Shown piece by piece: positions 1-64,000 of a stretch of 64,000 nucleotides of DNA (its first letter is position 1; each line of letters begins with the position of its first letter). The position numbers were made by a program, and so were the translations under genes. This DNA comes from Amycolatopsis sp. cg9. Lineage in GTDB: Bacteria; Actinomycetota; Actinomycetes; Mycobacteriales; Pseudonocardiaceae. The notes beneath the pieces were generated by a model. That model ran no database searches. It was given only the letters and a program-made list of their open reading frames with translations, and was not told the DNA's origin. The stretch covers positions 4,402,001 to 4,466,000 of the forward strand of contig NZ_CP166850.1 of NCBI RefSeq assembly GCF_041346945.1. Reading direction: 5' to 3'.

Positions 1-171
1 GTCGAGCAGGGTCAGCGTCGAGGGGTGCACCGTGTCGCCGCGGAAGTCGCGCAGGAAGTCCGCGTGCTTCTCCAGCACCGTCACCTCGACACCGGCCCGG
101 GCCAGCAGCAGCCCCGCGACCATCCCGGCCGGCCCGCCACCGATGACGACGCAGCTCGTGCGCTCGGCCAT
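1..171 (-). CDS. FAD-dependent monooxygenase, N-terminal part (runs off window)
   Basis: Only the first 57 codons lie in the window. They read as an N-terminal Rossmann FAD-binding segment with the dinucleotide motif VIGGGPAGM near residues 9-17 and an acidic VLEKH at the end of beta-2, followed by the RGDTVHPSTL stretch typical of the p-hydroxybenzoate-hydroxylase (FAD_binding_3) family. Such enzymes hydroxylate aromatic or polyketide substrates using NAD(P)H. Two in-frame ATGs are possible (180 and 171). The GGGGAG just upstream abuts the first but is well spaced for the second, so 171 is preferred. The substrate cannot be told from this fragment. Confidence 0.75.
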   Translation of the reverse strand, partial: MAERTSCVVIGGGPAGMVAGLLLARAGVEVTVLEKHADFLRDFRGDTVHPSTLTLLD

Positions 172-180
172 CTCGACCAT

Positions 181-558
181 CTCCCCATCTATTCATCGCT
201 TGTTGAATAACTTGAGGATGCACCCGCCGGACCCCGGCGTCAAGGGGTGTGACCGGGGATACGCTGATCGGGCGAGCCCGCTTCGTTACCGGAAACCGTC
301 CAAACGCGACGGTTGGTCGAATTTGCCCGGGAGTGGCCGGGGTTCACGGCCGCGCGCTTGTGGACCGAACGGATCTCCCGTCGCCGCAACGGTTTTCACG
401 GGATGGGACCGGTGCGCACCGGAGGAGTCGACGTGGCCCCGGATAACCGTCGGAAGACGGTGCGCCAACTGGGAGTAGAGCCGGTGCGCCGGAACAGGCG
501 AACGCCAATCACCTTTTTGGCAGCGTCGCGAACGCGGCGGTTGCCCTAGCCTCACTGG
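181..558. other. Intergenic region, no gene seen
   Basis: A 378-bp divergent spacer. The part next to the monooxygenase (about 185-225) is locally AT-rich for this genome and is the likely promoter/operator of that gene. Next to the HAD gene, TAGCCT at 547-552 ends 6 nt before the GTG at 559, which fits a leaderless transcript. The short open frames here show no codon bias or recognisable protein. Confidence 0.5.
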
Positions 559-1386
559 GTGGATTTCGCCTTGGCACCCCGGACCCCTTCGCGAACCGCC
601 TCGCCCACCGCGGGAGCGTCCGAGCCCTGGGCGCCGCCCGAGTTGCGGCTGGTGTGCCTGGACATCGACGACACCTTGATCGACTGCACCGCCGCGATCC
701 GCCGCAGCCTCCACATCCTCACCGGCCGGGGCGACCTGTGGCCGTTGTGGGACTTGATCACCGAAGAGCACGTCGCCCTGGTCGTCGCCGGCGAACTCGA
801 CTACGCGACCATGCACCAGCGGCGCACCGACTGCTTCCTCGCCGAGATCGGCATCCTCGCCGACGCCGAGCAGGTCATCTCGTTCGAACGCCGCCGAAGA
901 GAACTGCTCGACCATTCGTGGCAGTTGTTCGACGACGTCCTCCCGTGCCTGGAGTGGCTCCGCGCGGCGGGCCTGGCGCTGGCCGCCGTGACGAACGCCT
1001 CGGGCGTCCACCAGCGGCGCAAGATCGCCGACCTGGGCCTGGCGCCGTTCTTCGACCACGTGGCCATCGCGGGCGAGCTGGGCGTGGCCAAGCCCGACCC
1101 GGTGATGTTCCACACGGTCTGCCTCGGCATGGACTGCGCCCCCGCCCAGGCGGTCCACGTCGGCGACAAACTGGACACCGACGCGATCGGCGCCCGCGAC
1201 GCGGGCCTGGGCGCGATCTGGCTCGACCGCGACGGCATAGCGGAGCGCGCCCCGGCGGGCGTCCACACGGTGACCGGCCTCGCCGAGCTGCCTGAGCTGC
1301 TGGTTTCCGAGTACGCGACGATCGGCGTCCCCGCCCAGCGCCGCGGTGAGACCCCCGCGTTCACCGTCGGGAACGGCGTGCTCTAG
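559..1386 (+). CDS. HAD-family hydrolase (phosphatase-like)
   Basis: A 275-residue haloacid-dehalogenase-superfamily hydrolase, probably a cytosolic phosphatase for a small phosphorylated metabolite. All four HAD motifs are visible: motif I DIDDTLID with the nucleophilic and acid/base aspartates (about residues 34-41), motif II threonine in AAVTNASG, motif III lysine in GVAKPDP, and motif IV GDKLDTDAIGA. A helical cap of roughly 100 residues sits between motifs I and II, as in the phosphoglycolate-phosphatase/YjjG-like subclass. The GTG start lacks a ribosome-binding site and lies 6 nt after a TAGCCT -10-like hexamer, so leaderless initiation is plausible. The first 25 residues are Pro/Ala/Ser-rich and may be unstructured. 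The substrate is unknown. Confidence 0.85.
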   Translation: MDFALAPRTPSRTASPTAGASEPWAPPELRLVCLDIDDTLIDCTAAIRRSLHILTGRGDLWPLWDLITEEHVALVVAGELDYATMHQRRTDCFLAEIGILADAEQVISFERRRRELLDHSWQLFDDVLPCLEWLRAAGLALAAVTNASGVHQRRKIADLGLAPFFDHVAIAGELGVAKPDPVMFHTVCLGMDCAPAQAVHVGDKLDTDAIGARDAGLGAIWLDRDGIAERAPAGVHTVTGLAELPELLVSEYATIGVPAQRRGETPAFTVGNGVL

Positions 1387-1435
1387 TATTTCTCCTCGTG
1401 CGGTGCTGAACCGGCAAGCCGGGAAAGTACCTCAC

Positions 1436-1507
1436 TGGGGTATGGTGTAATTGGCAGCACGACTGGTTCTGGTCCAGTTAGTCTAGGTTCGAGTCCTGGT
1501 ACCCCAG
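1436..1507 (+). tRNA. tRNA-Gln (anticodon CUG)
   Basis: A 72-nt cloverleaf. A 7-bp acceptor stem TGGGGTA/TACCCCA (1436-1442 with 1500-1506) is followed by discriminator G1507. The anticodon stem ACTGG/CCAGT encloses a loop with anticodon CTG at 1469-1471, and the T arm carries GGTTCGAGTCC. CCA is not encoded. It lies 100 nt upstream of tRNA-Glu on the same strand. Confidence 0.96.
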
Positions 1508-1607
1508 CTGCGGAGAGTGACCCCCCTGCAGAGCGAGAAATCGCCTCTGGTAAGTTCTCTCCAGCAAGAAAAACAGAAAAGCCCCTGGGAAACCAGGGAA
1601 GTTCCTA

Positions 1608-1680
1608 GCCCCCGTCGTCTAGCGGCCTAGGACGCCGGCCTCTCACGCCGGTAGCGTGGGTTCGAATCCCATCGGGGGTA
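1608..1680 (+). tRNA. tRNA-Glu (anticodon CUC)
   Basis: A 73-nt cloverleaf with acceptor stem GCCCCCG/CGGGGGT (one G-T wobble) and discriminator A1680. The anticodon stem CCGGC/GCCGG encloses CTC at 1642-1644, and the T arm has the standard GGTTCGAATCC. The 3' end is followed by a terminator and then by a decayed recombinase fragment, consistent with use of this gene as an integration site. Confidence 0.96.
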
Positions 1681-1698
1681 CCAGCAGTAATGAAGGAA

Positions 1699-1729
1699 GT
1701 CGCGTTGACTCAGGTCGACGCGGCTTTTT
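1699..1729 (+). terminator. Rho-independent terminator after the tRNA pair
   Basis: An 11-bp stem with two G-T wobbles (1699-1709 with 1714-1724), tetraloop TCAG and a run of five T (1725-1729). It should end the tRNA-Gln/tRNA-Glu transcript. Confidence 0.8.
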
Positions 1730-1880
1730 GCTGTGTGTAGTGGGCGCCACGTCGGCGGAGATCCTTTCCGCGCTTGAGTCGGATGACTTCGAACAGCTCG
1801 TACAGGAGCTCCCGCGATGCTTTCGCCAGGTTCACGGCGAGGTAGGGGAGTGCATCCAGCCGAGCGATGATCGCCAACGC
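1710..1880 (-). pseudogene. Remnant of a serine-recombinase C-terminus
   Basis: The minus strand encodes about 55 residues containing ALPYLAVNLAKAS and ELLYELFEVIRLK. These closely resemble the C-terminal helical tail of large actinobacterial serine recombinases. No catalytic or zinc domain is present upstream in any frame, and the tail ends in a short basic extension reaching into the tRNA terminator. I read it as a leftover of a mobile element once integrated at the adjacent tRNA-Glu. It could also be a chance fragment captured by recombination; the match is from memory of the family, not from a search. Confidence 0.5.
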
Positions 1881-2049
1881 CCCTGATTCGCGAACATGTG
1901 GCAGCCGACCTGCCGCTCTGATCATTCGCTGATGAGGTGTGGCCCGGCGTGGACCTTCTTCGCGCGGTCGATTGGGTCTGAACGCTCGTCCGGATCGAGC
2001 CTGCTCCAAAGAAATCCCACGGACCGGCCTGGGTGGCTGACCGCGCGGA

Positions 2050-3804
2050 CTAGATTCTCGGCTTTCCCGGCGTGAGCTTGCCGGCGCTGTAGGTCCAGGT
2101 GGTCTGCGCGCGGCCACTGGGACAGCAGTGGGCGTCGTCGGGGTGGTACCAGTCTTCGATGGCTTCGATGCGGCCGCGGGAGATCGCGATCGTTTCGACG
2201 CCCGAGGTGTACGTCTGCGGTGTCTGCTTCTGTGCCGTGACGACGCCGACCGGGGCGGGTTTGCCGCTCTTGCCGGTGATGACGACGAATCCCTGCCCGG
2301 GGACGCCGTTGCCGCCGCTGAAGTTGCAGTAGACGTCGATGGCGGCTTCGTCGAGGCCGTCGCCGTCGAGGTCGCCGTAGACGACGGTGCCGTTGGTGCC
2401 CGCGTCGAGAGGCCCGTACCGGGACGGGATACCGCCGGCGGAACCGTTGCGCAGGGTGAAGTCGCCGTTGGTGTCGCAGAGGGCGGCCGGGACGCGGATC
2501 GAGGTCAGCTTGGTGCGGTGCAGGTCCACCGGTGGTACGTGGGCATCGACGGTGATCGTGAACGTATCGGTGCCGCTCGCGCTGCGGACGACTCCTTCGA
2601 GGCCGGCCGCGACCAGGCCGATGCCGGTGGTGAGGATGCCGATCGCCACCTTCACCCGGCGGCCTGTCTCATCGTCTTTCACCGCCGCGCTGACGCAGGA
2701 AAGCACCGACTTGGTCAGATCGGCGACGGCTTCGGCGGTCGGTGGCGTCGGGACGTGCGCGGCCTCGATCGCGTCGCCGAGGCAGCGCATGCTGTCGGCG
2801 GCGGTCTCGAGGTGTCCGGCGCCGCTCTCGAAGACCTCGAGTGCCTCTTCGACGCCGAACAGCAGCGCCATGCCGAGGTAGGTTCCGGCGTCGATCTTCC
2901 CGGTGATCACACCGGGGAGCCGGGCGACCGGGAAGCGGTAGGTCCGTGGTACGCCCGGGATGAGGAGTCCTTCGGCGTACGGCTTGGTTTTGATCAGGGT
3001 GTCGTAGCCGGCGAGCACGGCTGCCTTGCCGGCGTCCACGGTGCCAGGCGGCTCCAAGACGGCCTCGGGAGCGGCGCGGAGCAGCCACGGCAGAGGCGAG
3101 CCGGGCGTCATCGTGACGACCGCTTGGCCGTTCTCGACGCGGAGGCACGACCACACCGGATTTCCGGCGACGGCCCCGCCGAGCGTCACGCTCGTGCCGT
3201 CGCCGGTCGTCGCGGGCGAGGTCGAGCAGGTGGGCTTGGCCGAGGTGATCCCGGTCGTCTGCGCGGCGAAGCGCGTTACGGATCCAGTCAGCTTGCCGAA
3301 GTCGAAGAAGCCCGGCCAGAAGCTGCTGAGGTGGTCGATTTCCGCGGTCAACGTCCGTTCCCCGGCGTTGTACACAGCCGGAATCAGGTGTGTTTCGGCC
3401 GTGCCGGCCGGATTCGTCAGCACCGCTCCGGCCGCGGCGGCGGGTGGCGAGGCAGGAACGGGGAACCGGATCGACATCGGTTTGGCGGGTTGCATTCCGT
3501 TCGCGAGTTTCAGTTCGAGCGGCGAGCCGGTGCCGGCGAACATGGACGCACCCTTGCCGAACGGGGCGCCGGTCCCGGCCTCCGCGCTGAGGACCGTGCC
3601 CGCTGGTGCCACCCCGGCCGGGCCCGTGACGAGAATACCGGCCACCACCAGGGAAACGCCTTGCTCGGTGACCTCCGCCGTGGCACTCCGCCCGGCGGCG
3701 GGGGCAGCACCGCCGCCGCCGAACACGACGATCGCGCCGACGGTGGCCAGGCAGGCGACCACGGTGGCGATCGCGATCGACCATTTGACACGGTTTCGGC
3801 TCAC
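2050..3804 (-). CDS. Membrane-anchored extracellular protein, island-flanking paralogue A
   Basis: A 584-residue protein with a short basic N-terminus, one hydrophobic segment (about residues 8-28) and a long extracellular part rich in Ala, Thr and Gly. The C-terminal third contains the acidic repeat-like GDLDGDGLDEAAIDVY, similar to calcium-binding FG-GAP/VCBS loops. The middle has paired cysteines and a hydrophobic helix-rich stretch. It shares order, length and local motifs (CLRVENG against CLGIENG, DHLSSFWP against DHLSRWDP) with the product at 19012-20769, so the two are paralogues bracketing the secretion island. The GTG start at 3804 is the only plausible one; the preceding GAGGG is very close to it. 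The function is unknown. Confidence 0.75.
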   Translation of the reverse strand: MSRNRVKWSIAIATVVACLATVGAIVVFGGGGAAPAAGRSATAEVTEQGVSLVVAGILVTGPAGVAPAGTVLSAEAGTGAPFGKGASMFAGTGSPLELKLANGMQPAKPMSIRFPVPASPPAAAAGAVLTNPAGTAETHLIPAVYNAGERTLTAEIDHLSSFWPGFFDFGKLTGSVTRFAAQTTGITSAKPTCSTSPATTGDGTSVTLGGAVAGNPVWSCLRVENGQAVVTMTPGSPLPWLLRAAPEAVLEPPGTVDAGKAAVLAGYDTLIKTKPYAEGLLIPGVPRTYRFPVARLPGVITGKIDAGTYLGMALLFGVEEALEVFESGAGHLETAADSMRCLGDAIEAAHVPTPPTAEAVADLTKSVLSCVSAAVKDDETGRRVKVAIGILTTGIGLVAAGLEGVVRSASGTDTFTITVDAHVPPVDLHRTKLTSIRVPAALCDTNGDFTLRNGSAGGIPSRYGPLDAGTNGTVVYGDLDGDGLDEAAIDVYCNFSGGNGVPGQGFVVITGKSGKPAPVGVVTAQKQTPQTYTSGVETIAISRGRIEAIEDWYHPDDAHCCPSGRAQTTWTYSAGKLTPGKPRI

Positions 3805-4023
3805 CCCTCGGAGATCGCCGCATCGGCCGCGAGGTGTTACGGCGGATGTGGTGTTGTTATCCGAGGGTGTCAATCGGCGGGAAGAACCGGTTTCGCCGCT
3901 GGTTTGTTGGTCATTTTCGGTGGCCCTCGCTGTAACAGCAATACGCCCTCCGGCGCTTAAGAGGATCGTGGCCGCCGGACGGATCAATCGCGGCCGCCGT
4001 TTCCCAGCGATTCTGGAGGCCGA
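3805..4023. promoter_or_regulatory. Divergent spacer between paralogue A and the FN3 protein
   Basis: A 219-bp region of lower GC than its flanks that must carry promoters for both divergent genes. GGAGG at 4015-4019 is the ribosome-binding site of the rightward gene. No clear -35/-10 pair could be assigned. Confidence 0.5.
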
Positions 4024-6660
4024 GTGCCAGGGCAAAGACGAACGCGTGCCGCGGTCGCGGTGTGGGCGGGAGTGTTCCTGGCCGCGACGACGTTCGTGGT
4101 GGTCGCGGCGAGCAGCGACGCGCGCCCGGACCTGGACTTCCAGCAGGAAGGGCACTGGGTCTACAACGCGGCCGAGCAAGCCGCCTTCCACGTCAACGGC
4201 GGGACCAAACAGGTCGACGCGCGCACCGGCAAGGTCCAGCTCACCGGTGCGGTCGCGATGGGGCAGGGCGACCGCCAGTTGAGCGCCGTCGGCGACGGCA
4301 AGGCCGTGGTCTTCGGGAAGTCCGACCTCGCCGTAGCGGCCACGTTGGCCGCGCCTGGCGGAGATGTCCCGGTCAGCCTCGAAGTTCCCGGCGGGCCGTA
4401 CTACGTCTACAAGCAGGCCGGCACGGTGGTGCGGTTCGCGCAGCTGCCGCCGGTCACCATGCGGGCCGGGGGCACGGTCGGTGAACCCGCGCCGCTCGCC
4501 GACGGCACGATCTGGTTCCAGCGGGTCGACAACGGCGCCTTGTGCCGGGTCAAGCGTGATGCCGGGGATGTGCTCTGCCCGGTGGACACCGGCGGCAAGC
4601 AGGGTGACGTGGTGGCGACCGGCGACCAAGCGGTCTTCGTCGACCCGGCCGGGGGAACGATCACCCCGTTCGGGGAGCGGGGTGCCGGTACGCCGGCGAA
4701 CCTCGGGGTGCGGGTCGGCAAGGACGCCCGCACGGCGACCGTCGCGGTCGCCCAGCGGCTGCCCCTGGTCGACCCGGCGGACAACCGGCTGATCCTGGCC
4801 GGCCTCGACGGCCTCGGCGGCGAGCGACCCGGATCGGCGCCGATCACCGTCGGCCTGGGCCAGGGTGACTTCGCCGCGCCGGTGACGTCGACGGACGCCG
4901 TCGCGGTGCTCGATCGCGCGGGCCGGCGGGTGCTGACGTTCACCCCGACCGGCAAGCAGAAAGCCACGACGCCGCTGCCCGAAGGCGCCGGCCGGCCGCG
5001 AATCACCCGCGGTCAGGACGGGCGGGTGTACGTCGACGCCCAGGACGGCGCCCACACCGTGGTGGTCGACCACGACGGATCGGTCACCACGGTCGGTATC
5101 GGCAAGCAGGACGTGCCGTCCCCGGACACGCCGAAGACGCCTCAGCCGCCCGTGAACCCGCCGCCGGTCGCACCGCACGGCAAGCCGCAGGCGCCCTCGG
5201 CCGGCAAGGGGACGAAGGACCCGGCGAAGACGGCTCCGAAGGCGCCGGGTGCGCCGGGGCCGGTCCAGGCGCAGCCCGGCAACGCCACGGTGAAGGTGTC
5301 CTGGGGTGAAGCGAGTGCGAACGGCGCGGCCGTCACGGAGTACCGGGTGAGCTGGCGCTCGACCGCCGGGGAGGGCACCGACGGCGCGCTGGGTGTCGGG
5401 GGCAACCAGCTGCAGACCGACGTGCCCGGCTTGCGCAACGGTGCGACCTACGTCTTCACGATCATCGCCGTGAACTCCGTCGGTACCGGTCCCGGTGCCG
5501 ACTCGCCGCCGGTCACGCCGAGCTCCGAGGTCCCCGGTGCACCCGGTGCGCCGACGGCGACCGCGGGCGAAGCCGGCACGGTGCAGCTGACCTGGGCGCC
5601 GGCCGACGGGCAGGGGCACCGGATCACCGGCTACACGGTGACCGCGCACGGCGCCGACGGCAGCACGACGGCCGCGGGGACTTCGACGGAACCGTCGCTC
5701 ACCACCGCGGCCGGCGTGCTGACGCTCGGCACCGCGTACACGTTCACCGTGACCGCGGCCAACGAGCTGGGGCTGTCCAGTGCGGACTCCCCGTCGAGCG
5801 GTGCGGTTTCGCCGTACTCGCCGGCCGCGGCGGTCGGCGGCCTGAGCGCGGCAGCCGACGACTCGACCGTGACCCTCACCTGGACCGCGCCCGAGCTCAA
5901 CGGTGGCGACCTGGCCGGGTACCTGGTGGAGGCCGACGGCCTGACGCCGCAGACGGTCACCGGCACGACAGCGACCTTCAACGGGCTGTCGAACGGCACC
6001 AAGTACAGCTTCACCGTGAAGGCGCAGACCCGCCAACGCGGCACGACCGGAGCCACGGTGGACGGCGCGCCCGCGACCGCCGAGGCCACGCCCGGCCGGG
6101 CCCCGATGGTGGACGTGACCGGAGCCTCGAGCAGTGGCGACCGGCAGATCACCCTGACGGTCAACGTTTCGGACTACAGCAGCGGTGCGGTGACCTGCCA
6201 CGTCGTGTTCAACGGCGCCGAACGCTGGACGGGCGGTTGTGCCAGCGGCAGCTCGATCACGGTCGGCGGCCTGGACTACGCGACCACTTACGACATCTAC
6301 GTGACGGGCGAGAACAGCTTCGGCCGCGGGCCCACCGGGTCGAGAGGATCGGCGCGCACCAACGATCCGCCGCCGCCACCGCCGTCGGTCACGGTGTCCA
6401 GAGGTGGCGCCTACTCCAGCTCGGCTTGCACCGACCCGAGCTGCGCTTACGTCGTCATCTCGGCGCGCAACTTCGCCGCCAACGCGAGCTATTCGGTGTC
6501 CTGTGTGTCCTCTGGCGGCGGGACTTACTACACGTACAAGACGCCTGCGCGAACCAACGGTTCCGGCGCTTTCGACAGCGCCGTCTGCTTCTTCGGCTAC
6601 CGGGGCCAGCAGGTCTGGGCCGTCGTCGGTGGCGTCGAGTCCAACCACATGACCTGGTGA
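4024..6660 (+). CDS. Secreted/anchored protein with four fibronectin type III domains
   Basis: An 878-residue extracellular protein. An N-terminal hydrophobic segment (residues about 10-30) is followed by a region of about 320 residues with beta-propeller-like repeats, a Pro/Lys-rich linker (about 355-405), and four FN3-type domains (about 405-500, 501-598, 598-690, 693-780). A Pro run and a C-terminal beta domain with four cysteines (about 786-878) complete it. GTG 4024 has GGAGG 4 nt upstream. It heads the rightward operon with moxR, the DUF58 gene and the transglutaminase-like gene. FN3 repeats of this type mediate protein or glycan contacts outside the cell. The neighbouring kinase ectodomain also looks FN3-like, which suggests a shared ligand or assembly (inference). 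Confidence 0.8.
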   Translation: MPGQRRTRAAVAVWAGVFLAATTFVVVAASSDARPDLDFQQEGHWVYNAAEQAAFHVNGGTKQVDARTGKVQLTGAVAMGQGDRQLSAVGDGKAVVFGKSDLAVAATLAAPGGDVPVSLEVPGGPYYVYKQAGTVVRFAQLPPVTMRAGGTVGEPAPLADGTIWFQRVDNGALCRVKRDAGDVLCPVDTGGKQGDVVATGDQAVFVDPAGGTITPFGERGAGTPANLGVRVGKDARTATVAVAQRLPLVDPADNRLILAGLDGLGGERPGSAPITVGLGQGDFAAPVTSTDAVAVLDRAGRRVLTFTPTGKQKATTPLPEGAGRPRITRGQDGRVYVDAQDGAHTVVVDHDGSVTTVGIGKQDVPSPDTPKTPQPPVNPPPVAPHGKPQAPSAGKGTKDPAKTAPKAPGAPGPVQAQPGNATVKVSWGEASANGAAVTEYRVSWRSTAGEGTDGALGVGGNQLQTDVPGLRNGATYVFTIIAVNSVGTGPGADSPPVTPSSEVPGAPGAPTATAGEAGTVQLTWAPADGQGHRITGYTVTAHGADGSTTAAGTSTEPSLTTAAGVLTLGTAYTFTVTAANELGLSSADSPSSGAVSPYSPAAAVGGLSAAADDSTVTLTWTAPELNGGDLAGYLVEADGLTPQTVTGTTATFNGLSNGTKYSFTVKAQTRQRGTTGATVDGAPATAEATPGRAPMVDVTGASSSGDRQITLTVNVSDYSSGAVTCHVVFNGAERWTGGCASGSSITVGGLDYATTYDIYVTGENSFGRGPTGSRGSARTNDPPPPPPSVTVSRGGAYSSSACTDPSCAYVVISARNFAANASYSVSCVSSGGGTYYTYKTPARTNGSGAFDSAVCFFGYRGQQVWAVVGGVESNHMTW

Positions 6661-6687
6661 CCCGGTTTCAGTGAACGAGGAGAACGA

Positions 6688-7653
6688 ATGAACCAGCAGC
6701 TGACCCCGGGCGACGCCTACAGCCTGATCTCGGCCAACGTGCAACGCGTCGTGCAAGGCAAGCCCGACGTGGTCCGGATGGCGATCGTCGCCATGTTCGC
6801 CGAGGGCCACGTCCTGCTGGAGGACGTGCCCGGTCTCGGCAAGACCACACTGGCCCGCTGCCTCGCCGCGAGCGTCGACGGCACGCTGAACCGGATCCAG
6901 TTCACGCCGGACCTGCTGCCCGGCGACATCACCGGCGGGTCGATCTACCACCAGAGCAGCGAAACGCTCGAGTTCCACCCGGGTGCCATTTTCGCGAACA
7001 TCGTGCTCGCCGATGAAATCAACCGCGGCACGCCGAAGACGCAGTCGGCCCTGCTGGAGGTGATGGCCGAAGCGGCGGTGACCGTCGACGGTCACCGCTA
7101 CGCCATGCCACGGCCGTTCCTCGTGCTGGCGACGCAGAACCCGATCGAACTCGAAGGCACCTACCGGCTCCCGGAGGCGCAGCTGGACCGGTTCCTCGTA
7201 CGGCTCAGCGTCGGCTATCCCGGCCACGACGCCGAAGTGCAGGTGATCTTGGGCGACATGGCGGGGGCAACGCCCGCTCAGCTGGGTCCGGTCCTGAGCC
7301 AGGACGCACTCGCCGGCGTGATCGCCGCGGTGCGGCAAGGGCAGGTGCACCCGGCCGTCTGCTCGTACGCCGTGAGCCTCGCGGAGGCGACGCGGCACCA
7401 CGAACTGGTGCGCTTCGGTGCCAGCCCCCGTGGCAGTGTCGCCCTCGTCCGTGCCGCACGGGCGTGGGCAGCCACCGACGGCCGCGCCTACACGACGCCC
7501 GACGACGTCAAGGCCGTGGCGCCCGCGGTGCTCGAGCACCGGCTCGTGCTCACCCCGGAAGCGGAGCTCAACGGCCGCAAGCCCGCCGACGTGCTCGGCG
7601 AGGTGCTGCGGGCGGTTCCCGCCCCCGGTGGCTCGGCGACGGTCCGGGGCTGA
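6688..7653 (+). CDS. moxR: MoxR-family AAA+ ATPase
   Basis: A 321-residue AAA+ chaperone-like ATPase of the MoxR clade. Walker A is EDVPGLGKTT (about residues 47-56), Walker B is LADEINRG, sensor 1 is LATQNP, and the C-terminal lid contains the expected ASPRGS motif. MoxR proteins act with adjacent DUF58/VWA proteins in maturation of envelope or enzyme complexes. The ATG has a clear GAGGAG upstream and the gene follows the FN3 gene by 27 bp. The DUF58 gene starts 3 bp after its stop, so these genes are cotranscribed. Confidence 0.93.
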   Translation: MNQQLTPGDAYSLISANVQRVVQGKPDVVRMAIVAMFAEGHVLLEDVPGLGKTTLARCLAASVDGTLNRIQFTPDLLPGDITGGSIYHQSSETLEFHPGAIFANIVLADEINRGTPKTQSALLEVMAEAAVTVDGHRYAMPRPFLVLATQNPIELEGTYRLPEAQLDRFLVRLSVGYPGHDAEVQVILGDMAGATPAQLGPVLSQDALAGVIAAVRQGQVHPAVCSYAVSLAEATRHHELVRFGASPRGSVALVRAARAWAATDGRAYTTPDDVKAVAPAVLEHRLVLTPEAELNGRKPADVLGEVLRAVPAPGGSATVRG

Positions 7654-7656
7654 ACC

Positions 7657-8808
7657 GTGCCGTCCATTCCTGCCCCTCGTGGTCTCCGGCTGACCCGCCG
7701 GGGCACCGGTCTGCTGGGCGCCGCCGCGGTCTGCCTCGCCGCCGGGATCGGACTGGGTTTCCCGCTCCTGCGGCTGGTCGCCGGTGCGGCGACCGCCGTG
7801 GTCGTCGTAGCCGTGCTGAGCTGCCTGCGACGGGTGAGTGTCGACGTCCACCGCGAACTCGTGCCCGACCGGGTCGAACGAGGCGACACCGCGGTCGCCA
7901 CGCTCACCCTGACCAACCGCTCGCGCCGGCGCAGCGGCGGGTTCACCGCCGTCGACCCGCCCACCGAGGACGCGCGGCTCGCCGTGCACCCCCTCGCCCC
8001 CGGCGCTTCGGTCGAGAGGGCCTACCGGCTGCCGACCCGGCGGCGCGGCGTGCTCACGGTCGGCCCGCTGACCGTCCGGCGCGCCGACCTGCTCGGACTG
8101 GTCGCCGCGGACGCGCGCGGCGGCAGCACGTCGACGCTGCTCGTGCACCCGCGGCGGCACCGCGTCGGTGTGAGCCTGGGGGCCCACCCGCGCCACCACC
8201 ACGAGGGTGTCATCGCTCCGCGGCCGATGGCGGGTTCGGCCGACCTGCGCGCCGTGCGCGAGTACGTGCTCGGTGACGAGCTCCGGCACGTGCACTGGCG
8301 CGCCACCGCCAAGACCGGCCGGATGATGGTGCGCGAGTACGTCGATCCGGCGCAGCCCCGGTTCACGGTGCTGCTCGACGACCGCGCCGGAGCACTCGAC
8401 GAGGACGGCTTCGAGGCGGCCGTCGAGATCGCCGCTTCGCTCACCCACGCTGCCACCGCCGCGGGCACCCAGACCCGGCTGCTCACGACGACCGGCCTCG
8501 ACCTGAACACCCGGGGTGGTGTGGCGGGCAGCCGCGTGCTGCAGGACGCCCTCTGCGCCGTGGAACAAGGCACCGACGAGCTGAACTCCGAGGTTCTGGT
8601 CTCACGGTGTGCCAGCGGCACCAGTCTGGCTCTGCTCGGCGGCAGGTTCGAGACGGCTTTGGTCGGCGCATTGGGCAAGAGGGCGCGCGAGGTGACGCTG
8701 TTCGACTTCGGGAACTCCGAGCCGGTCGTGCTGCCCGGCGTGACCGTCATCAAGGAGCGTGACGCCGTCGCGGCCGCGGCGGCCTGGAACCGGGTGGTGG
8801 CCGCGTGA
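7657..8808 (+). CDS. DUF58 membrane protein
   Basis: A 383-residue protein with two N-terminal membrane helices (about residues 17-57), an extended beta-rich middle, and the diagnostic DUF58 core LRAVREYVLGDELRHVHW followed by RATAKTGRMMVREY (about 205-235). The C-terminus has a VWA-like fold in many relatives. Its usual partner is MoxR, immediately upstream. The stop overlaps the GTG of the next gene by 4 nt (GTGA), indicating translational coupling. GTG 7657 was chosen because it follows the moxR stop directly. The biochemical role of DUF58 is not settled; it is presumed to be a MoxR client or adaptor in envelope biogenesis. Confidence 0.9.
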   Translation: MPSIPAPRGLRLTRRGTGLLGAAAVCLAAGIGLGFPLLRLVAGAATAVVVVAVLSCLRRVSVDVHRELVPDRVERGDTAVATLTLTNRSRRRSGGFTAVDPPTEDARLAVHPLAPGASVERAYRLPTRRRGVLTVGPLTVRRADLLGLVAADARGGSTSTLLVHPRRHRVGVSLGAHPRHHHEGVIAPRPMAGSADLRAVREYVLGDELRHVHWRATAKTGRMMVREYVDPAQPRFTVLLDDRAGALDEDGFEAAVEIAASLTHAATAAGTQTRLLTTTGLDLNTRGGVAGSRVLQDALCAVEQGTDELNSEVLVSRCASGTSLALLGGRFETALVGALGKRAREVTLFDFGNSEPVVLPGVTVIKERDAVAAAAAWNRVVAA

Positions 8809-10949
8809 CCCGGTTCGCGGCGTGCGCCGCGGTCATCGTCGCGGCCGGCATCGGCGGCCTGCTGTTCCAGCCGGTGTTCACGCTGCCCGCGTTGCTCATC
8901 CCGGTGCTCGCCGCCTGCGTGGCCGTCGTGGCCGCGGACCTCGCCGCCATACGCGCGCCGGCGGTCCTGCGGCCGCCGCTGGCCTTGCTGTTCGGGCTGC
9001 TGGCCCTCATCGCCACCGTGCTGCGCCCGACGTTGAACGGCGTCCTGCCGACGTCCGCCACGGTGCACGCGCTGGGCGACGGACTGCTGCACGGATGGCT
9101 GCGCACCCTGGAGAGCACGTGGCCCGCCCGGCCGGAGCCGGAACTCCTGCTGTTCGTGCCCGTGCTCGTGCTGCTGACCGGCGTGCTCGGGGTCGAATGC
9201 CTCCGCCGGGACCGCAGTCCGCTGGTGGCGCTGGTCCCCAGCCTGGCGCTGGTCGGGCTTTCGCAGGCGTTCTCCGTGGCCGACGGCGGAGACGCTCTGC
9301 TGTTCGGCGGCGGCTACACGGTGGCCGCGGTCGTCGTCCTGGCCGCGGCGAAGTCGGCGGAGAACCGGATCGGGGCACCCGCCGGGCACCGGCGTGCGGC
9401 GCGGCTCCGCGGTTCGGTCACCGGGTACGCGCTACCGGCGGTGGCGACCGTCGCGGCGATCGCGGCCGGCTGCTTGGCGTTCACGGCGTGGACGCCGCTG
9501 AGCAGGCCCGCGTATTCGCTGCCCGCCCACCACCAGCCGCCGGCGGTCACTTCGGTGCTGGCCAATCCGCTCGACGAGATCGGCTCGCGGCTGGCGACCC
9601 CGGCCGCCGAGGTGTTCCACGCCCGCGTCTCCGCACCGGTCGACCGGTGGACCGTGTCGGTGCTGAACCGCTTCGACGGGGTGAACTGGACGAGCAGCGC
9701 GCGGTTCCGGCCGCTGGGCAGCACGTTGCCGGGCCTCGCCGGGGTCCCGGCAGGCGGCCCGACGGCCGAAGCGGCCGTCACGCTCGCCTCGGCGCCGGGT
9801 GCCTGGCTGCCCACGGTCACCCGGACCGACCACGTCGAGGGAGCCAGCCCGCTGGTGGACCCCGCCACCGGGACCCTGCTGTCGACCCAGGCCGCGGACG
9901 GGCTGGCCTACCGCCTGTTCTGGCGCCCGCCGTCGGTGGACGCCCCGAAGCTGGCGTCGTCCGATGTGGACGGCGCGGCGGACGGGCTGGAGCCGGTGGG
10001 ACAGCTGCCGAAGGAGATCGCGCCGCTCCTGCGTGAGGCCACCGGCGGATCGGGGCCGTCGCTGCGGACCGCGTTCGTCCTGGAACAGTGGTTCCGCAAG
10101 AACTACAAGGTGGCCTCGGGGGAGGACATCCCGACCGGGCACGGCTACGCGCAGCTGAGCTTCTTCCTCGCCTCGAGCAAGCGCGGCACGAGCGAACAGT
10201 TCGCCACGGCCTACGCCGTGCTCGCCCGCGCCGCGGGCCTGCCGGTGCGGGTGGCGGTGGGGTTCCGGCAGCCGGCGGCCGCGCCGGGTGGCTCGGTCGT
10301 GGTGCACAACAGCGACGTCCTGGCGTGGCCGGAAGTCGCGGTCCGCGGGGTCGGCTGGGTGCCGCTCGACCCGTCCGGCGCGGCCACCGCGGACGCCGGA
10401 CGGCCGGAAAGCAGCGTGGCGCAGGCGACCGACGACGCGCGCAAGAATCTCCCGCCGCAGCCGGACAACCGGCCGCAGCCGACGACGAACCCGCCGCCGC
10501 AGCCGGCGGCGGCCGGCACTCCGTGGTGGGTGTGGATCGCGCTCGCCCCGCTGGCACTGCTGCTGCTCGTCGCGCTGACACCCGTAGCGGTCAAGACCGT
10601 GCGGCGCCACCGCCGCCGTCGCGGTGCACCGGCGGAGGCGGTGGTCGGAGCGTGGCTCGATGCCCGTGACCGGTTGCGCGACCGCGGTGTCACGGTGGTG
10701 CCCGGCATGACGGCGCGAGAGCTCGCGGCGCTGGTCGGGCCGGACTACCCGGAAGCGGTCAGCCAGGGGCTCCGGCAGCTGTCCCAGTGTCTCGACCTGG
10801 CGTTGTGGTCGGGGTGGACCGCCTCCCCGGAGGTGGCGCGGCGGGCCTGGGCGGCGTCCGACGCCGTGCGCGCCGCCAGTCGGGGCAGCTTGCGGCAGCG
10901 GATCGCTTCGCTGTTCGCGGTGCGCAGCCTGGTGCCCGTGCGAGCGTGA
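8805..10949 (+). CDS. TgpA-type transglutaminase-like membrane protein with degenerate triad
   Basis: A 714-residue protein with about six N-terminal membrane helices, a large extracellular transglutaminase-like domain (about 400-540), a Pro/Gln-rich linker, one more membrane helix (about 570-592) and a cytosolic C-terminal domain (DUF4129-like position). The nucleophile position of the family motif (G-x-C-E-Q-F) is serine: GTSEQFATAY, Ser463. The usual His of the HAW motif is Leu506 in DVLAWPEV. Only the Asp of PLDPS (Asp522) is kept. Classical transglutaminase or protease chemistry is therefore doubtful; a binding or scaffold role is more likely (inference). It ends the MoxR-DUF58 operon at a strong terminator. 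Confidence 0.85.
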   Translation: MTRFAACAAVIVAAGIGGLLFQPVFTLPALLIPVLAACVAVVAADLAAIRAPAVLRPPLALLFGLLALIATVLRPTLNGVLPTSATVHALGDGLLHGWLRTLESTWPARPEPELLLFVPVLVLLTGVLGVECLRRDRSPLVALVPSLALVGLSQAFSVADGGDALLFGGGYTVAAVVVLAAAKSAENRIGAPAGHRRAARLRGSVTGYALPAVATVAAIAAGCLAFTAWTPLSRPAYSLPAHHQPPAVTSVLANPLDEIGSRLATPAAEVFHARVSAPVDRWTVSVLNRFDGVNWTSSARFRPLGSTLPGLAGVPAGGPTAEAAVTLASAPGAWLPTVTRTDHVEGASPLVDPATGTLLSTQAADGLAYRLFWRPPSVDAPKLASSDVDGAADGLEPVGQLPKEIAPLLREATGGSGPSLRTAFVLEQWFRKNYKVASGEDIPTGHGYAQLSFFLASSKRGTSEQFATAYAVLARAAGLPVRVAVGFRQPAAAPGGSVVVHNSDVLAWPEVAVRGVGWVPLDPSGAATADAGRPESSVAQATDDARKNLPPQPDNRPQPTTNPPPQPAAAGTPWWVWIALAPLALLLLVALTPVAVKTVRRHRRRRGAPAEAVVGAWLDARDRLRDRGVTVVPGMTARELAALVGPDYPEAVSQGLRQLSQCLDLALWSGWTASPEVARRAWAASDAVRAASRGSLRQRIASLFAVRSLVPVRA

Positions 10950-10994
10950 AATGCCGAAGGGGCGCCGGAAAACCCCGGCGCCCCTTCGGCATTT
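10949..10994. terminator. Bidirectional intrinsic terminator
   Basis: A perfect 20-bp inverted repeat (10949-10968 with 10975-10994) with a 6-nt AAAACC loop, beginning in the stop codon of the transglutaminase-like gene. The ends are AAA and TTT, so it can act for both the rightward operon and the leftward kinase gene that stops at 11003. Confidence 0.9.
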
Positions 10995-11002
10995 CTCACG
11001 AG

Positions 11003-12421
11003 CTAGGTGCCTTGGTGCACGCATCGGGCCTGGCGAATACCGAGGCTTTCACTGGCGGCCGTGCGGTTCCCGCTGTCCCAGGTGGCTTGGATCTGGAAGC
11101 AGTACCGCTTGCCGGCCGTCACGTCGACCGTGTAGGAGGTCTGGCGGTCGGCGAGTTGGACGGTCGGCGCGGAGCCACCTTCTTCGGCGATGACGACCGC
11201 GTAGTCCCAATCCGGCCCGCCGGTCCACGAAAGCCGCACCTGCGCGCCGAGGTCCTCCGGCGGGGCCAGGACCGGCGCGGCCACGGCGGTGGCCGGCGAG
11301 GTCGGCGCCGGGGACGGGACCGGCGCGGCCGCCGGCGGCGTGGTGGTGTCCCGGGTCAGCAGGACGGTGAGCCCGCCACCGGTCACGACGACGAGTGCGG
11401 CCGCGCCGGCGATCAGCCAGCGGGTGGCCGCGGACCTGCGCTTGGGCTGCTCCGGTTCCGGGACGACCGGCCGCAAGCCGGTCTCGCTACCCGGTGCGAA
11501 GCCCGCCGGGAAAGATCCCGCAGCCGGACGTAGGCCGGTCGAGGCCGAGCCGTCGTACGGGGTGTCCGGGACCCAGCGCCGCGGAGAGCCGGACGGCGCG
11601 GACAGCGTGGCCAGCTCGGTCGCGAAGTCGTTCGCGCTGACGTGGCGGGCATCCGGGTCGGCGGCGAGCGCCTTGCCCAGCACGGCCGAGAACGCCGGGC
11701 CGGCCACCGTCTCCGGCAATGCCGGTGCCGGCGTCGCGACCGCGCGCAACCGGTACTCGCGCAGGGGCTCACCCGGCGCCCGGGGGATGGGCGGGCGTCC
11801 GGTGAGCGCGGTGTAGAGCGTGGAACCGAGGCCGTACACGTCCGAGACGAAGCTCGAACGGCCCTGGTAGACCTCGGGACCGGCGTGTTCCCACGTGGCG
11901 TAGTCGGCTCGGGCACCGTCGGCGTCGGCGTGGAGCGTCAGCCCGAAGTCGCCGAGGACCGGCTGGCCGGTGGGGCGGAAGAGGATGTTCGACGGCGTGA
12001 TGTCCCCGTGCACCAAGCCGGCGTCGTGCACCGCGTGCAGGGTCACGGCCAGCCGCGCGCCCAGGGCGGCGACCTCGCCGGGCTGCAGCGGCCCGTGCGC
12101 GATCCGGGCGGCCAGCGATTCCCGGCACAGTTCCATGACCACATACGGTCTGCCGTCGCTGCCGGGGATCACCCCGCTGTGGAACATGGTGACCACGTCG
12201 AGCCCGCCGGGCAGTTTCCCGATCGCCTCGCACTCCGCGCTGAAGGAATCGCGCGAGCGACGGTCCGGCAGTGCGGTGTGGAAAACTTTCACCGCGACCT
12301 CGCGGTGAAAACTTTCCTGTACCGCGCGGTAAACCGTCGCGAAACCACCCCGCGCGATCGGTGTCAGTCCCGACAGGCCGGGTATCCGCGGAATGTCGTT
12401 GCCGTTGTTTTCGAAACCCAC
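11003..12421 (-). CDS. Transmembrane Ser/Thr protein kinase with FN3-like ectodomain
   Basis: A 472-residue Hanks-type kinase. The kinase domain covers about residues 18-275: glycine loop ARGGFATVY, catalytic Lys45 in VAVKVF, catalytic loop HGDITPSN (Asp140, Asn145), GDFG with Asp158, and AGPEVY. The loop differs from HRDxKPxN at two places (Arg to Gly, Lys to Thr), so this is a non-RD kinase of uncertain activity. A juxtamembrane linker and one membrane helix (about 335-355) lead to a Thr/Pro/Ala stalk and an extracellular domain of about 85 residues with FN3-like strand pattern (VRLSWTGG, TSYTVDV, YCFQIQA). The gene is divergent from the FHA-FtsK gene; the FHA domain there is a natural phospho-Thr reader for this kinase (inference). 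Confidence 0.9.
   Translation of the reverse strand: MGFENNGNDIPRIPGLSGLTPIARGGFATVYRAVQESFHREVAVKVFHTALPDRRSRDSFSAECEAIGKLPGGLDVVTMFHSGVIPGSDGRPYVVMELCRESLAARIAHGPLQPGEVAALGARLAVTLHAVHDAGLVHGDITPSNILFRPTGQPVLGDFGLTLHADADGARADYATWEHAGPEVYQGRSSFVSDVYGLGSTLYTALTGRPPIPRAPGEPLREYRLRAVATPAPALPETVAGPAFSAVLGKALAADPDARHVSANDFATELATLSAPSGSPRRWVPDTPYDGSASTGLRPAAGSFPAGFAPGSETGLRPVVPEPEQPKRRSAATRWLIAGAAALVVVTGGGLTVLLTRDTTTPPAAAPVPSPAPTSPATAVAAPVLAPPEDLGAQVRLSWTGGPDWDYAVVIAEEGGSAPTVQLADRQTSYTVDVTAGKRYCFQIQATWDSGNRTAASESLGIRQARCVHQGT
12281..12316. repeat. 11-bp perfect inverted repeat inside the kinase gene
   Basis: TTTCACCGCGA (12287-12297) and TCGCGGTGAAA (12300-12310) form a hairpin with a 2-nt centre. 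It is flanked by two direct copies of GAAAACTTTC (12281-12290 and 12307-12316). It lies in the codons around the catalytic lysine, near the 5' end of the mRNA. Confidence 0.75.
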
Positions 12422-12493
12422 GCCGAAAGCGTAGCGTCCGGCGCCCCGTCGGCGATAGTTTCCGCGAGAACTGCGGACCCCGTGGGAGAAAAA
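12422..12493. promoter_or_regulatory. Divergent promoter region, kinase / FHA-FtsK
   Basis: A 72-bp spacer between two divergent starts that must hold both promoters. GGGAG at 12484-12488 is spaced 5 nt from GTG 12494 and decides that start over the in-frame GTG at 12482. Confidence 0.6.
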
Positions 12494-15400
12494 GTGCGCA
12501 TTCGTTTGTCAGTCCGTGATCCGCGCGATGGGGTGTTACGCGATTTCGGTATCGAATGCGTACCGGAGAATACCGCGGGCGAGGTGCTCGAGGCGGTGGG
12601 AGCGGTGCTCGGCGGGACCGGCCCGGCGACCGTCGGCGGCAACCGGATCGACGAGGCTCTGCCTGTCGCCGATTCGCCGGTGCGCGACGGCGTGGTCGTG
12701 GACTTCTCCGGTGCCGTCGCGCCTCCACCGGTGGCCGCACGCGGTCCGGTGCTCCGGGTCGTTTCCGGACCCGACGCGGGCCGGTCACTCCCTCTCGTGC
12801 TGGGCCGGGACACGCGGATCGGCCGCCGTGGCGAGGTCGATCTCGCGCTGTCCGACGGTGATGTGTCGCGGCTGCACTGCGTGGTCCGGTGGGACGGTAC
12901 CCGGATCCGGCTCGTCGATCCGGGGTCCCGGAACCGCACCGTGGTGAGCCGCGACGGCCGGTTCGACGGCCGTACTCCCTTGCCGCACGGCGTGCCCGAG
13001 GACCTGCCGCCGGGAGAGCAGTTCCAAATCGGCGGAACCCGGCTCGCCGTCGAGCTCCCCGGTGCGCGTGTTCCACTGAGGCCCGACGGGAAGGGAGGTC
13101 TCCTGGTCAACCGCGCACCGCGCACGCGCGCACGCTTCACCAAGTCCACAGTGGACCTGCCGGGACTGCCGCCGGTCCAGACGGCGCACCGGAGCCCGCT
13201 GTTGCTGATGGCCGGCTTGCCCCTGGTGCTCAGCGTGGTGATGGCTTGGGTGTTCCACCAGCCGTCCTTCCTGATGCTCGGGTTGCTGTCGCCGGTGATG
13301 GCGGTCGGGATGTGGTGGAACGCGCGCCGCGTGGCGAAGCAGGCCAACGCGGACAACGCCCTTGATTACGACCGGCGCCTCGCCGGGGCCAAGGTCGCGG
13401 TGCACGCCGCCGTCGACGAAGAAGACGCTTTCCTGCGCCGGGAGTGGCCGGCGCCGGTCACGGTGCTGGAGCGGGCCGAGCCGGGCGCCGCCGGCCTGTG
13501 GCAGCGGCGTACCGGTGACGACGACTGGCTGCGGTTCCGGCTGGGGCGCAGTACCCGCGCGGCGTCGGTCGGGCTGAACGGACCCGCGCCGGCGGACGGG
13601 TGGCGACCGCCTCAGCTCGCCGACGCGCCCATCGGTGCCGGCCTCGACGGTGGCGCGCTCGGTGTTGCCGGCCCCGCCTCGGACGCCGGGCGGGTGCTCG
13701 ACTGGCTGCTGGTCCAGGCCGCCGTTCTGCACGGGCCGGACGAGCTGCGCATCGCGGTCCTCGCTCCCGGGTCGCGAGAGCTGCTCTGGACGCGGTGGCT
13801 GCCGCACCTGAGGACCGGCACCGGCGGTGTCCGGGCAGCGTGGGCGCACGAAGCGGTGGGGGACGCGGTGAAGCCGCTCACCGAACTCGTGCGGACGCGG
13901 CTGGAAAGCCGGCGGCCCGGTGAATCCGCGGCGGACACGCTCGTGGTGCTCGTCGGTGCCCGGGAACTCGGCGAGCGGCAAGACGTCACCGATCTCCTGC
14001 GGGAAGGCCCGCTCGCCGGGCTGCGCTTCCTCTGCGTCGACGAATCGGTCGCGGCGCTGCCCAGCTCGTGCGACGCCGTGCTCGCTCTGGAACCCACCGG
14101 GGACCGCCTGAGCGTGGCACAAGGGGATCCGTTCGCGGTGACCGCCGACCGGATCGACACCGGTGCGGCGGAGCGGGTGGCGCGGATGCTGGCGCCGCTC
14201 CGGGTCGTCGGCTCGGCGAGTGCGGCAGCCGCGCTGCCGGACGTGGTCCGCTTCAGCGACATCGTGCCGGCGATCGCCGAGGACGAAGTGCGGGCTGCCT
14301 GGCAGCTGTCCCCCGAATGCACCTCGGTGCCGATCGGTGCCGACGCGTCGGGGACCGTGCACGTGGATCTCGTGAAGGACGGCCCGCACGGCGTGATCGT
14401 CGGCACCACCGGCGCCGGCAAGAGCGAGTTCGTGACGACCTTGGTCGCGTCGCTGGCGCTCGCGAACTCCCCGGCGCACCTGAACTTCCTCTTCGTCGAC
14501 TTCAAGGGCCACTCGACGTTCCAGGACCTCGAGCGGCTTCCGCACGCCGTCGGCACGGTCACGAACCTCGACGGCGCGGTTCCCCGGTTCTTCGGCTCGC
14601 TGCAGGCGGAACAGCTGCGCCGGCAGCGGCTGTTCGAAGCGGCCGGCGTGAGCGAGTTCGGCGGGTACGGCTGTGCGGCCGCCCGGAAGGGGTTGCCGCC
14701 GCTGGCCCGGCTGGTCGTCGTGGTCGACGAGTTCGCCGAGCTCAAGCACCACCTGCCGACCGCCGTCGACGACCTCGTCGGCCTCGCCAGGCTGGGCCGG
14801 TCACTCGGCCTCCACCTGCTGCTGGCCACCCAGGACGAAGCCGATGTGACGACCCAGATCAAGCACAACGCGGAGCTGAAGGTCGCGTTGCGGGTCAGCC
14901 GGTCGGTGAGCGACATGCTCCTGGACAGCCCGCTCGCCGGTGAGATCGGCAAGCGGCAGAAAGGTCGCGCCGTGCTGCGGCAGTCCGACGTCCTCCGCAC
15001 GGTGCAGACCGCCTGGTGCGGTGCGCCCAGCGGCAGCGCGCAGACCATCGCGCTGCGCGTGGTTCCGCTGCGGGACCAGGATCTGGAGCTGCCCGAGCCG
15101 CCCCGGAAGAAGAAGATTTCCGCGGACCGCACCGAACTGGACGACCTCGTCGACGCGATCACCGCGGCCACCGAGGCCGCCGGAATCCAGGTCCCGCACC
15201 GGCCGTGGCTCCCGCCGTTGCCGGATCTGCTGGTCCGCGACGCGTGCGCCCCGGTCCCGTTCGCACTGGACGTGGGACTGCGCGACGTCCCGGCCGAACA
15301 GCAGCAAGTCCCGTTCGCTCCGCGCCTGGGCAGCGGGCACCTCCTGCTGATCGGCGCGCCCCGTTCGGGTCGCACGAGCGCGGTGCGCGCAATCGCTTGC

Positions 15401-16681
15401 GGACTGGTCGCGGACACGTCGCCCGACGCGCTGCAGCTGCACGCGATCGCGGTCGGGCACAGCCTCGGCGAACTGGCGGACCTGCCGCACAGCGGTGTGG
15501 TCACCGACGTCGGTGATGCCTGGCAGGTGGAACGGGTGCTCAGCCGGCTCGGCGAAGAGGTGCGATCCCGCCGCGAGACGCTCGCCGCGGCCGGCGTGAG
15601 CACCCTGGACGAGCTGCGGGAACGCGACTCCGGAGCACCGCCGCACCTGGTGCTGCTCGTCGACGGTGTCGACGTCCTCACCGAACGCGACAGCACGGCC
15701 CAGCTGCTCCAGCGGCTGTTGGAGGACGGCGTGACCGTGGGACTCACCGTGTGCGTGACGAGCACCGGAACCAAGCTGCGGACGCGGTTCGCCGGACTGT
15801 TCGAGCACCGCCTGAGCCTTCGCCGCGCCGACAACGACTGCCTCGGCGCACTGGGGTTCGCCCACCGCGCCGACGTCACCAAGCTCCCGCCCGGCCGTGC
15901 GCTCCTGCGGGACGATTCCACCCTGGTCCAGATCCCCTTGCTGACCGGCGATCCGTCCGGTGGGGCACAACGAGCGGCGCTCGCCGAGGAGGTCGGCCGC
16001 GCGGTGAAGCGCTGGACACCGCCCAGGCGGGCACCCCTGCGCGTCGACCGGATTCCGGCCACCTTGCCACTGTCCGGCGCGCTGGCGTACGGGAACCGGC
16101 CGGCCGGCCGGCCGGCCCTGCTCGGAGTGGGCGGCGACGAGCTGACCACGCACTGGGCCGACTTCGACCGCGATCACGTGGTGGCGATCGTCGGTCCACG
16201 CAGGTCGGGACGCTCCAGCGCACTCTGCTCGATGGCGCTGAGTGCCGCGGCGAACGGCCTCCGCGTCGCCGTGGTCGCCGACCGGCGAGGTGCGGCGCAC
16301 GCGCTGGTCGAACGGGCGGGCATTTTCGTCGGCGGCGCGGACGAGCTGGCGCGGGCGCTGACACCGGGGCTGGACGCGCTGTTCGTCGACGACGCGGACC
16401 GCTTGGGCTTCCCGGAGCCGCGTCCCTTCGGCCTGCCCGGCCGGCCGGCGTTGGTGGGTGCGTTCATCGCCGACAAGTTCGCCCACGGCCGCGGCTTGGC
16501 CCAGGTCCTCGCGGCCGCCGAAGTCGGTGTCGTGCTCAGTCCCGGCCGGGGCGAGGTGCTCGGCGTCGACTTCCCGCGCCCGGCGTTCGACTTCCCGGTG
16601 GGACGCGGCTACCTCGTCTCGCACGGCGAGGCGGTGCTCGGCCGGATCGCCGAGCCCGAGGCGGTCACCCCGGTGGGCTGA
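12494..16681 (+). CDS. EssC-like FHA-FtsK/SpoIIIE ATPase of a type VII-like system
   Basis: A 1395-residue protein with the domain order of Firmicute EssC. An N-terminal ubiquitin-like stretch (1-80) precedes an FHA domain (about 100-175, with GRDTRIGR, DVSRLHC and DPGSRNRT). Two membrane helices (about 234-275) lead to a spacer and three FtsK-type ATPase modules. Module 1 is intact: Walker A GTTGAGKSE (637-645) and Walker B VVVVDEF (Asp745, Glu746). Modules 2 and 3 keep the loop but have Arg for the Walker A lysine (GAPRSGRTS, Arg960; GPRRSGRSS, Arg1240). Such ATPases drive export of WXG100-type substrates through the membrane. WXG-type genes are convergent with it, and no EccB/D/E, mycosin, EssA or EssB homologue is seen nearby. 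Confidence 0.9.
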   Translation: MRIRLSVRDPRDGVLRDFGIECVPENTAGEVLEAVGAVLGGTGPATVGGNRIDEALPVADSPVRDGVVVDFSGAVAPPPVAARGPVLRVVSGPDAGRSLPLVLGRDTRIGRRGEVDLALSDGDVSRLHCVVRWDGTRIRLVDPGSRNRTVVSRDGRFDGRTPLPHGVPEDLPPGEQFQIGGTRLAVELPGARVPLRPDGKGGLLVNRAPRTRARFTKSTVDLPGLPPVQTAHRSPLLLMAGLPLVLSVVMAWVFHQPSFLMLGLLSPVMAVGMWWNARRVAKQANADNALDYDRRLAGAKVAVHAAVDEEDAFLRREWPAPVTVLERAEPGAAGLWQRRTGDDDWLRFRLGRSTRAASVGLNGPAPADGWRPPQLADAPIGAGLDGGALGVAGPASDAGRVLDWLLVQAAVLHGPDELRIAVLAPGSRELLWTRWLPHLRTGTGGVRAAWAHEAVGDAVKPLTELVRTRLESRRPGESAADTLVVLVGARELGERQDVTDLLREGPLAGLRFLCVDESVAALPSSCDAVLALEPTGDRLSVAQGDPFAVTADRIDTGAAERVARMLAPLRVVGSASAAAALPDVVRFSDIVPAIAEDEVRAAWQLSPECTSVPIGADASGTVHVDLVKDGPHGVIVGTTGAGKSEFVTTLVASLALANSPAHLNFLFVDFKGHSTFQDLERLPHAVGTVTNLDGAVPRFFGSLQAEQLRRQRLFEAAGVSEFGGYGCAAARKGLPPLARLVVVVDEFAELKHHLPTAVDDLVGLARLGRSLGLHLLLATQDEADVTTQIKHNAELKVALRVSRSVSDMLLDSPLAGEIGKRQKGRAVLRQSDVLRTVQTAWCGAPSGSAQTIALRVVPLRDQDLELPEPPRKKKISADRTELDDLVDAITAATEAAGIQVPHRPWLPPLPDLLVRDACAPVPFALDVGLRDVPAEQQQVPFAPRLGSGHLLLIGAPRSGRTSAVRAIACGLVADTSPDALQLHAIAVGHSLGELADLPHSGVVTDVGDAWQVERVLSRLGEEVRSRRETLAAAGVSTLDELRERDSGAPPHLVLLVDGVDVLTERDSTAQLLQRLLEDGVTVGLTVCVTSTGTKLRTRFAGLFEHRLSLRRADNDCLGALGFAHRADVTKLPPGRALLRDDSTLVQIPLLTGDPSGGAQRAALAEEVGRAVKRWTPPRRAPLRVDRIPATLPLSGALAYGNRPAGRPALLGVGGDELTTHWADFDRDHVVAIVGPRRSGRSSALCSMALSAAANGLRVAVVADRRGAAHALVERAGIFVGGADELARALTPGLDALFVDDADRLGFPEPRPFGLPGRPALVGAFIADKFAHGRGLAQVLAAAEVGVVLSPGRGEVLGVDFPRPAFDFPVGRGYLVSHGEAVLGRIAEPEAVTPVG

Positions 16682-16701
16682 CCGCCTCGCGGCGGTCAGC
16701 C
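16676..16701. terminator. Convergent hairpin overlapping both stop codons
   Basis: An 11-bp perfect stem (16676-16686 with 16691-16701, loop TCGC) that includes the stop codons of both convergent genes, with no T tract. It probably separates the FHA-FtsK transcript from the leftward WXG operon. Confidence 0.65.
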
Positions 16702-17292
16702 GACGAAGCGGAAGGTGTCCGCGATCTCGGTGAAGAGCCGGTCGAATCCGGCGGCGAAGTCCACATTGGGCGTGACGAACGCCAGCACGGCGACCTGGTC
16801 CAGCCCGGGCACCGGGACGTGGAACCGGCGGGTGAACGCCTCGGTGCCGGTGTGGGGCAGGCGCACGCGCCCCCACGTGGTGAGAGCCGGGCCACCGGAA
16901 AGGTCGTGGACGCCGATCTCGGTGCCGGTGGCCCGCGCTTCACGCTCGATCTCGCCCCGCACGCCGGCACCGTCGCCGACGTGCGGGGACAGCGCGACCG
17001 TGACGTTGGCCGTGAAGACCTCCAGTCCGCCGGAGCCGCTGTCGACGTATTCGGTGAAGAAGCCCGCCAGCACCACGTCGACGTGCGCGGACAGGCGTCG
17101 CAGCTCGGTGCTGAGCGGCGCGACGAACCGGGCCACCGCGGCTTGGTCGCTCGTGTCGGCCCCGTGCTCGGCGAGGGTGCGGAGGACTTCCGCGTCCAGA
17201 TCGGGCACGCGGGGATCGACTTCCAGCCAGGTCTCCGGTAGCCGCAGCCGGACGCCGGTCGCGGTGCGGCCGGGAAGGTCTTCGACAGTCAC
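16696..17292 (-). CDS. Small alpha/beta protein in the WXG operon (LpqN/Mog1-like fold?)
   Basis: A 198-residue protein without signal peptide or membrane segment. The layout starts with GVRLRLPETWLEVDP and ends with VAVLAFVTPNVDFAAGFDRLF and ADTFRF. It resembles the PsbP/Mog1/LpqN-type fold found as accessory proteins beside actinobacterial secretion loci; this is a resemblance by eye only. The GTG start overlaps the stop of the upstream substrate-like gene by 4 nt, so the two are translated together. It may be a chaperone, adaptor or immunity-like partner of that protein (inference). No catalytic motif is visible. Confidence 0.7.
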   Translation of the reverse strand: MTVEDLPGRTATGVRLRLPETWLEVDPRVPDLDAEVLRTLAEHGADTSDQAAVARFVAPLSTELRRLSAHVDVVLAGFFTEYVDSGSGGLEVFTANVTVALSPHVGDGAGVRGEIEREARATGTEIGVHDLSGGPALTTWGRVRLPHTGTEAFTRRFHVPVPGLDQVAVLAFVTPNVDFAAGFDRLFTEIADTFRFVG

Positions 17293-18611
17293 CGTTTCAC
17301 CTCGACGAGTGTTTCCAGGGACTTCCAGCCGAACGTACCCAGTTCGCCGATCCGTTCCGAGGTCGACGGCTCCGGGCCGTACCAGTCGCCGTCGATGTCG
17401 CGGCGGACCTTGTCGATCGAGCCGGTGACGTCGGATCCGGTGTTCGCGAGCTCGTCGGCCTGCACCGCCGCGCCGGTCAGGTGGTAGGCCCGGGTGACGA
17501 AGTTGCCGCCGGGTGCGTCGAAGAGCCGGACGTGGTCCACCAAGTTCTCGGCGTCGTGCACGGAACTGACGGTCTCGGTGCCCTTCGCCGTGAGCCCCGC
17601 CTTCCCCACCGCGCCCAGCGATGCGATCCCCAGCGCGACTCCGGCGTCCACCAGCTTCGGGGCTTTGCTGTGATCGGCCGCGGTTTGCAGGCCGCGTCCG
17701 ACGACGGCGATCCCGCCCAGCACCAGCCCGGCGCCGTACATGCCCGCGGCGATCTCACCGGCGCCGGGGACCAGGCCGACGAGCGGCGCGATCTGGGTCA
17801 GCATCGAACTGCAGTCCGACATCCAGGTGAGGAACTCGTCGAACTCGGTCGACGTCACCAGAGCCTGGAACCCGTGCCAGGCCGTTTCGAGGGGGTTGCG
17901 GTGGTAGCTGTGGGCGACTTCGGCGGCCCGGTCGACGGCCTCCGCGGCGGTGTTGCCGGCGTCCTGGTGCAACGCCTGGACGCGGCTGCCCGTGCGGCGT
18001 GCGGCGTCAAGCCGCTCATCGGCCAGGTCCAGCTGTGTCGAGGCGTACTTCGCGTCACCGTCGGCTTGTCCCTTGGCCGCGATCGCCTGGCGCTTGACCT
18101 GCTCGTCCTGCTGGATGTGGTGCTGCGCGTCGGCCGTGCCGGCGGCGTCGGCCGCGGTCTGGCTCACCACCAGCCGCTGCCGGGTGAAGACCAGCCGGGT
18201 CTGCGCCGAAGTGGCTTGCCTGCCGGAGTCGGCCGACCGCCGCTGGGCGTCGGCGAGGTTCCGCCTGAACAGCTCGGCGTCGGCGGCCGCGGCGGCGGCG
18301 GAGCGTTCGGCTTGCTGCGCGTCGAGCTGGTTCTGGACCAGTTCGTCGGCGTAGATCATCAGCGCGTCCCCGGCTTCCCGGTAGGACTCGGAAAGCCGGT
18401 CGAGGTCCGAGCACAGCTCGATGACCGACCGCCCGAAGGCCTCCGCGCCGAGCCCCGCCCACACCTCGTCGGCCTGGCCATTGCGAATCTCGCGCAGCTC
18501 GTCGCGGGCGTGCTCGGCGCGGTCGGAGATGGCCAGGAAACCCTTGGCGGTACCGCGCACTTGTTCGGGGTCGCCGGGAGCGGGATCCCAGCCCAGGTGC
18601 TCGAAGCTCAT
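17289..18611 (-). CDS. Large WXG-type putative type VII substrate
   Basis: A 440-residue protein whose first 110 residues form a helical hairpin of the WXG100 type, with the turn motif VWAGLGAEAF near residue 52. A long Ala/Gln/Arg-rich coiled coil follows (about 110-220), then a hydrophobic patch (IAPLVGLVPGAGEIAAGMYGA, about 270-300) and a C-terminal region of about 120 residues. Proteins of this shape are secreted by type VII systems, sometimes with a C-terminal toxin. No known toxin motif is visible here. It overlaps both neighbours by 4 nt (ATGA and GTGA) and lies convergent to the FHA-FtsK gene, so it is the best candidate cargo of that ATPase. Confidence 0.8.
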   Translation of the reverse strand: MSFEHLGWDPAPGDPEQVRGTAKGFLAISDRAEHARDELREIRNGQADEVWAGLGAEAFGRSVIELCSDLDRLSESYREAGDALMIYADELVQNQLDAQQAERSAAAAAADAELFRRNLADAQRRSADSGRQATSAQTRLVFTRQRLVVSQTAADAAGTADAQHHIQQDEQVKRQAIAAKGQADGDAKYASTQLDLADERLDAARRTGSRVQALHQDAGNTAAEAVDRAAEVAHSYHRNPLETAWHGFQALVTSTEFDEFLTWMSDCSSMLTQIAPLVGLVPGAGEIAAGMYGAGLVLGGIAVVGRGLQTAADHSKAPKLVDAGVALGIASLGAVGKAGLTAKGTETVSSVHDAENLVDHVRLFDAPGGNFVTRAYHLTGAAVQADELANTGSDVTGSIDKVRRDIDGDWYGPEPSTSERIGELGTFGWKSLETLVEVKR

Positions 18612-18895
18612 TGCGCGCCCCCGAGCGTGCGCACGACTTCGCCCTCGGTGCCGGTGTAGGCCCCGAGGGCCTGGTCGAGCCGGTCGGCGAAGTCGTCGAA
18701 CTTCGCACCCAGCTCACGCCGGCCGTCGCCCCACTTGCCGACGAAGCTGTGGACGGCGTCGGCCAGCCGCGGGTAGCCGGTCTCCGCGGCACTGAGCGAA
18801 TCGGCCTCGGCAACCGATTCGAGGTCGCCGTGGATCTCTCGCACGGTCGCGGCCAGCCGTCCCACTGCGGAGGGGTCGACCGAGAACCCGGTCAT
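18608..18895 (-). CDS. Small WXG100-like protein
   Basis: A 95-residue, all-helical protein with GKWGDGRREL in the expected central turn position, matching WXG100/ESX helical-hairpin proteins in size although the exact W-x-G spacing is not kept. ATG 18895 was chosen over longer starts up to 18970 because it gives the family's usual length and begins MTGFSVDP, a typical N-terminus. The stop overlaps the start of the large WXG-type protein (ATGA). The two probably form a heterodimer exported by the type VII-like ATPase (inference). Confidence 0.75.
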   Translation of the reverse strand: MTGFSVDPSAVGRLAATVREIHGDLESVAEADSLSAAETGYPRLADAVHSFVGKWGDGRRELGAKFDDFADRLDQALGAYTGTEGEVVRTLGGAQ

Positions 18896-19011
18896 CGCCG
18901 GAGCCACTCGGCCGAGGGATTGGGGGTCGCACACCTGGATGACATGCCAAGAGGTCGCTTGGCCGAGCACACCTGTTACGGCTACGAAGGTTGACGACGA
19001 GTACCGCGCTG

Positions 19012-20769
19012 TCAGCAGCCGTCCTCCCGGTTGGTCGGAGCGTGGCCCGGCAACCCGACGCCCGCGACGTAGGAGACCTTGGCGCGGCCGGCGGCGTAGT
19101 CGCTCTGGCTACCGTCCTCCAGGCCGAAGCCGATGGCCCCCTTCGCCGAGCTGACGACCACCCCGTTGGAGCCCTGCCCGAAGTCGAGGTCGAGCTGCTC
19201 GTCGATGGTGTAACCGGCGAACGCCTTCCGCAGCTCGGCCAGTGTGGAGCCGACTCCGATCCCGCCGACCTGCGTACGGAGGGCCTGGTCGCCGCCGAAA
19301 TTGCGCACGGCGAGGATCCGGCCCGTCTTGGCCTCGACGCTGGCGCTGAGGCTTTGACCGTCCTTGGCGTACCGCACGCACGACGGGGAGTTCTGGTCGT
19401 AGGCGTTGCCCTGGTCGGTGTATCCGCGCTCGCGGAGATCGTTCGCGGTCAGGTCGAAGTTCACCGGCCCGATTCCGTCGAACCGCACGACGTGGGGGTC
19501 CTGGTCGCTCACCTTCGGGCGGTAGCCGACGGTCACGGTCTCCCGGTCGCGGCCGCCCAGGAGATCGCGGAGGGTTTCGAACTGGCTGCGGAAGAACTCG
19601 GCGGCGGGGCCCGCGACCATCACCGCACCCAGGAGCACACCCCGCCAGCCGAACACCTCCGCCAGCGCCGCCGGGCTGAAGCAGCCCTTGAGGATGGCGC
19701 CGACGTCCGGCGTCCGCTGGTCGACGGCCGCGGCGCACTCCTTGATGCCGAGGGCCTTCGCCATCTTCTCGACGACCCGGTCGTACTCGCTGATCTTGAG
19801 GGCGCCGTTGCTGATCGTGCCGCCCCCGGCGCCGAACCGGGTGAGGATGTTGATCAACGAGGTCAGGCCGAACTCGAGCTGGTACAGGGACTCGGCGAAG
19901 CCGTCGTATTCGGTCGTGAAGCTGAGGTTCTGCCCGCTGCCGAGCTGGAAGGTCAGTCCGGCCTGGTCGAACGGCATCAGAGCCGTGCGTTTGTCGCTGA
20001 AGGACTGCTGGGCGACCCACTGCAGGGCGAACCTGTCCTTCGGCCGCTCGGCGACGGTGAGTCCGGCGTGGTTCACCAGGATCGGATAGCGCCGCTTGTC
20101 CACGATCCGCACGATCGGCTTGCCGTTCTCGATGCCCAGGCACCAGTGGAGCGGGTCGCTGCCCTTCGTGCCGATGGAGTAACCCCGGGCGCGGGCGTCG
20201 CGCTCACCGGCGCACTTCGGCTGCTCCGCCTCCGCGAACGCGTCCCCGGTCAAGGTGTCGAAGCTCTTCTTCAACTCGGTCTTGACCGCGTCCACCAGGT
20301 CGGTGAAGGGCCGGATCAGCGGATCCCACCGCGACAGGTGGTCGGTCGTGACGTAGGCGAAGCCGCCCTCCACCTTGGAAGGTGCCACGAGTTCCCAGCC
20401 GTCGGCCTCGCCGGTCCGGTTGACGGCGATGACCACGTCGGCTGCCTCGACCTGGCGGTCCAGCGCGAACCGGAGCGTGACGGGCGCCGGCAGGTCACCG
20501 TCGGGTGTGAGGTGGACGACGCCGTTGAGCGACTCGGTTCCCGTGAAGGACGGCTTCGCGGCCTGGTCGTCGGGGATCGCCTTCATCGATGGCGGAGCGC
20601 CGTCCGAGACGCTCACTCCGCTGCCGATGTCCCGGAACGCACCGTTCGCGGGGTTTTGCGGCGGCGCGGAGGTGCCGGTCAGCAGCCAGGCGGTCAGCCC
20701 GCCCGCCACCAGCACGCCCACCACCACGAGCGCGAGAACGGCACGCTTTCGACGCGATCGCGGCAGCAC
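19012..20769 (-). CDS. Membrane-anchored extracellular protein, island-flanking paralogue B
   Basis: A 585-residue protein with a very basic N-terminus (RSRRKR), one membrane helix (about residues 9-30) and a large extracellular part. GTG 20769 was chosen over ATG 20793 because GAGGAGGA lies just upstream of it. It is nearly the same length as the product at 2050-3804 and shares its layout: a beta-rich segment containing HLSRWDP, a CLGIENG motif, a helix-rich middle with a hydrophobic stretch, and a C-terminal beta domain. The C-terminal 180 residues differ and carry regularly spaced Gly/Asp. The gene reads towards the WXG operon with a 116-bp spacer, so it may be cotranscribed. The function is unknown; secretion-system partner or envelope receptor is the contextual guess. 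Confidence 0.75.
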   Translation of the reverse strand: MLPRSRRKRAVLALVVVGVLVAGGLTAWLLTGTSAPPQNPANGAFRDIGSGVSVSDGAPPSMKAIPDDQAAKPSFTGTESLNGVVHLTPDGDLPAPVTLRFALDRQVEAADVVIAVNRTGEADGWELVAPSKVEGGFAYVTTDHLSRWDPLIRPFTDLVDAVKTELKKSFDTLTGDAFAEAEQPKCAGERDARARGYSIGTKGSDPLHWCLGIENGKPIVRIVDKRRYPILVNHAGLTVAERPKDRFALQWVAQQSFSDKRTALMPFDQAGLTFQLGSGQNLSFTTEYDGFAESLYQLEFGLTSLINILTRFGAGGGTISNGALKISEYDRVVEKMAKALGIKECAAAVDQRTPDVGAILKGCFSPAALAEVFGWRGVLLGAVMVAGPAAEFFRSQFETLRDLLGGRDRETVTVGYRPKVSDQDPHVVRFDGIGPVNFDLTANDLRERGYTDQGNAYDQNSPSCVRYAKDGQSLSASVEAKTGRILAVRNFGGDQALRTQVGGIGVGSTLAELRKAFAGYTIDEQLDLDFGQGSNGVVVSSAKGAIGFGLEDGSQSDYAAGRAKVSYVAGVGLPGHAPTNREDGC

Positions 20770-20985
20770 GCGTCCTCCTCGGCATTCCGGCATCGAGGAA
20801 ACGGCGGGTGTGCGTTCCTCCCCGCCAGAGTCTCTCCGCCGACGGCCGCTGTTACGGACGACGTTCGCATGCCGGTAGCTCGCCGGCCATGGCTACCGGG
20901 ACGCTCGACTGGGTCTGGCGGGCCGGCACTGTTGGAGCGCGCGAAGCGTTCCGCCGTGACTGGTTGACCGCCTGATCGTGACTGC

Positions 20986-21172
20986 TCAGCGACGCCGTGG
21001 CGCGCTGGGCACGCACGCCAGGATCGAACCGGCGACCAGCCAGCCGAAGTGTGTAATCGACGTGGCGATCCACTGGGCTGATGCCCACGATCGTCCGGCG
21101 TCCCTCCTGGCCGAGATCGATGATCGGTAGGGCCGAGTCTGCGGTGAAGACGAACGGATTCCAGGGCGCGCC
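20986..21172 (-). pseudogene. Frameshifted remnant of a membrane-protein C-terminus
   Basis: Reading leftward, one frame gives NPFVFTADSALPIIDLGQE; a neighbouring frame continues AQWIATSITHFGWLVAGSIL and ends in a short basic tail. Joined by a single frameshift near 21090, they resemble the C-terminal membrane region (NPF-x(n)-DxLLPI-x-LGQ, then AQW...GW) seen in some large actinobacterial membrane proteins. The upstream part is missing. This is best read as a decayed gene fragment beside the sigma-factor locus. Confidence 0.45.
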
Positions 21173-21312
21173 ATCGCACCGACCACGGGTGGCGGTGACA
21201 GCGGTCGTCCGCGGCCTGGCCCGCGCCATCGGCGACGCGCTGCGCACGCGGCGAAGCCGAACGCCGGCCCTTTTCCGTTCGAGCCTTGGTCGGTGGCGCG
21301 GCGGGCTCGTTC

Positions 21313-21561
21313 CTACCCGGTGCTCGGTCGCCGTACCCATCGCCGGATCCGACGGGCCCGTCGTGCCTTGCGGCTCCGAGGCGGAGCCTTGGGAACCGGG
21401 GAACCAGGGCCGATCGTGGCAGAGAGGGCGGACTCGACGGGCAGAATCCGGTCCAGGCCGGCGAGCAGGTCGTCGGATGCACTTCCCAAGAAGGTGTAGA
21501 CCGCGGCGACGTCCTCGGCACCGCGGGGCGCGCCACCCTCCCGATGCGGATCACTGGTCAT
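21313..21561 (-). CDS. Small basic-tailed protein downstream of the sigma factor
   Basis: An 82-residue protein whose start overlaps the sigma-factor stop by 11 nt. The N-terminal half (AEDVAAVYTFLGSASDDLLAGLDRILPVE) is helical and acidic, and the C-terminus is strongly basic (RSRKARRARRIRRWVRR). There is no membrane segment. Coupling to the sigma gene suggests a regulatory partner. The surrounding decay means the C-terminus may be truncated. Confidence 0.5.
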   Translation of the reverse strand: MTSDPHREGGAPRGAEDVAAVYTFLGSASDDLLAGLDRILPVESALSATIGPGSPVPKAPPRSRKARRARRIRRWVRRPSTG

Positions 21562-22155
21562 GGGACACCGCCTTGAGCTTGAGGCTGAGCGTGGTCAGCG
21601 CACGTGAGATGTTCTTGCGGACGGCAGCTTCGGTCTTTCCCGTCTGGGACGCGATTTCCGTGTTGGTGTAGCCGTCCAGGTGCCAGGTCAGGTGCAGTCG
21701 CTGGGTCGGTGGGAGGGTGTCGAGCACGAGGCGGGCGTCGGCCGTGCTGTTCGCGAGGGCGACGACGTCTTCGGGCATCAGGTCGCTATCCGGGTGGTCG
21801 GGCACGTCGCGGCGCGACCGGTGCGTCCGGTCTGGGCTGAGGCGCCAATACGCCCTGGTGGCGGTTGTTCGGAGCCAGGCCTTTCTCGCCATGCGATTGT
21901 CGGAGAGAGTGGCCCACTTGACCCACGCGCTCGTGAAGGCCGTCTGTGCCGCGTCCCAGGCATCCTCGGCGGACGCACCGAAAGCCATCATCAGGAATCC
22001 TGCGAGAGGAGCGGCCTCGTCGCGGTAGAACCGCGAGTAGTCGGCACGCAGACGATCCGCGCGGCTCCGGGTGGTGACGGGCTGCCGATCGAGCGAAGAC
22101 GGCGGGAACAGCTGTCTGCGTGTGCGGTAGTGCGCTTCGGTGCGAGGTCGGTCAT
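21551..22155 (-). CDS. ECF-type sigma factor, 5' end uncertain or frameshifted
   Basis: The protein has sigma region 2 (RADYSRFYRDEAAPLAGFLM through FTSAWVKWATLS) and region 4 (LPPTQRLHLTWHLDGYTN, then TEIASQTGKTEAAVRKN), the plan of a short ECF sigma factor. The start is unclear. The only in-frame start is TTG 22195, inside the upstream small gene and without a ribosome-binding site. An ATG at 22155 overlaps the upstream stop as ATGA, a typical coupled start, but is in a different frame from the conserved region. A 1-nt frameshift between 22155 and about 22060 would explain this. The start coordinate given is that ATG. The gene may therefore be inactive or mis-assembled. Confidence 0.65.
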
Positions 22156-22385
22156 CGTCGGCCAGGAATACCCGGCTCCTTCGCGGGTTCCCCAATGGTG
22201 ACCCAGGTTCGGCTCCCTTGCCCGAACGTGGTGAGCGTACTGCCGGGCGGCGCGCCCCGGGTGAAGTCGCGGACGATCGACCGCCGGATCCCGGTGGTCC
22301 GGCTTCGGGCTTTCGCGCAGATCCTCGCCATCGCCACGGCTGTACTGGCGACGACGGTCGCGGCGACCACCACCAAGGAAGTCAC
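22152..22385 (-). CDS. Small single-pass membrane protein upstream of the sigma factor
   Basis: A 77-residue protein starting at GTG 22385 with a strong ribosome-binding site (GGAAGGTGATC, about 10 nt upstream). Residues about 2-20 (SLVVVAATVVASTAVAMA) form a membrane helix, followed by a basic cytosolic stretch and a beta-like tail (GSTLTTFGQGSRTWVTIGEP). The stop overlaps an ATG as ATGA at the head of the sigma-factor locus, indicating an operon. The family is not recognised. Confidence 0.6.
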   Translation of the reverse strand: MTSLVVVAATVVASTAVAMARICAKARSRTTGIRRSIVRDFTRGAPPGSTLTTFGQGSRTWVTIGEPAKEPGIPGRR

Positions 22386-22832
22386 GACGTCTGATCACCT
22401 TCCCTCGGTCTGATGAGCTCGTACGTCACCTAGAGCGGCCGGGGGCGTGAACTGTGACATTCACGAGGATGCGGCCCAGTCGGACGCGGCTGCCCCGTAA
22501 GAACGGTCCGCGTGGTCTGCGACAGGCACACTTCGTCCAGCGGTAGCCCGCGATGGGCTCACCCGTTCGGCGGCCAGTCGGGGTGCGTCCTTGCCTCCGC
22601 TCAACTTCGTAGAACTCCCACATCGTTGAGCCGGCAGGGATTTCTCCGTACCCGCGTCGAACAGGTGAGCGACCGATTGGTCTCTGTCCTCTATGGACAA
22701 AATTGGCCGGCGGCGACGTATTCGCAGGTCAGGTGGATATTCTTGCTGCGCGTGTGTGTCCAGGTGGGACTCGATGAGGGTGCGCTTGCCGCTGTTTTCC
22801 CAGTGGTGCAAGAGAGTTCACCGCCGCCCTCG
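22386..22832. other. Intergenic region, no gene supported
   Basis: About 450 bp between the small membrane-protein gene (leftward) and the HU promoter module (rightward). Short open frames on both strands lack ribosome-binding sites and codon bias. It must contain the promoter of the leftward operon. Confidence 0.5.
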
Positions 22833-22914
22833 TTTGGATTTTGGCCATCTTGGTAATACTCTGTGTGACGTCGGCCGTGATGGGCCGTGGCGAGTTCCGC
22901 TATGGAGGACTGGA
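22833..22914 (+). promoter_or_regulatory. Conserved HU-gene upstream module, copy 1
   Basis: Contains TTTGGATTTTGG, TTGGTAATAC (22850-22859), GTCGGCCG, GGGCCGTG and TGGAGGACTGGA before the ATG. The same ordered blocks precede the HU genes at 30676 (minus) and 45819. TAATAC is a plausible -10, with TTGGAT about 15 bp upstream as a -35. GGAGG at 22904-22908 is the ribosome-binding site. Confidence 0.75.
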
Positions 22915-23604
22915 ATGACGAACAAGGCCCAGCTGATCGAGGCGCTGTCGGAGCGTCTGGGCGACAAGAAGGTGGCTTCGCAGGCCGTGGACGGTCTGGT
23001 GGACATCATCATCCGGACGGTCAACAAGGGCGAGAAGGTCAACATCACCGGCTTCGGTGTGTTCGAGAAGCGCGCCCGCGCCGCTCGTACCGCGCGCAAC
23101 CCGCGCACCGGTGAGGCCGTGAAGGTGAAGAAGACCAACGTGCCCGCCTTCCGCGCCGGTACCACGTTCAAGGACGTCATCGGCGGCTCCAAGAAGCTGC
23201 CGAAGGCGACCCCGGTCAAGCGCGCGACCGCGACCCGCGCGACGGCGACGAAGACCGCTGCCGCGGCCGCGCCGGCCAAGGCGACCACGACCCGTACGAC
23301 CCGCGCGGCGGCCGCGAAGCCGGCCACCACGCGCGCGGCCACCACGCGGACTCGCGCCACTGCGGCGAAGCCGGCTGCCAAGGCCACCGCCACCAAGGCG
23401 GCGCCGAAGACCACCGCGGCGAAGACCACCGCGGCGAAGACCACCGCGGCCAAGGCGACGACGGCCAAGGCCACCACGGCGAAGGCCACGACCACCCGCG
23501 CCAAGGCCGCCGCCAAGCCGGCCGCCACCAAGACCGCAGCGGCGAAGAAGACCACCGCCGCCAAGGCTCCGGCCAAGCGCACGTCGGCCGCCAAGAAGAA
23601 GTAA
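22915..23604 (+). CDS. HU-family nucleoid protein with H1-like tail, paralogue 1
   Basis: A 229-residue protein: an N-terminal HU fold of about 95 residues ([39 protein letters not shown]) followed by an Ala/Lys/Thr-rich tail of about 130 residues with [15 protein letters not shown] repeats, like eukaryotic histone H1. This is the HupB/HupS class of actinobacteria, which binds and compacts DNA through both parts. It is almost identical in the HU domain to the product at 30014-30676 and close to that at 45819-46541. The linker after the HU fold reads [15 protein letters not shown]. Regulation is probably shared through the conserved upstream module. Confidence 0.93.
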
Positions 23605-23623
23605 CACCTGCGTCACACGCAAA

Positions 23624-23652
23624 GGGCCCCGCGCCGAGCCGGTGCGGGGCCC
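23624..23652 (+). terminator. Terminator of HU paralogue 1
   Basis: Stem GGGCCCCGC/GCGGGGCCC (23624-23632 with 23644-23652), 20 bp after the stop codon, followed by a short TTC stretch. A hairpin with the same GGGCCCCGC core follows HU paralogues 2 and 3. Confidence 0.85.
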
Positions 23653-23772
23653 TTCGTCATGACACGCCCAAGCCCGAGAACAAGTCAAAGCCGCCCGAGC
23701 TTCGGTCGTCGGTCGGACCCGGCTCCGGTCGAGCCCGACGACCGACGGCCTGCGTTCGCCTTGACCCAGTCG

Positions 23773-24503
23773 CTACACGTGACGCATCCAGATGTTGGTT
23801 TCCTCGTAGCACCCGTGGTCGCGTTCGCGGTCGATCTCGACCAGGTCGAGTCCGCCGGGAACCACGTACCGGCCGGTTTGGGGGAATGCCATGTCCGCCC
23901 ACTCTTCCCACCGGTTCACCGTGCCGGTCACGACCATCGAACGGGGTGCCGGGGCGATGAGTGCTGCGCCGAGGCGCTGGTGCGTCCGGACCCAGGGATC
24001 CAGGTGCAGGCCGTCTTCGCGAGTCCACTTCATGAAGTCCGCCATCGGGGTCAACGGGTAGCTCGCTTTGAGCGTCGGCCGCACCGGCACGATGACCCGC
24101 TGGAGCCCGGCTTCGGTGGCGCGGTCGCGCAACTCGGTGAGCAGCGTTCCCGCCAGGCCGCCCCGGTTCGGTCGGGGCGCACGGTGGCGGCCACGACGCA
24201 CAAGGTGTCCGGCTCGACCGAGTTCTCGTGCTCGGCCACTGACGCGATCAACGCGCCGTCGTAGCCACTGGGGAGCGTCGGCACGCTGCCGTCCCAACGC
24301 AGCGCCACCGCGGTTGCCCGGCCCAGCACCTCGCTGTCGTTTTCCAGCAGCAGGACGTCGAACTGAGGGAAATATCGCTGCACGGCATCGCGGTGGGTGC
24401 CGGAGATCGGGTCACGGAGCACAAAGGGCGGCCAGCCGAGACGAAGCGGAGCCATGCCGTCACCCTTGAGGTCGGGTCGCTCGCCGGTGGTGACGATCTT
24501 CAT
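23773..24503 (-). pseudogene. GNAT-like acetyltransferase, frameshifted
   Basis: Two reading frames together make one protein of about 243 residues. From ATG 24503, MKIVTTGERPDL runs to CVVAATVRPDR; the next frame continues RGGLAGTLLTELRDRA and ends CYEETNIWMRHV at 23773. The R-x-x-G-[LI]-x-x-x-L pattern at the join is the acetyl-CoA pyrophosphate loop of GNAT acetyltransferases, so the frameshift (near 24165-24175) falls in the cofactor site. As read, the enzyme is inactive unless the shift is a sequencing error. No operon partners are visible. Confidence 0.7.
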
Positions 24504-24568
24504 GCCCGGGACTTGAGGGTCTCGTCGGCGAGCCGTCCAAGAAGAGGCGTCGCGAGTCACCGCTCGGG

Positions 24569-25351
24569 TCAGGTGAGGTGAGCCGCCGGGTGGGACTCCC
24601 AGCCGAGGTGGGCTGAAATCCTCGCTGCCGCCTTCGCTGTCTCCCGGCCCGCCGCCTCGAGACTCTCGCCCAGGCGCTCCGTGGGCGCCGAGATGTTCAC
24701 CGCGGCGATCACGCGGCCGCGGAAGTCGCGGATCGGGGCTGATACTCCCGCCAGGCCCGGCTCGAACTCCTCGAGGACGCGGGCGTAGCCGGTGCGGCGG
24801 GCTTCCTGGATCTTCAGAAACAGGTCCGGCAACGCGGGTTCTTCCGCGCCGGCGAAGCGGATGTACAGGTCGTCCGGGGTGGCGTCGAGCAGGAGTACCC
24901 GGCCCGCCGACGTGCAGTGGGCCGGGACGCCTCGGCCTTCCCAGTCGTGGGCGCGGAAGGAGTGCCCGGACACCGACAGCAGCGTCAGGACCTCCTGGTC
25001 GCGCAGGACGCACAAGTGGCTGGTCTCTTCGAGCTCGGCCGAGAGTTCGCGCAGCACCGGTTCGGCGGTGCGGACGAGACGGTCCTCGACCGTGCGGGCG
25101 ACGAGGGAGAACAGCCGCCAGCCCAGGCGGTAGCCGAGGGTGTCCGGGTCGCGCTCGACGACGCCCTCCTCGGCCAGTGCCTTGAGGGCGCGGGAAACCT
25201 GGCTCTTCTCGCGGCCGGTCAGCTGGGCGAGGCGGACGACGCCCAGCTCACCCGCGCGCTGCGCCTCGGGGGAGGCCAGGGCCTCCAGCAGGTCCAGGTC
25301 GCGGCGCAGGCCGTGGCCCTGGTGCCGGGCGCCGTCGTCCGGGGTGGGCAT
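24569..25351 (-). CDS. IclR-family transcriptional regulator
   Basis: A 260-residue regulator: an N-terminal winged helix-turn-helix (about 15-75, TGREKSQVSRALKALAEEG) and a C-terminal effector domain (about 85-250, with HCTSAGRVLL, GLAGVSAPIRDFRGRVIAAVN). It is divergently transcribed from the enolase-superfamily/dehydrogenase operon at 25541-27852 and is the likely local regulator. The spacer contains the palindrome GCAACGGGCGTTGC at 25392-25405, a candidate operator. The inducer is presumably the substrate of that operon, which is unknown. Confidence 0.9.
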   Translation of the reverse strand: MPTPDDGARHQGHGLRRDLDLLEALASPEAQRAGELGVVRLAQLTGREKSQVSRALKALAEEGVVERDPDTLGYRLGWRLFSLVARTVEDRLVRTAEPVLRELSAELEETSHLCVLRDQEVLTLLSVSGHSFRAHDWEGRGVPAHCTSAGRVLLLDATPDDLYIRFAGAEEPALPDLFLKIQEARRTGYARVLEEFEPGLAGVSAPIRDFRGRVIAAVNISAPTERLGESLEAAGRETAKAAARISAHLGWESHPAAHLT

Positions 25352-25484
25352 GGCAGCGAAAGTACCCGCCGGGGCGGGAGTTGGCGTCAGCGCAACGGGC
25401 GTTGCAATGCCCGGTCGATCCTTGCTCGCCGGTTTCGCGCGCTCTTACCGTCGGAAGGGCCGCACAGCCGAAGGAGCCGGAGCC
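25352..25484. promoter_or_regulatory. Divergent regulatory region with IclR-type palindrome
   Basis: GCAACG-GG-CGTTGC (25392-25405) is a perfect 6+6 palindrome sited between the two divergent starts, as expected for an IclR operator controlling both. AAGGAG at 25471-25476 precedes the short leader frame by 8 nt. Confidence 0.6.
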
Positions 25485-25544
25485 ATGACTTTCGCGGGGC
25501 ACGTGCCGCCGGTCCGCGCCACGCTCGCGGCGGTGGCCCGGTGA
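25485..25544 (+). CDS. 19-codon leader-like open frame
   Basis: An ATG with a good ribosome-binding site (AAGGAG, 8 nt upstream) opens a 19-residue frame, MTFAGHVPPVRATLAAVAR. Its TGA overlaps the GTG of the next gene (GTGA). It is either a translational-coupling leader or the stub of a deleted gene. No run of one amino acid suggests attenuation. Confidence 0.45.
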   Translation: MTFAGHVPPVRATLAAVAR

Positions 25545-26650
25545 AGATCGCCGCCATCTCCCTGGACCGGCTGCGGCTCGACCTCGACCCGCCGCTGCGC
25601 GCGGCCTGGGACCCGGACCCGCGGCGGCACTTCGACGCCACGATCGTGCGCGTGCACACCGACGAGGGCGTCACCGGCATCGGCTCCGGCGACACGATGG
25701 CCGGCTTCGACGCGGTCGAGCACCTCTTCCTCGGCGAGGACCCGCTGGACATCGTCCGGCACGTCCAGGCGATCGAGACGGCCAACTTCCACGGCGGCCG
25801 CTACTGGCCGCTGGAAGCCGCGCTCTGGGACGTCATCGGCCAGGTCGCCGGCCTGCCCGTCGCGACGCTGTTCGGGAACGCCGCCCGCGCGCTGCCCGCA
25901 TACGCCTCGTCGGCCGAGCTGAAGCCGCCGCCGGAGCGCGTCGAAACCGCGTTGCGGGCCCGGGAGGCCGGGTTCCGGGCGATGAAGATCCGCATCGCCC
26001 GTGACCGCGTGGCCGACGGCGTCGCCGCTGTGACGGCGGTGCGGGACGCGCTCGGGCCGGACTTCGGGATCATGGTCGACCTCAACCAGTCGTGGCGGAT
26101 GGCCGGGGACACGAGCGCCGCGGCCGGCCTGGCGGAGACACGGAAGCTGGTGCGGCGGCTCGCCGAGCTGGACGTCCTCTGGGTCGAGGAACCGCTGCCG
26201 TACCACGACCTGGCGGGGTTCAAGACCCTGCGCGCGGAGAACCCGGGCGTGCGGATCGCGGCGGGCGAGATGCATCACTCGGTCCCGGAGCTGCTGCGCT
26301 ACCTGGAGGAGGACGTCCTGGACGTCTACCAGATGGACGTCGTGCTCGCGGTCGGCCTGCACCGGGCGCGCACGCTGGCCGAGCTGGCGCGGCTCAAGCA
26401 CCGCGCGTTCACGCCGCACAGCTGGACCAACGGCATCGGCCTGCTGGCCAACCTGCACGTCGCGGCCGGCGTCGGCGGCGGCCCGTACTTCGAGTTCCCC
26501 TGGGACCCGCCCGGGTGGACGCCGGAACGCCGCGACTTCATGTTGGCCGAGCCGGTGCCGATCACCGCCGCGGGCGAGGTCGAAGTGCCGCGGCGGCCCG
26601 GGCTCGGCGTCGAACTGGACGAAGAGGCGGTGCGGCGGTGGCGGATCTGA
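25541..26650 (+). CDS. Mandelate racemase / muconate lactonizing enzyme family protein
   Basis: A 369-residue enolase-superfamily enzyme. The capping domain covers about residues 1-120. The barrel carries the lysine motif MKIRI (KxR variant of KxK), metal ligands at MVDLNQSW, WVEEPLPY and AAGEMH, and a C-terminal FTPHSW histidine. Members abstract the alpha-proton of carboxylates, acting as sugar-acid dehydratases, racemases or cycloisomerases. The KxR plus late His signature suits an acid-sugar dehydratase or related enzyme, but the substrate cannot be assigned. The GTG start is coupled to the 19-codon frame. The alcohol dehydrogenase gene overlaps its 3' end by 13 nt. Confidence 0.88.
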   Translation: MKIAAISLDRLRLDLDPPLRAAWDPDPRRHFDATIVRVHTDEGVTGIGSGDTMAGFDAVEHLFLGEDPLDIVRHVQAIETANFHGGRYWPLEAALWDVIGQVAGLPVATLFGNAARALPAYASSAELKPPPERVETALRAREAGFRAMKIRIARDRVADGVAAVTAVRDALGPDFGIMVDLNQSWRMAGDTSAAAGLAETRKLVRRLAELDVLWVEEPLPYHDLAGFKTLRAENPGVRIAAGEMHHSVPELLRYLEEDVLDVYQMDVVLAVGLHRARTLAELARLKHRAFTPHSWTNGIGLLANLHVAAGVGGGPYFEFPWDPPGWTPERRDFMLAEPVPITAAGEVEVPRRPGLGVELDEEAVRRWRI

Positions 26651-27852
26651 CGGGCGAAGACCGGCTCACGGAGTCCACTTCGGACGAGACGGTCGCGGGC
26701 GGTTCCACCGGCGCGGCGGCGCGTACCCCGTCCCGGCTGTCCGTCGAGCCGGGCGGCCGCACCGAATACGGCCCCGGCGTCGTCGCCGAACTGCCCGCCT
26801 TCGTCGAACAGCTGGGTCGCACCCGGGTGTTCGTGGTCACCGACCGCGGCCTGCGGGCCACCGGGATCGTCGGCCGCGTCGAGAAGATCCTCGCGCGGGC
26901 CGGGATCGAGTACGCCGTCCACGAAGACGTCGGCCCGAACCCGTCGACGGCCGAACTGGACCGCGGCGCGGCCTGCCTGCGCGCGTTCGGCGACGCGGCC
27001 GTGCTCGCGCTCGGCGGCGGGTCGGCGCTGGACGCGGCGAAGGGCATTTCCCTGCTCGCGGGCAACCCGATGGCCGGCGCCGCGGACGCCGACCGCCTGT
27101 GGGACGCCGCCGACGGCCTCCCGCTGATCGCGGTCCCGACGACGGCGGGCACGGGCGCGGAGACCAACGGGTTCGGCGTCACCGAGGACGTCCGCGCCTG
27201 CCGCAAGGTCTACATCGGACATCCGTCGGTGCGGCCGCGGATCGCGGTCCTGGACCCCGAGCTGACACTGGGCCTGCCCGCGCCGGTCACGGCGGCTTCG
27301 GGCCTGGACGCCCTGGTCCACGGCATCGAGTCGCTGGCTTCACGCGGCTCGAGCCCGATTTCGGCCGCGTACGCCACCCAGGCGATCGGCCTGGTCGGGC
27401 GCTGGCTGCCGGTCGCCTTCCGGGACGGCGGTGATCTCGAAGCGCGTTCTCAGCTGATGCTGGGCGCCCACCTGGCCGGGCACGCGCTGACGCTGTCGGG
27501 ACTCGGGCTGGTCCACGGCATCGGGCACGCGCTGACCGCGCACACCGGAACCCCGCACGGCGTCGCGCTGGCGGCGGTGCTGGCGGAGGTGATGGAGTTC
27601 AGCGCGGAGGCGGCCGAGGAGGCCTACGAGACAACGGCGTGGGCCCTGCGGGTGCCGCCCGGCTCGGCGATCGCGGCGGTGCGGGAGATTTCCGGCGTGC
27701 TCGGCATCAAACGGCCGTTGCGGGAGCTCGGGGTGAACCGGGACCGGATCGCGGTCATCGCGGCGGACGCGGTCGGTGACGCTGTGACGAAGAACGCGCC
27801 GCGGTTGCCTCGGGAAGCCGAGGTCGTCTCGCTGCTGGAGTCGGTTTACTGA
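26638..27852 (+). CDS. Iron-containing (group III) alcohol dehydrogenase
   Basis: A 404-residue NAD(P)-dependent oxidoreductase of the Fe-ADH family. GGGSALDAAKG binds the dinucleotide (about residues 124-134), TTAGTGAET follows, and metal ligands lie in DALVHGIE and in the HGIGHALTAHTGTPHG stretch. The first about 35 residues (Thr/Ser/Ala-rich) look unstructured. It overlaps the enolase-superfamily gene, so both are translated together under the divergent IclR regulator; the pair probably acts in sequence on one carbon source. A start further downstream is possible. Confidence 0.88.
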   Translation: MADLTGEDRLTESTSDETVAGGSTGAAARTPSRLSVEPGGRTEYGPGVVAELPAFVEQLGRTRVFVVTDRGLRATGIVGRVEKILARAGIEYAVHEDVGPNPSTAELDRGAACLRAFGDAAVLALGGGSALDAAKGISLLAGNPMAGAADADRLWDAADGLPLIAVPTTAGTGAETNGFGVTEDVRACRKVYIGHPSVRPRIAVLDPELTLGLPAPVTAASGLDALVHGIESLASRGSSPISAAYATQAIGLVGRWLPVAFRDGGDLEARSQLMLGAHLAGHALTLSGLGLVHGIGHALTAHTGTPHGVALAAVLAEVMEFSAEAAEEAYETTAWALRVPPGSAIAAVREISGVLGIKRPLRELGVNRDRIAVIAADAVGDAVTKNAPRLPREAEVVSLLESVY

Positions 27853-28844
27853 GATCCCAGGGTGTTCAGCCGGGCTCCGATCTCGGCGGCCCGCTGGTAC
27901 CGGCCGTATTCGGTGGGACGGCGACGTTCAGATCGAGGTTCATGTCGAGGTGGCGGCTGATGGCGATCGCTTTCCGGCAGAGGACGATGGCCGCTCCGTG
28001 GTCTCCCAGTCCCTGCTCGGCGCGGGCGACGTGGTGGAAGGTGGACCGCCGCCAGGCGTTGCAAAAGCCGGCGAGTGCGCGAGAGCGGCAGTCAGCGACC
28101 GCGGCGGCCGCGTGCGGGCTGAAGTCGGGATCCACGTGCGTGCCAAGACGGCGGAACAGCCGGGCTTCATCGGCGGGGAGCTTTTCGCAGGACCGGCCGA
28201 ACACCGAGCGGATCGCGGCCCGTTCGTCCCGGTCCCAGCTCAGCGCATCCAGCCGAGATCGGTCGTCGGTGAGTTCGGTGACCAACTTCGGAGACGGTGG
28301 CTGTCTCCGTGGACACCCGGCTGGCAGCGAACCTCAAAGCCAGGGGCAGGCGCGCGCACAAGCGGGCCAGTTCCTCGATCGCTCCCGGCACGACAGTGCC
28401 ACAGCGAGAACCGAGGATTCCCCGCACCAGCGCCACCGCCTCGCCGGGGGAGAGAGGGTCCAGCGTGAGCCGGGAGGCCGGCTCGGTCACCACCAGGCCG
28501 GTGAGGCTGTCCCGGCTCGTCACGACCACGACGCACCCGGGGGCTCCCGGCAACAGGGGCCGGACTTGCTCGGCGATGTTCGCGTTGTCCAGGACGATCA
28601 GCACCTTGCGGCCGGCGAGCAGGGACCGGTAGCGGGCTGATTGCACGTCGGCGCTCTGCGGCAGGGCGTCCGCCCGGACTCCCAGTGCTCGCAGGAAGCC
28701 GTCGAGCACCTCGGCCGGAGCGGCCGGATCGCCGGGGCCGTAGCCCCGCCGGGCGCGGGTCTTCCCGATTCCCGCGGTACCGGCGACGAGCTTGTCCAGT
28801 GCCGTCGGCTGATCTGTGCGGCCGGTGAACTCACGGATCGACAT
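27846..28844 (-). pseudogene. Decayed AfsR-like NB-ARC/TPR regulator
   Basis: From 28844 leftward the sequence begins REFTGRTDQ and AGTAGIGKTRAR (a P-loop), then KVLIVLDNA, VVVTSRDSLTGL and RLPLALRFAASR, the NB-ARC order of AfsR-type proteins. About 40 residues after the P-loop are missing. The frame is lost near 28290, and another frame continues LTDDRSRLDALSWDRDE and FHHVARAEQGLGDHGAA. No SARP/BTAD domain lies upstream and the TPR part is cut short. An intact relative is encoded at 47486-50329. This copy is non-functional. Confidence 0.75.
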
Positions 28845-29084
28845 GGCAGCTGACGCGGTACTTCCGCAGGACCGGAGCCTTCGAGGCTCTCGGTTTTCCC
28901 CTCGAACCGTCCGGTGGGGGAGAAGAAAAGAATGCCTGCCCCGGAATTCGGGGTACTGCCAAAAGTGACGGGTTGATCGCTGCCCGTGCGGGGAGCCTTG
29001 CGGGAAATGGCCTCCGTCGGCGGCGAGGGTGTTCAGTCCTTGCCGCCAACGGGCCGGGTCCCCAGTGATCTGCCGGCCAAAGCC

Positions 29085-29498
29085 TTACTTCTTCGCGGCG
29101 GCGACCTTCTTGCGCGGGGCACGCTTGCGCGGGGCGGCGGCGGGGGTTTCCGCTTCTTCGGCCTGGGCCTGCTCGTAAGCCGCGATCACCTCGGAAGAAA
29201 GGCGGCCGCGCTCGGAGACCTCGTAGCCGTTCGCGTTGGCCCAGGCGCGGATCTGCTGGTTGCGCTCGCGGTCGGTCGTGCTGGTCGTCGTCGACTGGCC
29301 GGTGGCCACGCGGACCTTGCGGCCGCCGATGCGGCGGCCGGCCGAGACGTAGCGGGCCAGTTCGTCGCGCAGGGCGGCGGCGTTGTCGTCCGACAGGTCG
29401 ATTTCGTAGGTGACGCCGTCGAGGCCGAACTGAACGGTCTGGGCGGCTTTGCTGCCGTCGATGTCGTCCAGGATCTCGACGAGGACTTTCTGGGCCAC
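29085..29498 (-). CDS. lsr2: Lsr2-type nucleoid-associated protein with basic C-terminal extension
   Basis: A 137-residue H-NS-like silencer. The N-terminal oligomerisation part (AQKVLVEILDDIDGS, VTYEIDLSDDNAAALRDEL) is joined by a linker to the DNA-binding part RAWANANGYEVSERGRLSSE, whose RGR loop inserts in the AT-rich minor groove. Lsr2 is usually about 110 residues; here about 20 extra residues (PAAAPRKRAPRKKVAAAKK) resemble the H1-like tails of the neighbouring HU proteins. GTG 29498 has GAGGAG at the right distance and gives the conserved start VAQKVLV. It lies 0.5 kb from HU paralogue 2. Confidence 0.93.
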   Translation of the reverse strand: MAQKVLVEILDDIDGSKAAQTVQFGLDGVTYEIDLSDDNAAALRDELARYVSAGRRIGGRKVRVATGQSTTTSTTDRERNQQIRAWANANGYEVSERGRLSSEVIAAYEQAQAEEAETPAAAPRKRAPRKKVAAAKK

Positions 29499-29658
29499 GG
29501 GAATGCTCCTCAGCTGGATGTGCGTCCGGGGAACGTGACGTGTGACAAGTTGCACAATGGTCGACGTTCTTCGGTGGAGTGTATCCAGTCGAGGATCGGT
29601 AGGGCAATTTCCCGTCCGCTTGCGCGACGTTCGGCGGGTTTCCGAAGGGCTTATCGGC

Positions 29659-29844
29659 TCACATTCCCGGGTCGGTGCCCTCTTCGCCGTGCCGCTCGGG
29701 CGGATCGGTCTTCTGCGCCTCGGCCGCTTCGCCCTCGGCCGGGTCGGTCAGCTCGGCCGCCGCGGCGGCCTCCTTGGCCTCCTTGATGGACTGCCGGCTG
29801 CGGGCGAGGTCCGCTTCGGGGTCCTGTGGCCGGTTCTCGTTCAT
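29659..29844 (-). CDS. Small acidic hydrophilic protein
   Basis: A 61-residue protein beginning MNENRPQDPEADLARSRQ, rich in Glu, Ala, Asp and Gln, predicted helical and soluble. GGAGGAG lies about 7 nt before ATG 29844, which supports real translation. It lies between lsr2 and HU paralogue 2 on the same strand. The family is not recognised. Confidence 0.6.
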   Translation of the reverse strand: MNENRPQDPEADLARSRQSIKEAKEAAAAAELTDPAEGEAAEAQKTDPPERHGEEGTDPGM

Positions 29845-29959
29845 CGCGACTCCTCCGCCGGGTCTGCTTCCCCGGCGGCTACCCCGGAACCGGGAACGGC
29901 AACCACGGGCGTTCACCCCAACGGGTGGGCCGGGACCGGTTTCGGAGTGCCTGGAACGC

Positions 29960-29997
29960 GGAAGGGCCCCGCACCGAGTCCGGTGCGGGGCCCTTCC
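29960..29997. terminator. Terminator of HU paralogue 2
   Basis: A perfect 17-bp stem (29960-29976 with 29981-29997) with loop AGTC, 17 bp past the stop of the leftward HU gene. It shares the GGGCCCCGC core with the hairpins after the other two HU genes. Confidence 0.9.
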
Positions 29998-30013
29998 GAT
30001 GTCGCCAGGGGTG

Positions 30014-30676
30014 TTACTTCTTCTTGGCGGCGGAGGTGCGCTTGGCCGGGGCCTTGGCGGCGGCCGGCTTCTTGGCCGCCGCGGTCTTGGTGGCGGCCGG
30101 CTTGGCGGCGGCCTTGGCGCGGGTGGTGGTGGCCTTCGCCGTGGTGGCCTTGGCCGCGGTGGTCTTCGCCGCGGTCTTCGGGGCCGCCTTGGTGGCGGTG
30201 GCCTTGGCGGCCGGCTTCGCCGCGGTGGCGCGGGTCCGCGTGGTGGTCGCCCGGGTGGTGGCCGGCTTGGCGGCGGCCGCCCGCGTGGTGCGGGTGGTGG
30301 TGGCCTTGGCCGGGGCCGCGGCGGCGGCCTTGGTGGCGGTCGCGCGGGTCGTCGTCGCCGCGGTGGCGCGCTTGACCGGGGTGGCCTTCGGCAGCTTCTT
30401 GGTGCCGGAGATGACGTCCTTGAAGGTGGTCCCGGCGCGGAAGGCGGGCACGTTGGTCTTCTTGACGCGCACGGCCTCACCGGTGCGCGGGTTGCGCGCG
30501 GTACGAGCGGCGCGGGCGCGCTTCTCGAACACACCGAAGCCGGTGATGTTGACCTTCTCGCCCTTGTTGACCGTCCGGATGATGATGTCCACCAGACCGT
30601 CCACGGCCTGCGAAGCCACCTTCTTGTCGCCCAGACGCTCCGACAGCGCCTCGATCAGCTGGGCCTTGTTCGTCAT
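30014..30676 (-). CDS. HU-family nucleoid protein with H1-like tail, paralogue 2
   Basis: A 220-residue protein with the HU fold (residues 1-95) and an Ala/Lys/Thr-rich basic tail. The first about 75 residues are identical to paralogue 1 apart from one Lys/Arg exchange (EAVRVKK against EAVKVKK), and the tail repeats are shared, with one block shorter. It faces the opposite way to paralogue 1, 7 kb away. The upstream sequence through TTGGTAATAC is also conserved, so this is a segmental duplication including the promoter, or a pair kept uniform by gene conversion (inference). Confidence 0.93.
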
Positions 30677-30766
30677 TCCAGTCCTCCATAGTGGAACTTA
30701 GTCACGGCCCATCTCGGCCGACACTGCACACGGTATTACCAATACCGCACAAAATCCAACCGGGGG
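30677..30766 (-). promoter_or_regulatory. Conserved HU-gene upstream module, copy 2
   Basis: On the minus strand: GTTGGATTTTGTG, TTGGTAATAC (30733-30742), GTCGGCCG, GGGCCGTG and TATGGAGGACTGGA before the ATG. Here the centre is a full palindrome, GGTATTGGTAATACC. Confidence 0.75.
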
Positions 30767-31301
30767 TCGAAATTTTTCCTTGTACGGGGGCGGGTTCCGC
30801 CTCCCCGGCGGCCTCCGCCGAGGAGTTCCCGGACGGCGTCCCGGACTCCGCGCACGGCTCTGAGCAGGCAAAACCCCGGTCCGGCGCCGTCCACTGTGGT
30901 CGTCCATATAGGACCCGAGGGTGTTTTGGAGAACTTTCGCCGCGACACGCCGGGAGCGGCCCGTCCCGGCGTGTGGTGGGGGCCACCCGGGCGCCGATCC
31001 CGCGCAGCGGCCGGGGTTCGGGGCCCGTCCGGAGGTCGTCCGAGGGGTGCCCGGCGCCGCTTCGCCGTGGAGCCAGGCGGAAGCGGGACGCGGCGGCGGC
31101 GGGCCCGCCGCGGGGCCGGGGCGGCCGCCGGCGGGAACGGCCTGTGGTGGCAACGGATCTTCCCCGAAGGGTGAACTCACTCGTTCGGCGCAGTCTTGGC
31201 CTGCCGGGACAACTCGGGGAGAACGCCGTGTTGGGCGCGGAGCGGAACCCCGGGCGGGCTAGTCTGCCGCGGGAGGAACACCCGCGCGGACAGGGAGAAC
31301 C
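30767..31301. other. Intergenic region before the HerA operon
   Basis: About 535 bp with no supported gene. It must carry the promoter of the rightward DNA-repair operon; an AT-richer patch (CATATAGG, 30904-30911) is a candidate. GTCCACTGTGG at 30889-30899 is a near match to the TCCACAGTGGA motif found elsewhere in the window. Confidence 0.5.
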
Positions 31302-33044
31302 GTGGACCAGGAGACGCTCACCACCGTGGTCGGACGGGTGGCAGGCACCGAGGACTCGACGCCGCTGCAGTTCAGCGTGGCCATCGATCCGGAAGCCTAT
31401 CTGCAGCTCGACGACGTCGTCGTGACCCGGCGGGATCTGCCGGGGCTCGGGGAAGTCACCTCCTACGGCGTGGTCACGCAGGTGAGCGCGCGGCACGAGG
31501 GCGCCAGCTTCGGCAGCGACGTCTTCCTGATCTCCGACGGCGTCCTGCCCGCGCAGGTGCAGGAGATCGCCGAGATCGCCACCACCCGCGTCGAACCCGA
31601 GTGCTACGTGCCGCCCAAGCCGGGCGCCGTCGTCTCGCGGGCGGTGGGGGAAGATCGCGCGCAGGCGCTGTACTTCGACAACATGACCCGCCAGGTGGCG
31701 GTCGGGCTGGGCCGGGACGGCGAACCCGTCTACCTCAACATGGACTTCCTCGACGGCACGCGGGGTGCGCACGTCAGCATCAGCGGGGTCTCCGGCGTGG
31801 CCACCAAGACGTCGTTCGCGTTGTTCCTGCTGCACTCGATCTTCCGCGGCGGCGCCCTGCCCAACGCCCACAACGCCAAGGCCCTCGTCTTCTCCGTCAA
31901 GGGCGAGGACCTGCTGTTCCTCGACACCCCGAACGTCCACCTCGACGAGAAGCTCAAGGCCGAGTACGCCAAGCTCGGCCTGCCCGCGGAGCCGTTCGCC
32001 TCGGTCGGGTTCTACGCGCCGCCGACGCCGTCGGACACCACGGGGAAGCCTTACGTCACCGGGCGCACGTCCGGTGTCGGCGCGTTCTGGTGGACCATCG
32101 CGGAGTTCTGCGCGAAGGACCTGCTGCCCTACGTCTTCGCCGACGCCGAGGACGAGCGCAACCAGTACACGATGGTCATCCACCAGGTCGCGAACCGGTT
32201 GCGGCTGGACAGCACCCCGGCCGGGAAGGACGGCGCGGCCAACGTCGACGGCGAGCTGTGCCGCACCTACGCCGAGCTCGTCGACGTCATCTGCGACCGG
32301 GTCACCGACGAGGAAACCCGCGCGAGCTGGGCGGGTGCGGTCACCGGCGCGGGCACGGTCAACGCCTTCATCCGCCGCCTGCGGTCCAGCCAGCGCGCCC
32401 TGTCCGGCCTCATCCGCGGCGACCTCGCCGATCACCCCGCGCGCTCGTTGTCCACGGAGAACCAGCAGGTGACCGTGGTGGACATCCACAACCTCGTCGA
32501 GCGCGCGCAGCGGTTCGTCGTCGGTGTGACGCTGGCGGCGGAGACCGCGCGCAAGGAAGCCGCCGGCCCGGGCGGGCTGCTGTTCACCATGCTGGACGAG
32601 CTCAACAAGTACGCGCCGCGGGAAGGCAGCAGCCCCATCAAGGAGGTGCTGCTGGACATCGCCGAGCGCGGCCGGTCCCTCGGCGTCATCCTGATCGGCG
32701 CGCAGCAGACCGCCAGCGAGGTCGAGCGCCGGATCGTCAGCAACAGCTCGGTGCGGATCGTCGGGCGCCTCGACGCCGCCGAGGCTTCGCGGCCCGAGTA
32801 CGGCTTCCTGCCGCAGAGCCAGCGGGTCCGCGCGACGCTCGCCACGCCCGGCACGATGTTCGTGAGCCAGCCGGAGATCCCGGTGCCGATCGCCGTCGGC
32901 TTCCCGTTCCCGGCCTGGGCCACGCGGCTTTCCGAGGCCGGTCAGGTGCCGGTCAAGACCGCCACGGCGAAGAAGGCCGATCCCTTCGCCGGCCTGCCGT
33001 CGGGGAGCGCCGACCCGTTCGGTGACGACCCGCCTCCCTTCTGA
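31302..33044 (+). CDS. herA: HerA-like DNA-translocating ATPase
   Basis: A 580-residue ATPase of the HerA/FtsK superfamily (DUF87 type). An N-terminal beta-barrel (HAS-barrel-like, residues 1-110) precedes an unusual Walker A, ISGVSGVATKTS (Lys169). Walker B is FTMLDELNK (Asp432, Glu433), and LIGAQQTASEVE is the sensor-like region. The C-terminus is a Pro/Asp/Phe tail. HerA hexamers pump DNA for the NurA nuclease during end resection in archaea. Here the gene heads a four-gene operon with sbcD, sbcC and a NurA-like gene, which fixes the assignment. GTG 31302 has AGGGAGA upstream. Confidence 0.85.
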   Translation: MDQETLTTVVGRVAGTEDSTPLQFSVAIDPEAYLQLDDVVVTRRDLPGLGEVTSYGVVTQVSARHEGASFGSDVFLISDGVLPAQVQEIAEIATTRVEPECYVPPKPGAVVSRAVGEDRAQALYFDNMTRQVAVGLGRDGEPVYLNMDFLDGTRGAHVSISGVSGVATKTSFALFLLHSIFRGGALPNAHNAKALVFSVKGEDLLFLDTPNVHLDEKLKAEYAKLGLPAEPFASVGFYAPPTPSDTTGKPYVTGRTSGVGAFWWTIAEFCAKDLLPYVFADAEDERNQYTMVIHQVANRLRLDSTPAGKDGAANVDGELCRTYAELVDVICDRVTDEETRASWAGAVTGAGTVNAFIRRLRSSQRALSGLIRGDLADHPARSLSTENQQVTVVDIHNLVERAQRFVVGVTLAAETARKEAAGPGGLLFTMLDELNKYAPREGSSPIKEVLLDIAERGRSLGVILIGAQQTASEVERRIVSNSSVRIVGRLDAAEASRPEYGFLPQSQRVRATLATPGTMFVSQPEIPVPIAVGFPFPAWATRLSEAGQVPVKTATAKKADPFAGLPSGSADPFGDDPPPF

Positions 33045-33079
33045 GCCCGCCGCCCGCTATCCGAACGGAAGGACGAAGT

Positions 33080-34240
33080 GTGAAGTTCCTGCACACCTCC
33101 GATTGGCACGTCGGCAAGACGCTCAAGGGCCGCAACCGGCTCGACGAGCAGCGCGCGGTGCTCGGCGAAATCGTCCGGATCGCGCGGAAGGAGGAGTTCG
33201 ACGCGATCCTCGTCGCCGGCGACCTGTACGAGACGTCGGCGCCGTCGGCCGCCGCGCAGGAGCTCGTGGTGCAAGCGCTGATGGCGCTGCGCGACACCGG
33301 TGCCGAGGTGCTGGCCATCGCCGGGAACCACGACCACGCCGCGACGTTCGAGGCCTACCGGCCGCTGCTGCGGAAAGCGGGCATCCACCTCACCGGGAAC
33401 CCGCGCCCGGCCGCGGACGGCGGGGTGGTGTCGTTCGACGCGCGTTCGACGGGCGAGCGCGTCAACGTCGCCGTGCTGCCGTTCCTTTCCCAGCGCTACG
33501 CGGTCCGCGCCGCCGAGCTGATCACCGGGACCCCGGCGGACAACGTCGGCGAGTACGACCAGCGCGTGCGCGACATCCTGGAACGCCTCAAGGAAGGCTT
33601 CACGCCCGGCGCGGTGAACCTCGTCATGGCGCACCTGACGGTGACCGGCGGCGCGCTGGGCGGCGGGGAGCGGGCGGCGCAGTCCATCTTCGAGTACCAC
33701 GTGCCGGCCACGGCGTTCGGCGCCGATCCGCACTACGTCGCCCTCGGCCACCTGCACCGCCGCCAGTCGCTGCCCGCCGCGTGCCCGGTGCACTACAGCG
33801 GTTCGCCGTTCGCCGTCGACTTCGGCGAGCAGGACAACAAGAGCGTCGTGCTGTCCGTCGAGGTTTCGCCGACGACGCCGGCGAAGATCACCGACCTGCC
33901 GCTGACCTCGGGGCGGCGGCTGCGGACCGTCCACGGCGCGGTCGCCGAACTGATCGGCCGCGCGGCGGAGTTCGGTGAGGACTACCTGCGCGTCTACGTG
34001 CGCGAAGCGACCAGGGCCGGGCTGCGCGAGGAGATCCAGGAAGCCCTGCCGAACGCCCTGGAAATCCGCATCGACCCGGAGTTCGCCGCGCCGGTGACGA
34101 CGTCGGGCGGCGACCGCGCGATCGCGGACCGTTCACCGGGGGAGCTGTTCGCGTCCTACTGCGAAGAGCGGACCGTCGACGACAAGCGCGTGCAGTCGCT
34201 CTTCGCGCGGCTGCACGACGAAGAGACGAGCGGGGTGTGA
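33080..34240 (+). CDS. sbcD: SbcD/Mre11 nuclease subunit
   Basis: A 386-residue Mn-dependent nuclease of the calcineurin-like phosphoesterase fold: HTSDWHVG (motif I), AGDLYE (II), AGNHDH (III), MAHL, and GHLH (ligands at the end of the domain). With SbcC it forms the bacterial Mre11-Rad50 complex that opens hairpins and blocked DNA ends. The start codon is GTG with GGAAGGA upstream. The stop is one base from the ATG of sbcC. Confidence 0.96.
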   Translation: MKFLHTSDWHVGKTLKGRNRLDEQRAVLGEIVRIARKEEFDAILVAGDLYETSAPSAAAQELVVQALMALRDTGAEVLAIAGNHDHAATFEAYRPLLRKAGIHLTGNPRPAADGGVVSFDARSTGERVNVAVLPFLSQRYAVRAAELITGTPADNVGEYDQRVRDILERLKEGFTPGAVNLVMAHLTVTGGALGGGERAAQSIFEYHVPATAFGADPHYVALGHLHRRQSLPAACPVHYSGSPFAVDFGEQDNKSVVLSVEVSPTTPAKITDLPLTSGRRLRTVHGAVAELIGRAAEFGEDYLRVYVREATRAGLREEIQEALPNALEIRIDPEFAAPVTTSGGDRAIADRSPGELFASYCEERTVDDKRVQSLFARLHDEETSGV

Positions 34241-34241
34241 C

Positions 34242-37200
34242 ATGCGGCCAGTGCTGCTGGAGATGACCGGCTTCGCGTCCTTCCGCGAGAAGACCGAAGT
34301 CAGCTTCGCGGACACGGACTACTTCGCGCTCGTCGGGCCGACCGGTGCGGGCAAGAGCACCGTGATCGACGCGCTCACCTTCGCCCTCTACGGCTCCGTC
34401 GCCCGCTGGGACCACGAAGGGCTCGTCGCGCCCGCGCTCGCCCCGACGGCGAACCGCGCCACCGTGCGGCTGGTGTTCGACGCCGGGGGCACGCGCTACC
34501 ACGTCGTGCGGGAAGTCCGGCGCAGCGGCGGGAAGAAACCCACGGTCAGCGTCAAGAACGTCCGCCTGGAACGGCTGATCGACCCCACCGCGCTCGGCGG
34601 TCCGGAGGACGACGCCGACCCGGTCGCCGCCGACTCCGAGGTGACCCCGGCGGTCGAACGCCTGCTCGGGTTGACGTTCAAGCACTTCTGCACCTGCGTG
34701 GCGCTGCCGCAGGGCGACTTCGCGGAGTTCCTGCACGCCAAGGCCGCCGACCGGCAGAAGATCCTCATCAAGCTGCTGGGCCTGGAGGTCTACGAGCGGA
34801 TCGGCCGGCGCGCCGGGGTCACCGCCGAGCAGCAGAAGCAGCGGGCCGCCGTCCTCACCGAACAGCTGGGCAGCTACGCCGACGCCACCGAGGAAGCCGT
34901 CGAAGCGCTCGCCGCGCGGATGACCGCCCTCGCCGAGCTGGACGCGCGCGTGACCGCGGCCCTGCCGGGGCTGAACGACGCGACCCGCACGCACGACGAA
35001 GCCCGGCAACGCGTCGCCGCGCTGACGAAGGAGCTCGGCGTCCTCGACGCGCTGGAACGCCCGGACGGCGTCGAAGACCTCGAATCCCGGCGCCGGGCCG
35101 CGGCGGACGCCGTGACGGCCGCGCAGGCCGGGCTGGAAACCGCGGAGACGGCCGACGAAGCGGCCCGTGCCGCGCTGGCCGCCGCGCCGGACCGGACCGG
35201 GCTGGAGCGGATCCGGGCCGCGCGCACGGAACTCGCCGAGGCCGAGCAGGCGCTCCCGGGCCTGGAAGAAGCGGCGAAAGCGGCGACGGAGGCGAAGACG
35301 GCCGCGGCGGCGGCGGTCACCGAAGCGGTGGCCGCGGTCGACGCGGCCCGCAAGATCCGGGACACCACCGCGCGGGCCGCCGAAGACGCGGCCGGGCGCG
35401 CGGACGTGTCCCGCCGGGAACGCGACCGGCTCGCCGGGCTGCGGCCGCCGGCGGATCTCGGGGATCTGTCGGAAGCTGCGGCTCGGGTGGCGAAGCGCAC
35501 GTCCGCCGCCGAAACCCGCCTGCGCACCGCCGAGACCGCCGACGCCGAAGCACGCGCGGCGCTGGCCGCGCAGCCCGACGTCGCCCCGCTCGCCGCCGCC
35601 CGCTCCGACGCCCGGACGCTCTACGCGGTCGCCGAAGCCCAGCGGAAGGCCGCACCCGAGCAGGCCGCCCGCCGGACGGAACTCGAAGCGGCGCGGACCG
35701 CCTTCGCCCGTGCCGACGCCGAAGTCGCCGCGGCGAAGGCGGCGGTGACCGAAGCCGACCGGGCCGGGCAGGCGCTGGGCCTGCGGGCCGGGCTCGCCGT
35801 CGGGCACCCGTGCCCGGTGTGCGAGCAGGAAGTCGCGACGCTGCCCGACGCCGGCGGGCACGCCCACCTGGCCGAGGCGCGGGACCGCCTCGAGCGCGCC
35901 GAAGCCGGCCGCGCCACGGCGGAGGCCGCGCTGCGCAAGCTGGAACGGGCCGTGGACCGCGACGCCGACTCGGCCGCGTCGGCGGCCGCGCAGGCGGAAG
36001 AACTGCGCGTGGTGCTCGCGGAAGTGGCCGGACCACCGGAGTCGGTGGTCCTGCGCCGCCCGGTCGAATCGGCGTTTTCCGAGCAGGACTACGCCGACCT
36101 CGTCACGGCCGTGCGCGAGCGGGGGGAGTGGCTGTCGGCGACGATCGACGCCCGCACCCGCGTCGCCGAGGCCGCCACCGCCGCCGACGAGGAACTGGCG
36201 GCGGCCCGCGCCGACAACGCGGCCGCGCAGCGCGAGGCCGACGTCGTCGAGAAGTCCTTCGCCGCGGCCGGGGAAGCCCTGCGGGCGGCCCGCGATCCCC
36301 TCGTGGAGCTGGGCGCGCCCGCGGTCGACACCGGCGACGTCCCGGCGGGCTGGCGGCTGCTGACGACGTGGGCGGCGTCGGCGGTCGAGGAACGGCGGAC
36401 CGCGCTGGCCGCGCTCGAAGCGGCCGCCGAAGCCGCGGGCAAGGAAGCCGTCGTCGCGGCGGACGACCTCGCCACCGCCGAGCGGACCGCGGAACAACGC
36501 CGGAAGCAGGCAGGAGAAGCCGCGCTGGCCGAGCAATCGGCGAGCACCGCGGTGACGACCACCCGGCGCCGGCACGGCGAACTCGTCGAAACGCTGGCCG
36601 GGGCGCCGTCCGCCGAAGTCGTCACCGAGCAGCTGGCGAAGGTCGCCGAACTCGAGCGAGCCGCGAAAACGGCCGACGCGGACCTGCGGACCGCCCGTGC
36701 GGTCGCGAAACAAGCGGCGGAGGCCCAGGCCCGCGTCGCCGAGCAGGTCGCCGCCGAACGGCAGCGGCTGTCCCGGGCGCGCGATCCCTTGGTGAGTCTC
36801 GGCGCGCCGCCGATCGACGGCGAGAGCCTGCTCGGCGCGTGGACCGCGCTCACGGACTGGGCGGCCGGGCAAGCGGACGAGCACCGCACCCGGCTGGCTG
36901 CCGCCGGAAAAGCCGAGGGCGAAGCCGCCGAAGCGTTGCGGGCGGCCGAACGCAAGGTCGCCGACGACATCACCGCGCTCGAAGTCGCGCTGCCGGAAGG
37001 ATCGGTGCGGGACCGGGCCCCGGTGGCCCTCGCGACCGCGCGGGCCCGCGCCGAAGCCGACCACACGGAAATGAAGCGGCGCGTGGCGCACGTGGCGGGC
37101 CTGCAGGGCGACATCACGGCCGCCGAGTCGGACGCGCAGGTCGCGCGGCTGCTCGCGGACCTGCTGCGCTCGGACAAGTTCCCGCGCTGGCTCATCGCCG

Positions 37201-37643
37201 GTGCGCTCGACACGCTGGTCGCCGAGGCGTCGGCGTCGCTGCTCGAACTCTCCGGCGGCCAGTTCGAGCTCACCCACGACAAGGGCGACTTCCTGGTGGT
37301 GGACCACAACGAGGCCGACGCCCGGCGCCCGGTCAAGACGTTGTCCGGCGGGGAGACGTTCCAGGCGTCGCTTTCCCTGGCGCTGGCGCTGTCGTCCCAG
37401 CTCGGCGCGATGGCCGCGGAGGGCGCGACCCGGCTCGAGTCCATCTTCCTCGACGAAGGCTTCGGGACGCTGGACGAAGCCACCCTCGACGTCGTGGCTT
37501 CCACGCTGGAGAACCTCGCGGCCACCGGTTCCCGGATGGTCGGGGTGATCACGCACGTGCCCGCGCTGGCCGAGCGCGTCCCGGTGCGGTTCCTGGTCAC
37601 CCGCGACGGCTCCGGCTCGCACATCGGCCGGGAGGGCGCATGA
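34242..37643 (+). CDS. sbcC: SbcC/Rad50 ATPase subunit
   Basis: A 1133-residue SMC-like ATPase. Walker A is GPTGAGKST near residue 32. Long Ala/Glu/Arg-rich coiled coils flank the zinc hook CPVC (Cys524, Cys527). The C-terminal head has the ABC signature TLSGGETF and Walker B SIFLDEGFGTLD. The very high Ala content reflects coiled coil in a high-GC genome. The gene follows sbcD by one base and overlaps the NurA-like gene by 4 nt (ATGA), so all four gene products are made together. Confidence 0.96.
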   Translation: MRPVLLEMTGFASFREKTEVSFADTDYFALVGPTGAGKSTVIDALTFALYGSVARWDHEGLVAPALAPTANRATVRLVFDAGGTRYHVVREVRRSGGKKPTVSVKNVRLERLIDPTALGGPEDDADPVAADSEVTPAVERLLGLTFKHFCTCVALPQGDFAEFLHAKAADRQKILIKLLGLEVYERIGRRAGVTAEQQKQRAAVLTEQLGSYADATEEAVEALAARMTALAELDARVTAALPGLNDATRTHDEARQRVAALTKELGVLDALERPDGVEDLESRRRAAADAVTAAQAGLETAETADEAARAALAAAPDRTGLERIRAARTELAEAEQALPGLEEAAKAATEAKTAAAAAVTEAVAAVDAARKIRDTTARAAEDAAGRADVSRRERDRLAGLRPPADLGDLSEAAARVAKRTSAAETRLRTAETADAEARAALAAQPDVAPLAAARSDARTLYAVAEAQRKAAPEQAARRTELEAARTAFARADAEVAAAKAAVTEADRAGQALGLRAGLAVGHPCPVCEQEVATLPDAGGHAHLAEARDRLERAEAGRATAEAALRKLERAVDRDADSAASAAAQAEELRVVLAEVAGPPESVVLRRPVESAFSEQDYADLVTAVRERGEWLSATIDARTRVAEAATAADEELAAARADNAAAQREADVVEKSFAAAGEALRAARDPLVELGAPAVDTGDVPAGWRLLTTWAASAVEERRTALAALEAAAEAAGKEAVVAADDLATAERTAEQRRKQAGEAALAEQSASTAVTTTRRRHGELVETLAGAPSAEVVTEQLAKVAELERAAKTADADLRTARAVAKQAAEAQARVAEQVAAERQRLSRARDPLVSLGAPPIDGESLLGAWTALTDWAAGQADEHRTRLAAAGKAEGEAAEALRAAERKVADDITALEVALPEGSVRDRAPVALATARARAEADHTEMKRRVAHVAGLQGDITAAESDAQVARLLADLLRSDKFPRWLIAGALDTLVAEASASLLELSGGQFELTHDKGDFLVVDHNEADARRPVKTLSGGETFQASLSLALALSSQLGAMAAEGATRLESIFLDEGFGTLDEATLDVVASTLENLAATGSRMVGVITHVPALAERVPVRFLVTRDGSGSHIGREGA

Positions 37644-38611
37644 CCGCCGTGGCAGGCATGAACTTCAGCATCGACACCTGGGACCCGGGCTACGGCAGCT
37701 CGATGGAAGCCGAGGAACTGGGCCGCTCCCAGGCCGAGGTCGAGCTCGACGTCGAAGTCCCGGAAGACGAGTGGGCACCGATCGACCCGTCGCCGGTGAC
37801 GCCGCCCGAGGCCGTGCTGTTCGTCGACGGCGTCCGCCGGATCGACGCGCGCGTCTGGATCGACGACCCGGCCGGGACGAACTCGGCGTCGATCGGGATC
37901 TGCGCGTCCTACGCGGCCGGTGTCGTGTGCTGCTGCGCGGGGCAGGCGCACGTCGTCGGCACCGACGTCCGGCGCGGGCTGTTCACGGTGGCCCCGCAGG
38001 CCGACGACATCGCGACCCCGGCGGGCGTCTACACGGCGCACCGCGCGGCGCCCAAGGAAGACAAGCCGCTGCCGGTGGTGCTGTCCTCGGCGTTGCAGGA
38101 GCAGCTGGCCGAAGCCGAGCTGGAGACGGCGGTCCGCGCGCGCACCGCGAGCCACGTGCGCGGCGACCTGCTGGTCGTGGACGGTCCCCTGCGCGGCCGC
38201 GCGCACCTCGAGCGGGCGGTCGGGTTCATCAAGAGCCACCAGACGACGTACCTGCCCGGCGAGCTCAACGCGATGGTCGGCGCGCTCGGGCCGCACCAGC
38301 GGACGCCGGTGTTCCTGATGGGGACCACCTGGGTCCGGCACTCCTGGTACCTGCGCCTGCCATCGGTGGGCGGGCCGCCGTGGTCCGGGGTCGTGCGGGT
38401 GGAGGCGGCGCCGCACCTCGGGCGCGCCGAGGTGGCCGGCCTGGCGAACCTCACGCAGTCGGTGCTGGGGCGGTTCGCGTCGGTGGCTTACAAGGACTCG
38501 CGGGCGCCGCAGAACCTGTACCCGATCGCGGGGCTGGAGCGCGACCTGCGGCACCGGCTCGGGGACCAGCAGTTCGTCTACCGGGCGCTGCGGCTGGCCG
38601 CGGCCCGCTGA
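37640..38611 (+). CDS. NurA-like nuclease
   Basis: A 323-residue protein with the NurA (RNase H-like) motif order. FVDGVRRIDARV (Asp63) matches the DGS-type first acidic motif, VVDGPL (Asp181) the second, GFIKSHQ (Lys198) the conserved Gly-x-x-Lys, and the C-terminal PQNLYPIAGLERDLR matches the family end motif. An acidic N-terminal extension of about 50 residues is added. NurA is the 5'-3' resection nuclease loaded by HerA. The assignment comes from these motifs plus the operon with HerA, SbcD and SbcC; no search was possible. The ATG overlaps the sbcC stop. Confidence 0.75.
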   Translation: MTAVAGMNFSIDTWDPGYGSSMEAEELGRSQAEVELDVEVPEDEWAPIDPSPVTPPEAVLFVDGVRRIDARVWIDDPAGTNSASIGICASYAAGVVCCCAGQAHVVGTDVRRGLFTVAPQADDIATPAGVYTAHRAAPKEDKPLPVVLSSALQEQLAEAELETAVRARTASHVRGDLLVVDGPLRGRAHLERAVGFIKSHQTTYLPGELNAMVGALGPHQRTPVFLMGTTWVRHSWYLRLPSVGGPPWSGVVRVEAAPHLGRAEVAGLANLTQSVLGRFASVAYKDSRAPQNLYPIAGLERDLRHRLGDQQFVYRALRLAAAR

Positions 38612-38677
38612 CGCGCCGGGGCCCCGGGACGGTGGGCCTGGGAGTGCGCGCCGCCCCGGGGTGTCCGGTGTGGAGGG

Positions 38678-39163
38678 TCAGCTCGCCGAGCCGTCGCCGG
38701 TCTGCGGTGCGCCGGCCGGTTTGACCGCGACCTGCGGTTTCGCCGGCTTGGGGGTCTTCGACGTCGCCGGCGGCTTCGGCTTCGTGGTGGGCGGCTTCGG
38801 GTGGGCCGAGCTGCTCGGCGGCGGCGTGCCGAGGATCGTGAAGCTGCCGGTGGCCACGCGCCCGTCCGAGCAGGTGAACTGCGCGGTGTACTTGCCCGGG
38901 GTCGTGATCGCGGTGGTGTGACCGCCGGCGCGGCCCCAGTTGCCGCCCTCGGTGAACACCAGCGGGGCGGCGAACCCCTTCGACGTGACCGCGGTTTTCG
39001 GGGAGCAGCCGCCCAGCGCCGCGTGGGTTTCCGCGTCGACCCGGCCGCCCGGTTCCACCTGCTGGGTCAGTCCCCAGCTGACTTCGGCCGCGCTCGCCGG
39101 CGCCGCGAGCGCGAGGGTCGCCGCGCTCGCCGCCATTAGGCCGATCAGGGTTTTCTTGACCAT
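38678..39163 (-). CDS. Secreted protein with Pro/Lys-rich C-terminus
   Basis: A 161-residue exported protein. A clear signal peptide (MVKKTLIGLMAASAATLAL, cleavage after APASAA) leads to a beta domain of about 80 residues with two cysteines, then a Pro/Lys/Thr linker and GAPQTGDGSAS. The end recalls a sortase-type sorting motif (xPxTG), but no membrane helix or basic tail follows, so wall anchoring is unlikely. A ribosome-binding GGAGAGGGG precedes ATG 39163. The gene is divergent from the GH3 gene with a spacer of about 130 bp. Confidence 0.8.
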   Translation of the reverse strand: MVKKTLIGLMAASAATLALAAPASAAEVSWGLTQQVEPGGRVDAETHAALGGCSPKTAVTSKGFAAPLVFTEGGNWGRAGGHTTAITTPGKYTAQFTCSDGRVATGSFTILGTPPPSSSAHPKPPTTKPKPPATSKTPKPAKPQVAVKPAGAPQTGDGSAS

Positions 39164-39292
39164 GGTTCGTCCCCTCTCCTTCGTGCTCTTCCCACGCTTG
39201 AGCCGGGGAAATGGTTGAGTCCACCAGAAATTTCATGTACGTGAACATCGTCGTGGTTGTGTTTCCTGCTCACGTATGGGTTAGCTGGGTCG

Positions 39293-41347
39293 ATGCGCAA
39301 CGGCCGGCTCGTTCTCGCGGTGGTCCTGGGTTTGTCGCTGGCGACGTCGGCGGCGGCCGACGCGCAGCCCTGGCGCGATGCCCGGCAGTCACCGGATCGC
39401 CGGGCCGCCGAGCTGATCGCGGCGATGACCCTCGACGAGAAGATCTCCCAGCTGCACCTGCAGCCCGACGCCGAGCACCAGCGGTTCGTGCCGCCGATCC
39501 CGCGCCTCGGCGTGCCCGGGTTCCGCATCGCCAACGGCCCTGCGGGCATGGGCCCGGCCGACGACAAACCGCAGAAGCCGGCGACCGCGCTGCCGGCCAC
39601 GATGGCGCTGGCGTCGACGTTCGACACCGATGCCGCACGCCGGTACGGCCGGCTGATCGGCAGCGAAACCCGCGCGCTCGCGCACAACGTGTCGGAGGCG
39701 CCGGACATCAACATCGCCCGCGTCCCGCGCAACGGCCGGACGTTCGAGGGCATGGGGGAGGACCCGGTGCTCGCCGGCGCGCTGGCCGCCGCCGACATCC
39801 GCGGCATCCAGGAGAACGGCACCATCGCCGAGGTCAAGCACTACGCGGCGAACAACCAGGAGACCCAGCGCTTCACCATCGACGAGCACATCGACGAGCG
39901 CACGCTCAACGAGATCTACCTGCCGCACTTCGAGCAGGCGGTCGTCGAAGGCCGCGCCGGCTCGGTGATGTGCGCGTTCCCGAAGATCAACGGTGTCTTC
40001 ATGTGCGAGAACCCGGCGCTGCTGCAGGGCAAGCTGCGCGACGACTGGGGGTTCGACGGCTTCATCCAGTCGGACTGGGGAGCCGCGCACAGCACCGTGG
40101 GGTCGGCGGCCGCGGGCATGAACCTCGAGATGATCGACGGCACCTGGTACGGCGAGCGGATGAAGCAGGCCGTGCTCGCCGGGCAGGTGACCGAGCGGCG
40201 GGTCGACGAGCTGCTGCTGCCGCGGTTCCGCACGATGTTCGCCTTCGGCCAGTTCGACCACCCGCCGGTGCTCTCGCCCCTGCCGACGGCCCGGCACGAC
40301 GCCGCCGCGAAGGACTTCGCCGAACGCGGCATGGTGCTGCTGCGCAACGAACACGCCCAGCTGCCGCTCGACGACCGCGCGGTGCGGTCGATCGCGCTGA
40401 TCGGGCCGTTCGCCACCCAGGCCAAGACCGGGGGCGGCGGCAGCTCGGCCGTCCTCCCGACGTCCACAGTGGACCCGCTGCCCGGGCTCCGGCAGCGCGT
40501 TCCCGGCGCCGCGGTGACGCTCGACGACGGCAGCGACCCCGGGCGGGCGGCCGCGCTGGCGGGCACGGCCGACGTCAGCGTCGTGATGATCGGCGACAAC
40601 GAGACCGAGGGCAAGGACCGGCCGAGCCTGGCGCTGGATGGCAACCAGGACGCGCTCGTGGCGGCGGTCGCCGCGGCGAACCCGCACACCGTGGTCGTGG
40701 TGAAGAGCGGCGGCCCGGTGCTGATGCCGTGGGCGGCTTCGGTGCCCGCGATCCTGCAGGCGTGGTACCCCGGCCAGCAGGACGGCGCGGCGGTGGCGAG
40801 CGTGCTCTTCGGCGACGTCAACCCGTCGGCGAAGCTGCCGATCACGTTCCCGGCGGCGGACACCGACACCCCGGCGAACACGGCCGCGCAGTTCCCGGGC
40901 GTCGGCGGGGTCGCGACGTATTCGGAAGGCCTGGAGGTCGGCTACCGCTGGTTCGACGCGCAGGGCCGCGCGCCGCTGTTCCCGTTCGGCTACGGCCTGT
41001 CGTACACGACGTTCGCGTTCTCCGGCCTGTCGGTGCGGAACACCGGTGACGGCGCGACGGCGACGTTCACGGTCCGGAACACCGGGCGGCGGGCGGGCGC
41101 CGAGGTGGCCCAGCTCTACCTGGGCTTCCCGGCGGCGGCCGGGGAACCGCCTCGGCAGCTGAAGGGGTTCTCACGGGTTTCGCTGGCGCCGGGGGAGGCC
41201 CGGCGGGTGACGATCCGGCTGGCCGCGCGCGACTTCGCGGTGTGGGACACGGCTGGCCACGCGTGGCAGCCGGTGCGGGGCGGGTTCACGGTGTCCGTCG
41301 GCGGCTCTTCGCGGTCCTTGCCGCTGCAGGCGTCGCTGGCGCGGTGA
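39293..41347 (+). CDS. Secreted glycoside hydrolase family 3 (beta-glucosidase-like)
   Basis: A 684-residue exported GH3 enzyme. Signal peptide RNGRLVLAVVLGLSLATSAA is followed by the (beta/alpha)8 domain with ANGPAGMGPA, KHYAANNQET and nucleophile Asp in FIQSDWGAAHS. The alpha/beta sandwich domain follows (ERGMVLLRNEHAQLPL) and an FN3-like C-terminal domain (FTVRNTGRRAGAEVAQLYL). This is the classic three-domain beta-glucosidase/xylosidase plan. ATG 39293 was chosen because the signal peptide starts there; upstream in-frame codons lack one. The sugar specificity cannot be told. GTCCACAGTGGAC occurs at 40462-40474. Confidence 0.92.
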   Translation: MRNGRLVLAVVLGLSLATSAAADAQPWRDARQSPDRRAAELIAAMTLDEKISQLHLQPDAEHQRFVPPIPRLGVPGFRIANGPAGMGPADDKPQKPATALPATMALASTFDTDAARRYGRLIGSETRALAHNVSEAPDINIARVPRNGRTFEGMGEDPVLAGALAAADIRGIQENGTIAEVKHYAANNQETQRFTIDEHIDERTLNEIYLPHFEQAVVEGRAGSVMCAFPKINGVFMCENPALLQGKLRDDWGFDGFIQSDWGAAHSTVGSAAAGMNLEMIDGTWYGERMKQAVLAGQVTERRVDELLLPRFRTMFAFGQFDHPPVLSPLPTARHDAAAKDFAERGMVLLRNEHAQLPLDDRAVRSIALIGPFATQAKTGGGGSSAVLPTSTVDPLPGLRQRVPGAAVTLDDGSDPGRAAALAGTADVSVVMIGDNETEGKDRPSLALDGNQDALVAAVAAANPHTVVVVKSGGPVLMPWAASVPAILQAWYPGQQDGAAVASVLFGDVNPSAKLPITFPAADTDTPANTAAQFPGVGGVATYSEGLEVGYRWFDAQGRAPLFPFGYGLSYTTFAFSGLSVRNTGDGATATFTVRNTGRRAGAEVAQLYLGFPAAAGEPPRQLKGFSRVSLAPGEARRVTIRLAARDFAVWDTAGHAWQPVRGGFTVSVGGSSRSLPLQASLAR

Positions 41348-41365
41348 CGGCACGCCGCCGCGCGG

Positions 41366-41947
41366 TCAGCCCTTGCAGCCCGGCGCGGTCGCGGCGGCCA
41401 GCATCGCTTCCGGGGATTCCGCCATCGGCGCGACCGGGTCGTAGGCGCCGTCGACGTCCTGCTGCGCGCGCCGGATGGCGTCCGCGGCCGGGCCTTGGGA
41501 AGCGCCGTCGCCCGGTTTGGCGTTGTCGAGGGTCTTCTTCGCGTCCGCCGCGTGGTCGCGGGCCGTCGTGTACTTCGTCACGAACGCCTGCCGGACCTTC
41601 TCGGCGACCGGGACCGGGGCCGGGGGCAGGGCCGTCAGCTTGTCGACCACCTCGCCGGTGCGGGCCGCGATGCCGCCCAGCGTCGCGCTCAGCACCCGCT
41701 GCGCTTCGGCCACCGAGCCCGGCTCGGGCTTCGGCGGCGCGGCCTCCTCGTTGGTGCGCTCGCGGTAGCCGTGGATCGCGGAGCAGAACCCGTCCATCCA
41801 GCTGAGCACGGCCGGGTCGGCGGCGGTCGCCGACGGTGTCGCGGGTGCCGTCACCGTCACGGTCGGCGGCGCCGCCGGCGGCGGGGGCGAGCCCGAACAC
41901 GCGGTCAGCAGCAGGCAGGCGCCGAACAGTCCCGGAACGATCCTCAT
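41366..41947 (-). CDS. Predicted lipoprotein
   Basis: A 193-residue lipoprotein. The signal peptide ends in lipobox LLTAC with Cys17. A Pro/Thr/Ala linker of about 28 residues leads to a helical domain (WMDGFCSAIHGYRERTN through RQAFVTKYTTARDHAADAKK) with two cysteines. Helical-bundle lipoproteins of this kind are common in Amycolatopsis-type genomes, and no function is known. The gene is convergent with the GH3 gene. Confidence 0.8.
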   Translation of the reverse strand: MRIVPGLFGACLLLTACSGSPPPPAAPPTVTVTAPATPSATAADPAVLSWMDGFCSAIHGYRERTNEEAAPPKPEPGSVAEAQRVLSATLGGIAARTGEVVDKLTALPPAPVPVAEKVRQAFVTKYTTARDHAADAKKTLDNAKPGDGASQGPAADAIRRAQQDVDGAYDPVAPMAESPEAMLAAATAPGCKG

Positions 41948-42007
41948 AGGGGTCCCCCTCGCGGTGTCCTCGGCCGGTACACGCGCGAGCCTGCCGGAAG
42001 GTTGCCT

Positions 42008-42253
42008 TCAGGCCGCGGCGAGGGTCCCGCCCAGCGCCCGCTGCCCGTCGTCGGTGAGCTCCGCCCGCGCCCACTGCCCGACGGCGACGACCCGCGCCGG
42101 CCGGATCAGGCCCGCCCGCGCGAGCTCGTGCGCCGTCGACTGGTCGCAGCACGGCAGGCCGTCGACCCGCAGGTCCGGTTCGCAGCTGCAGGTCAGTTCG
42201 GCGCGGCCGGCGCCGACCGCCCGCAACATCGCCAGTGCTCGTCTGTTCAACAT
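42008..42253 (-). CDS. Small Cys-rich protein, possible metal-binding winged helix
   Basis: An 81-residue protein. Residues about 20-35 (CSCEPDLRVDGLPCCDQ) give four closely spaced cysteines. The rest (LARAGLIRP, AELTDDGQRALGG) has the helix-strand pattern of a small winged-helix. GGAGGGGG precedes ATG 42253 by 7 nt. It may be a metal or redox-responsive regulator (inference from composition only). Confidence 0.65.
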   Translation of the reverse strand: MLNRRALAMLRAVGAGRAELTCSCEPDLRVDGLPCCDQSTAHELARAGLIRPARVVAVGQWARAELTDDGQRALGGTLAAA

Positions 42254-42344
42254 CGTGGTCCCCCTCCGTGGAGCTGTCTTGAAGGAGACGTGACCGCCGT
42301 CACCGAATACGCGGGATTCGCGAGGTTCCCCCGAACGGTGCACC

Positions 42345-42668
42345 ATGAGCGCCATGACCGATCCGATCGCCGATCCCGCGGTGCGCGCCTTCGTCGACGC
42401 GCTGAACGCGGGCGACCGCACGGCGTTCCGGGCCGCGCTGGCCCCGGACGCGACGATGTCCGACGACGGCACTGAGCGCGACCTGGGGGAGTGGACCGAG
42501 CGGGAGATCTTCGCGAGCCAGGGCCACCTCGAGGTGGTGACCGCGGAGGACGACGGGCGGAAGTTCGTCGCCGACTACGCGAACTCGACCTGGGGCGCGA
42601 TGCGGACCCGGTGGGCCTTCACGGTTCGCGACGGCAAGGTGGCGCGGTTCGAAACCGGTCAGGCCTGA
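42345..42668 (+). CDS. SnoaL/NTF2-like fold protein
   Basis: A 107-residue protein with the NTF2-like cone fold pattern: DPAVRAFVDALNAGDRTAF, then LAPDATMSDDG, EREIFASQGH and RWAFTVRDGKVARFETG. Members are small-molecule binding enzymes or isomerases; this one is too generic for a function. Either ATG 42345 or 42354 could be the start. It is convergent with the IclR gene at 42691. Confidence 0.75.
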   Translation: MSAMTDPIADPAVRAFVDALNAGDRTAFRAALAPDATMSDDGTERDLGEWTEREIFASQGHLEVVTAEDDGRKFVADYANSTWGAMRTRWAFTVRDGKVARFETGQA

Positions 42669-42690
42669 CCGGCGGCGCGGTCCGGTGTCG

Positions 42691-43392
42691 CTAAAGCCGT
42701 TCCTGCAGGGCGTCCGCCGCCGCGAGGAGGTCCGCCGCCCAGCGGGCGCCCGGCTTGCGGCCGATCCGCTCGATCGGCCCGGACACCGACACCGCCGCCA
42801 CGACCGTCCCCGCCGAATCGCGCACCGGCGCCGAGATGCTCGCCACGCCGGGCTCGCGCTCGGCCACGCTCTGGGCCCACCCGCGCCGCCGCACCTCGAG
42901 GAGCGTGCGCTCGCCGAAGACCGCGTCGGCCAGGATGGTGCGCTGCGTGTGCGGGTCCGCCCACGCCGCGAGCACCTTCGCGCCCGAACCCGCCGTCATC
43001 GGCAGGCGTGAGCCGATCGGGACGGTGTCGCGCAGGCCGCTCGGCGGTTCCGCCGTCGCCACGCACACGCGCTGGACGCCGTCGCGCCGGTAGAGCTGCA
43101 CGCTTTCGCCGGTGACGTCCCGCAGCTTCGGCAGCACCACGCCCGCCGCGTCGAGCAGGGGATCGGTCGAGCCGCCCGCCAGTTCGGCCAGCGCCGTGCC
43201 GGGGCGCCAGCGCCCGTCCGGACCGCGGCGCAGCAACCGGTGCACCTCGAGCCCGACCGCGAGCCGGTGCGCGGTGGCGCGCGGCAGACCGGTTCGCGTG
43301 CAGAGTTCCGCGAGGCCGCAGGGGTCGTCCGCGACCGCCTGCAGCACGGCCACTGCTTTGTCCAGTACTCCGATACCGCTATGCTGTCCCAC
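42691..43392 (-). CDS. IclR-family regulator (NdgR/LtbR-like), divergent from leuCD
   Basis: A 233-residue regulator with winged helix ([34 protein letters not shown]) and IclR effector domain ([33 protein letters not shown]). Position and sequence fit NdgR (Streptomyces) or LtbR (Corynebacterium), which bind the spacer upstream of leuCD and control leucine biosynthesis. The GTG start lies 143 bp from leuC. It also corresponds by position to Rv2989 of M. tuberculosis. Confidence 0.9.
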
Positions 43393-43535
43393 GACCCGAT
43401 ACTAGCGTCCCGCACTTTGGGAAGTCCAGCATCTGGGAAAACCCTGAACTCGAGCTGCGCTCCTCCTTCGCGGCTCGCATTCGCCCCCGCGGTGCGCGCC
43501 CGAGTTCCGACGTCGAACCGTGGAAGGAGCCGGAG
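43393..43535. promoter_or_regulatory. leuC / IclR divergent operator region
   Basis: A 143-bp spacer with TAGTAT on the minus strand (43402-43407) as a candidate -10 for the regulator, and interrupted palindrome TCCC-N6-GGGA at 43413-43427. GGAAGGAG lies just before leuC ATG. No leucine-codon leader peptide or T-box-like structure is visible. Confidence 0.5.
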
Positions 43536-44969
<1,434 letters not shown>

Positions 44970-44990
44970 CCCACCCGAGGAGCTCCCACC

Positions 44991-45593
44991 ATGGAACCGT
45001 TCACCCAGCACACCGGCGTCGGCGTCCCGCTGCGCCGGTCCAACGTGGACACCGACCAGATCATCCCGGCCGTCTACCTCAAGCGGGTCACCCGGACCGG
45101 CTTCGAGGACGGCCTGTTCGCCGCCTGGCGCGGTGACGAGGACTTCATCCTCAACCAGGAGCCGTTCAAGGGCGGCAGCGTGCTGGTCGCGGGACCGGAC
45201 TTCGGAACCGGTTCCTCCCGCGAGCACGCCGTCTGGGCGCTGATGGACTACGGCTTCCGGGCCGTCATCTCCGCCCGCTTCGCCGACATCTTCCGCGGCA
45301 ACTCCGGCAAGGGCGGCCTGGTGGCCGCGCAGTGCGAGCAGCACGACGTCGAACTGCTCTGGAAGCTGCTCGAGAACGAGCCCGGCACCGAGGTCACGGT
45401 CGACCTCGAGACCAAGACCGTGCGGGCCAAGGACTTCACCGCGCCCTTCCAGATCGACGACTACGTCCGCTGGCGGCTGCTGGAGGGCCTCGACGACATC
45501 GCTCTCACGTTGCGCCATGCCGGTGAGATCGATGCCTTCGAAGGCGGCCGCCCGTCCTGGAAGCCGACCACGACGCCGATCACCGCCGGCTAG
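44991..45593 (+). CDS. leuD: 3-isopropylmalate dehydratase small subunit
   Basis: A 200-residue swivel-domain partner of LeuC. Recognised by [35 protein letters not shown] and [17 protein letters not shown]. It completes the isopropylmalate isomerase and ends before a strong terminator. Confidence 0.98.
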
Positions 45594-45603
45594 CTCGTTC
45601 CAC

Positions 45604-45636
45604 AGCGGGATCCCTTGCCCGGCAAGGGATCCCGCT
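45604..45636 (+). terminator. Terminator of leuCD
   Basis: A near-perfect 15-16 bp inverted repeat (45604-45619 with 45621-45636) containing GGATCCC arms, 10 bp past leuD, followed by GCCGTTT. Confidence 0.8.
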
Positions 45637-45733
45637 GCCGTTTCCGGCTCCGGAACACGGCCGGACGGCGCTTGCGAGGCCTTCTCCGCGGGGCGGAACC
45701 CGCCCCGGGGCAAGGGAAAGGGTTCGCGTGCCG

Positions 45734-45818
45734 GTTGGAATTTGTGCTGCCTTGGTAATACCGTGTTGTGGTCGGCCGACCGGGCCGTGGACGGGTACTC
45801 CCTTCTTGGAGGACTGGA
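45734..45818 (+). promoter_or_regulatory. Conserved HU-gene upstream module, copy 3
   Basis: GTTGGAATTTGTG, TTGGTAATAC (45752-45761), GTCGGCCG, GGGCCGTG and TTGGAGGACTGGA, in the same order and near-same spacing as in copies 1 and 2. Confidence 0.75.
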
Positions 45819-46541
45819 ATGGCCAACAAGGCCCAGCTGATCGAGGCGCTGACGGAGCGCCTGGGCGACAAGAAGGCCGCTTCCGAGGCGGTCGACGGTC
45901 TGGTCGACATCATCATCCGGACGGTCAACAAGGGCGAAAAGGTCAACATCACCGGCTTCGGTGTGTTCGAGAAGCGCGCCCGCGCGGCCCGGACGGCCCG
46001 GAACCCCCGCACCGGCGAGGCCGTGCGCGTCAAGAAGACGAACGTGCCCGCGTTCCGCGCCGGAACCACGTTCAAGGACGTCATTTCCGGCGCGAAGAAG
46101 CTGGCCAAGGCAGCACCGGCGAAGCGCGCGGCCGCGGGCACCCGCGCCTCCACGACAACGCGCGCAACCACCCCCCGCGCGGCGGCGGCCAAGCCGGCGG
46201 CGGCCCGGGCGACGGCGACGCGCACCCGGGCGGCAGCGGCGAAGCCGGCGACGACGCGTACGAGGGCGGCGGCCCCGAAGGCGGCTGCGGCCAAGACCAC
46301 GACGACGCGCACCCGCGCGGCGGCCACGAAGACGGCGGCGGCGAAGCCCGCGGCGGCCAAGACGACGGCGGCGAAGCCGGCGGCCGCCAAGACGACTGCG
46401 GCGAAGCCGGCGGCCGCCAAGACGACTGCGGCCAAGACGACGGCTGCGAAGACGACCGCCACGAAGACGACCACGACCCGGAAGACCACCGCGGCCAAGG
46501 CACCGGCCAGGCGAGCTTCGACGGCGGCGAAGAAGAGCTGA
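45819..46541 (+). CDS. hupB: HU-family nucleoid protein with H1-like tail, paralogue 3 (hupB-syntenic)
   Basis: A 240-residue HupB/HupS-type protein: HU fold ([20 protein letters not shown] to [11 protein letters not shown]) and an Ala/Lys/Thr/Arg-rich tail with [13 protein letters not shown] repeats. It lies downstream of leuD, as hupB does in mycobacteria, so this is the ancestral copy and the two at 22.9 and 30.0 kb are extra (inference). It differs from them in several HU-fold residues (T-E-R-L, A-A-S-E) and in tail order. Confidence 0.95.
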
Positions 46542-46626
46542 CCTCCGAAAACTGTCGGACCCCTGCGGTAACGTGAAATCGGGGGGTCCCCAGGGGGCGA
46601 CCTCTGGTCAGGTGAGCGACTTTTCG

Positions 46627-46661
46627 GGCAGGGCCCCGCGCGAAGTGCGCGGGGCCCTGCC
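46627..46661 (+). terminator. Terminator of hupB
   Basis: A perfect 15-bp stem (46627-46641 with 46647-46661), loop GAAGT, sharing the GGGCCCCGC core with the hairpins after the other two HU genes. It lies 85 bp past the stop codon. Confidence 0.85.
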
Positions 46662-46679
46662 GCATGTCCGGGGCTTGGT

Positions 46680-47260
46680 GCGGCGGAAGCGCTGCCGGCC
46701 GGGGTCGGCTCCAGCGGGAGGACCGGGCAAGGCGGTGCCACCTGGAGGAGAGGCGCTTCCGGCGGAGACGGCTTCAGCTGGGAGAAGTGGGCAAGGTGCG
46801 CTGCTGGCCTGGGCTGGTGGGGCCGAAGTGATCCGGGCTGGCGGCGTGGGCTGGTGCACGAGTTCGCGGGGTCGGGTCCCGGCTGGGGAGAAGTGCTTCC
46901 GGCGAGGCGGCTTCAGCTGGGAGAAGAGGGCAAGGTGCTCTGTTCGCTTGGGCTGGTGTGGCAGAAGCGGTCCGGGCTGGCGGGTGTGGGCTGGTCGGTG
47001 CGCGAGTACGCGGGCCGGGTCCCGGCTGGGGGAGAAGTGCTTCCGGCGGAGGCGGCTTCTGGGGGCGCAGAGGGCAAGGTGTGCTGCTGGCCTGGGCCAG
47101 TGGGGCAGAAGTGATCCGGGCTGGCGGGCGCTCGGCCTGGCTGGTGCACGAGTGCAACGGGCCGGGTCCCGGCTGGAGGAGAAGCACTTCCGGCAGGGCC
47201 CGGTGCGGCACAAGCGCTGCCTTCCGGCCGGACTCGGCTCCAGCGGGGAGAACCGGGCAA
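46680..47260. repeat. Degenerate tandem repeat, about 140-147 bp per unit
   Basis: CTTCCGGC recurs at 46756, 46896, 47040 and 47187 (intervals 140, 144, 147). Between these lie the same ordered blocks: GGCTTCAGCTGGGAGAAG, GGGCAAGGTG, GCTGGCCTGGGC or similar, CCGGGCTGGCGG, and GGGTCCCGGCTGG. The two ends of the array share a further block, GCGCTGCC...CCGG...GGCTCCAGCGGG (46689 and 47215). Frames through it are open but give Gly/Ala/Arg-rich sequence without conserved length, so coding is unlikely. The function is unknown. Confidence 0.8.
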
Positions 47261-47485
47261 GGGTGCGTGCGCGCGCCGCTGCCCGTGCGGCAGAAGCGAT
47301 CCCCGCCCGCGACCCAACCCCTAACCGGAACCGGCCCAAGAAACCCGCCCCTCCGGCCGTGAAAGTCACTCACCGCCAACTCCGCTATCCCGAACGGAAC
47401 CTTCACCCCACCCGCTCGGCCGAACCCCGCGCCCGGGACCGGTTCCGCCCAATTTCGCAAAGTTGCTTGAGCGCCCGGCCGAGTG
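47261..47485. other. Spacer upstream of the SARP regulator
   Basis: About 225 bp without a gene. It should carry the promoter of the downstream regulator; the AATTTCGCAAAGTTGCTTGAG patch near 47451-47471 is the only AT-richer part. Confidence 0.4.
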
Positions 47486-50329
47486 ATGCCACGCTGCGTT
47501 CCTCGGGGCCCGCGTGCGGCGCGGGCCCGGCGGTGCGCGACGGCTAACCTGGGGGCGACCACCATCGACATCCGGCTGCTCGGCCCGTTCCAGGTGCTCG
47601 TCGGCGGTTCCCCGGTCGTGCTGACCAGTTCCCGGCAGCGCGCGCTGCTCGCGACCCTCGCGCTCGCCGCGGGCCGGCTGGTTTCGATCGATGCGCTCGC
47701 TCGCGGGGTCTGGGGCGAGACGCCGCCCGCGCACATCCGGGGCAGCCTGCAGACCTACGTCATGCGCCTGCGCCGGCTTTGCGGCGAAGACACCGTCGTC
47801 ACCGAGCCGGACGGCTACCGGCTGGTCGTCGACCCGTCCCGGGTGGACGCGCTGCGCTTCCTGCGCGCCCTCGACCAAGCCGCCGCCACGACCGATCCCG
47901 CGCAGCGGCGGGCGCTGCTCACCGCCGCGCTCGCCACCTGGGGCGGGACTCCGCTGGAGGGCGTCGGTTCGCCCGCGCTCGCCGCCGAATGGGGGCCGTT
48001 GCTGACCGAGCGGCACCTCTTCGCCGTCGAGCAGCGCATCGACCTCGACACCGGGCTCGTCCCGGATGCGCGGCTGGTCGCCGAACTGACCGACCTCGTC
48101 GCCCAGCACCCGCTGCGGGAGTCGTTGTGGGAGCGGCTGGTCCGCGCCCTCGCCCGGTCCGGGCGCCGCGCCGAAGCACTCGCGCGCTACGCCGGGCTGC
48201 GCGCGTTGCTGGCCGACGAACTCGGGGTCGAACCGGGGGAGGACCTGCGGCGCCTGCACGCCGAACTCCTCGCCGCCGACGCCGGGCCCGCGGCGCACAC
48301 CGTTCCGCGGCAGCTGCCCTTCGACGTCGCCGGCTTCACCGGCCGCGGCCCCGAAATCGCCGAGCTCGACCGGCTGCCGCCCGGCGGGGCCTCCGGCATC
48401 GTCGTCATCGAAGGTACCGCCGGTGTCGGGAAGACGTCGCTGGCCGTGCACTGGTCGCACCGCGTCCGCGACCGCTTCCCCGGTGGCCAGCTGTTCCTCG
48501 ACCTGCGCGGCCACTCCGCGGGCACCCCCGTCACGCCGGACGCCGCGCTCGCCGGCTTCCTCCGCGCCCTCGGCGTCCCGCCCGAGTCCGTGCCTTCCAC
48601 AGTGGAGGAACGCTCGGCCCTGCTGCGCAGCCGGCTCGACGGCAGCCGCACGCTCATGCTGCTCGACAACGCCCGCGACGCCGACCAGGTCCGCCCGCTG
48701 CTGCCCGGCTCCGGGAACCTCGTGGTCGTGACCAGCCGAAACCAGTTGCGGGGCCTCGTCGCGCGCGACGGCGCCCGCCGCATCGCGCTGCGGTCCTTCG
48801 ACGACGGGGACGCCGCCGCGCTGCTCGCCGGCAGCGTCGGCCCGCGGCGGCTGGCCGCCGAACCCGACGCCGTCGCCGAACTCGTCCAGCTCTGCGGGCG
48901 CCTGCCGCTCGCGCTGGCGCTGGCCGGAGAACGCGCTTCCCGCTTCCCCGGCGTTTCGCTCGCCGGCATCGTCGAGGAACTCCGCGACCAGCGGCTGCGC
49001 CTGGACACCCTGCGCGACCCGCAGGACGCCGGCACCGACCTCCGCGCCGCGTTCTCCTGGTCCTACAAGGCCCTCCGCCCGGCCGCCGCCCGGTTCTTCC
49101 GGTTGCTCGGCCTGCACCCCGGCCACGGCTTCAGCCTGTCCGCGGCCGCCGCGCTCGCCGGTACCGACCTGCGCGAAGCGCGCGAACTCGCCGACCAGCT
49201 CGCCGCCGCGCACCTGCTCAACCAGCCCGGCACCGACCGCTACCAGTTCCACGACCTGCTGCGCGTCTACGCCGCCGAACTCGTCGAAACCGAAACGACC
49301 GCGGACGACCGCGCGGCCGCCCTGCGCCGGCTGCTCGACTGGTACCTCGCCACGGTCGCGGAGGCGAACAAGCTCGTCCGCCCCGACCTGCTCACCGAGG
49401 ACATCACCCTCGGGCCGCCGCCGGTGCCCGCCGTCCACTTCACCCAGCACGAGCAGACGATCGCCTGGTACGCCACGGAACGCCCGGCCCTCACCGCACT
49501 GGTCGGCGTCGCGGCCGCCCGCGGCTGGACCGCCCACGCCTGGAAACTCGCGTGGCTGCTGCGCGGCTTCTTCGCCGAACGCCACGACCGCGACGACTGG
49601 ATCACCACCGCGCGCGCGGCCGTCGCCGTGACCCGCGACGCCGGCGACAACACCGGTCTCCAGTACAGCGCCAACAACCTCGGCTCGGCCTACTTGCGCA
49701 CGCTCCAGCCGGACCAGGCGCTGGAAGCGCTGGAGGAGGCCCGCGCCGCCTCGGAGTCCGGCGGCGGCACCGCGCTGGCCGTGGCGATCCTGTCGAACCT
49801 CGCCGGGGCCTACTACGTCCGCGCCGAGTACGCCGAAGCCGAGCGCTACGCCCTCCAAGCCGTCCACCTCGCGCGCGACCACGGGCAGCGCACCTTCGTC
49901 CCGCACGCGCTGCTGAACGTCAGCGCCAGCCGCATCGGCCTGCACGACTACGACCACGCGGCCGAAGCCGCCGAAGCCGCGCACGAGGCCTTCGCCGAGT
50001 TGGGCGACCGCTACCACGCGGCGCTCGCCCTCGGGAACGTCGCCGAAGCGCTCGCCGGCGCCGGACGGCACGACGAAGCCGAGAAGGCGGGCCTCGACGC
50101 GCTGGCCGAGCTGAAGGAGCTGAACGCCGACTACGGCACCATCGACGTCCAGATCACCCTGGGCCGCCTCAAACAGCGCACCGGACGCGGCCGCGAGGCG
50201 GGCGGCCACTGGACCGAGGCGCTGACCGTCAGCCAGCGCCTCGGCGACCCCCGGGTCACGGAGATCCAAGCCCTGCTGGCCACGGTGCCGACAGACGAGC
50301 CCTCGCCCGGGGATGCGCCGTACCCCTAG
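47486..50329 (+). CDS. AfsR/SARP-family regulator with NB-ARC and TPR domains
   Basis: About 947 residues. An N-terminal SARP part has the OmpR-like winged helix (IRLLGPFQVLV, RQRALLATLALAAGRLVS) and the BTAD domain (LALARSG-type helices, to about residue 265). An NB-ARC ATPase follows (P-loop GTAGVGKTSLAV, MLLDNARDADQVRPLLPGS, VVVTSRNQLRGL, GRLPLALALAGER), then a TPR array of about 330 residues. AfsR-like proteins couple signals to secondary-metabolite or morphogenesis promoters. The start is uncertain: ATG 47486 lacks a good ribosome-binding site, and conserved sequence begins about 25 codons later. The gene splits the mycobacterial hupB-mutT1 order. TCCACAGTGGA occurs at 48596-48606. Confidence 0.9.
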   Translation: MPRCVPRGPRAARARRCATANLGATTIDIRLLGPFQVLVGGSPVVLTSSRQRALLATLALAAGRLVSIDALARGVWGETPPAHIRGSLQTYVMRLRRLCGEDTVVTEPDGYRLVVDPSRVDALRFLRALDQAAATTDPAQRRALLTAALATWGGTPLEGVGSPALAAEWGPLLTERHLFAVEQRIDLDTGLVPDARLVAELTDLVAQHPLRESLWERLVRALARSGRRAEALARYAGLRALLADELGVEPGEDLRRLHAELLAADAGPAAHTVPRQLPFDVAGFTGRGPEIAELDRLPPGGASGIVVIEGTAGVGKTSLAVHWSHRVRDRFPGGQLFLDLRGHSAGTPVTPDAALAGFLRALGVPPESVPSTVEERSALLRSRLDGSRTLMLLDNARDADQVRPLLPGSGNLVVVTSRNQLRGLVARDGARRIALRSFDDGDAAALLAGSVGPRRLAAEPDAVAELVQLCGRLPLALALAGERASRFPGVSLAGIVEELRDQRLRLDTLRDPQDAGTDLRAAFSWSYKALRPAAARFFRLLGLHPGHGFSLSAAAALAGTDLREARELADQLAAAHLLNQPGTDRYQFHDLLRVYAAELVETETTADDRAAALRRLLDWYLATVAEANKLVRPDLLTEDITLGPPPVPAVHFTQHEQTIAWYATERPALTALVGVAAARGWTAHAWKLAWLLRGFFAERHDRDDWITTARAAVAVTRDAGDNTGLQYSANNLGSAYLRTLQPDQALEALEEARAASESGGGTALAVAILSNLAGAYYVRAEYAEAERYALQAVHLARDHGQRTFVPHALLNVSASRIGLHDYDHAAEAAEAAHEAFAELGDRYHAALALGNVAEALAGAGRHDEAEKAGLDALAELKELNADYGTIDVQITLGRLKQRTGRGREAGGHWTEALTVSQRLGDPRVTEIQALLATVPTDEPSPGDAPYP

Positions 50330-50405
50330 CCCGGCGCAGCCCAGCGGGACCCGGGACAAGTACACCAAGATCTACTGTCAGGACGCTGTCTTCCCGCCCC
50401 GGGCC

Positions 50406-50487
50406 CCGAGCACCCCAATGTGGCGTTGGTTGCGTTCAACGCACCGAACGCCACATTGGGTGCGCTGGACGCACCGAACGCCACATT
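50406..50487. repeat. Palindromic intergenic repeat, copy 1 (left part, split by IS)
   Basis: The first 82 bp match 58183-58264 exactly. The unit contains CCCCAATGTGGCGTT, then AACGCCACATTGGG twice in inverted relation, so it can form a large cruciform. The copy is broken at the ATT before its last GGGG by the IS element; the remaining GGGGTGCTT lies at 51560 onward. Confidence 0.9.
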
Positions 50488-51556
50488 GGGGTTGTTTCAT
50501 CGTGGTTGTGGCTGGTTGGGGCGGTGTGGCTGGGTGGATGAGGTTGCGTGGCAACACCTGCCCGCGCGGACCAGCGTGGTGGCCCGGACATAGGCGAAGC
50601 CCTCGGCAAGATCGAGATGTGAGTCAATCACCCGCCGAGGGCTTCGGTTCTCTTTCCTACCAGGTCACCCTTCCCCTCTCACGACAGACCCTGCAGCTGA
50701 CCGCCGAGCTGATCCGCACCCATCGCCGGCGGCGGCGCTCCCGCTGGCGCAAAGCCACCCCGGCCGGGCAGGCCCTGGTCGTGCTGGCGGTGCTGCGCCA
50801 CGACCCCCGCCTGGCCCACATCGGCGCCGGCCACGGTGTCTCAGCGGCCACGGTGCGCCGGTGGGTGCTGGAAGTCATCGCCCTGCTCGCCGCCCGAGCC
50901 GCACGGCTGGACCGCGTGCTGCGCGGCCTGCTCACCCGAGGTGAAGCAGTGGTGCTGGTCGATGGCACCCTGATCCGCACCCGCCGCCGCACCGGGCGAG
51001 CGAACCGCGGCAACTACAGCGGCAAACACAAACACCACGGGCTGGTCGTGCTCGCGTTGACCGACGAGGCAGGCCGGTTGCTGTGGGTATCGGCGGTGCT
51101 GCCGGGCAAGACCGCCGATATCACCGCCGCCCGCCGGCTGGGGCTGCGGGAACGGCTGCACGCTCACGGTCTGACCCCGGCCGGAGATAAAGGGTTTCAC
51201 GGCTGGCACAAAGACGTCCGCGGCACCCGCGACTGCGGTATCTGCGGCGGGGTGTGTGAGCAGATCGTGCTCACCCCTGACAAAGCCGAGGCGAATCGGC
51301 CGTTGACTCCGGGCCAGCAGCAGGCCAACGCGGCGTTCGCTGCGATGCGCTGCGCTGTTGAGGGCGGCTTCGCCGCCCTCAAAGCCTGGCGGGTGCTGGA
51401 CAAACTCCGCCTGCATCCCCGCCACGCCACGACGTTGCTGCGGGCTCTGCTCGTGCTGACCCAGCACGAGCAGAGCGTCCGACACGCCCAGGCCTGAACC
51501 AATACCAGACTTGGTCAACCCGCCCTGACCAGCACAGACCACGATGAAAAAACCCC
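50488..51556 (+). mobile_element. IS5-family-type insertion sequence, 1069 bp
   Basis: Terminal inverted repeats GGGGTTGTTTCATCGTGG (left) and, read inward from the right end, GGGGTTTTTTCATCGTGG (17 of 18 match, similarity continues for about 20 bp). The target duplication is ATT (50485-50487 and 51557-51559), fitting the ANT targets of the ISL2-like subgroup. The element is inserted inside a palindromic repeat; removing it and one ATT rebuilds the sequence found at 58.2 kb. One transposase gene is inside. All parts look intact, so it may be active. Confidence 0.88.
50619..51497 (+). CDS. IS transposase (DDE_Tnp_4-like)
   Basis: A 292-residue DDE transposase. An N-terminal HTH segment (GHGVSAATVRRWVLEVIA) precedes the catalytic core: first Asp in VVLVDGTLIRT, second Asp in PAGDKGFHG, and Glu in AVEGGFAALKAWR. 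A Cys-containing insert, CGICGGVCEQ, lies between the second Asp and the Glu. GTG 50619 was chosen as the first in-frame start inside the element that leaves a normal family length; the upstream open frame crosses the IS end. No frameshift is seen. Confidence 0.88.
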   Translation: MSQSPAEGFGSLSYQVTLPLSRQTLQLTAELIRTHRRRRRSRWRKATPAGQALVVLAVLRHDPRLAHIGAGHGVSAATVRRWVLEVIALLAARAARLDRVLRGLLTRGEAVVLVDGTLIRTRRRTGRANRGNYSGKHKHHGLVVLALTDEAGRLLWVSAVLPGKTADITAARRLGLRERLHAHGLTPAGDKGFHGWHKDVRGTRDCGICGGVCEQIVLTPDKAEANRPLTPGQQQANAAFAAMRCAVEGGFAALKAWRVLDKLRLHPRHATTLLRALLVLTQHEQSVRHAQA

Positions 51557-51571
51557 ATTGGGGTGCTTTGG

Positions 51572-52525
51572 TCAGGAGCGGGTGGGCGCCGGTGCCGGGA
51601 GCGCGCTCGGGTAGTAGTCCGCCGCGAGGAGCAGCGGGCCTTCCTCGGCCGTCGGCGGGCGGAACGACAAGACCCAGAACGAGCCCTTCTTGCTGGGCAC
51701 GACCCCGCCGCGCGCGGCGGACAGCTCCACGCCGTCGCGGTCGGCCAGCGCGCTCACCAGGTCCGGGATCACCCCGCCCTGGCTGGACACCACGGGTGTC
51801 CCGCCGTCGCCGGCCACGGCCAGCAGCCGCGCCACGCCGAGCACCGGGTCCGGCCAGTAGCCCTCTTCCGAGAACAGCGGTTCGTGCCGGACTTCGGCGC
51901 CGACGTCCTCGGCGATCCCGTGCACCGTCTGCACGCACCGCAGCCGCGGCGCCGACAGCACCCGGTCCGGCCCGAACAGCGCCACCACGCGCCGCAACGC
52001 GGCGGCCTGCCGCTGGCCCGCTTCCGAGAGCGGGCGCAGGTCGTCGTCGCCGGTCCACTCGTCGCGCTTGCCCGCCTTCGCGTGCCGCACCAGCAGCACC
52101 GTCGACAGGCCCACCGGCAGCTCGCAGAACGCCCGCAGCACGCGCACGTCCCCCGGCCGCGTCAGCAGCTTTTCCGCCGCCGGCGGCTCGAGCCAGCGCA
52201 GCTCGTCGACCTCGTCGTTCGCCGCGAACTCGCCGGACACCGCTTCCGCGGCGAAGTAGTCGACCGTCTTCGGCACCGTCCCGGACCCGTCGCGCGACGG
52301 CACCGCGTACGACGTGCGCGCCACGTAGCGGCCCAGGACCGCGGCGAACCCGGTCTCTTCGCGCACTTCGCGGACGGCGGCCTCGGCGATCGTCTCGCCC
52401 GCGTCGAGCTTCCCCTTCGGCAGCGACCAGTCGCCGTACCGCGGGCGGTGGACCAGGGCGACCTCGGTCACCCCGGCGGTGACGCGCCACAGCACCGCGC
52501 CGGCCGCCCGTACCTCGTGGGTCAT
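51572..52525 (-). CDS. mutT1: MutT1-type Nudix hydrolase fused to a histidine phosphatase
   Basis: A 317-residue two-domain enzyme. The Nudix domain (about 1-140) has the box [20 protein letters not shown] followed by TGF. The C-terminal histidine-phosphatase domain (about 150-317) has [11 protein letters not shown] with the catalytic His. This is the mycobacterial MutT1 plan, which removes 8-oxo-dGTP and related nucleotides. It is coupled to ppk by a 4-nt ATGA overlap, as the two are adjacent in M. tuberculosis (Rv2984-Rv2985). The 3' end lies only 15 bp from the IS element. Confidence 0.94.
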
Positions 52526-54885
52526 CCGGCGGCCCCGTGCAGCTTCGCCAGCTCCAGCTGGTGGTCCCGCACCCGCGAGCCGTCCGCCGGGAACGGCGCC
52601 CACTCGCCGCTTTCGGTCAGCACCCAGCAGCGCGTCGCCGGGTCGAGCGCCGAGTCGAAGATGTCGTCGAGCTGCCGGGTCAGCTTCGGGTCCTTCACCC
52701 GCACCAGCGCCTCGATCCGCCGGTCCAGGTTCCGGTGCATCATGTCCGCGCTGCCGATCCAGTGCGTGCCGCCCGCGCGGAAGTGGAAGACCCGCGAGTG
52801 CTCCAGGAACCGGCCCAGGATCGACCGGACGTGGATGTTCTCCGACAGCCCTTCGACACCGGGCTTCAGCGTGCAGATCCCGCGCACGACGATTTCGACC
52901 GGCACCCCCGCCTGCGACGCGTGGTAGAGCGCGTCGATGACCTGCTCGTCGACCAGCGAGTTGCACTTGATCCGGATCCCGGCCTGCTGCCCGGCCCGCG
53001 CCAGCTCGATCTCCTCGCCGATCGCGCGGACGATGCCCCGGCGGATGCCGTGCGGCGACGTGAGGATCGTCCGGTAGGTGTCCTGGCGCGAGTAGCCGGT
53101 GAGCACGTTGAACAGGTCCGTGACGTCCGCGCCGATGCTCGGGTCGGCGGTGAACAGGCCGATGTCCTCGTAGAGCCGCGCGGTCTTCGGGTTGTAGTTG
53201 CCGGTGCCGATGTGGCAGTACCGGCGGATGGTCGAGCCCTCCTGGCGCACGATCATCGACACCTTGCAGTGCGTCTTCAACCCGACCAGGCCGTACACGA
53301 CGTGCACGCCCGCGCGCTCCAGCGTCCGCGCCCAGGTGATGTTGGCCTGCTCGTCGAACCGCGCCTTGATCTCGACCAGCGCGACGACCTGCTTGCCCGC
53401 CTCCGCGGCGTCGATCAGCGCGTCGACGATCGGGGAGTCGCCCGAGGTCCGGTACAGCGTCTGCTTGATCGCGAGCACCTTCGAGTCGGCCGCCGCCTGC
53501 TCGATGAACCGCTGGACGCTGGTGGAGAACGAGTCGTACGGGTGGTGCACCAGCACGTCACCCTCGCGCAGCGTGGCGAAGACGCTCTTCGGCGTCTCGC
53601 GCTCGCCGAACGCCGGGTGCGTCGCCGGGACGAACGGCCGGTCCTTGAGCTCCTTGCGGTCCACACCGGACAGCTGGTGCAGGCAGGTCAGGTCCAGCAG
53701 GCCGGGCACCTCGACGACGTCGGCCGGGTCGACGTCCAGCTCGCGCAGCAGCAGCTCGAGCATGTGCTCGCTCATGTCCTGCGCGACCTCGAGGCGGACC
53801 GGCGGGCCGAACCGGCGCTGCGCGAGCTCGCGTTCGAGCGCCTGCAGCAGGTCTTCGTCGCGGTCTTCGTCGACCTCGAAGTCGGCGTTGCGGGTCACGC
53901 GGAAGACGTGGTGCTCGGTGACGTCCATGCCGGTGAACAGCTCGCCGAGGTGCGCGGCGATGAGCTCTTCGAGCGGCAGGAAGGTCGCGGTGCGGCTGGC
54001 GCGGTCGGTCTCGACGCGCATCAGCCGCGGCACGTTGCTCGGCACCTTCACCCTGGCGAACCGCTCGGTGCCGCCCTCCGGGTCGCGCACCGTCACCGCG
54101 AGGTTGAGCGACAGGCCCGAGATGTACGGGAACGGGTGCGCGGGGTCGACGGCCAGCGGCGTCAGCACCGGGAAGATCTGCTCGGAGAAGTAGCTGGAGA
54201 GCCGCAGCTGGTCGGCGCCGGAGAGGTCGGCCCAGCCGACGATGTGGATGTCGTGCTCGGCCAGCTGCGGGCGCAGGTGCTTCTCGAAGGCGCCGGTCTG
54301 GCGCTCGACCAGGTCCTGGTTGCGCTTGGCGATGTAGCCCAGCTGCTCGCGCGGGGTGAGCCCGTCCGCGCTGCGCACCAGCAGGCCGGTCTCGTCGCGG
54401 CGCTTCAGGCCGGCGACGCGGACCATGTAGAACTCGTCCAGATTGGACGCGAAGATCGCGAGGAACTTCGTCCGCTCCAGCAGCGGCTGCGACTCGTCCT
54501 CGGCCAGCGCGAGCACCCGCGCGTTGAAGTCCTGCCACGACAGCTCGCGGTTGAAGTACCGGTCGTCGGGCAGCGTCTCGACGGCGGCCGGCGCGGTGGT
54601 GACCGCGGGCGGCGCCGACGGCACGGCGCGGAACTCCTCGGCGTTGCGCCCGTTGCCCTGCGCGGAGCTGCGGCGGCGGGTGGTCGCCGGGGTGGCCTTG
54701 CGGGCCCGTGGCTTCCCGGCGGTGGCCCGGGCGGCGGTGTCGCGTGCGGTGGCCTTCGACGGGACCTTCTTGGCCTGGCCCGCCCGGCTGGTGGATTTCT
54801 TCGCCGTCTCCGAAGATCCGCTTGCCGGGTTCCTGCGCCTCCGCGGTGCGGGCGTGCCGCCGTCGTCTGTGCTCACGGACCCCAT
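52522..54885 (-). CDS. ppk: Polyphosphate kinase 1
   Basis: A 787-residue enzyme that makes and degrades polyphosphate from ATP. The N-terminal about 95 residues form an Arg/Lys/Ala/Thr-rich extension. The core follows: [48 protein letters not shown], phospho-acceptor His in [19 protein letters not shown], and second active-site His in [10 protein letters not shown]. The basic extension resembles HU-type tails and is longer than in E. coli Ppk. ATG 54885 starts the extension; an in-frame GTG three codons later is possible. Confidence 0.97.
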
Positions 54886-54940
54886 TCTTCACCAAGCCAC
54901 GCGGAATTGCGCAGGGCGCGGTGAAGGTCAGATGAACAGC

Positions 54941-55561
54941 TCAGCGCGGTACCGCACAGGCTTCCGCCGTGTGTTTTCCGACACCCAGCGCGCGCACGTG
55001 GGCGAGATCGTCCGCGGTGTCGACGTCGCTGCGGAGGGTGGCGAGCGGCGCCCGCAGGGGGACGGCCCCGGAGCGGCGGTGCGCCGCCGCCGAACCCAGC
55101 CCGAACCGCGGGTCGAGGGCCGCGCCCGGCGCGGAGAGCAGCAGGGTGGTGCCGGTGCCTTGGCGGTCGGCGACGAAGGCGCGCTGCCCGGCCGCTTCCG
55201 CGATCGCCGCGGTCAGGTCGACGGCGCGGAGGGCAGGCAGGTCGGCTTGGAGGGCGCCCACGACGGCCGCGGGGTCGTCCGCGCGCAACCGGGCTTCGCC
55301 GTGCCGGAAAGCTTCGTTGAGACCTCCGAGCGGGGGTTCGGGGATGATTTCGACGCCGAGCTCCGCCAGTTCGGCGACGGCGCGGGGGTCGGCGGCGACC
55401 AGGAGGACGCGCCGGACCCGCCCGGCCGAGACGACGGCGGCGAGCGTGTCGGCGGCGAGGGCCAGGACCAGGGCGGGGTGCTGGTCCGGTTCGACCGCGC
55501 CACGCAGCCGCGACTTGCCGTCGCGGGGGTGTTTCATCGGCACGACCAGGTCTACGTCCAC
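54941..55561 (-). CDS. fbiD: Phosphoenolpyruvate guanylyltransferase (F420 biosynthesis)
   Basis: A 206-residue nucleotidyltransferase of the CofC/FbiD family. Recognised by DLVVPMKHPRDGKSRL (GTP and Mg binding), LQADLPAL, DRQGTGTTLL and the tail SDVDTADDLAHVRALG. It activates phosphoenolpyruvate (or phospholactate) with GTP for cofactor F420. The adjacent ppk matches M. tuberculosis Rv2983-Rv2984. GTG 55561 has GGAG upstream. A pair of DnaA-like boxes lies 50 bp upstream. Confidence 0.93.
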   Translation of the reverse strand: MDVDLVVPMKHPRDGKSRLRGAVEPDQHPALVLALAADTLAAVVSAGRVRRVLLVAADPRAVAELAELGVEIIPEPPLGGLNEAFRHGEARLRADDPAAVVGALQADLPALRAVDLTAAIAEAAGQRAFVADRQGTGTTLLLSAPGAALDPRFGLGSAAAHRRSGAVPLRAPLATLRSDVDTADDLAHVRALGVGKHTAEACAVPR

Positions 55562-55611
55562 GTCTCCATCTTTACCGGAAAGCCGGGGCGGGTGCCGGGG
55601 CGCGGGGTGGG

Positions 55612-55641
55612 TTGTCCACAGGTGACGGCAGTTGTGGACAA
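55612..55641. promoter_or_regulatory. Inverted pair of DnaA-box-like sites
   Basis: TTGTCCACA (55612-55620) and TGTGGACAA (55633-55641) are exact inverted copies of the high-GC actinobacterial DnaA box, separated by 12 bp, in the fbiD/plsC divergent spacer. Confidence 0.65.
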
Positions 55642-55791
55642 CCTGGGAGCGGCGGGCCGGCGAACCGCCCCCGACCAGGCCTCCCGGCCACCCCGGATCG
55701 CCCCGCCACGGGCGGAACGCACCCTCCCTGGACTGCCCGGACCCCGGCGCGGCAGGATCAGCACCGGACGTGAGACGTGGAGGAGGAGATC

Positions 55792-56499
55792 GTGGCCCGG
55801 CGTGAAAAGGGTGGCTTCTGGGTGGGGCTCGCCGCCGTACTGTTCTACCCGGTCACCGGGATCGCGCGGCGCGTCTACGTCGGGGACGAGAAGGTGCCGC
55901 GGCAGGGGCCCGCGCTGCTCGTGCTGAACCACATCTCGCACCTCGACCCGGTCGTCGACGCCGTCTTCGTGCACCGGGCGAAGCGGGTGCCGCGGTTCCT
56001 CGGCAAGGAGAGCCTGACCCGCACCCCGATCTTCGGGAAGATCTTCGTCGGCTCCGGGCAGATCCCGGTCTCGCGCGGGTCGGCCGCCGCCGGCGACAGC
56101 CTCAAGGCCGCGCACGAGGCGCTGCAGGCGGGCAAGGTCGTCGTGATCTACCCCGAGGGCACCATCACCAAGGACCCGGCCGGCTGGCCGAAGGAGTCCT
56201 TCACCGGCGCCGCGCGGCTCGCGATCCAGAACGACGTCCCCGTGATCCCCATCGCGCGCTGGGGCACCAGCCAGCTCTTCAACGGCTACACCAAGAAGTT
56301 CACGCCGTTCCCGCGCAAGACCATCACCCACCGCGTCGGCGACCCGCTCGACCTGTCGGCCTACCGCGAAGGCAGCGTCCGCAGCGCGTCGAAGCTGCGT
56401 GAGGTCACCAAGGTCATGATGGACGAGGTGACCCGGCTGCTCGCCGAGATCCGCGACGAAGAGCCGCCGTCGGAGGAGAAGCCGGGGGACGCCGTCTGA
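55792..56499 (+). CDS. plsC: 1-acyl-sn-glycerol-3-phosphate acyltransferase
   Basis: A 235-residue membrane-associated acyltransferase. The catalytic motif is NHISHLD (about residues 47-53), the second motif is [16 protein letters not shown], the third is YPEGT, and VIPIARWG is the fourth. It makes phosphatidic acid from lysophosphatidic acid. GTG 55792 was chosen because GGAGGAGA lies directly upstream; GTG 55777 is also in frame. TGATG overlap with gpsA links glycerol-3-phosphate supply to its acylation. Confidence 0.93.
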
Positions 56500-57515
56500 T
56501 GCGCGCCGACGTGCAGCGGGTCACCGTGCTCGGGGCCGGGTCCTGGGGCACCGCTTTCGCGAAGGTCCTCGGGGACGCCGGCCGCGACGTCACGATGTGG
56601 GCGCGCCGGGACGAGGTCGCCGAGGACGTCCGCGAGCGGCACGCCAACAGCGCGTACCTGCCGGGTGTCGCCCTGCCGGAGAACATCACCGCCACCAGCG
56701 ACCCGGCGAAGGCGCTCGAAGGCGCCGAAGCCGTCGTGCTCGCCGTGCCCAGCCAGAGCTTGCGCGCCAACCTGACGTCGTGGCGCGGTCTGCTGCCGCC
56801 CGACGCGATCCTCGTCAGCCTCGCGAAGGGCGTCGAACTCGGCACGCTCAAGCGGATGAGCGAGGTGATCGGTGAGATCGTCGGGATCGCCGCCACCGAC
56901 GTCGTCGTCGTGACCGGGCCGAACCTGGCCAAGGAGATCGCCGCCGGCCAGCCGTCCGCCTCCGTGCTGGCCTGCGCCGACCACGAGCGCGCCGTCGCGA
57001 TCCAGCGCGCCTGCGCCAACTCCTACTTCCGCCCGTACACCAACACCGACGTCGTCGGCTGCGAGCTGGGCGGCGCGTGCAAGAACGTGATCGCGCTCAG
57101 CACCGGGATGGCGGCCGGTCTCGGCCTGGGCACCAACACGATGGCGACGCTCATCACGCGCGGCCTCGCCGAGATGGCCCGGCTCGGCGCGAAGCTGGGC
57201 GCCGACCCGCTGACGTTCGCCGGGCTCGCCGGCGTCGGCGACCTGGTCGCCACCTGCTCGTCGCCGCTTTCGCGCAACCGGACGTTCGGCGAGCGCCTCG
57301 GCCGCGGCGAGACCCTCGAACAGGCGCAGGCGGCGGCCGGCGGGCAGGTCGCCGAGGGCGTCATGTCGTGCTCGTCGATCCGGGCGCTCGCGCAGAGCCT
57401 CGGGGTCGACATGCCGATCACCGACGCCATGCACCGCGTCTGCCACGAGGGCGTCGACCCGCGGCGGGCGGGCGCGGAGCTGCTCGGGCGGTCCCAGAAG
57501 CACGAGTGGTCCTGA
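56499..57515 (+). CDS. gpsA: NAD(P)-dependent glycerol-3-phosphate dehydrogenase
   Basis: A 338-residue enzyme reducing dihydroxyacetone phosphate to glycerol 3-phosphate. The Rossmann motif is [12 protein letters not shown], with [12 protein letters not shown] and [19 protein letters not shown] (catalytic Lys) following, and the C-terminal [19 protein letters not shown]. It is coupled to plsC by TGATG. The order matches M. tuberculosis, where gpdA2 follows the fbiD gene. Confidence 0.97.
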
Positions 57516-57536
57516 TCTCCCGGCAGGTGGGACGTC

Positions 57537-57565
57537 TTGACCGGGCGGGGAGCGGCTGCGACTCT
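57537..57565 (+). promoter_or_regulatory. Promoter of the Cys-leader / cysteine dioxygenase transcript
   Basis: TTGACC (57537-57542) and GACTCT (57560-57565) with a 17-bp gap. The expected start point, 7 nt past the -10, is the A of ATG 57572, so the transcript would be leaderless. Confidence 0.65.
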
Positions 57566-57571
57566 GGTCGC

Positions 57572-57652
57572 ATGTTCGCGCACGAAATGACCGAGCTGCG
57601 GGGCCTCACGGGTCGCCGCGCCGTCGTGTGCGCGTGTCGCTGTTGTCGGTGA
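57572..57652 (+). CDS. Cys-rich leader peptide
   Basis: A 26-residue open frame ending CACRCCR-stop, with four Cys in the last six residues. There is no ribosome-binding site, and a promoter is placed for leaderless translation from its ATG. It ends 49 nt before a cysteine dioxygenase gene. Short leaderless frames ending in poly-Cys act as cysteine-sensing attenuators in mycobacteria, and this frame fits that class. No strong terminator hairpin was seen in the 49 nt. Confidence 0.7.
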   Translation: MFAHEMTELRGLTGRRAVVCACRCCR

Positions 57653-57701
57653 ACCCAGCCCCGGCCCAGCTCGACACCCCTTTCCTTCCGTGAGGACCCC
57701 C

Positions 57702-58181
57702 ATGTTCGCCGTTCCGGACAACACCCTGCTGCGTCCCGAAAACCCCGCGCTGCGCCACCCGGTGCGCGTCGCGCTGGAGGTCGCCGCCGACCGCGACCGC
57801 TGGAAGCACCTGCTGCGCTACGACCCCGAAGAGCGTTTCGCGGCGCTCGTCGAGAAGGACGAGCGCCAGGAGGTGTGGCTGATGAGCTGGCTGCCCGGCC
57901 AGCACACCGACCTGCACGACCACGCGTTCGCCAGCGGTGCGTTCACCGTGGTCAGCGGGCACCTGACGGAGGCGGTGGCGCGCCGGGCCCCGGGCGGCCG
58001 CGCGGTCACCGAGCTGCACGCCCTCGCGGCGGGGCAGTCGCGGGTGTTCGGCCCGGGGTACGTGCACGAGGTGCGCAACGACGGCCCGGACCCGGCGGTC
58101 TCGGTCCACGTCTACCGCGACGCGGGCCGCGCGATGCGCCCCTACCACCTCGACCCGCTGGGCGGCCCGGTCCTGGACTGA
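57702..58181 (+). CDS. Cysteine dioxygenase type I (cupin)
   Basis: A 159-residue cupin with the iron-binding pattern LPGQHTDLHDH and a later His in GYVHEVRN, plus the family's WLMSWLPGQ stretch. It oxidises cysteine to cysteine sulfinate, removing excess cysteine. ATG 57702 was chosen because GAGGA lies at the right distance; GTG 57690 is also in frame but lacks one. The preceding Cys-rich leader suggests control by cysteine supply. The downstream palindromic repeat begins 2 bp after the stop. Confidence 0.88.
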   Translation: MFAVPDNTLLRPENPALRHPVRVALEVAADRDRWKHLLRYDPEERFAALVEKDERQEVWLMSWLPGQHTDLHDHAFASGAFTVVSGHLTEAVARRAPGGRAVTELHALAAGQSRVFGPGYVHEVRNDGPDPAVSVHVYRDAGRAMRPYHLDPLGGPVLD

Positions 58182-58182
58182 T

Positions 58183-58270
58183 CCGAGCACCCCAATGTGG
58201 CGTTGGTTGCGTTCAACGCACCGAACGCCACATTGGGTGCGCTGGACGCACCGAACGCCACATTGGGGTG
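58183..58270. repeat. Palindromic intergenic repeat, copy 2 (intact)
   Basis: Same sequence as 50406-50487 plus the completing GGGGTG. CCCCAATGTGGCGTT at the left pairs with AACGCCACATTGGGG at the right, and an internal copy of AACGCCACATTGGGTGCG makes a second half-palindrome. It sits between two convergent genes and could serve as a terminator. Confidence 0.9.
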
Positions 58271-58281
58271 CTTCGGGCCGG

Positions 58282-59256
58282 TCAGTCCAGGTCGCCGCGG
58301 CGGCGGAATTCGTGCTCGACGCGGGCGCGGTCGGCGCCGGAAGCCAGCAGCGTGTGCAGGAGGATCCGGGACTTCCGCGCGTCCAGCCAGCCCGCCGTCG
58401 TCGCGCCCATCGCGATCAGGCTCGACTCCGATCCGTGGAAGCCGTACGTCGACCGCAGCGTCGGGCCCGCGCCGGTCCGCGAAGCGACGACCACCGGCAG
58501 CGAAGGCAGCAGCCGGGCCACCACGTCGGCCGTGCCGGACGAGACGTGGCCCGCGCCCGTCGCCGCCAGCACGATCCCGCGCACACCCGGCTGTGTGGCC
58601 GCGTGCGCGAGCACCGCGCCCGAGTCGTCGAGACCCGCTTCGACCACCGGGACCAGCCCGCCGAAGTCCTCGCCGCCGAGCACCGGCGGCCGCGGCGGCG
58701 ACGGGTGGAAGTAGTGCACCGCGTGCTCCACGACCATGCCCAGCGGTCCCGCGGGCGCCGACGTGAACGCCTCCAGGTGGCTCGAATGCGCTTTCCGCAC
58801 CCACCGGGCCGCGTGGACGTCGTCGTTCAGCGTCACCAGCGCGCCCCGGCCGCGGCTGCGGGGATCGGCCGCCACGGTCAGCGCGTTCCGGAGGTTCGCC
58901 GGGCCGTCCGGGCTGAGCAGGCCCGCGTGGCGCATCGCGCCGGTGACGACCACGGGGATCTCCGACGGCCAGCACAGGTCGAGGAAGTACGCGGTCTCCT
59001 CGAGGGTGTCGGTGCCCTGCACGACGACGAACCCGTCGGCGTCCTGCCGCAGGCCCCAGTCGCGGCACCGCAGCAGCGTCGCGAAGTCCATCGACGCGCT
59101 GCCGATCCCCGCGAGGGTTTCCGCCAGGACGTCCATCGGCAGATCGCCGAGCGCGCCGAGCAGCTCGGCGGCACCGAACCGGGGGACGGCGCCGGACCCG
59201 GGAGCCGGGGCCATCGAGATGGTTCCGCCGAGGGTGGCGACCGCGATCAAGGGCAT
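58282..59256 (-). CDS. L-asparaginase (type I/II family)
   Basis: A 324-residue amidohydrolase with both catalytic threonine motifs: ATLGGTISM (first Thr) and VQGTDTLEETAYFL (second Thr, Asp), and Lys in WVRKAHSSH. C-terminal SRTGAGPT and the tail are normal. No signal peptide, so cytosolic. It is the third gene of a leftward operon behind the methyltransferase (13 bp). Confidence 0.93.
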   Translation of the reverse strand: MPLIAVATLGGTISMAPAPGSGAVPRFGAAELLGALGDLPMDVLAETLAGIGSASMDFATLLRCRDWGLRQDADGFVVVQGTDTLEETAYFLDLCWPSEIPVVVTGAMRHAGLLSPDGPANLRNALTVAADPRSRGRGALVTLNDDVHAARWVRKAHSSHLEAFTSAPAGPLGMVVEHAVHYFHPSPPRPPVLGGEDFGGLVPVVEAGLDDSGAVLAHAATQPGVRGIVLAATGAGHVSSGTADVVARLLPSLPVVVASRTGAGPTLRSTYGFHGSESSLIAMGATTAGWLDARKSRILLHTLLASGADRARVEHEFRRRGDLD

Positions 59257-59269
59257 GCGGCCACCCTAT

Positions 59270-60091
59270 TCAGCCGGGCTTGACCGCCTGGAGCGTGTAG
59301 CTCGCCGCGATCCGCGACGGCGTGTCCTTCAGCCGCCACTCGCCGGCGGCTTCGTCGTGCACCATCTGGCCGGGGATCGCGTTCCACGGCACGCTGTCGT
59401 GCTCGGTGAACGCGGTCAGCGCGAGGCCGTTGTCCAGCAGCGCGGTGATGATCTCGCCGAGCGAGTGGTTCCACGAGTGGCTGACGCTGTGGGTGAGCGG
59501 CCGGTCGGTGGCGACGTAGGTCCCGGGCTCGTCGAACACCAGCGGCTCGGCGTGCTCGAAGTACGGGTACCGCGGCACCGCCGGGTCGGCCGTCTCGTCG
59601 AGGGACAGCAGCATCGGGTGGCCTTCGCGGATGAAGAGCCGCCCGCCGGGACGCAGCAGGCCGGCGACGACCGACGCCCAGCGGCCCGCTGAAGGCAGCC
59701 AGCACAGCGCCCCGATCCCGGTGTAGACCAGGTCGAACTCGCCCGCGCCCAGCACCTCGACGGCGTCGTACACGTTGGCTTCGCGGAAGTCGATCGACGC
59801 GCCCGCCGCTTCGGCGAGCTTCCGTGCCTCCGCCAGCGCCGCGCCCGAGAAGTCCAGTCCCGTCATCGAAGCGCCCAGCCGGGACAGCGAAACCGTGTCC
59901 GTCCCGATGTGGCACTGCAGGTGCACCGCGCGCAGCCCGCCGATGTCGCCCAGGAGCGGCCGGTCGAACCGCACGACGGCGCTCAGGTGGGCGGGATCCG
60001 CGAAGCCGGCGAAGTCGTAGTCCGGCGACGCCGCGTGCAGCTGCGCGCGCTCGTCCCAGTTGGCCTTGTTGACGGCGAACGAGTCCGTCAC
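59270..60091 (-). CDS. SAM-dependent methyltransferase
   Basis: A 273-residue class I methyltransferase. Motif I is VHLQCHIGTDTVSLSRLG (an unusual HIGTDT loop), then TGLDFSGAALAEARK, DFREANVYD and FDLVYTGIGALCWLP. The start NKANWDERAQLHA is typical of the actinobacterial subfamily. The substrate is unknown. GTG 60091 overlaps the stop of the upstream VOC gene (GTGA). Confidence 0.88.
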   Translation of the reverse strand: MTDSFAVNKANWDERAQLHAASPDYDFAGFADPAHLSAVVRFDRPLLGDIGGLRAVHLQCHIGTDTVSLSRLGASMTGLDFSGAALAEARKLAEAAGASIDFREANVYDAVEVLGAGEFDLVYTGIGALCWLPSAGRWASVVAGLLRPGGRLFIREGHPMLLSLDETADPAVPRYPYFEHAEPLVFDEPGTYVATDRPLTHSVSHSWNHSLGEIITALLDNGLALTAFTEHDSVPWNAIPGQMVHDEAAGEWRLKDTPSRIAASYTLQAVKPG

Positions 60092-60468
60092 GACGTCGCC
60101 GCGCGTTCGGCCGCGCTGCGCAGGACGCAGAACTCGTTGCCCTCGGGGTCGGCGAGCACGGCCCAGCCGGTGCCGTCGGGCTTGCGGAGGTCGTCGACGA
60201 GCGTCGCGCCCAGGCCGAGGATCCGCTCGATCTCTTCGTCGCGCGGTTCGTCCGGCTGCAGGCAGACGTGCAGCCGGTTCTTCACCGTCTTCGGCTCGGG
60301 GACCCGCAGGAACAGCAGGTCGATGCCGCCATCGAGAGCGATGCCGCACTCGTCGTCGCCGGGCTGGTCTTCTTCGGGGACCGGCTTTCCGGTGACCTCG
60401 CTCCAGAACTGGCACAGCCGGTACGGGTCGGCGCAGTCGACGGACACGTGCAGGACGGACGAAGGCAT
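60088..60468 (-). CDS. VOC (glyoxalase-like) family protein
   Basis: A 126-residue paired-betaalphabetabetabeta protein: LHVSVDCADPYRLCQFWSEV, LDLLFLRVPEPK, RLHVCLQPDEPRDEEI, and WAVLADPEGNEFCVL. Such proteins act as small-molecule dioxygenases, isomerases or resistance binders. It heads the leftward operon with the methyltransferase and asparaginase. Confidence 0.88.
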   Translation of the reverse strand: MPSSVLHVSVDCADPYRLCQFWSEVTGKPVPEEDQPGDDECGIALDGGIDLLFLRVPEPKTVKNRLHVCLQPDEPRDEEIERILGLGATLVDDLRKPDGTGWAVLADPEGNEFCVLRSAAERAATS

Positions 60469-60532
60469 GGCACTCCTCGGCAGACGGGTGCCGCCGAGTC
60501 TGGCTCAGGCGAAGCGCCGGGGCGAGCCGATT

Positions 60533-61273
60533 TCAGGACGCCAGCGCGAGGCCTGCCGTCCGGTGCACGCGGCGGCTGTCGTCGACGATGAGGATCTCGC
60601 AGTCGGGCCGGTCGGCCGCCCACGTGATGCCTTCCTCGCCCATCGCGAACGCCGCCGTCGCCAGCGCGTCCGCCGTGACCAGGTCGCCGGCCACGACGGT
60701 CACGCTCATCAGGCCCGTCGCGGGCGTGCCGGACCGGCCGTCGAGGATGTGCGAGCCGCGTTCGTACGCCGCCGACGTCGCGATCGCGCCGTTGCGCGAC
60801 TCCAGCACCGCGCACACCGCCAGTGGCTGCTCGGGGTGGCGGACGCCGACCCGCCACGGGCGGCCGGGCTCCGGCTCGCCCGCGGTGACGACGTCGCCGC
60901 CCGCGTTGAGGCAGAACGTCGTCGCGCCCTCGGCCTTCAGCATGTCGGCGGCGCGCTGCACCGCCCAGCCCTTCACCACCGCGCACGGGTCGAGGCCGCG
61001 CCCGGGCAGCCGTGCCCGGAACGCGCCACCGGAGAGCTGCTCGTAGTACGCGCAGAGCTCCAGGACCTCGAGGAGGTCGTCGCTCAGCTCGGCGGCCGCG
61101 AGCTCGCCGCGGTCGTAGCGGCTGACTTCGCTGTCCTCCTTGAACGGGCTGAACCGGGCGTCGACGTCGTGGAACCAGGCGAAGACGTCGTCGACGACCT
61201 CGGCGAAGTCCTCCCGGTCGCGCAGGTCCAGGGAAATCGGCAGGCCCATGATCTGCTCGACGCGGACGCTCAT
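60533..61273 (-). CDS. apbE: ApbE-type FAD:protein FMN transferase
   Basis: A 246-residue flavin transferase: DDVFAWFHDVDARFSPF, LDPCAVVKGWAVQRAADML, CLNAGGDVVTAG and TADALATAAFAMGEEG (Mg-binding region). It attaches FMN to a Thr in an exported partner, here the FMN-binding protein encoded just upstream. There is no signal peptide. ATG 61273 overlaps the stop of that gene (ATGA). Confidence 0.93.
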   Translation of the reverse strand: MSVRVEQIMGLPISLDLRDREDFAEVVDDVFAWFHDVDARFSPFKEDSEVSRYDRGELAAAELSDDLLEVLELCAYYEQLSGGAFRARLPGRGLDPCAVVKGWAVQRAADMLKAEGATTFCLNAGGDVVTAGEPEPGRPWRVGVRHPEQPLAVCAVLESRNGAIATSAAYERGSHILDGRSGTPATGLMSVTVVAGDLVTADALATAAFAMGEEGITWAADRPDCEILIVDDSRRVHRTAGLALAS

Positions 61274-61713
61274 CGGTTCCCCCGCTGGTCGATCGCGGCC
61301 TGCAGCGAGGTCTTGTAGGACTCGCTGGTCTCGGTCGCGCCGGTGATCGTGTCGATGTCGGCGCTCTGGGCTTGCATCGCTTCGTCCTGCAGCCGCGGCA
61401 ACGCGGTCAGTGCCCGGCCTTCGTTCGGCGCCTGCAGCAGGGTGATGGCGGTGAGCCGCGAACCGGTGAACGTCACCTGCACCTGCACGGTGCCGTACTT
61501 GCTGGACTCGGCCGAGCCCTGCGTCGTCACCGTCGCGTCCGCACTGTCCGAAGTGGAGGGTGCAGCCGACGGCGCCGCCGAGGTGGCCGGTGCGCTGGTG
61601 CTGGGCGGCGCCTGCGCCACGGCGGCGGTGTTGTGCACCGGCCCCGGCTCGAACCGCCAGACCGCGATGAACCCCGCGATCGAGAGCGCGACGACGAAAA
61701 TGGTCTTCTTCAC
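61270..61713 (-). CDS. FMN-binding domain protein, substrate of ApbE
   Basis: A 147-residue exported protein. An N-terminal membrane anchor (IFVVALSIAGFIAVW) and a Ser/Ala/Pro/Thr linker lead to an FMN_bind domain ending DTITGATETS (residues 121-130), where Thr127 is the expected flavinylation site. It lies between the ferric-reductase-like and ApbE genes in one operon, so it should carry electrons from the membrane reductase to an outside acceptor (inference). Confidence 0.9.
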   Translation of the reverse strand: MKKTIFVVALSIAGFIAVWRFEPGPVHNTAAVAQAPPSTSAPATSAAPSAAPSTSDSADATVTTQGSAESSKYGTVQVQVTFTGSRLTAITLLQAPNEGRALTALPRLQDEAMQAQSADIDTITGATETSESYKTSLQAAIDQRGNR

Positions 61714-61726
61714 AGCGGAAATCCCC

Positions 61727-63082
61727 CTAGGCCGCGAGGCTGAAGCGTTCGGCGTGGACCTGGGTCTTCGGCACCTTCAGCTCGCGCAAGCTGCGCAGCA
61801 CGGCCGAAGTCATCCCCGGCGGGCCGCAGACGAACACGTCCCGGTCGTGCACGTCCGGCACCATCATGTGCAGGTTCGCCGGGCCGAGCATCGCCCCGCG
61901 CGGGCCGACCGCCTGGTCCGGTCCGGTGAGGACGCTGACTTCGGCGCCGCGGGCCTTGGCCAGCCCGTTCAGCTCCGGCAGCAGCACCGCGTCGGCCTGC
62001 GTGCGCACCCGGTACAGCACGACGACGTGCCCGTCGATGTCCTCCAGCAGCGCGCGGATCGGTGTGATGCCGACTCCGCCCGCCACGAGCAGCGCGTTGG
62101 GCCGCCGCTGGTGGATGGTCGTGAAGGCGCCGTACGGGCCTTCGGCGAACACGCGCGTCCCGACCCGCAGGTTCCGCAGCGAAGCGCTGGAGCCGCCGAG
62201 CGCCTTCGCGGTCAGCCGCAGCGTGCGGCCGTCGGGCGCGGCGGACAGCGAGAAGGGGTTGGCCTGCCACCAGCGGTCCTTCGTGAGGAACCGCCACAGG
62301 AAGAACTGGCCCGCCCGCGCCGGCATCTTGTCCAGGTGCTTGCCGGTCATGTACACCGAAACGACGTCCGGGGCCTCGGAAACCACGGCGGTGACCCGCA
62401 GCTGGTGGCGCACGTTGCGCCACAGCGGGAGCACGACGCGGCCGGCGAGCACGGCGGCACCGGCGCCGAGCCAGAGCGTCCACCAGTACGCCTTCGCCGG
62501 CTCGGAACCGGCGAACGACTGGCCCAGCGCGATCTGGTGGGTGAAGGCCAGCAGCACCGCGGCGTAGGTGTAGAGGTGGATGAAGTGCCACGTCTCGTAG
62601 GCCAGCCGCTTGCGCGCGAACTTCGCCGAAGCCGCGCCCACGATCAGGATCACCGCGAACGCGACCAGCGCGCGCAGGATGCCTTCGAGGGTGTTCGCCA
62701 TCTCGACCAGCTCGTCGACGACGCCCTTGTCGGACACTTCCGCGTAGCCGAAGGCGATGAACACCAGGTGCGCGAGCAGGGTCCACAGGATCGTGAAGCC
62801 GGTCCAGCGGTGCCACGTGGTGAGCCGGTCCATCCCGATCCGCCGGTCCAGCCAGGGGAGCCGGGCGACGAGCAGCAGCTGGAACGCCATGGCCAGCGCG
62901 CCGTACATCCCGGCGAGCCGCCCGATGCTGATCAGCACGTTCTGCGACAGGCCGGCCTGCGCGAACAGCGCGGTGACGGCGGCCACGTTGGCGCCCAGGA
63001 AGGTGAAGAGGCCGGATTTCGCGGCGATCCGGGGGCGGATCGCCGGGCGCGCGGCCTCGGCGGTCTGCGTCATGGTGGTCAC
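61727..63082 (-). CDS. Ferric-reductase-like transmembrane flavoprotein
   Basis: A 451-residue protein: an N-terminal membrane domain with about six helices and paired His (TTWHRWTGF, LLAHLVF, YETWHFIHLYTY, LAFTHQIAL) for two b haems, then a ferredoxin-NADP reductase module (NPFSLSAAP for FAD; VAGGVGITPIRALL and CGPPGMTSAVL for NADPH). It moves electrons from NADPH across the membrane. GTG 63082 was chosen because AAGGGG is correctly spaced; ATG 63073 is also possible. Confidence 0.9.
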   Translation of the reverse strand: MTTMTQTAEAARPAIRPRIAAKSGLFTFLGANVAAVTALFAQAGLSQNVLISIGRLAGMYGALAMAFQLLLVARLPWLDRRIGMDRLTTWHRWTGFTILWTLLAHLVFIAFGYAEVSDKGVVDELVEMANTLEGILRALVAFAVILIVGAASAKFARKRLAYETWHFIHLYTYAAVLLAFTHQIALGQSFAGSEPAKAYWWTLWLGAGAAVLAGRVVLPLWRNVRHQLRVTAVVSEAPDVVSVYMTGKHLDKMPARAGQFFLWRFLTKDRWWQANPFSLSAAPDGRTLRLTAKALGGSSASLRNLRVGTRVFAEGPYGAFTTIHQRRPNALLVAGGVGITPIRALLEDIDGHVVVLYRVRTQADAVLLPELNGLAKARGAEVSVLTGPDQAVGPRGAMLGPANLHMMVPDVHDRDVFVCGPPGMTSAVLRSLRELKVPKTQVHAERFSLAA

Positions 63083-63220
63083 ACGGATCCCCTTCGGTTT
63101 CGGTTCACGAAGGCCAGCCTCGCCACGCAGCCTGTGGCGAGTCTGGGTGCGGGCTGTCGGATTCCTGTCGGCCCGCGCCACGGGTCGCCCGCGCCGCGCG
63201 CGCCGGGAGAAGATGGGGGA
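63083..63220. promoter_or_regulatory. Divergent spacer, redox operon / response regulator
   Basis: A 138-bp spacer holding the promoters of the leftward redox operon and the rightward two-component operon. No clear operator repeat is seen. Confidence 0.5.
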
Positions 63221-63931
63221 GTGCAGAGCTCCGAGACCGTGCGCCTGCTCGTCGTCGACGACGAGCCGCACATCGCCGACCTCGTCGCCACCGTCGCCCG
63301 GTACGAGGGCTGGCAGGCGGTCACCGCGGGGTCCGGCAAGGCCGCGCTGACCGAGGCGGCGGCGTTCGCCCCGGACATCGTCGTGCTCGACCTGATGCTG
63401 CCCGACCTCGACGGCTTCACCGTGCTCGACCGCCTGCGCGAGAACGGCAACGCGGTGCCCGTGGTGTTCCTCACGGCCAAGGACGCGACGGCCGACCGGA
63501 TCGCCGGGCTCACCCGCGGGGGTGACGACTACCTGGTGAAACCGTTTTCCGTCGAGGAGCTGATGGCGCGGCTGCGCGCGGTGCTGCGGCGCAGCCACGG
63601 CGGTGTCCAGGCCGCGGCGCGCGGCGCGGTGCTGCGGGTCGGGGACCTCACGCTGGACGAGGACACCCGCGAGGTCCGCCGCGGCGAGCGCCCCGCCGAG
63701 CTGACGCCGACCGAGTACGAGCTGCTGCGCTACCTCATGCGCCGGTCGCCGTCGGTGCTGACGAAGGCGCAGATCCTCGACCACGTCTGGGAGTACGACT
63801 TCGGCGGCCGGTCCAATGTGGTCGAACTGGTCATCTCGCACCTGCGGCGCAAGGTCGACGCGGGCGGCGGCGAACCGCTGATCCACACCGTGCGCGGCGT
63901 CGGCTACGTCGTGCGCCAGGTCAACCGGTGA
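63221..63931 (+). CDS. OmpR/PhoB-family response regulator
   Basis: A 236-residue regulator. The receiver domain has VVDDEPHI (acidic pocket), phospho-acceptor Asp in IVVLDLMLPD, FLTAKD (Thr) and YLVKPF (Lys). The DNA-binding winged helix follows (TPTEYELLRYLMRR, SNVVELVISHLRRK, IHTVRGVGYV). It couples by GTGA overlap to the sensor-kinase gene and is divergent from the flavin redox operon, which it may control (inference). Confidence 0.95.
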   Translation: MQSSETVRLLVVDDEPHIADLVATVARYEGWQAVTAGSGKAALTEAAAFAPDIVVLDLMLPDLDGFTVLDRLRENGNAVPVVFLTAKDATADRIAGLTRGGDDYLVKPFSVEELMARLRAVLRRSHGGVQAAARGAVLRVGDLTLDEDTREVRRGERPAELTPTEYELLRYLMRRSPSVLTKAQILDHVWEYDFGGRSNVVELVISHLRRKVDAGGGEPLIHTVRGVGYVVRQVNR

Positions 63932-64000
63932 GGCGCTTCTTCGCGAAGTGGTACGGGGCCTGGCAGCGCACGCGGCTGGGCACCCGGATCACGCTGGGGC
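63928..64000 (+). CDS. Sensor histidine kinase, N-terminal part (runs off window)
   Basis: Only 24 codons lie in the window (RRFFAKWYGAWQRTRLGTRI), the usual basic N-terminus before the first membrane helix of a two-component kinase. The GTG overlaps the response-regulator stop (GTGA). Confidence 0.8.
   Translation, partial: MRRFFAKWYGAWQRTRLGTRITLG

Follow-up and report, generated by a model that had tools for sequence, protein, structure and literature searches.

The closest described relatives of the locus reported here are a type VII secretion system and a bifidobacterial operon. T7SSd (Garrett, Higginson and Palmer 2024; PMC11217815) is presented as having an FHA-bearing ATPase (TsdC), a membrane Ser/Thr kinase (TsdD), a WXG100 protein (TsdA), TsdH, and TsdI, a large Ig-like protein with a Sec signal and a C-terminal helix, and that account reports a ubiquitin-like protein to be lacking. 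The bifidobacterial PFNA operon contains genes for a kinase, an FN3 protein, a MoxR ATPase, a DUF58 protein and a transglutaminase-like protein (PMC8430577; PMC6803598). In the literature found, this operon has no reported tie to type VII secretion; FtsK, ESAT and WXG do not occur in the main text of PMC8430577, nor FtsK, ESAT and secretion in that of PMC6803598.

In a 64,000-nucleotide stretch of the Amycolatopsis sp. cg9 genome (the window; NZ_CP166850.1, positions 4,402,001 to 4,466,000), genes of both kinds lie together (Table 1). Open frames and Pfam agree with the first-pass annotation in describing a type VII-like locus joined to kinase, MoxR, DUF58, TgpA-like and FN3 genes. That annotation named no described system with the whole set; for the accessory genes, the same content is known from the bifidobacterial PFNA operon. 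The DUF58 and TgpA genes share a 4-nt GTGA overlap, and GTGA/ATGA overlaps join the 198-, 440- and 120(95)-aa genes. Pfam finds three fn3 stretches in the FN3 protein, and the kinase, by eye, keeps the Lys and DFG motifs with HGD replacing HRD. The flanking pair of similar anchored proteins, A and B, is present as annotated, with a weak similarity (27% over 104 aa, BLASTP E 4e-5); protein B is a weak paralogue of protein A, and core membership is unlikely for either. Protein A has no match in the related locus of genome G760.

Table 1. Genes of the locus, with positions in the window.
Feature	Position	Strand	Basis
Secreted or anchored protein B, 584 aa	2050..3804	-	Open frame, N-terminal hydrophobic stretch (by eye)
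FN3 protein, 878 aa, FN3 domains extracytoplasmic	4024..6660	+	Pfam fn3 E 2e-32; N-terminal hydrophobic anchor (by eye)
MoxR AAA+ ATPase	6688..7653	+	Pfam AAA_3 E 2.5e-60, AAA_lid_2
DUF58 protein	7657..8808	+	Pfam DUF58 E 1.3e-9
TgpA-like membrane protein, pseudo-transglutaminase domain	8805..10949	+	Pfam TgpA_N, Transglut_core, DUF4129; catalytic columns
Ser/Thr kinase with hydrophobic stretch, convergent with TgpA	11003..12421	-	Pfam Pkinase E 2.8e-24
EssC-type ATPase	about 12482..16681	+	Pfam FHA and FtsK_SpoIIIE; start GTG 12482 is a best guess
198-aa partner, candidate immunity protein or chaperone for the substrate	16696..17292	-	Family mostly within three genes of 440-type genes
440-aa candidate substrate	17289..18611	-	By eye, WXG-like N-terminus and a hydrophobic C-terminal part rich in glycine
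EspC-like WXG-type protein, 95 aa (or 120 aa from 18970)	18608..18895	-	PF10824 near cut-off
Anchored secreted protein A, 593 aa	19012..20793	-	Weak similarity to protein B

The locus resembles T7SSd, as set out in PMC11217815, in its FHA-FtsK ATPase, membrane kinase and small helical proteins, and in that no EccB, EccD, EccE or EssB was found in it. Its kinase is comparable to TsdD (Pkinase plus a hydrophobic stretch seen by eye), and its ATPase to the TsdC lineage through the Pfam FHA domain and a subclade shared with ATPases whose loci were assigned to T7SSd by gene content. For the TsdA position, the window holds no PF06013 match, the 95/120-aa protein being EspC-like just below the cut-off. 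No TsdH-like gene was noticed among window genes called at 60 codons or more, and no TsdI with a C-terminal anchor was found, the FN3 protein ending without a hydrophobic segment by eye. Because TsdI is missing, the locus is not T7SSd by strict definition and is better called a T7SSd-like variant. It also adds the FN3-MoxR-DUF58-TgpA genes, whereas MoxR, DUF58, transglutaminase and fibronectin are absent from the main text of PMC11217815, and profiles put a ubiquitin-like domain at the N-terminus of its ATPase, with no separate gene seen, whereas T7SSd is described there as having no such protein.

Of the PFNA components as described, pkb2, fn3, moxR, duf58 and tgm are all represented as domains, in a comparison that contained no bifidobacterial reference sequence. 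The window order differs from pkb2-fn3-moxR-duf58-tgm, with the kinase after TgpA on the opposite strand, and, unlike the PFNA operon, the module stands together with the gene of a type VII ATPase and with genes of substrate-like proteins. The PFNA order itself occurs in G208, G611, G415 and G782, although in three of the four an additional gene follows the kinase, and the PPM phosphatase and FHA genes of some PFNA operons also accompany several EssC-linked copies. With T7SSb (Yuk/Ess), the locus shares the FHA on EssC and a ubiquitin-like component, which is separate in T7SSb; it differs in having one FHA instead of two, no EssB match, and a kinase with Lys and DFG where T7SSb has the pseudokinase EssB (PMC11217815). 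Likeness to canonical ESX (T7SSa) lies in the FtsK ATPase, the helical small proteins and a related module beside ESX loci in the genus, but the ATPase belongs to another clade with an N-terminal ubiquitin-like/FHA extension, and EccB, EccD, EccE and mycosin are unmatched. The annotated absence of EccB, EccD, EccE and EssB holds for the ten locus proteins scanned with Pfam, which gave no mycosin, EssA or EsaA match either (the last two lacking a dedicated profile); three eccB loci lie elsewhere in the genome.

The ATPase opens with a ubiquitin-like domain (about 12488-12707) and an FHA domain (about 12812-13033), followed by hydrophobic segments and FtsK modules. Both N-terminal domains had been recognised earlier and were recovered here, the first by profile (designed ubiquitin 2.9e-7, ISG15 1.7e-6), while in place of the three FtsK modules proposed Pfam finds two stretches; a complete Walker A could be read, by eye, in the first module alone. 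YukD was matched by 4 of 16 family members, the window's own EssC sequence not among them, and the NCBIfam profiles for EssC and EccC both fell below cut-off on the window ATPase. T7SSd-type EssCs show the ubiquitin-like domain too, more weakly (53%), so it does not separate the locus from T7SSd. In the tree, which contains no published TsdC sequence and in which the Bombiscardovia, G469 and G524 loci count as T7SSd by gene content, the window EssC pairs with that of G760 (support 1.0; identity 45%), shares a supported subclade with the EssCs of those three (32 leaves, support 0.985), and sits in an actinobacterial clade with EssCs from loci matching published T7SSd. G110 was dropped as a T7SSd reference, as the tree puts it outside; the loci with the gene set of the publication are those of G469, G524 and Bombiscardovia. 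The FHA-FtsK fusion, earlier taken for a Firmicute plan, is common in Actinomycetota (in one order, 297 genomes gave 82 matches scoring at least 1000 bits) and includes the EssCs of T7SSd-matching loci. Loci with a ubiquitin-like, FHA and FtsK ATPase would make up a broad actinobacterial class, and T7SSd-type systems form a branch of its tree.

Two WXG-type proteins had been proposed, and neither reaches Pfam WXG100 (PF06013), which has 19 matches in the genome and none inside the window. The short protein scores 23.2 bits against EspC (PF10824), just below the cut-off of 23.5, and has a homologue at the equivalent place in G760 (E 5e-9); the 440-aa protein matches no Pfam family. The 198-aa protein found no relative in Pfam or PDB profile searches, and we take a Mog1/Eag-chaperone-like fold as an idea only. 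Among 198-type genes, identified by family profile or phmmer, 42 of 47 lie within three genes of a 440-type gene, counts that use profiles built from matches in the same loci, with duplicates between named and other loci taken out for L217 only. A 440-type gene also adjoins the EssCs of Bombiscardovia, G469 and G524; the gene at the 198-type position was matched in Bombiscardovia, while G469 and G524 have a 206-aa gene that the 198 profile missed and that is 15% identical in alignment to the window's 198-aa protein.

The catalytic triad of transglutaminases is Cys-His-Asp. The corresponding columns of the window TgpA, set by aligning to an intact copy from its own genome, read Ser-Leu-Asp (Cys to Ser, His to Leu), so the protein annotated as transglutaminase-like is missing its catalytic Cys. 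This Cys occurs in none of 38 TgpA copies and in one of 18 further homologues, its loss being the mark of a TgpA clade, ATPase-linked or not. The PFNA "transglutaminase" very likely acts without transglutaminase or cysteine-protease chemistry.

Lack of conservation in relatives would, by the first reading, have refuted it; G760, from another genus of the family, has the same set, yet the arrangement is far from universal. There, forward FN3, MoxR, DUF58 and TgpA genes are followed by a reverse kinase, a forward EssC and reverse 198-, 440- and 120-type genes. The kinase is convergent with TgpA in G760 and in an ESX-linked copy of the window's own genome, as in the window, and FN3 homologues stand beside ESX loci and, in G760, at the equivalent position. 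Across the family, MoxR, DUF58, TgpA and kinase adjoin seven of nine fetched FHA-EssC genes, a count that leaves out one further candidate (G740:C6). In another order, 46 of 82 EssC genes have TgpA no more than 15 kb away, where a rough model of uniform placement predicts 0.8; this is a minimum, with 12 cases of TgpA on another contig and 13 without TgpA among the matches listed, all 25 scored as misses. The TgpA stop overlaps the EssC start (GTGA/ATGA) in G415, G782 and G208, by starts from our own gene calls. Kinship among genomes inflates all probabilities given here.

FN3, MoxR, DUF58 and TgpA genes run directly into EssC in G415, G782 and G401, as they would if the ATPase served the module, with EssC exporting or inserting the FN3 or another PFNA-type surface protein and the WXG-type proteins as helpers. 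This seems improbable, since the N-terminal anchor of the FN3 protein (by eye) would suffice for Sec export, and many FHA-EssC loci, Streptomyces above all, keep WXG, 440- and 198-type genes without FN3 or the rest of the module. Each half occurs alone, in these Streptomyces loci and in modules with no ATPase within the 20 kb fetched (G805, G814, G817, G826). In a Bifidobacteriaceae-like genus, the seven genomes probed likewise had a TgpA homologue and PFNA-type genes with no full-length EssC found, the ATPase query giving frames of 591-705 aa, except one of 1,329 aa in G510. The module triad stands in one of the 54 named loci whose flanks are complete (3 among the best 80 matches, from which flank filters removed 26, including the triad-bearing L258 and L287) and in 6 of 30 relatives in a phylum survey, the 30 being most, not all, of the higher-scoring matches, with a further locus set hand-picked. 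"AncB" matches beside MoxR genes were an artefact of antisense frames. The 1/54 and the ATPase-free modules count against obligate coupling of EssC and module, and the separate occurrences would also fit two independent systems, in which a T7SSd-like exporter lies next to a PFNA-type operon for envelope or sensing functions because gene neighbourhoods are conserved, without joint work. We judge that rather unlikely, as the linkage recurs across several families, in varied gene orders, with two ATPase classes and with overlapping TgpA/EssC frames.

ESX-type ATPases have related modules no more than 15 kb away both in the window's own genome and in 10 other genomes of the genus. One run at 8.735-8.770 Mb of the own genome contains EccC, EccB, EccD, an S8 protease, kinase, TgpA, DUF58, MoxR and FN3 (by Pfam; EccC and DUF58 by in-house profile). 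In the genus, 11 of 26 module-type TgpA genes are within 15 kb of EccC. A family sample, read by eye, placed 4 of 12 module-type TgpA genes, from three genera, 2.95-2.97 kb from EccB, compared with none of five distant TgpA genes; the other eight modules were not within 15 kb of EccB. The module is therefore not tied to one ATPase class, and the presence of related copies beside both suggests that type VII systems of the two kinds share a partner so far unstudied.

The EssC FHA domain offers a further comparison. Where the Arg/Ser/His/Asn(or His) residues are kept, a module lies beside 14 of 33 EssCs, and where they are not, beside 4 of 64 (Fisher P 3e-5, window included, kinship ignored, several module-positive loci dropped by flank filters); 19 EssCs whose FHA is intact lack a module nearby. 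The FHA motif is weakly associated with kinase presence (P 0.03).

A decayed or non-secretory locus, its ATPase a leftover without channel proteins and its WXG-type proteins exported by ESX machines elsewhere, would fit the unmatched EccB/D/E and EssB and the three distant eccB loci. It would also fit the failure to see the locus in 29 other genus genomes, where the window EssC scores nothing above 213.2 bits (ESX EccC level), and its place in a variable region behind tRNA-Glu; no tRNA attachment repeat was seen among the 20 of 27 direct-repeat families listed. Against this, all reading frames are unbroken, the ATPase retains its Walker A and FHA residues, the arrangement is conserved in G760 at 45% EssC identity, and the 198-aa protein is present in three named Amycolatopsis, which leaves decay a very slim prospect. 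Taken by itself, service of these WXG-type proteins by canonical ESX genes elsewhere, which the first reading named as a refuting case, may still apply, given the three eccB loci.

From the anatomy, recurrence and genetic linkage documented above, we infer a function. It is reasonably likely that the locus belongs to a broad actinobacterial class of type VII systems and that its ATPase exports the 120/440 pair under kinase/FHA gating while the module builds or loads an envelope part. EssC would export the 120/440-aa proteins as a helical pair, the 198-aa partner perhaps holding the hydrophobic 440-aa substrate until export. The kinase may phosphorylate threonines that the intact EssC FHA reads, thereby gating assembly. 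The FN3-MoxR-DUF58-TgpA set would build or load the envelope part of the exporter. MoxR and DUF58 would work together as putative chaperones, TgpA, a pseudo-transglutaminase, would be a membrane scaffold without catalytic activity, and the FN3 protein would form the extracytoplasmic piece. More tentatively, and short of what we would ourselves favour, the kinase-FN3-MoxR-DUF58-pseudo-transglutaminase set could be a portable type VII envelope-assembly module, replacing channel proteins in FHA-EssC systems and supplementing ESX, with the PFNA "host-communication" operon a descendant that has lost the ATPase.

The locus bears on the way in which T7SSd-like systems, with their few parts, get across the cell wall, and on the fate of the ubiquitin-like part in these systems, whose fold appears fused to the ATPase. 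It also shows a MoxR-centred envelope module travelling with type VII ATPases of two classes.

Pfam bore out the gene set described by the first-pass annotation in this 10.6-Mb genome (G000; the window is C1:4402001-4466000), with matches to fn3, MoxR (AAA_3), DUF58, TgpA_N/Transglut_core/DUF4129, Pkinase, FHA and FtsK_SpoIIIE. Overlaps of 4 nt join the 120-, 440- and 198-aa genes (EspC-like, candidate substrate and candidate partner, respectively), and the DUF58 and TgpA genes also overlap by 4 nt. The 198-aa protein has nine matches; the three with an organism name are all Amycolatopsis, with 93% identity in Amycolatopsis sp. cmx-4-83, and this makes Amycolatopsis very likely as the host genus. 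The FHA domain of EssC, the ubiquitin-like/FHA/FtsK ATPase, contains all of Arg/Ser/His/Asn; exact RSHN occurs in 46/130 EssCs, and the T7SSd-type EssCs of G469 and L245 are without it. The kinase/FN3/MoxR/DUF58/TgpA module accompanies an intact FHA domain in 14/33 cases, versus 4/64 for FHA domains that are not intact, with the window counted in.

These genes recur together within the family, though not at every locus. The module lies beside 7/9 FHA-EssC genes of the window's family (G760 twice, G775b, G792, G782, G748, and G747), a set that leaves out one further candidate, G740:C6; the other two (G753, G775a) have WXG/440/198-type genes only. In G760, the window arrangement is kept gene for gene from FN3 through the EspC-like protein, and neither anchored protein A nor B gave a match in that locus. 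On G760:C23 (L121-L123), two FHA-EssC systems of different branches adjoin within about 33 kb, each with its own kinase/MoxR/DUF58/TgpA set. Matches to the window EssC occur in 26/120 family genomes at 1e-60, mostly via the ESX ATPase EccC, and in 73/396 genomes of the phylum at 1e-30, a mixture of FHA-EssC and ESX EccC. Among 30 relative loci from the higher-scoring phylum rows, MoxR, DUF58 and TgpA (the triad) fall within about 16 kb in six; in G134, TgpA sits at the locus edge. Blind clustering of 42 loci, including the window and three ESX loci, returned the same protein families repeatedly.

The best 80 named loci among the matches listed are foremost from Streptomyces, in which the whole module was not seen, and also from Cellulomonas, Microbacterium, Actinomadura, Nonomuraea, Blastococcus and others. 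The triad occurs in three of the 80 (L258, L285, L287). In the 54 with 8 kb or more of flank on both sides, W100-type genes are present at 46 loci, 440-type at 25, 198-type at 19 (all 19 with a 440-type gene), kinase at 17, and the full triad at one; this rarity makes the module accessory. L258, a MAG labelled Deltaproteobacteria, carries the actinobacterial set FN3, MoxR, DUF58, TgpA, EssC, 198 and 440, and its label is perhaps a binning error.

Linkage was also seen in another order, where 297 genomes were searched with EssC and TgpA of G008. For the 82 EssC rows of at least 1000 bits (one, in G422, ending at a contig end), TgpA among the matches listed lies ≤15 kb away in 46 and ≤20 kb in 47, against a chance expectation of 0.8 under a rough uniform model. 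The misses include 12 with TgpA on another contig only and 13 with no TgpA place among the matches listed (25 in all). In hand-picked loci, module and EssC genes follow one another in a single run, and several of these loci also have F14, PPM and FHA genes. TgpA/EssC start-stop overlaps occur in G415, G782 and G208.

The module also stands beside ESX ATPases. None of 29 other same-genus genomes exceeded 213.2 bits against the window EssC (self, 3081), while a TgpA relative at 1e-15 is present in 22/30 genomes of the genus. EccC lies ≤15 kb from 11/26 module-type TgpA genes of the genus (E 1e-100 or better, window left out) and ≤30 kb from 13/26; linkage probabilities here are not independent, because the ESX-linked copies may descend from few events. 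The own genome has a second kinase/TgpA/DUF58/MoxR/FN3 module adjoining an ESX locus, with TgpA and kinase convergent like the window's pair. On the ESX side, Pfam identifies EccB, an S8 protease and an EccD that includes a YukD domain, and on the module side kinase, TgpA, MoxR and FN3; EccC and DUF58 were assigned by an in-house profile, and two small genes had no Pfam match. Across 48 sampled genomes of the family, distances read by eye place EccB 2.95-2.97 kb from 4/12 module TgpA genes (G697, G702, G723, G000) and at 30 kb in G713, whereas it is near 0/5 distant TgpA genes. In the literature consulted, mostly outside subscription journals, we found no paper joining type VII secretion with the MoxR/DUF58/transglutaminase half; a 2025 review likens the mycobacterial moxR1 operon to the bifidobacterial PFNA operon.

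In G469, G524 and Bombiscardovia (L245; a genus of Bifidobacteriaceae), EssC is preceded by WXG, kinase and another two genes, one called at 140 aa and the other at 1,742 or 1,446 aa in G469 and G524, as in the published T7SSd set. A 206-aa and a 440-type gene come next in G469 and G524, which group with Bombiscardovia in the EssC tree (FastTree local support 1.0). All three fall inside the FHA-EssC clade (74 leaves, support only 0.761), in a 32-leaf subclade shared with the window (0.985). The window locus has no TsdI and is therefore not filed as T7SSd in the 2024 sense. T7SSd is reported to be without a ubiquitin-like protein (PMC11217815). When the N-termini of 16 actinobacterial EssCs are combined in a profile, it matches ubiquitin folds across about the first 75 positions; taken singly, 4/16 match YukD, the window's own not among them. 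Set against EccD YukD domains, the profile of the wide EssC set scores a probability of 88% and that of the T7SSd-type EssCs 53%. The small genome G110 (L063-L064), from a different class, encodes an EssC-like ATPase that falls outside the main clade; along with it come several sets of helical, substrate-like proteins and, as a gene of its own, an 80-aa product that is ubiquitin-like in appearance.

TgpA itself appears to be a pseudo-transglutaminase. Among 38 copies, the catalytic Cys column is occupied by Ser in 20, Asp in 10, Ala in four, Glu in three and Pro in one, and the catalytic His is retained in nine. Cys-His-Asp occurs in 1/18 further homologues, the most distant own-genome copy (9.78 Mb). 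Cys loss therefore marks the TgpA clade, bifidobacteria-like copies included, rather than T7SS linkage as such.

Coordinates of features in and around the variable region, and of the ESX-linked module
Feature	Position	Strand	Remark
tRNA-Gln and tRNA-Glu	1436-1683		flank variable region
Variable region	1684-29000
ECF-type sigma factor gene	21554-22195	minus	Sigma70_r4_2; adjoins island
Similar stretch, first	22818-23655		opposite orientation to second; lysine/alanine-rich, HU-like-looking gene region
Similar stretch, second	29947-30768		opposite orientation to first; same type of region
Second module with ESX locus (L188, L189)	G000:C1:8735001-8770000

The left flank to the end of tRNA-Glu (1683) is common to 20/20 same-genus relatives examined, and DNA similarity is lost within about 180 bp beyond it in all 20, returning near 29.0 kb in G821, G814 and G819. 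The same-genus relative G697 (L177/L194) shares the HAD-tRNA flank and has FN3-MoxR-DUF58-TgpA and an ESX EccC at a distance of about 14-33 kb from it. Since this variable region holds the window locus, the locus was likely gained by acquisition or left through patchy loss.
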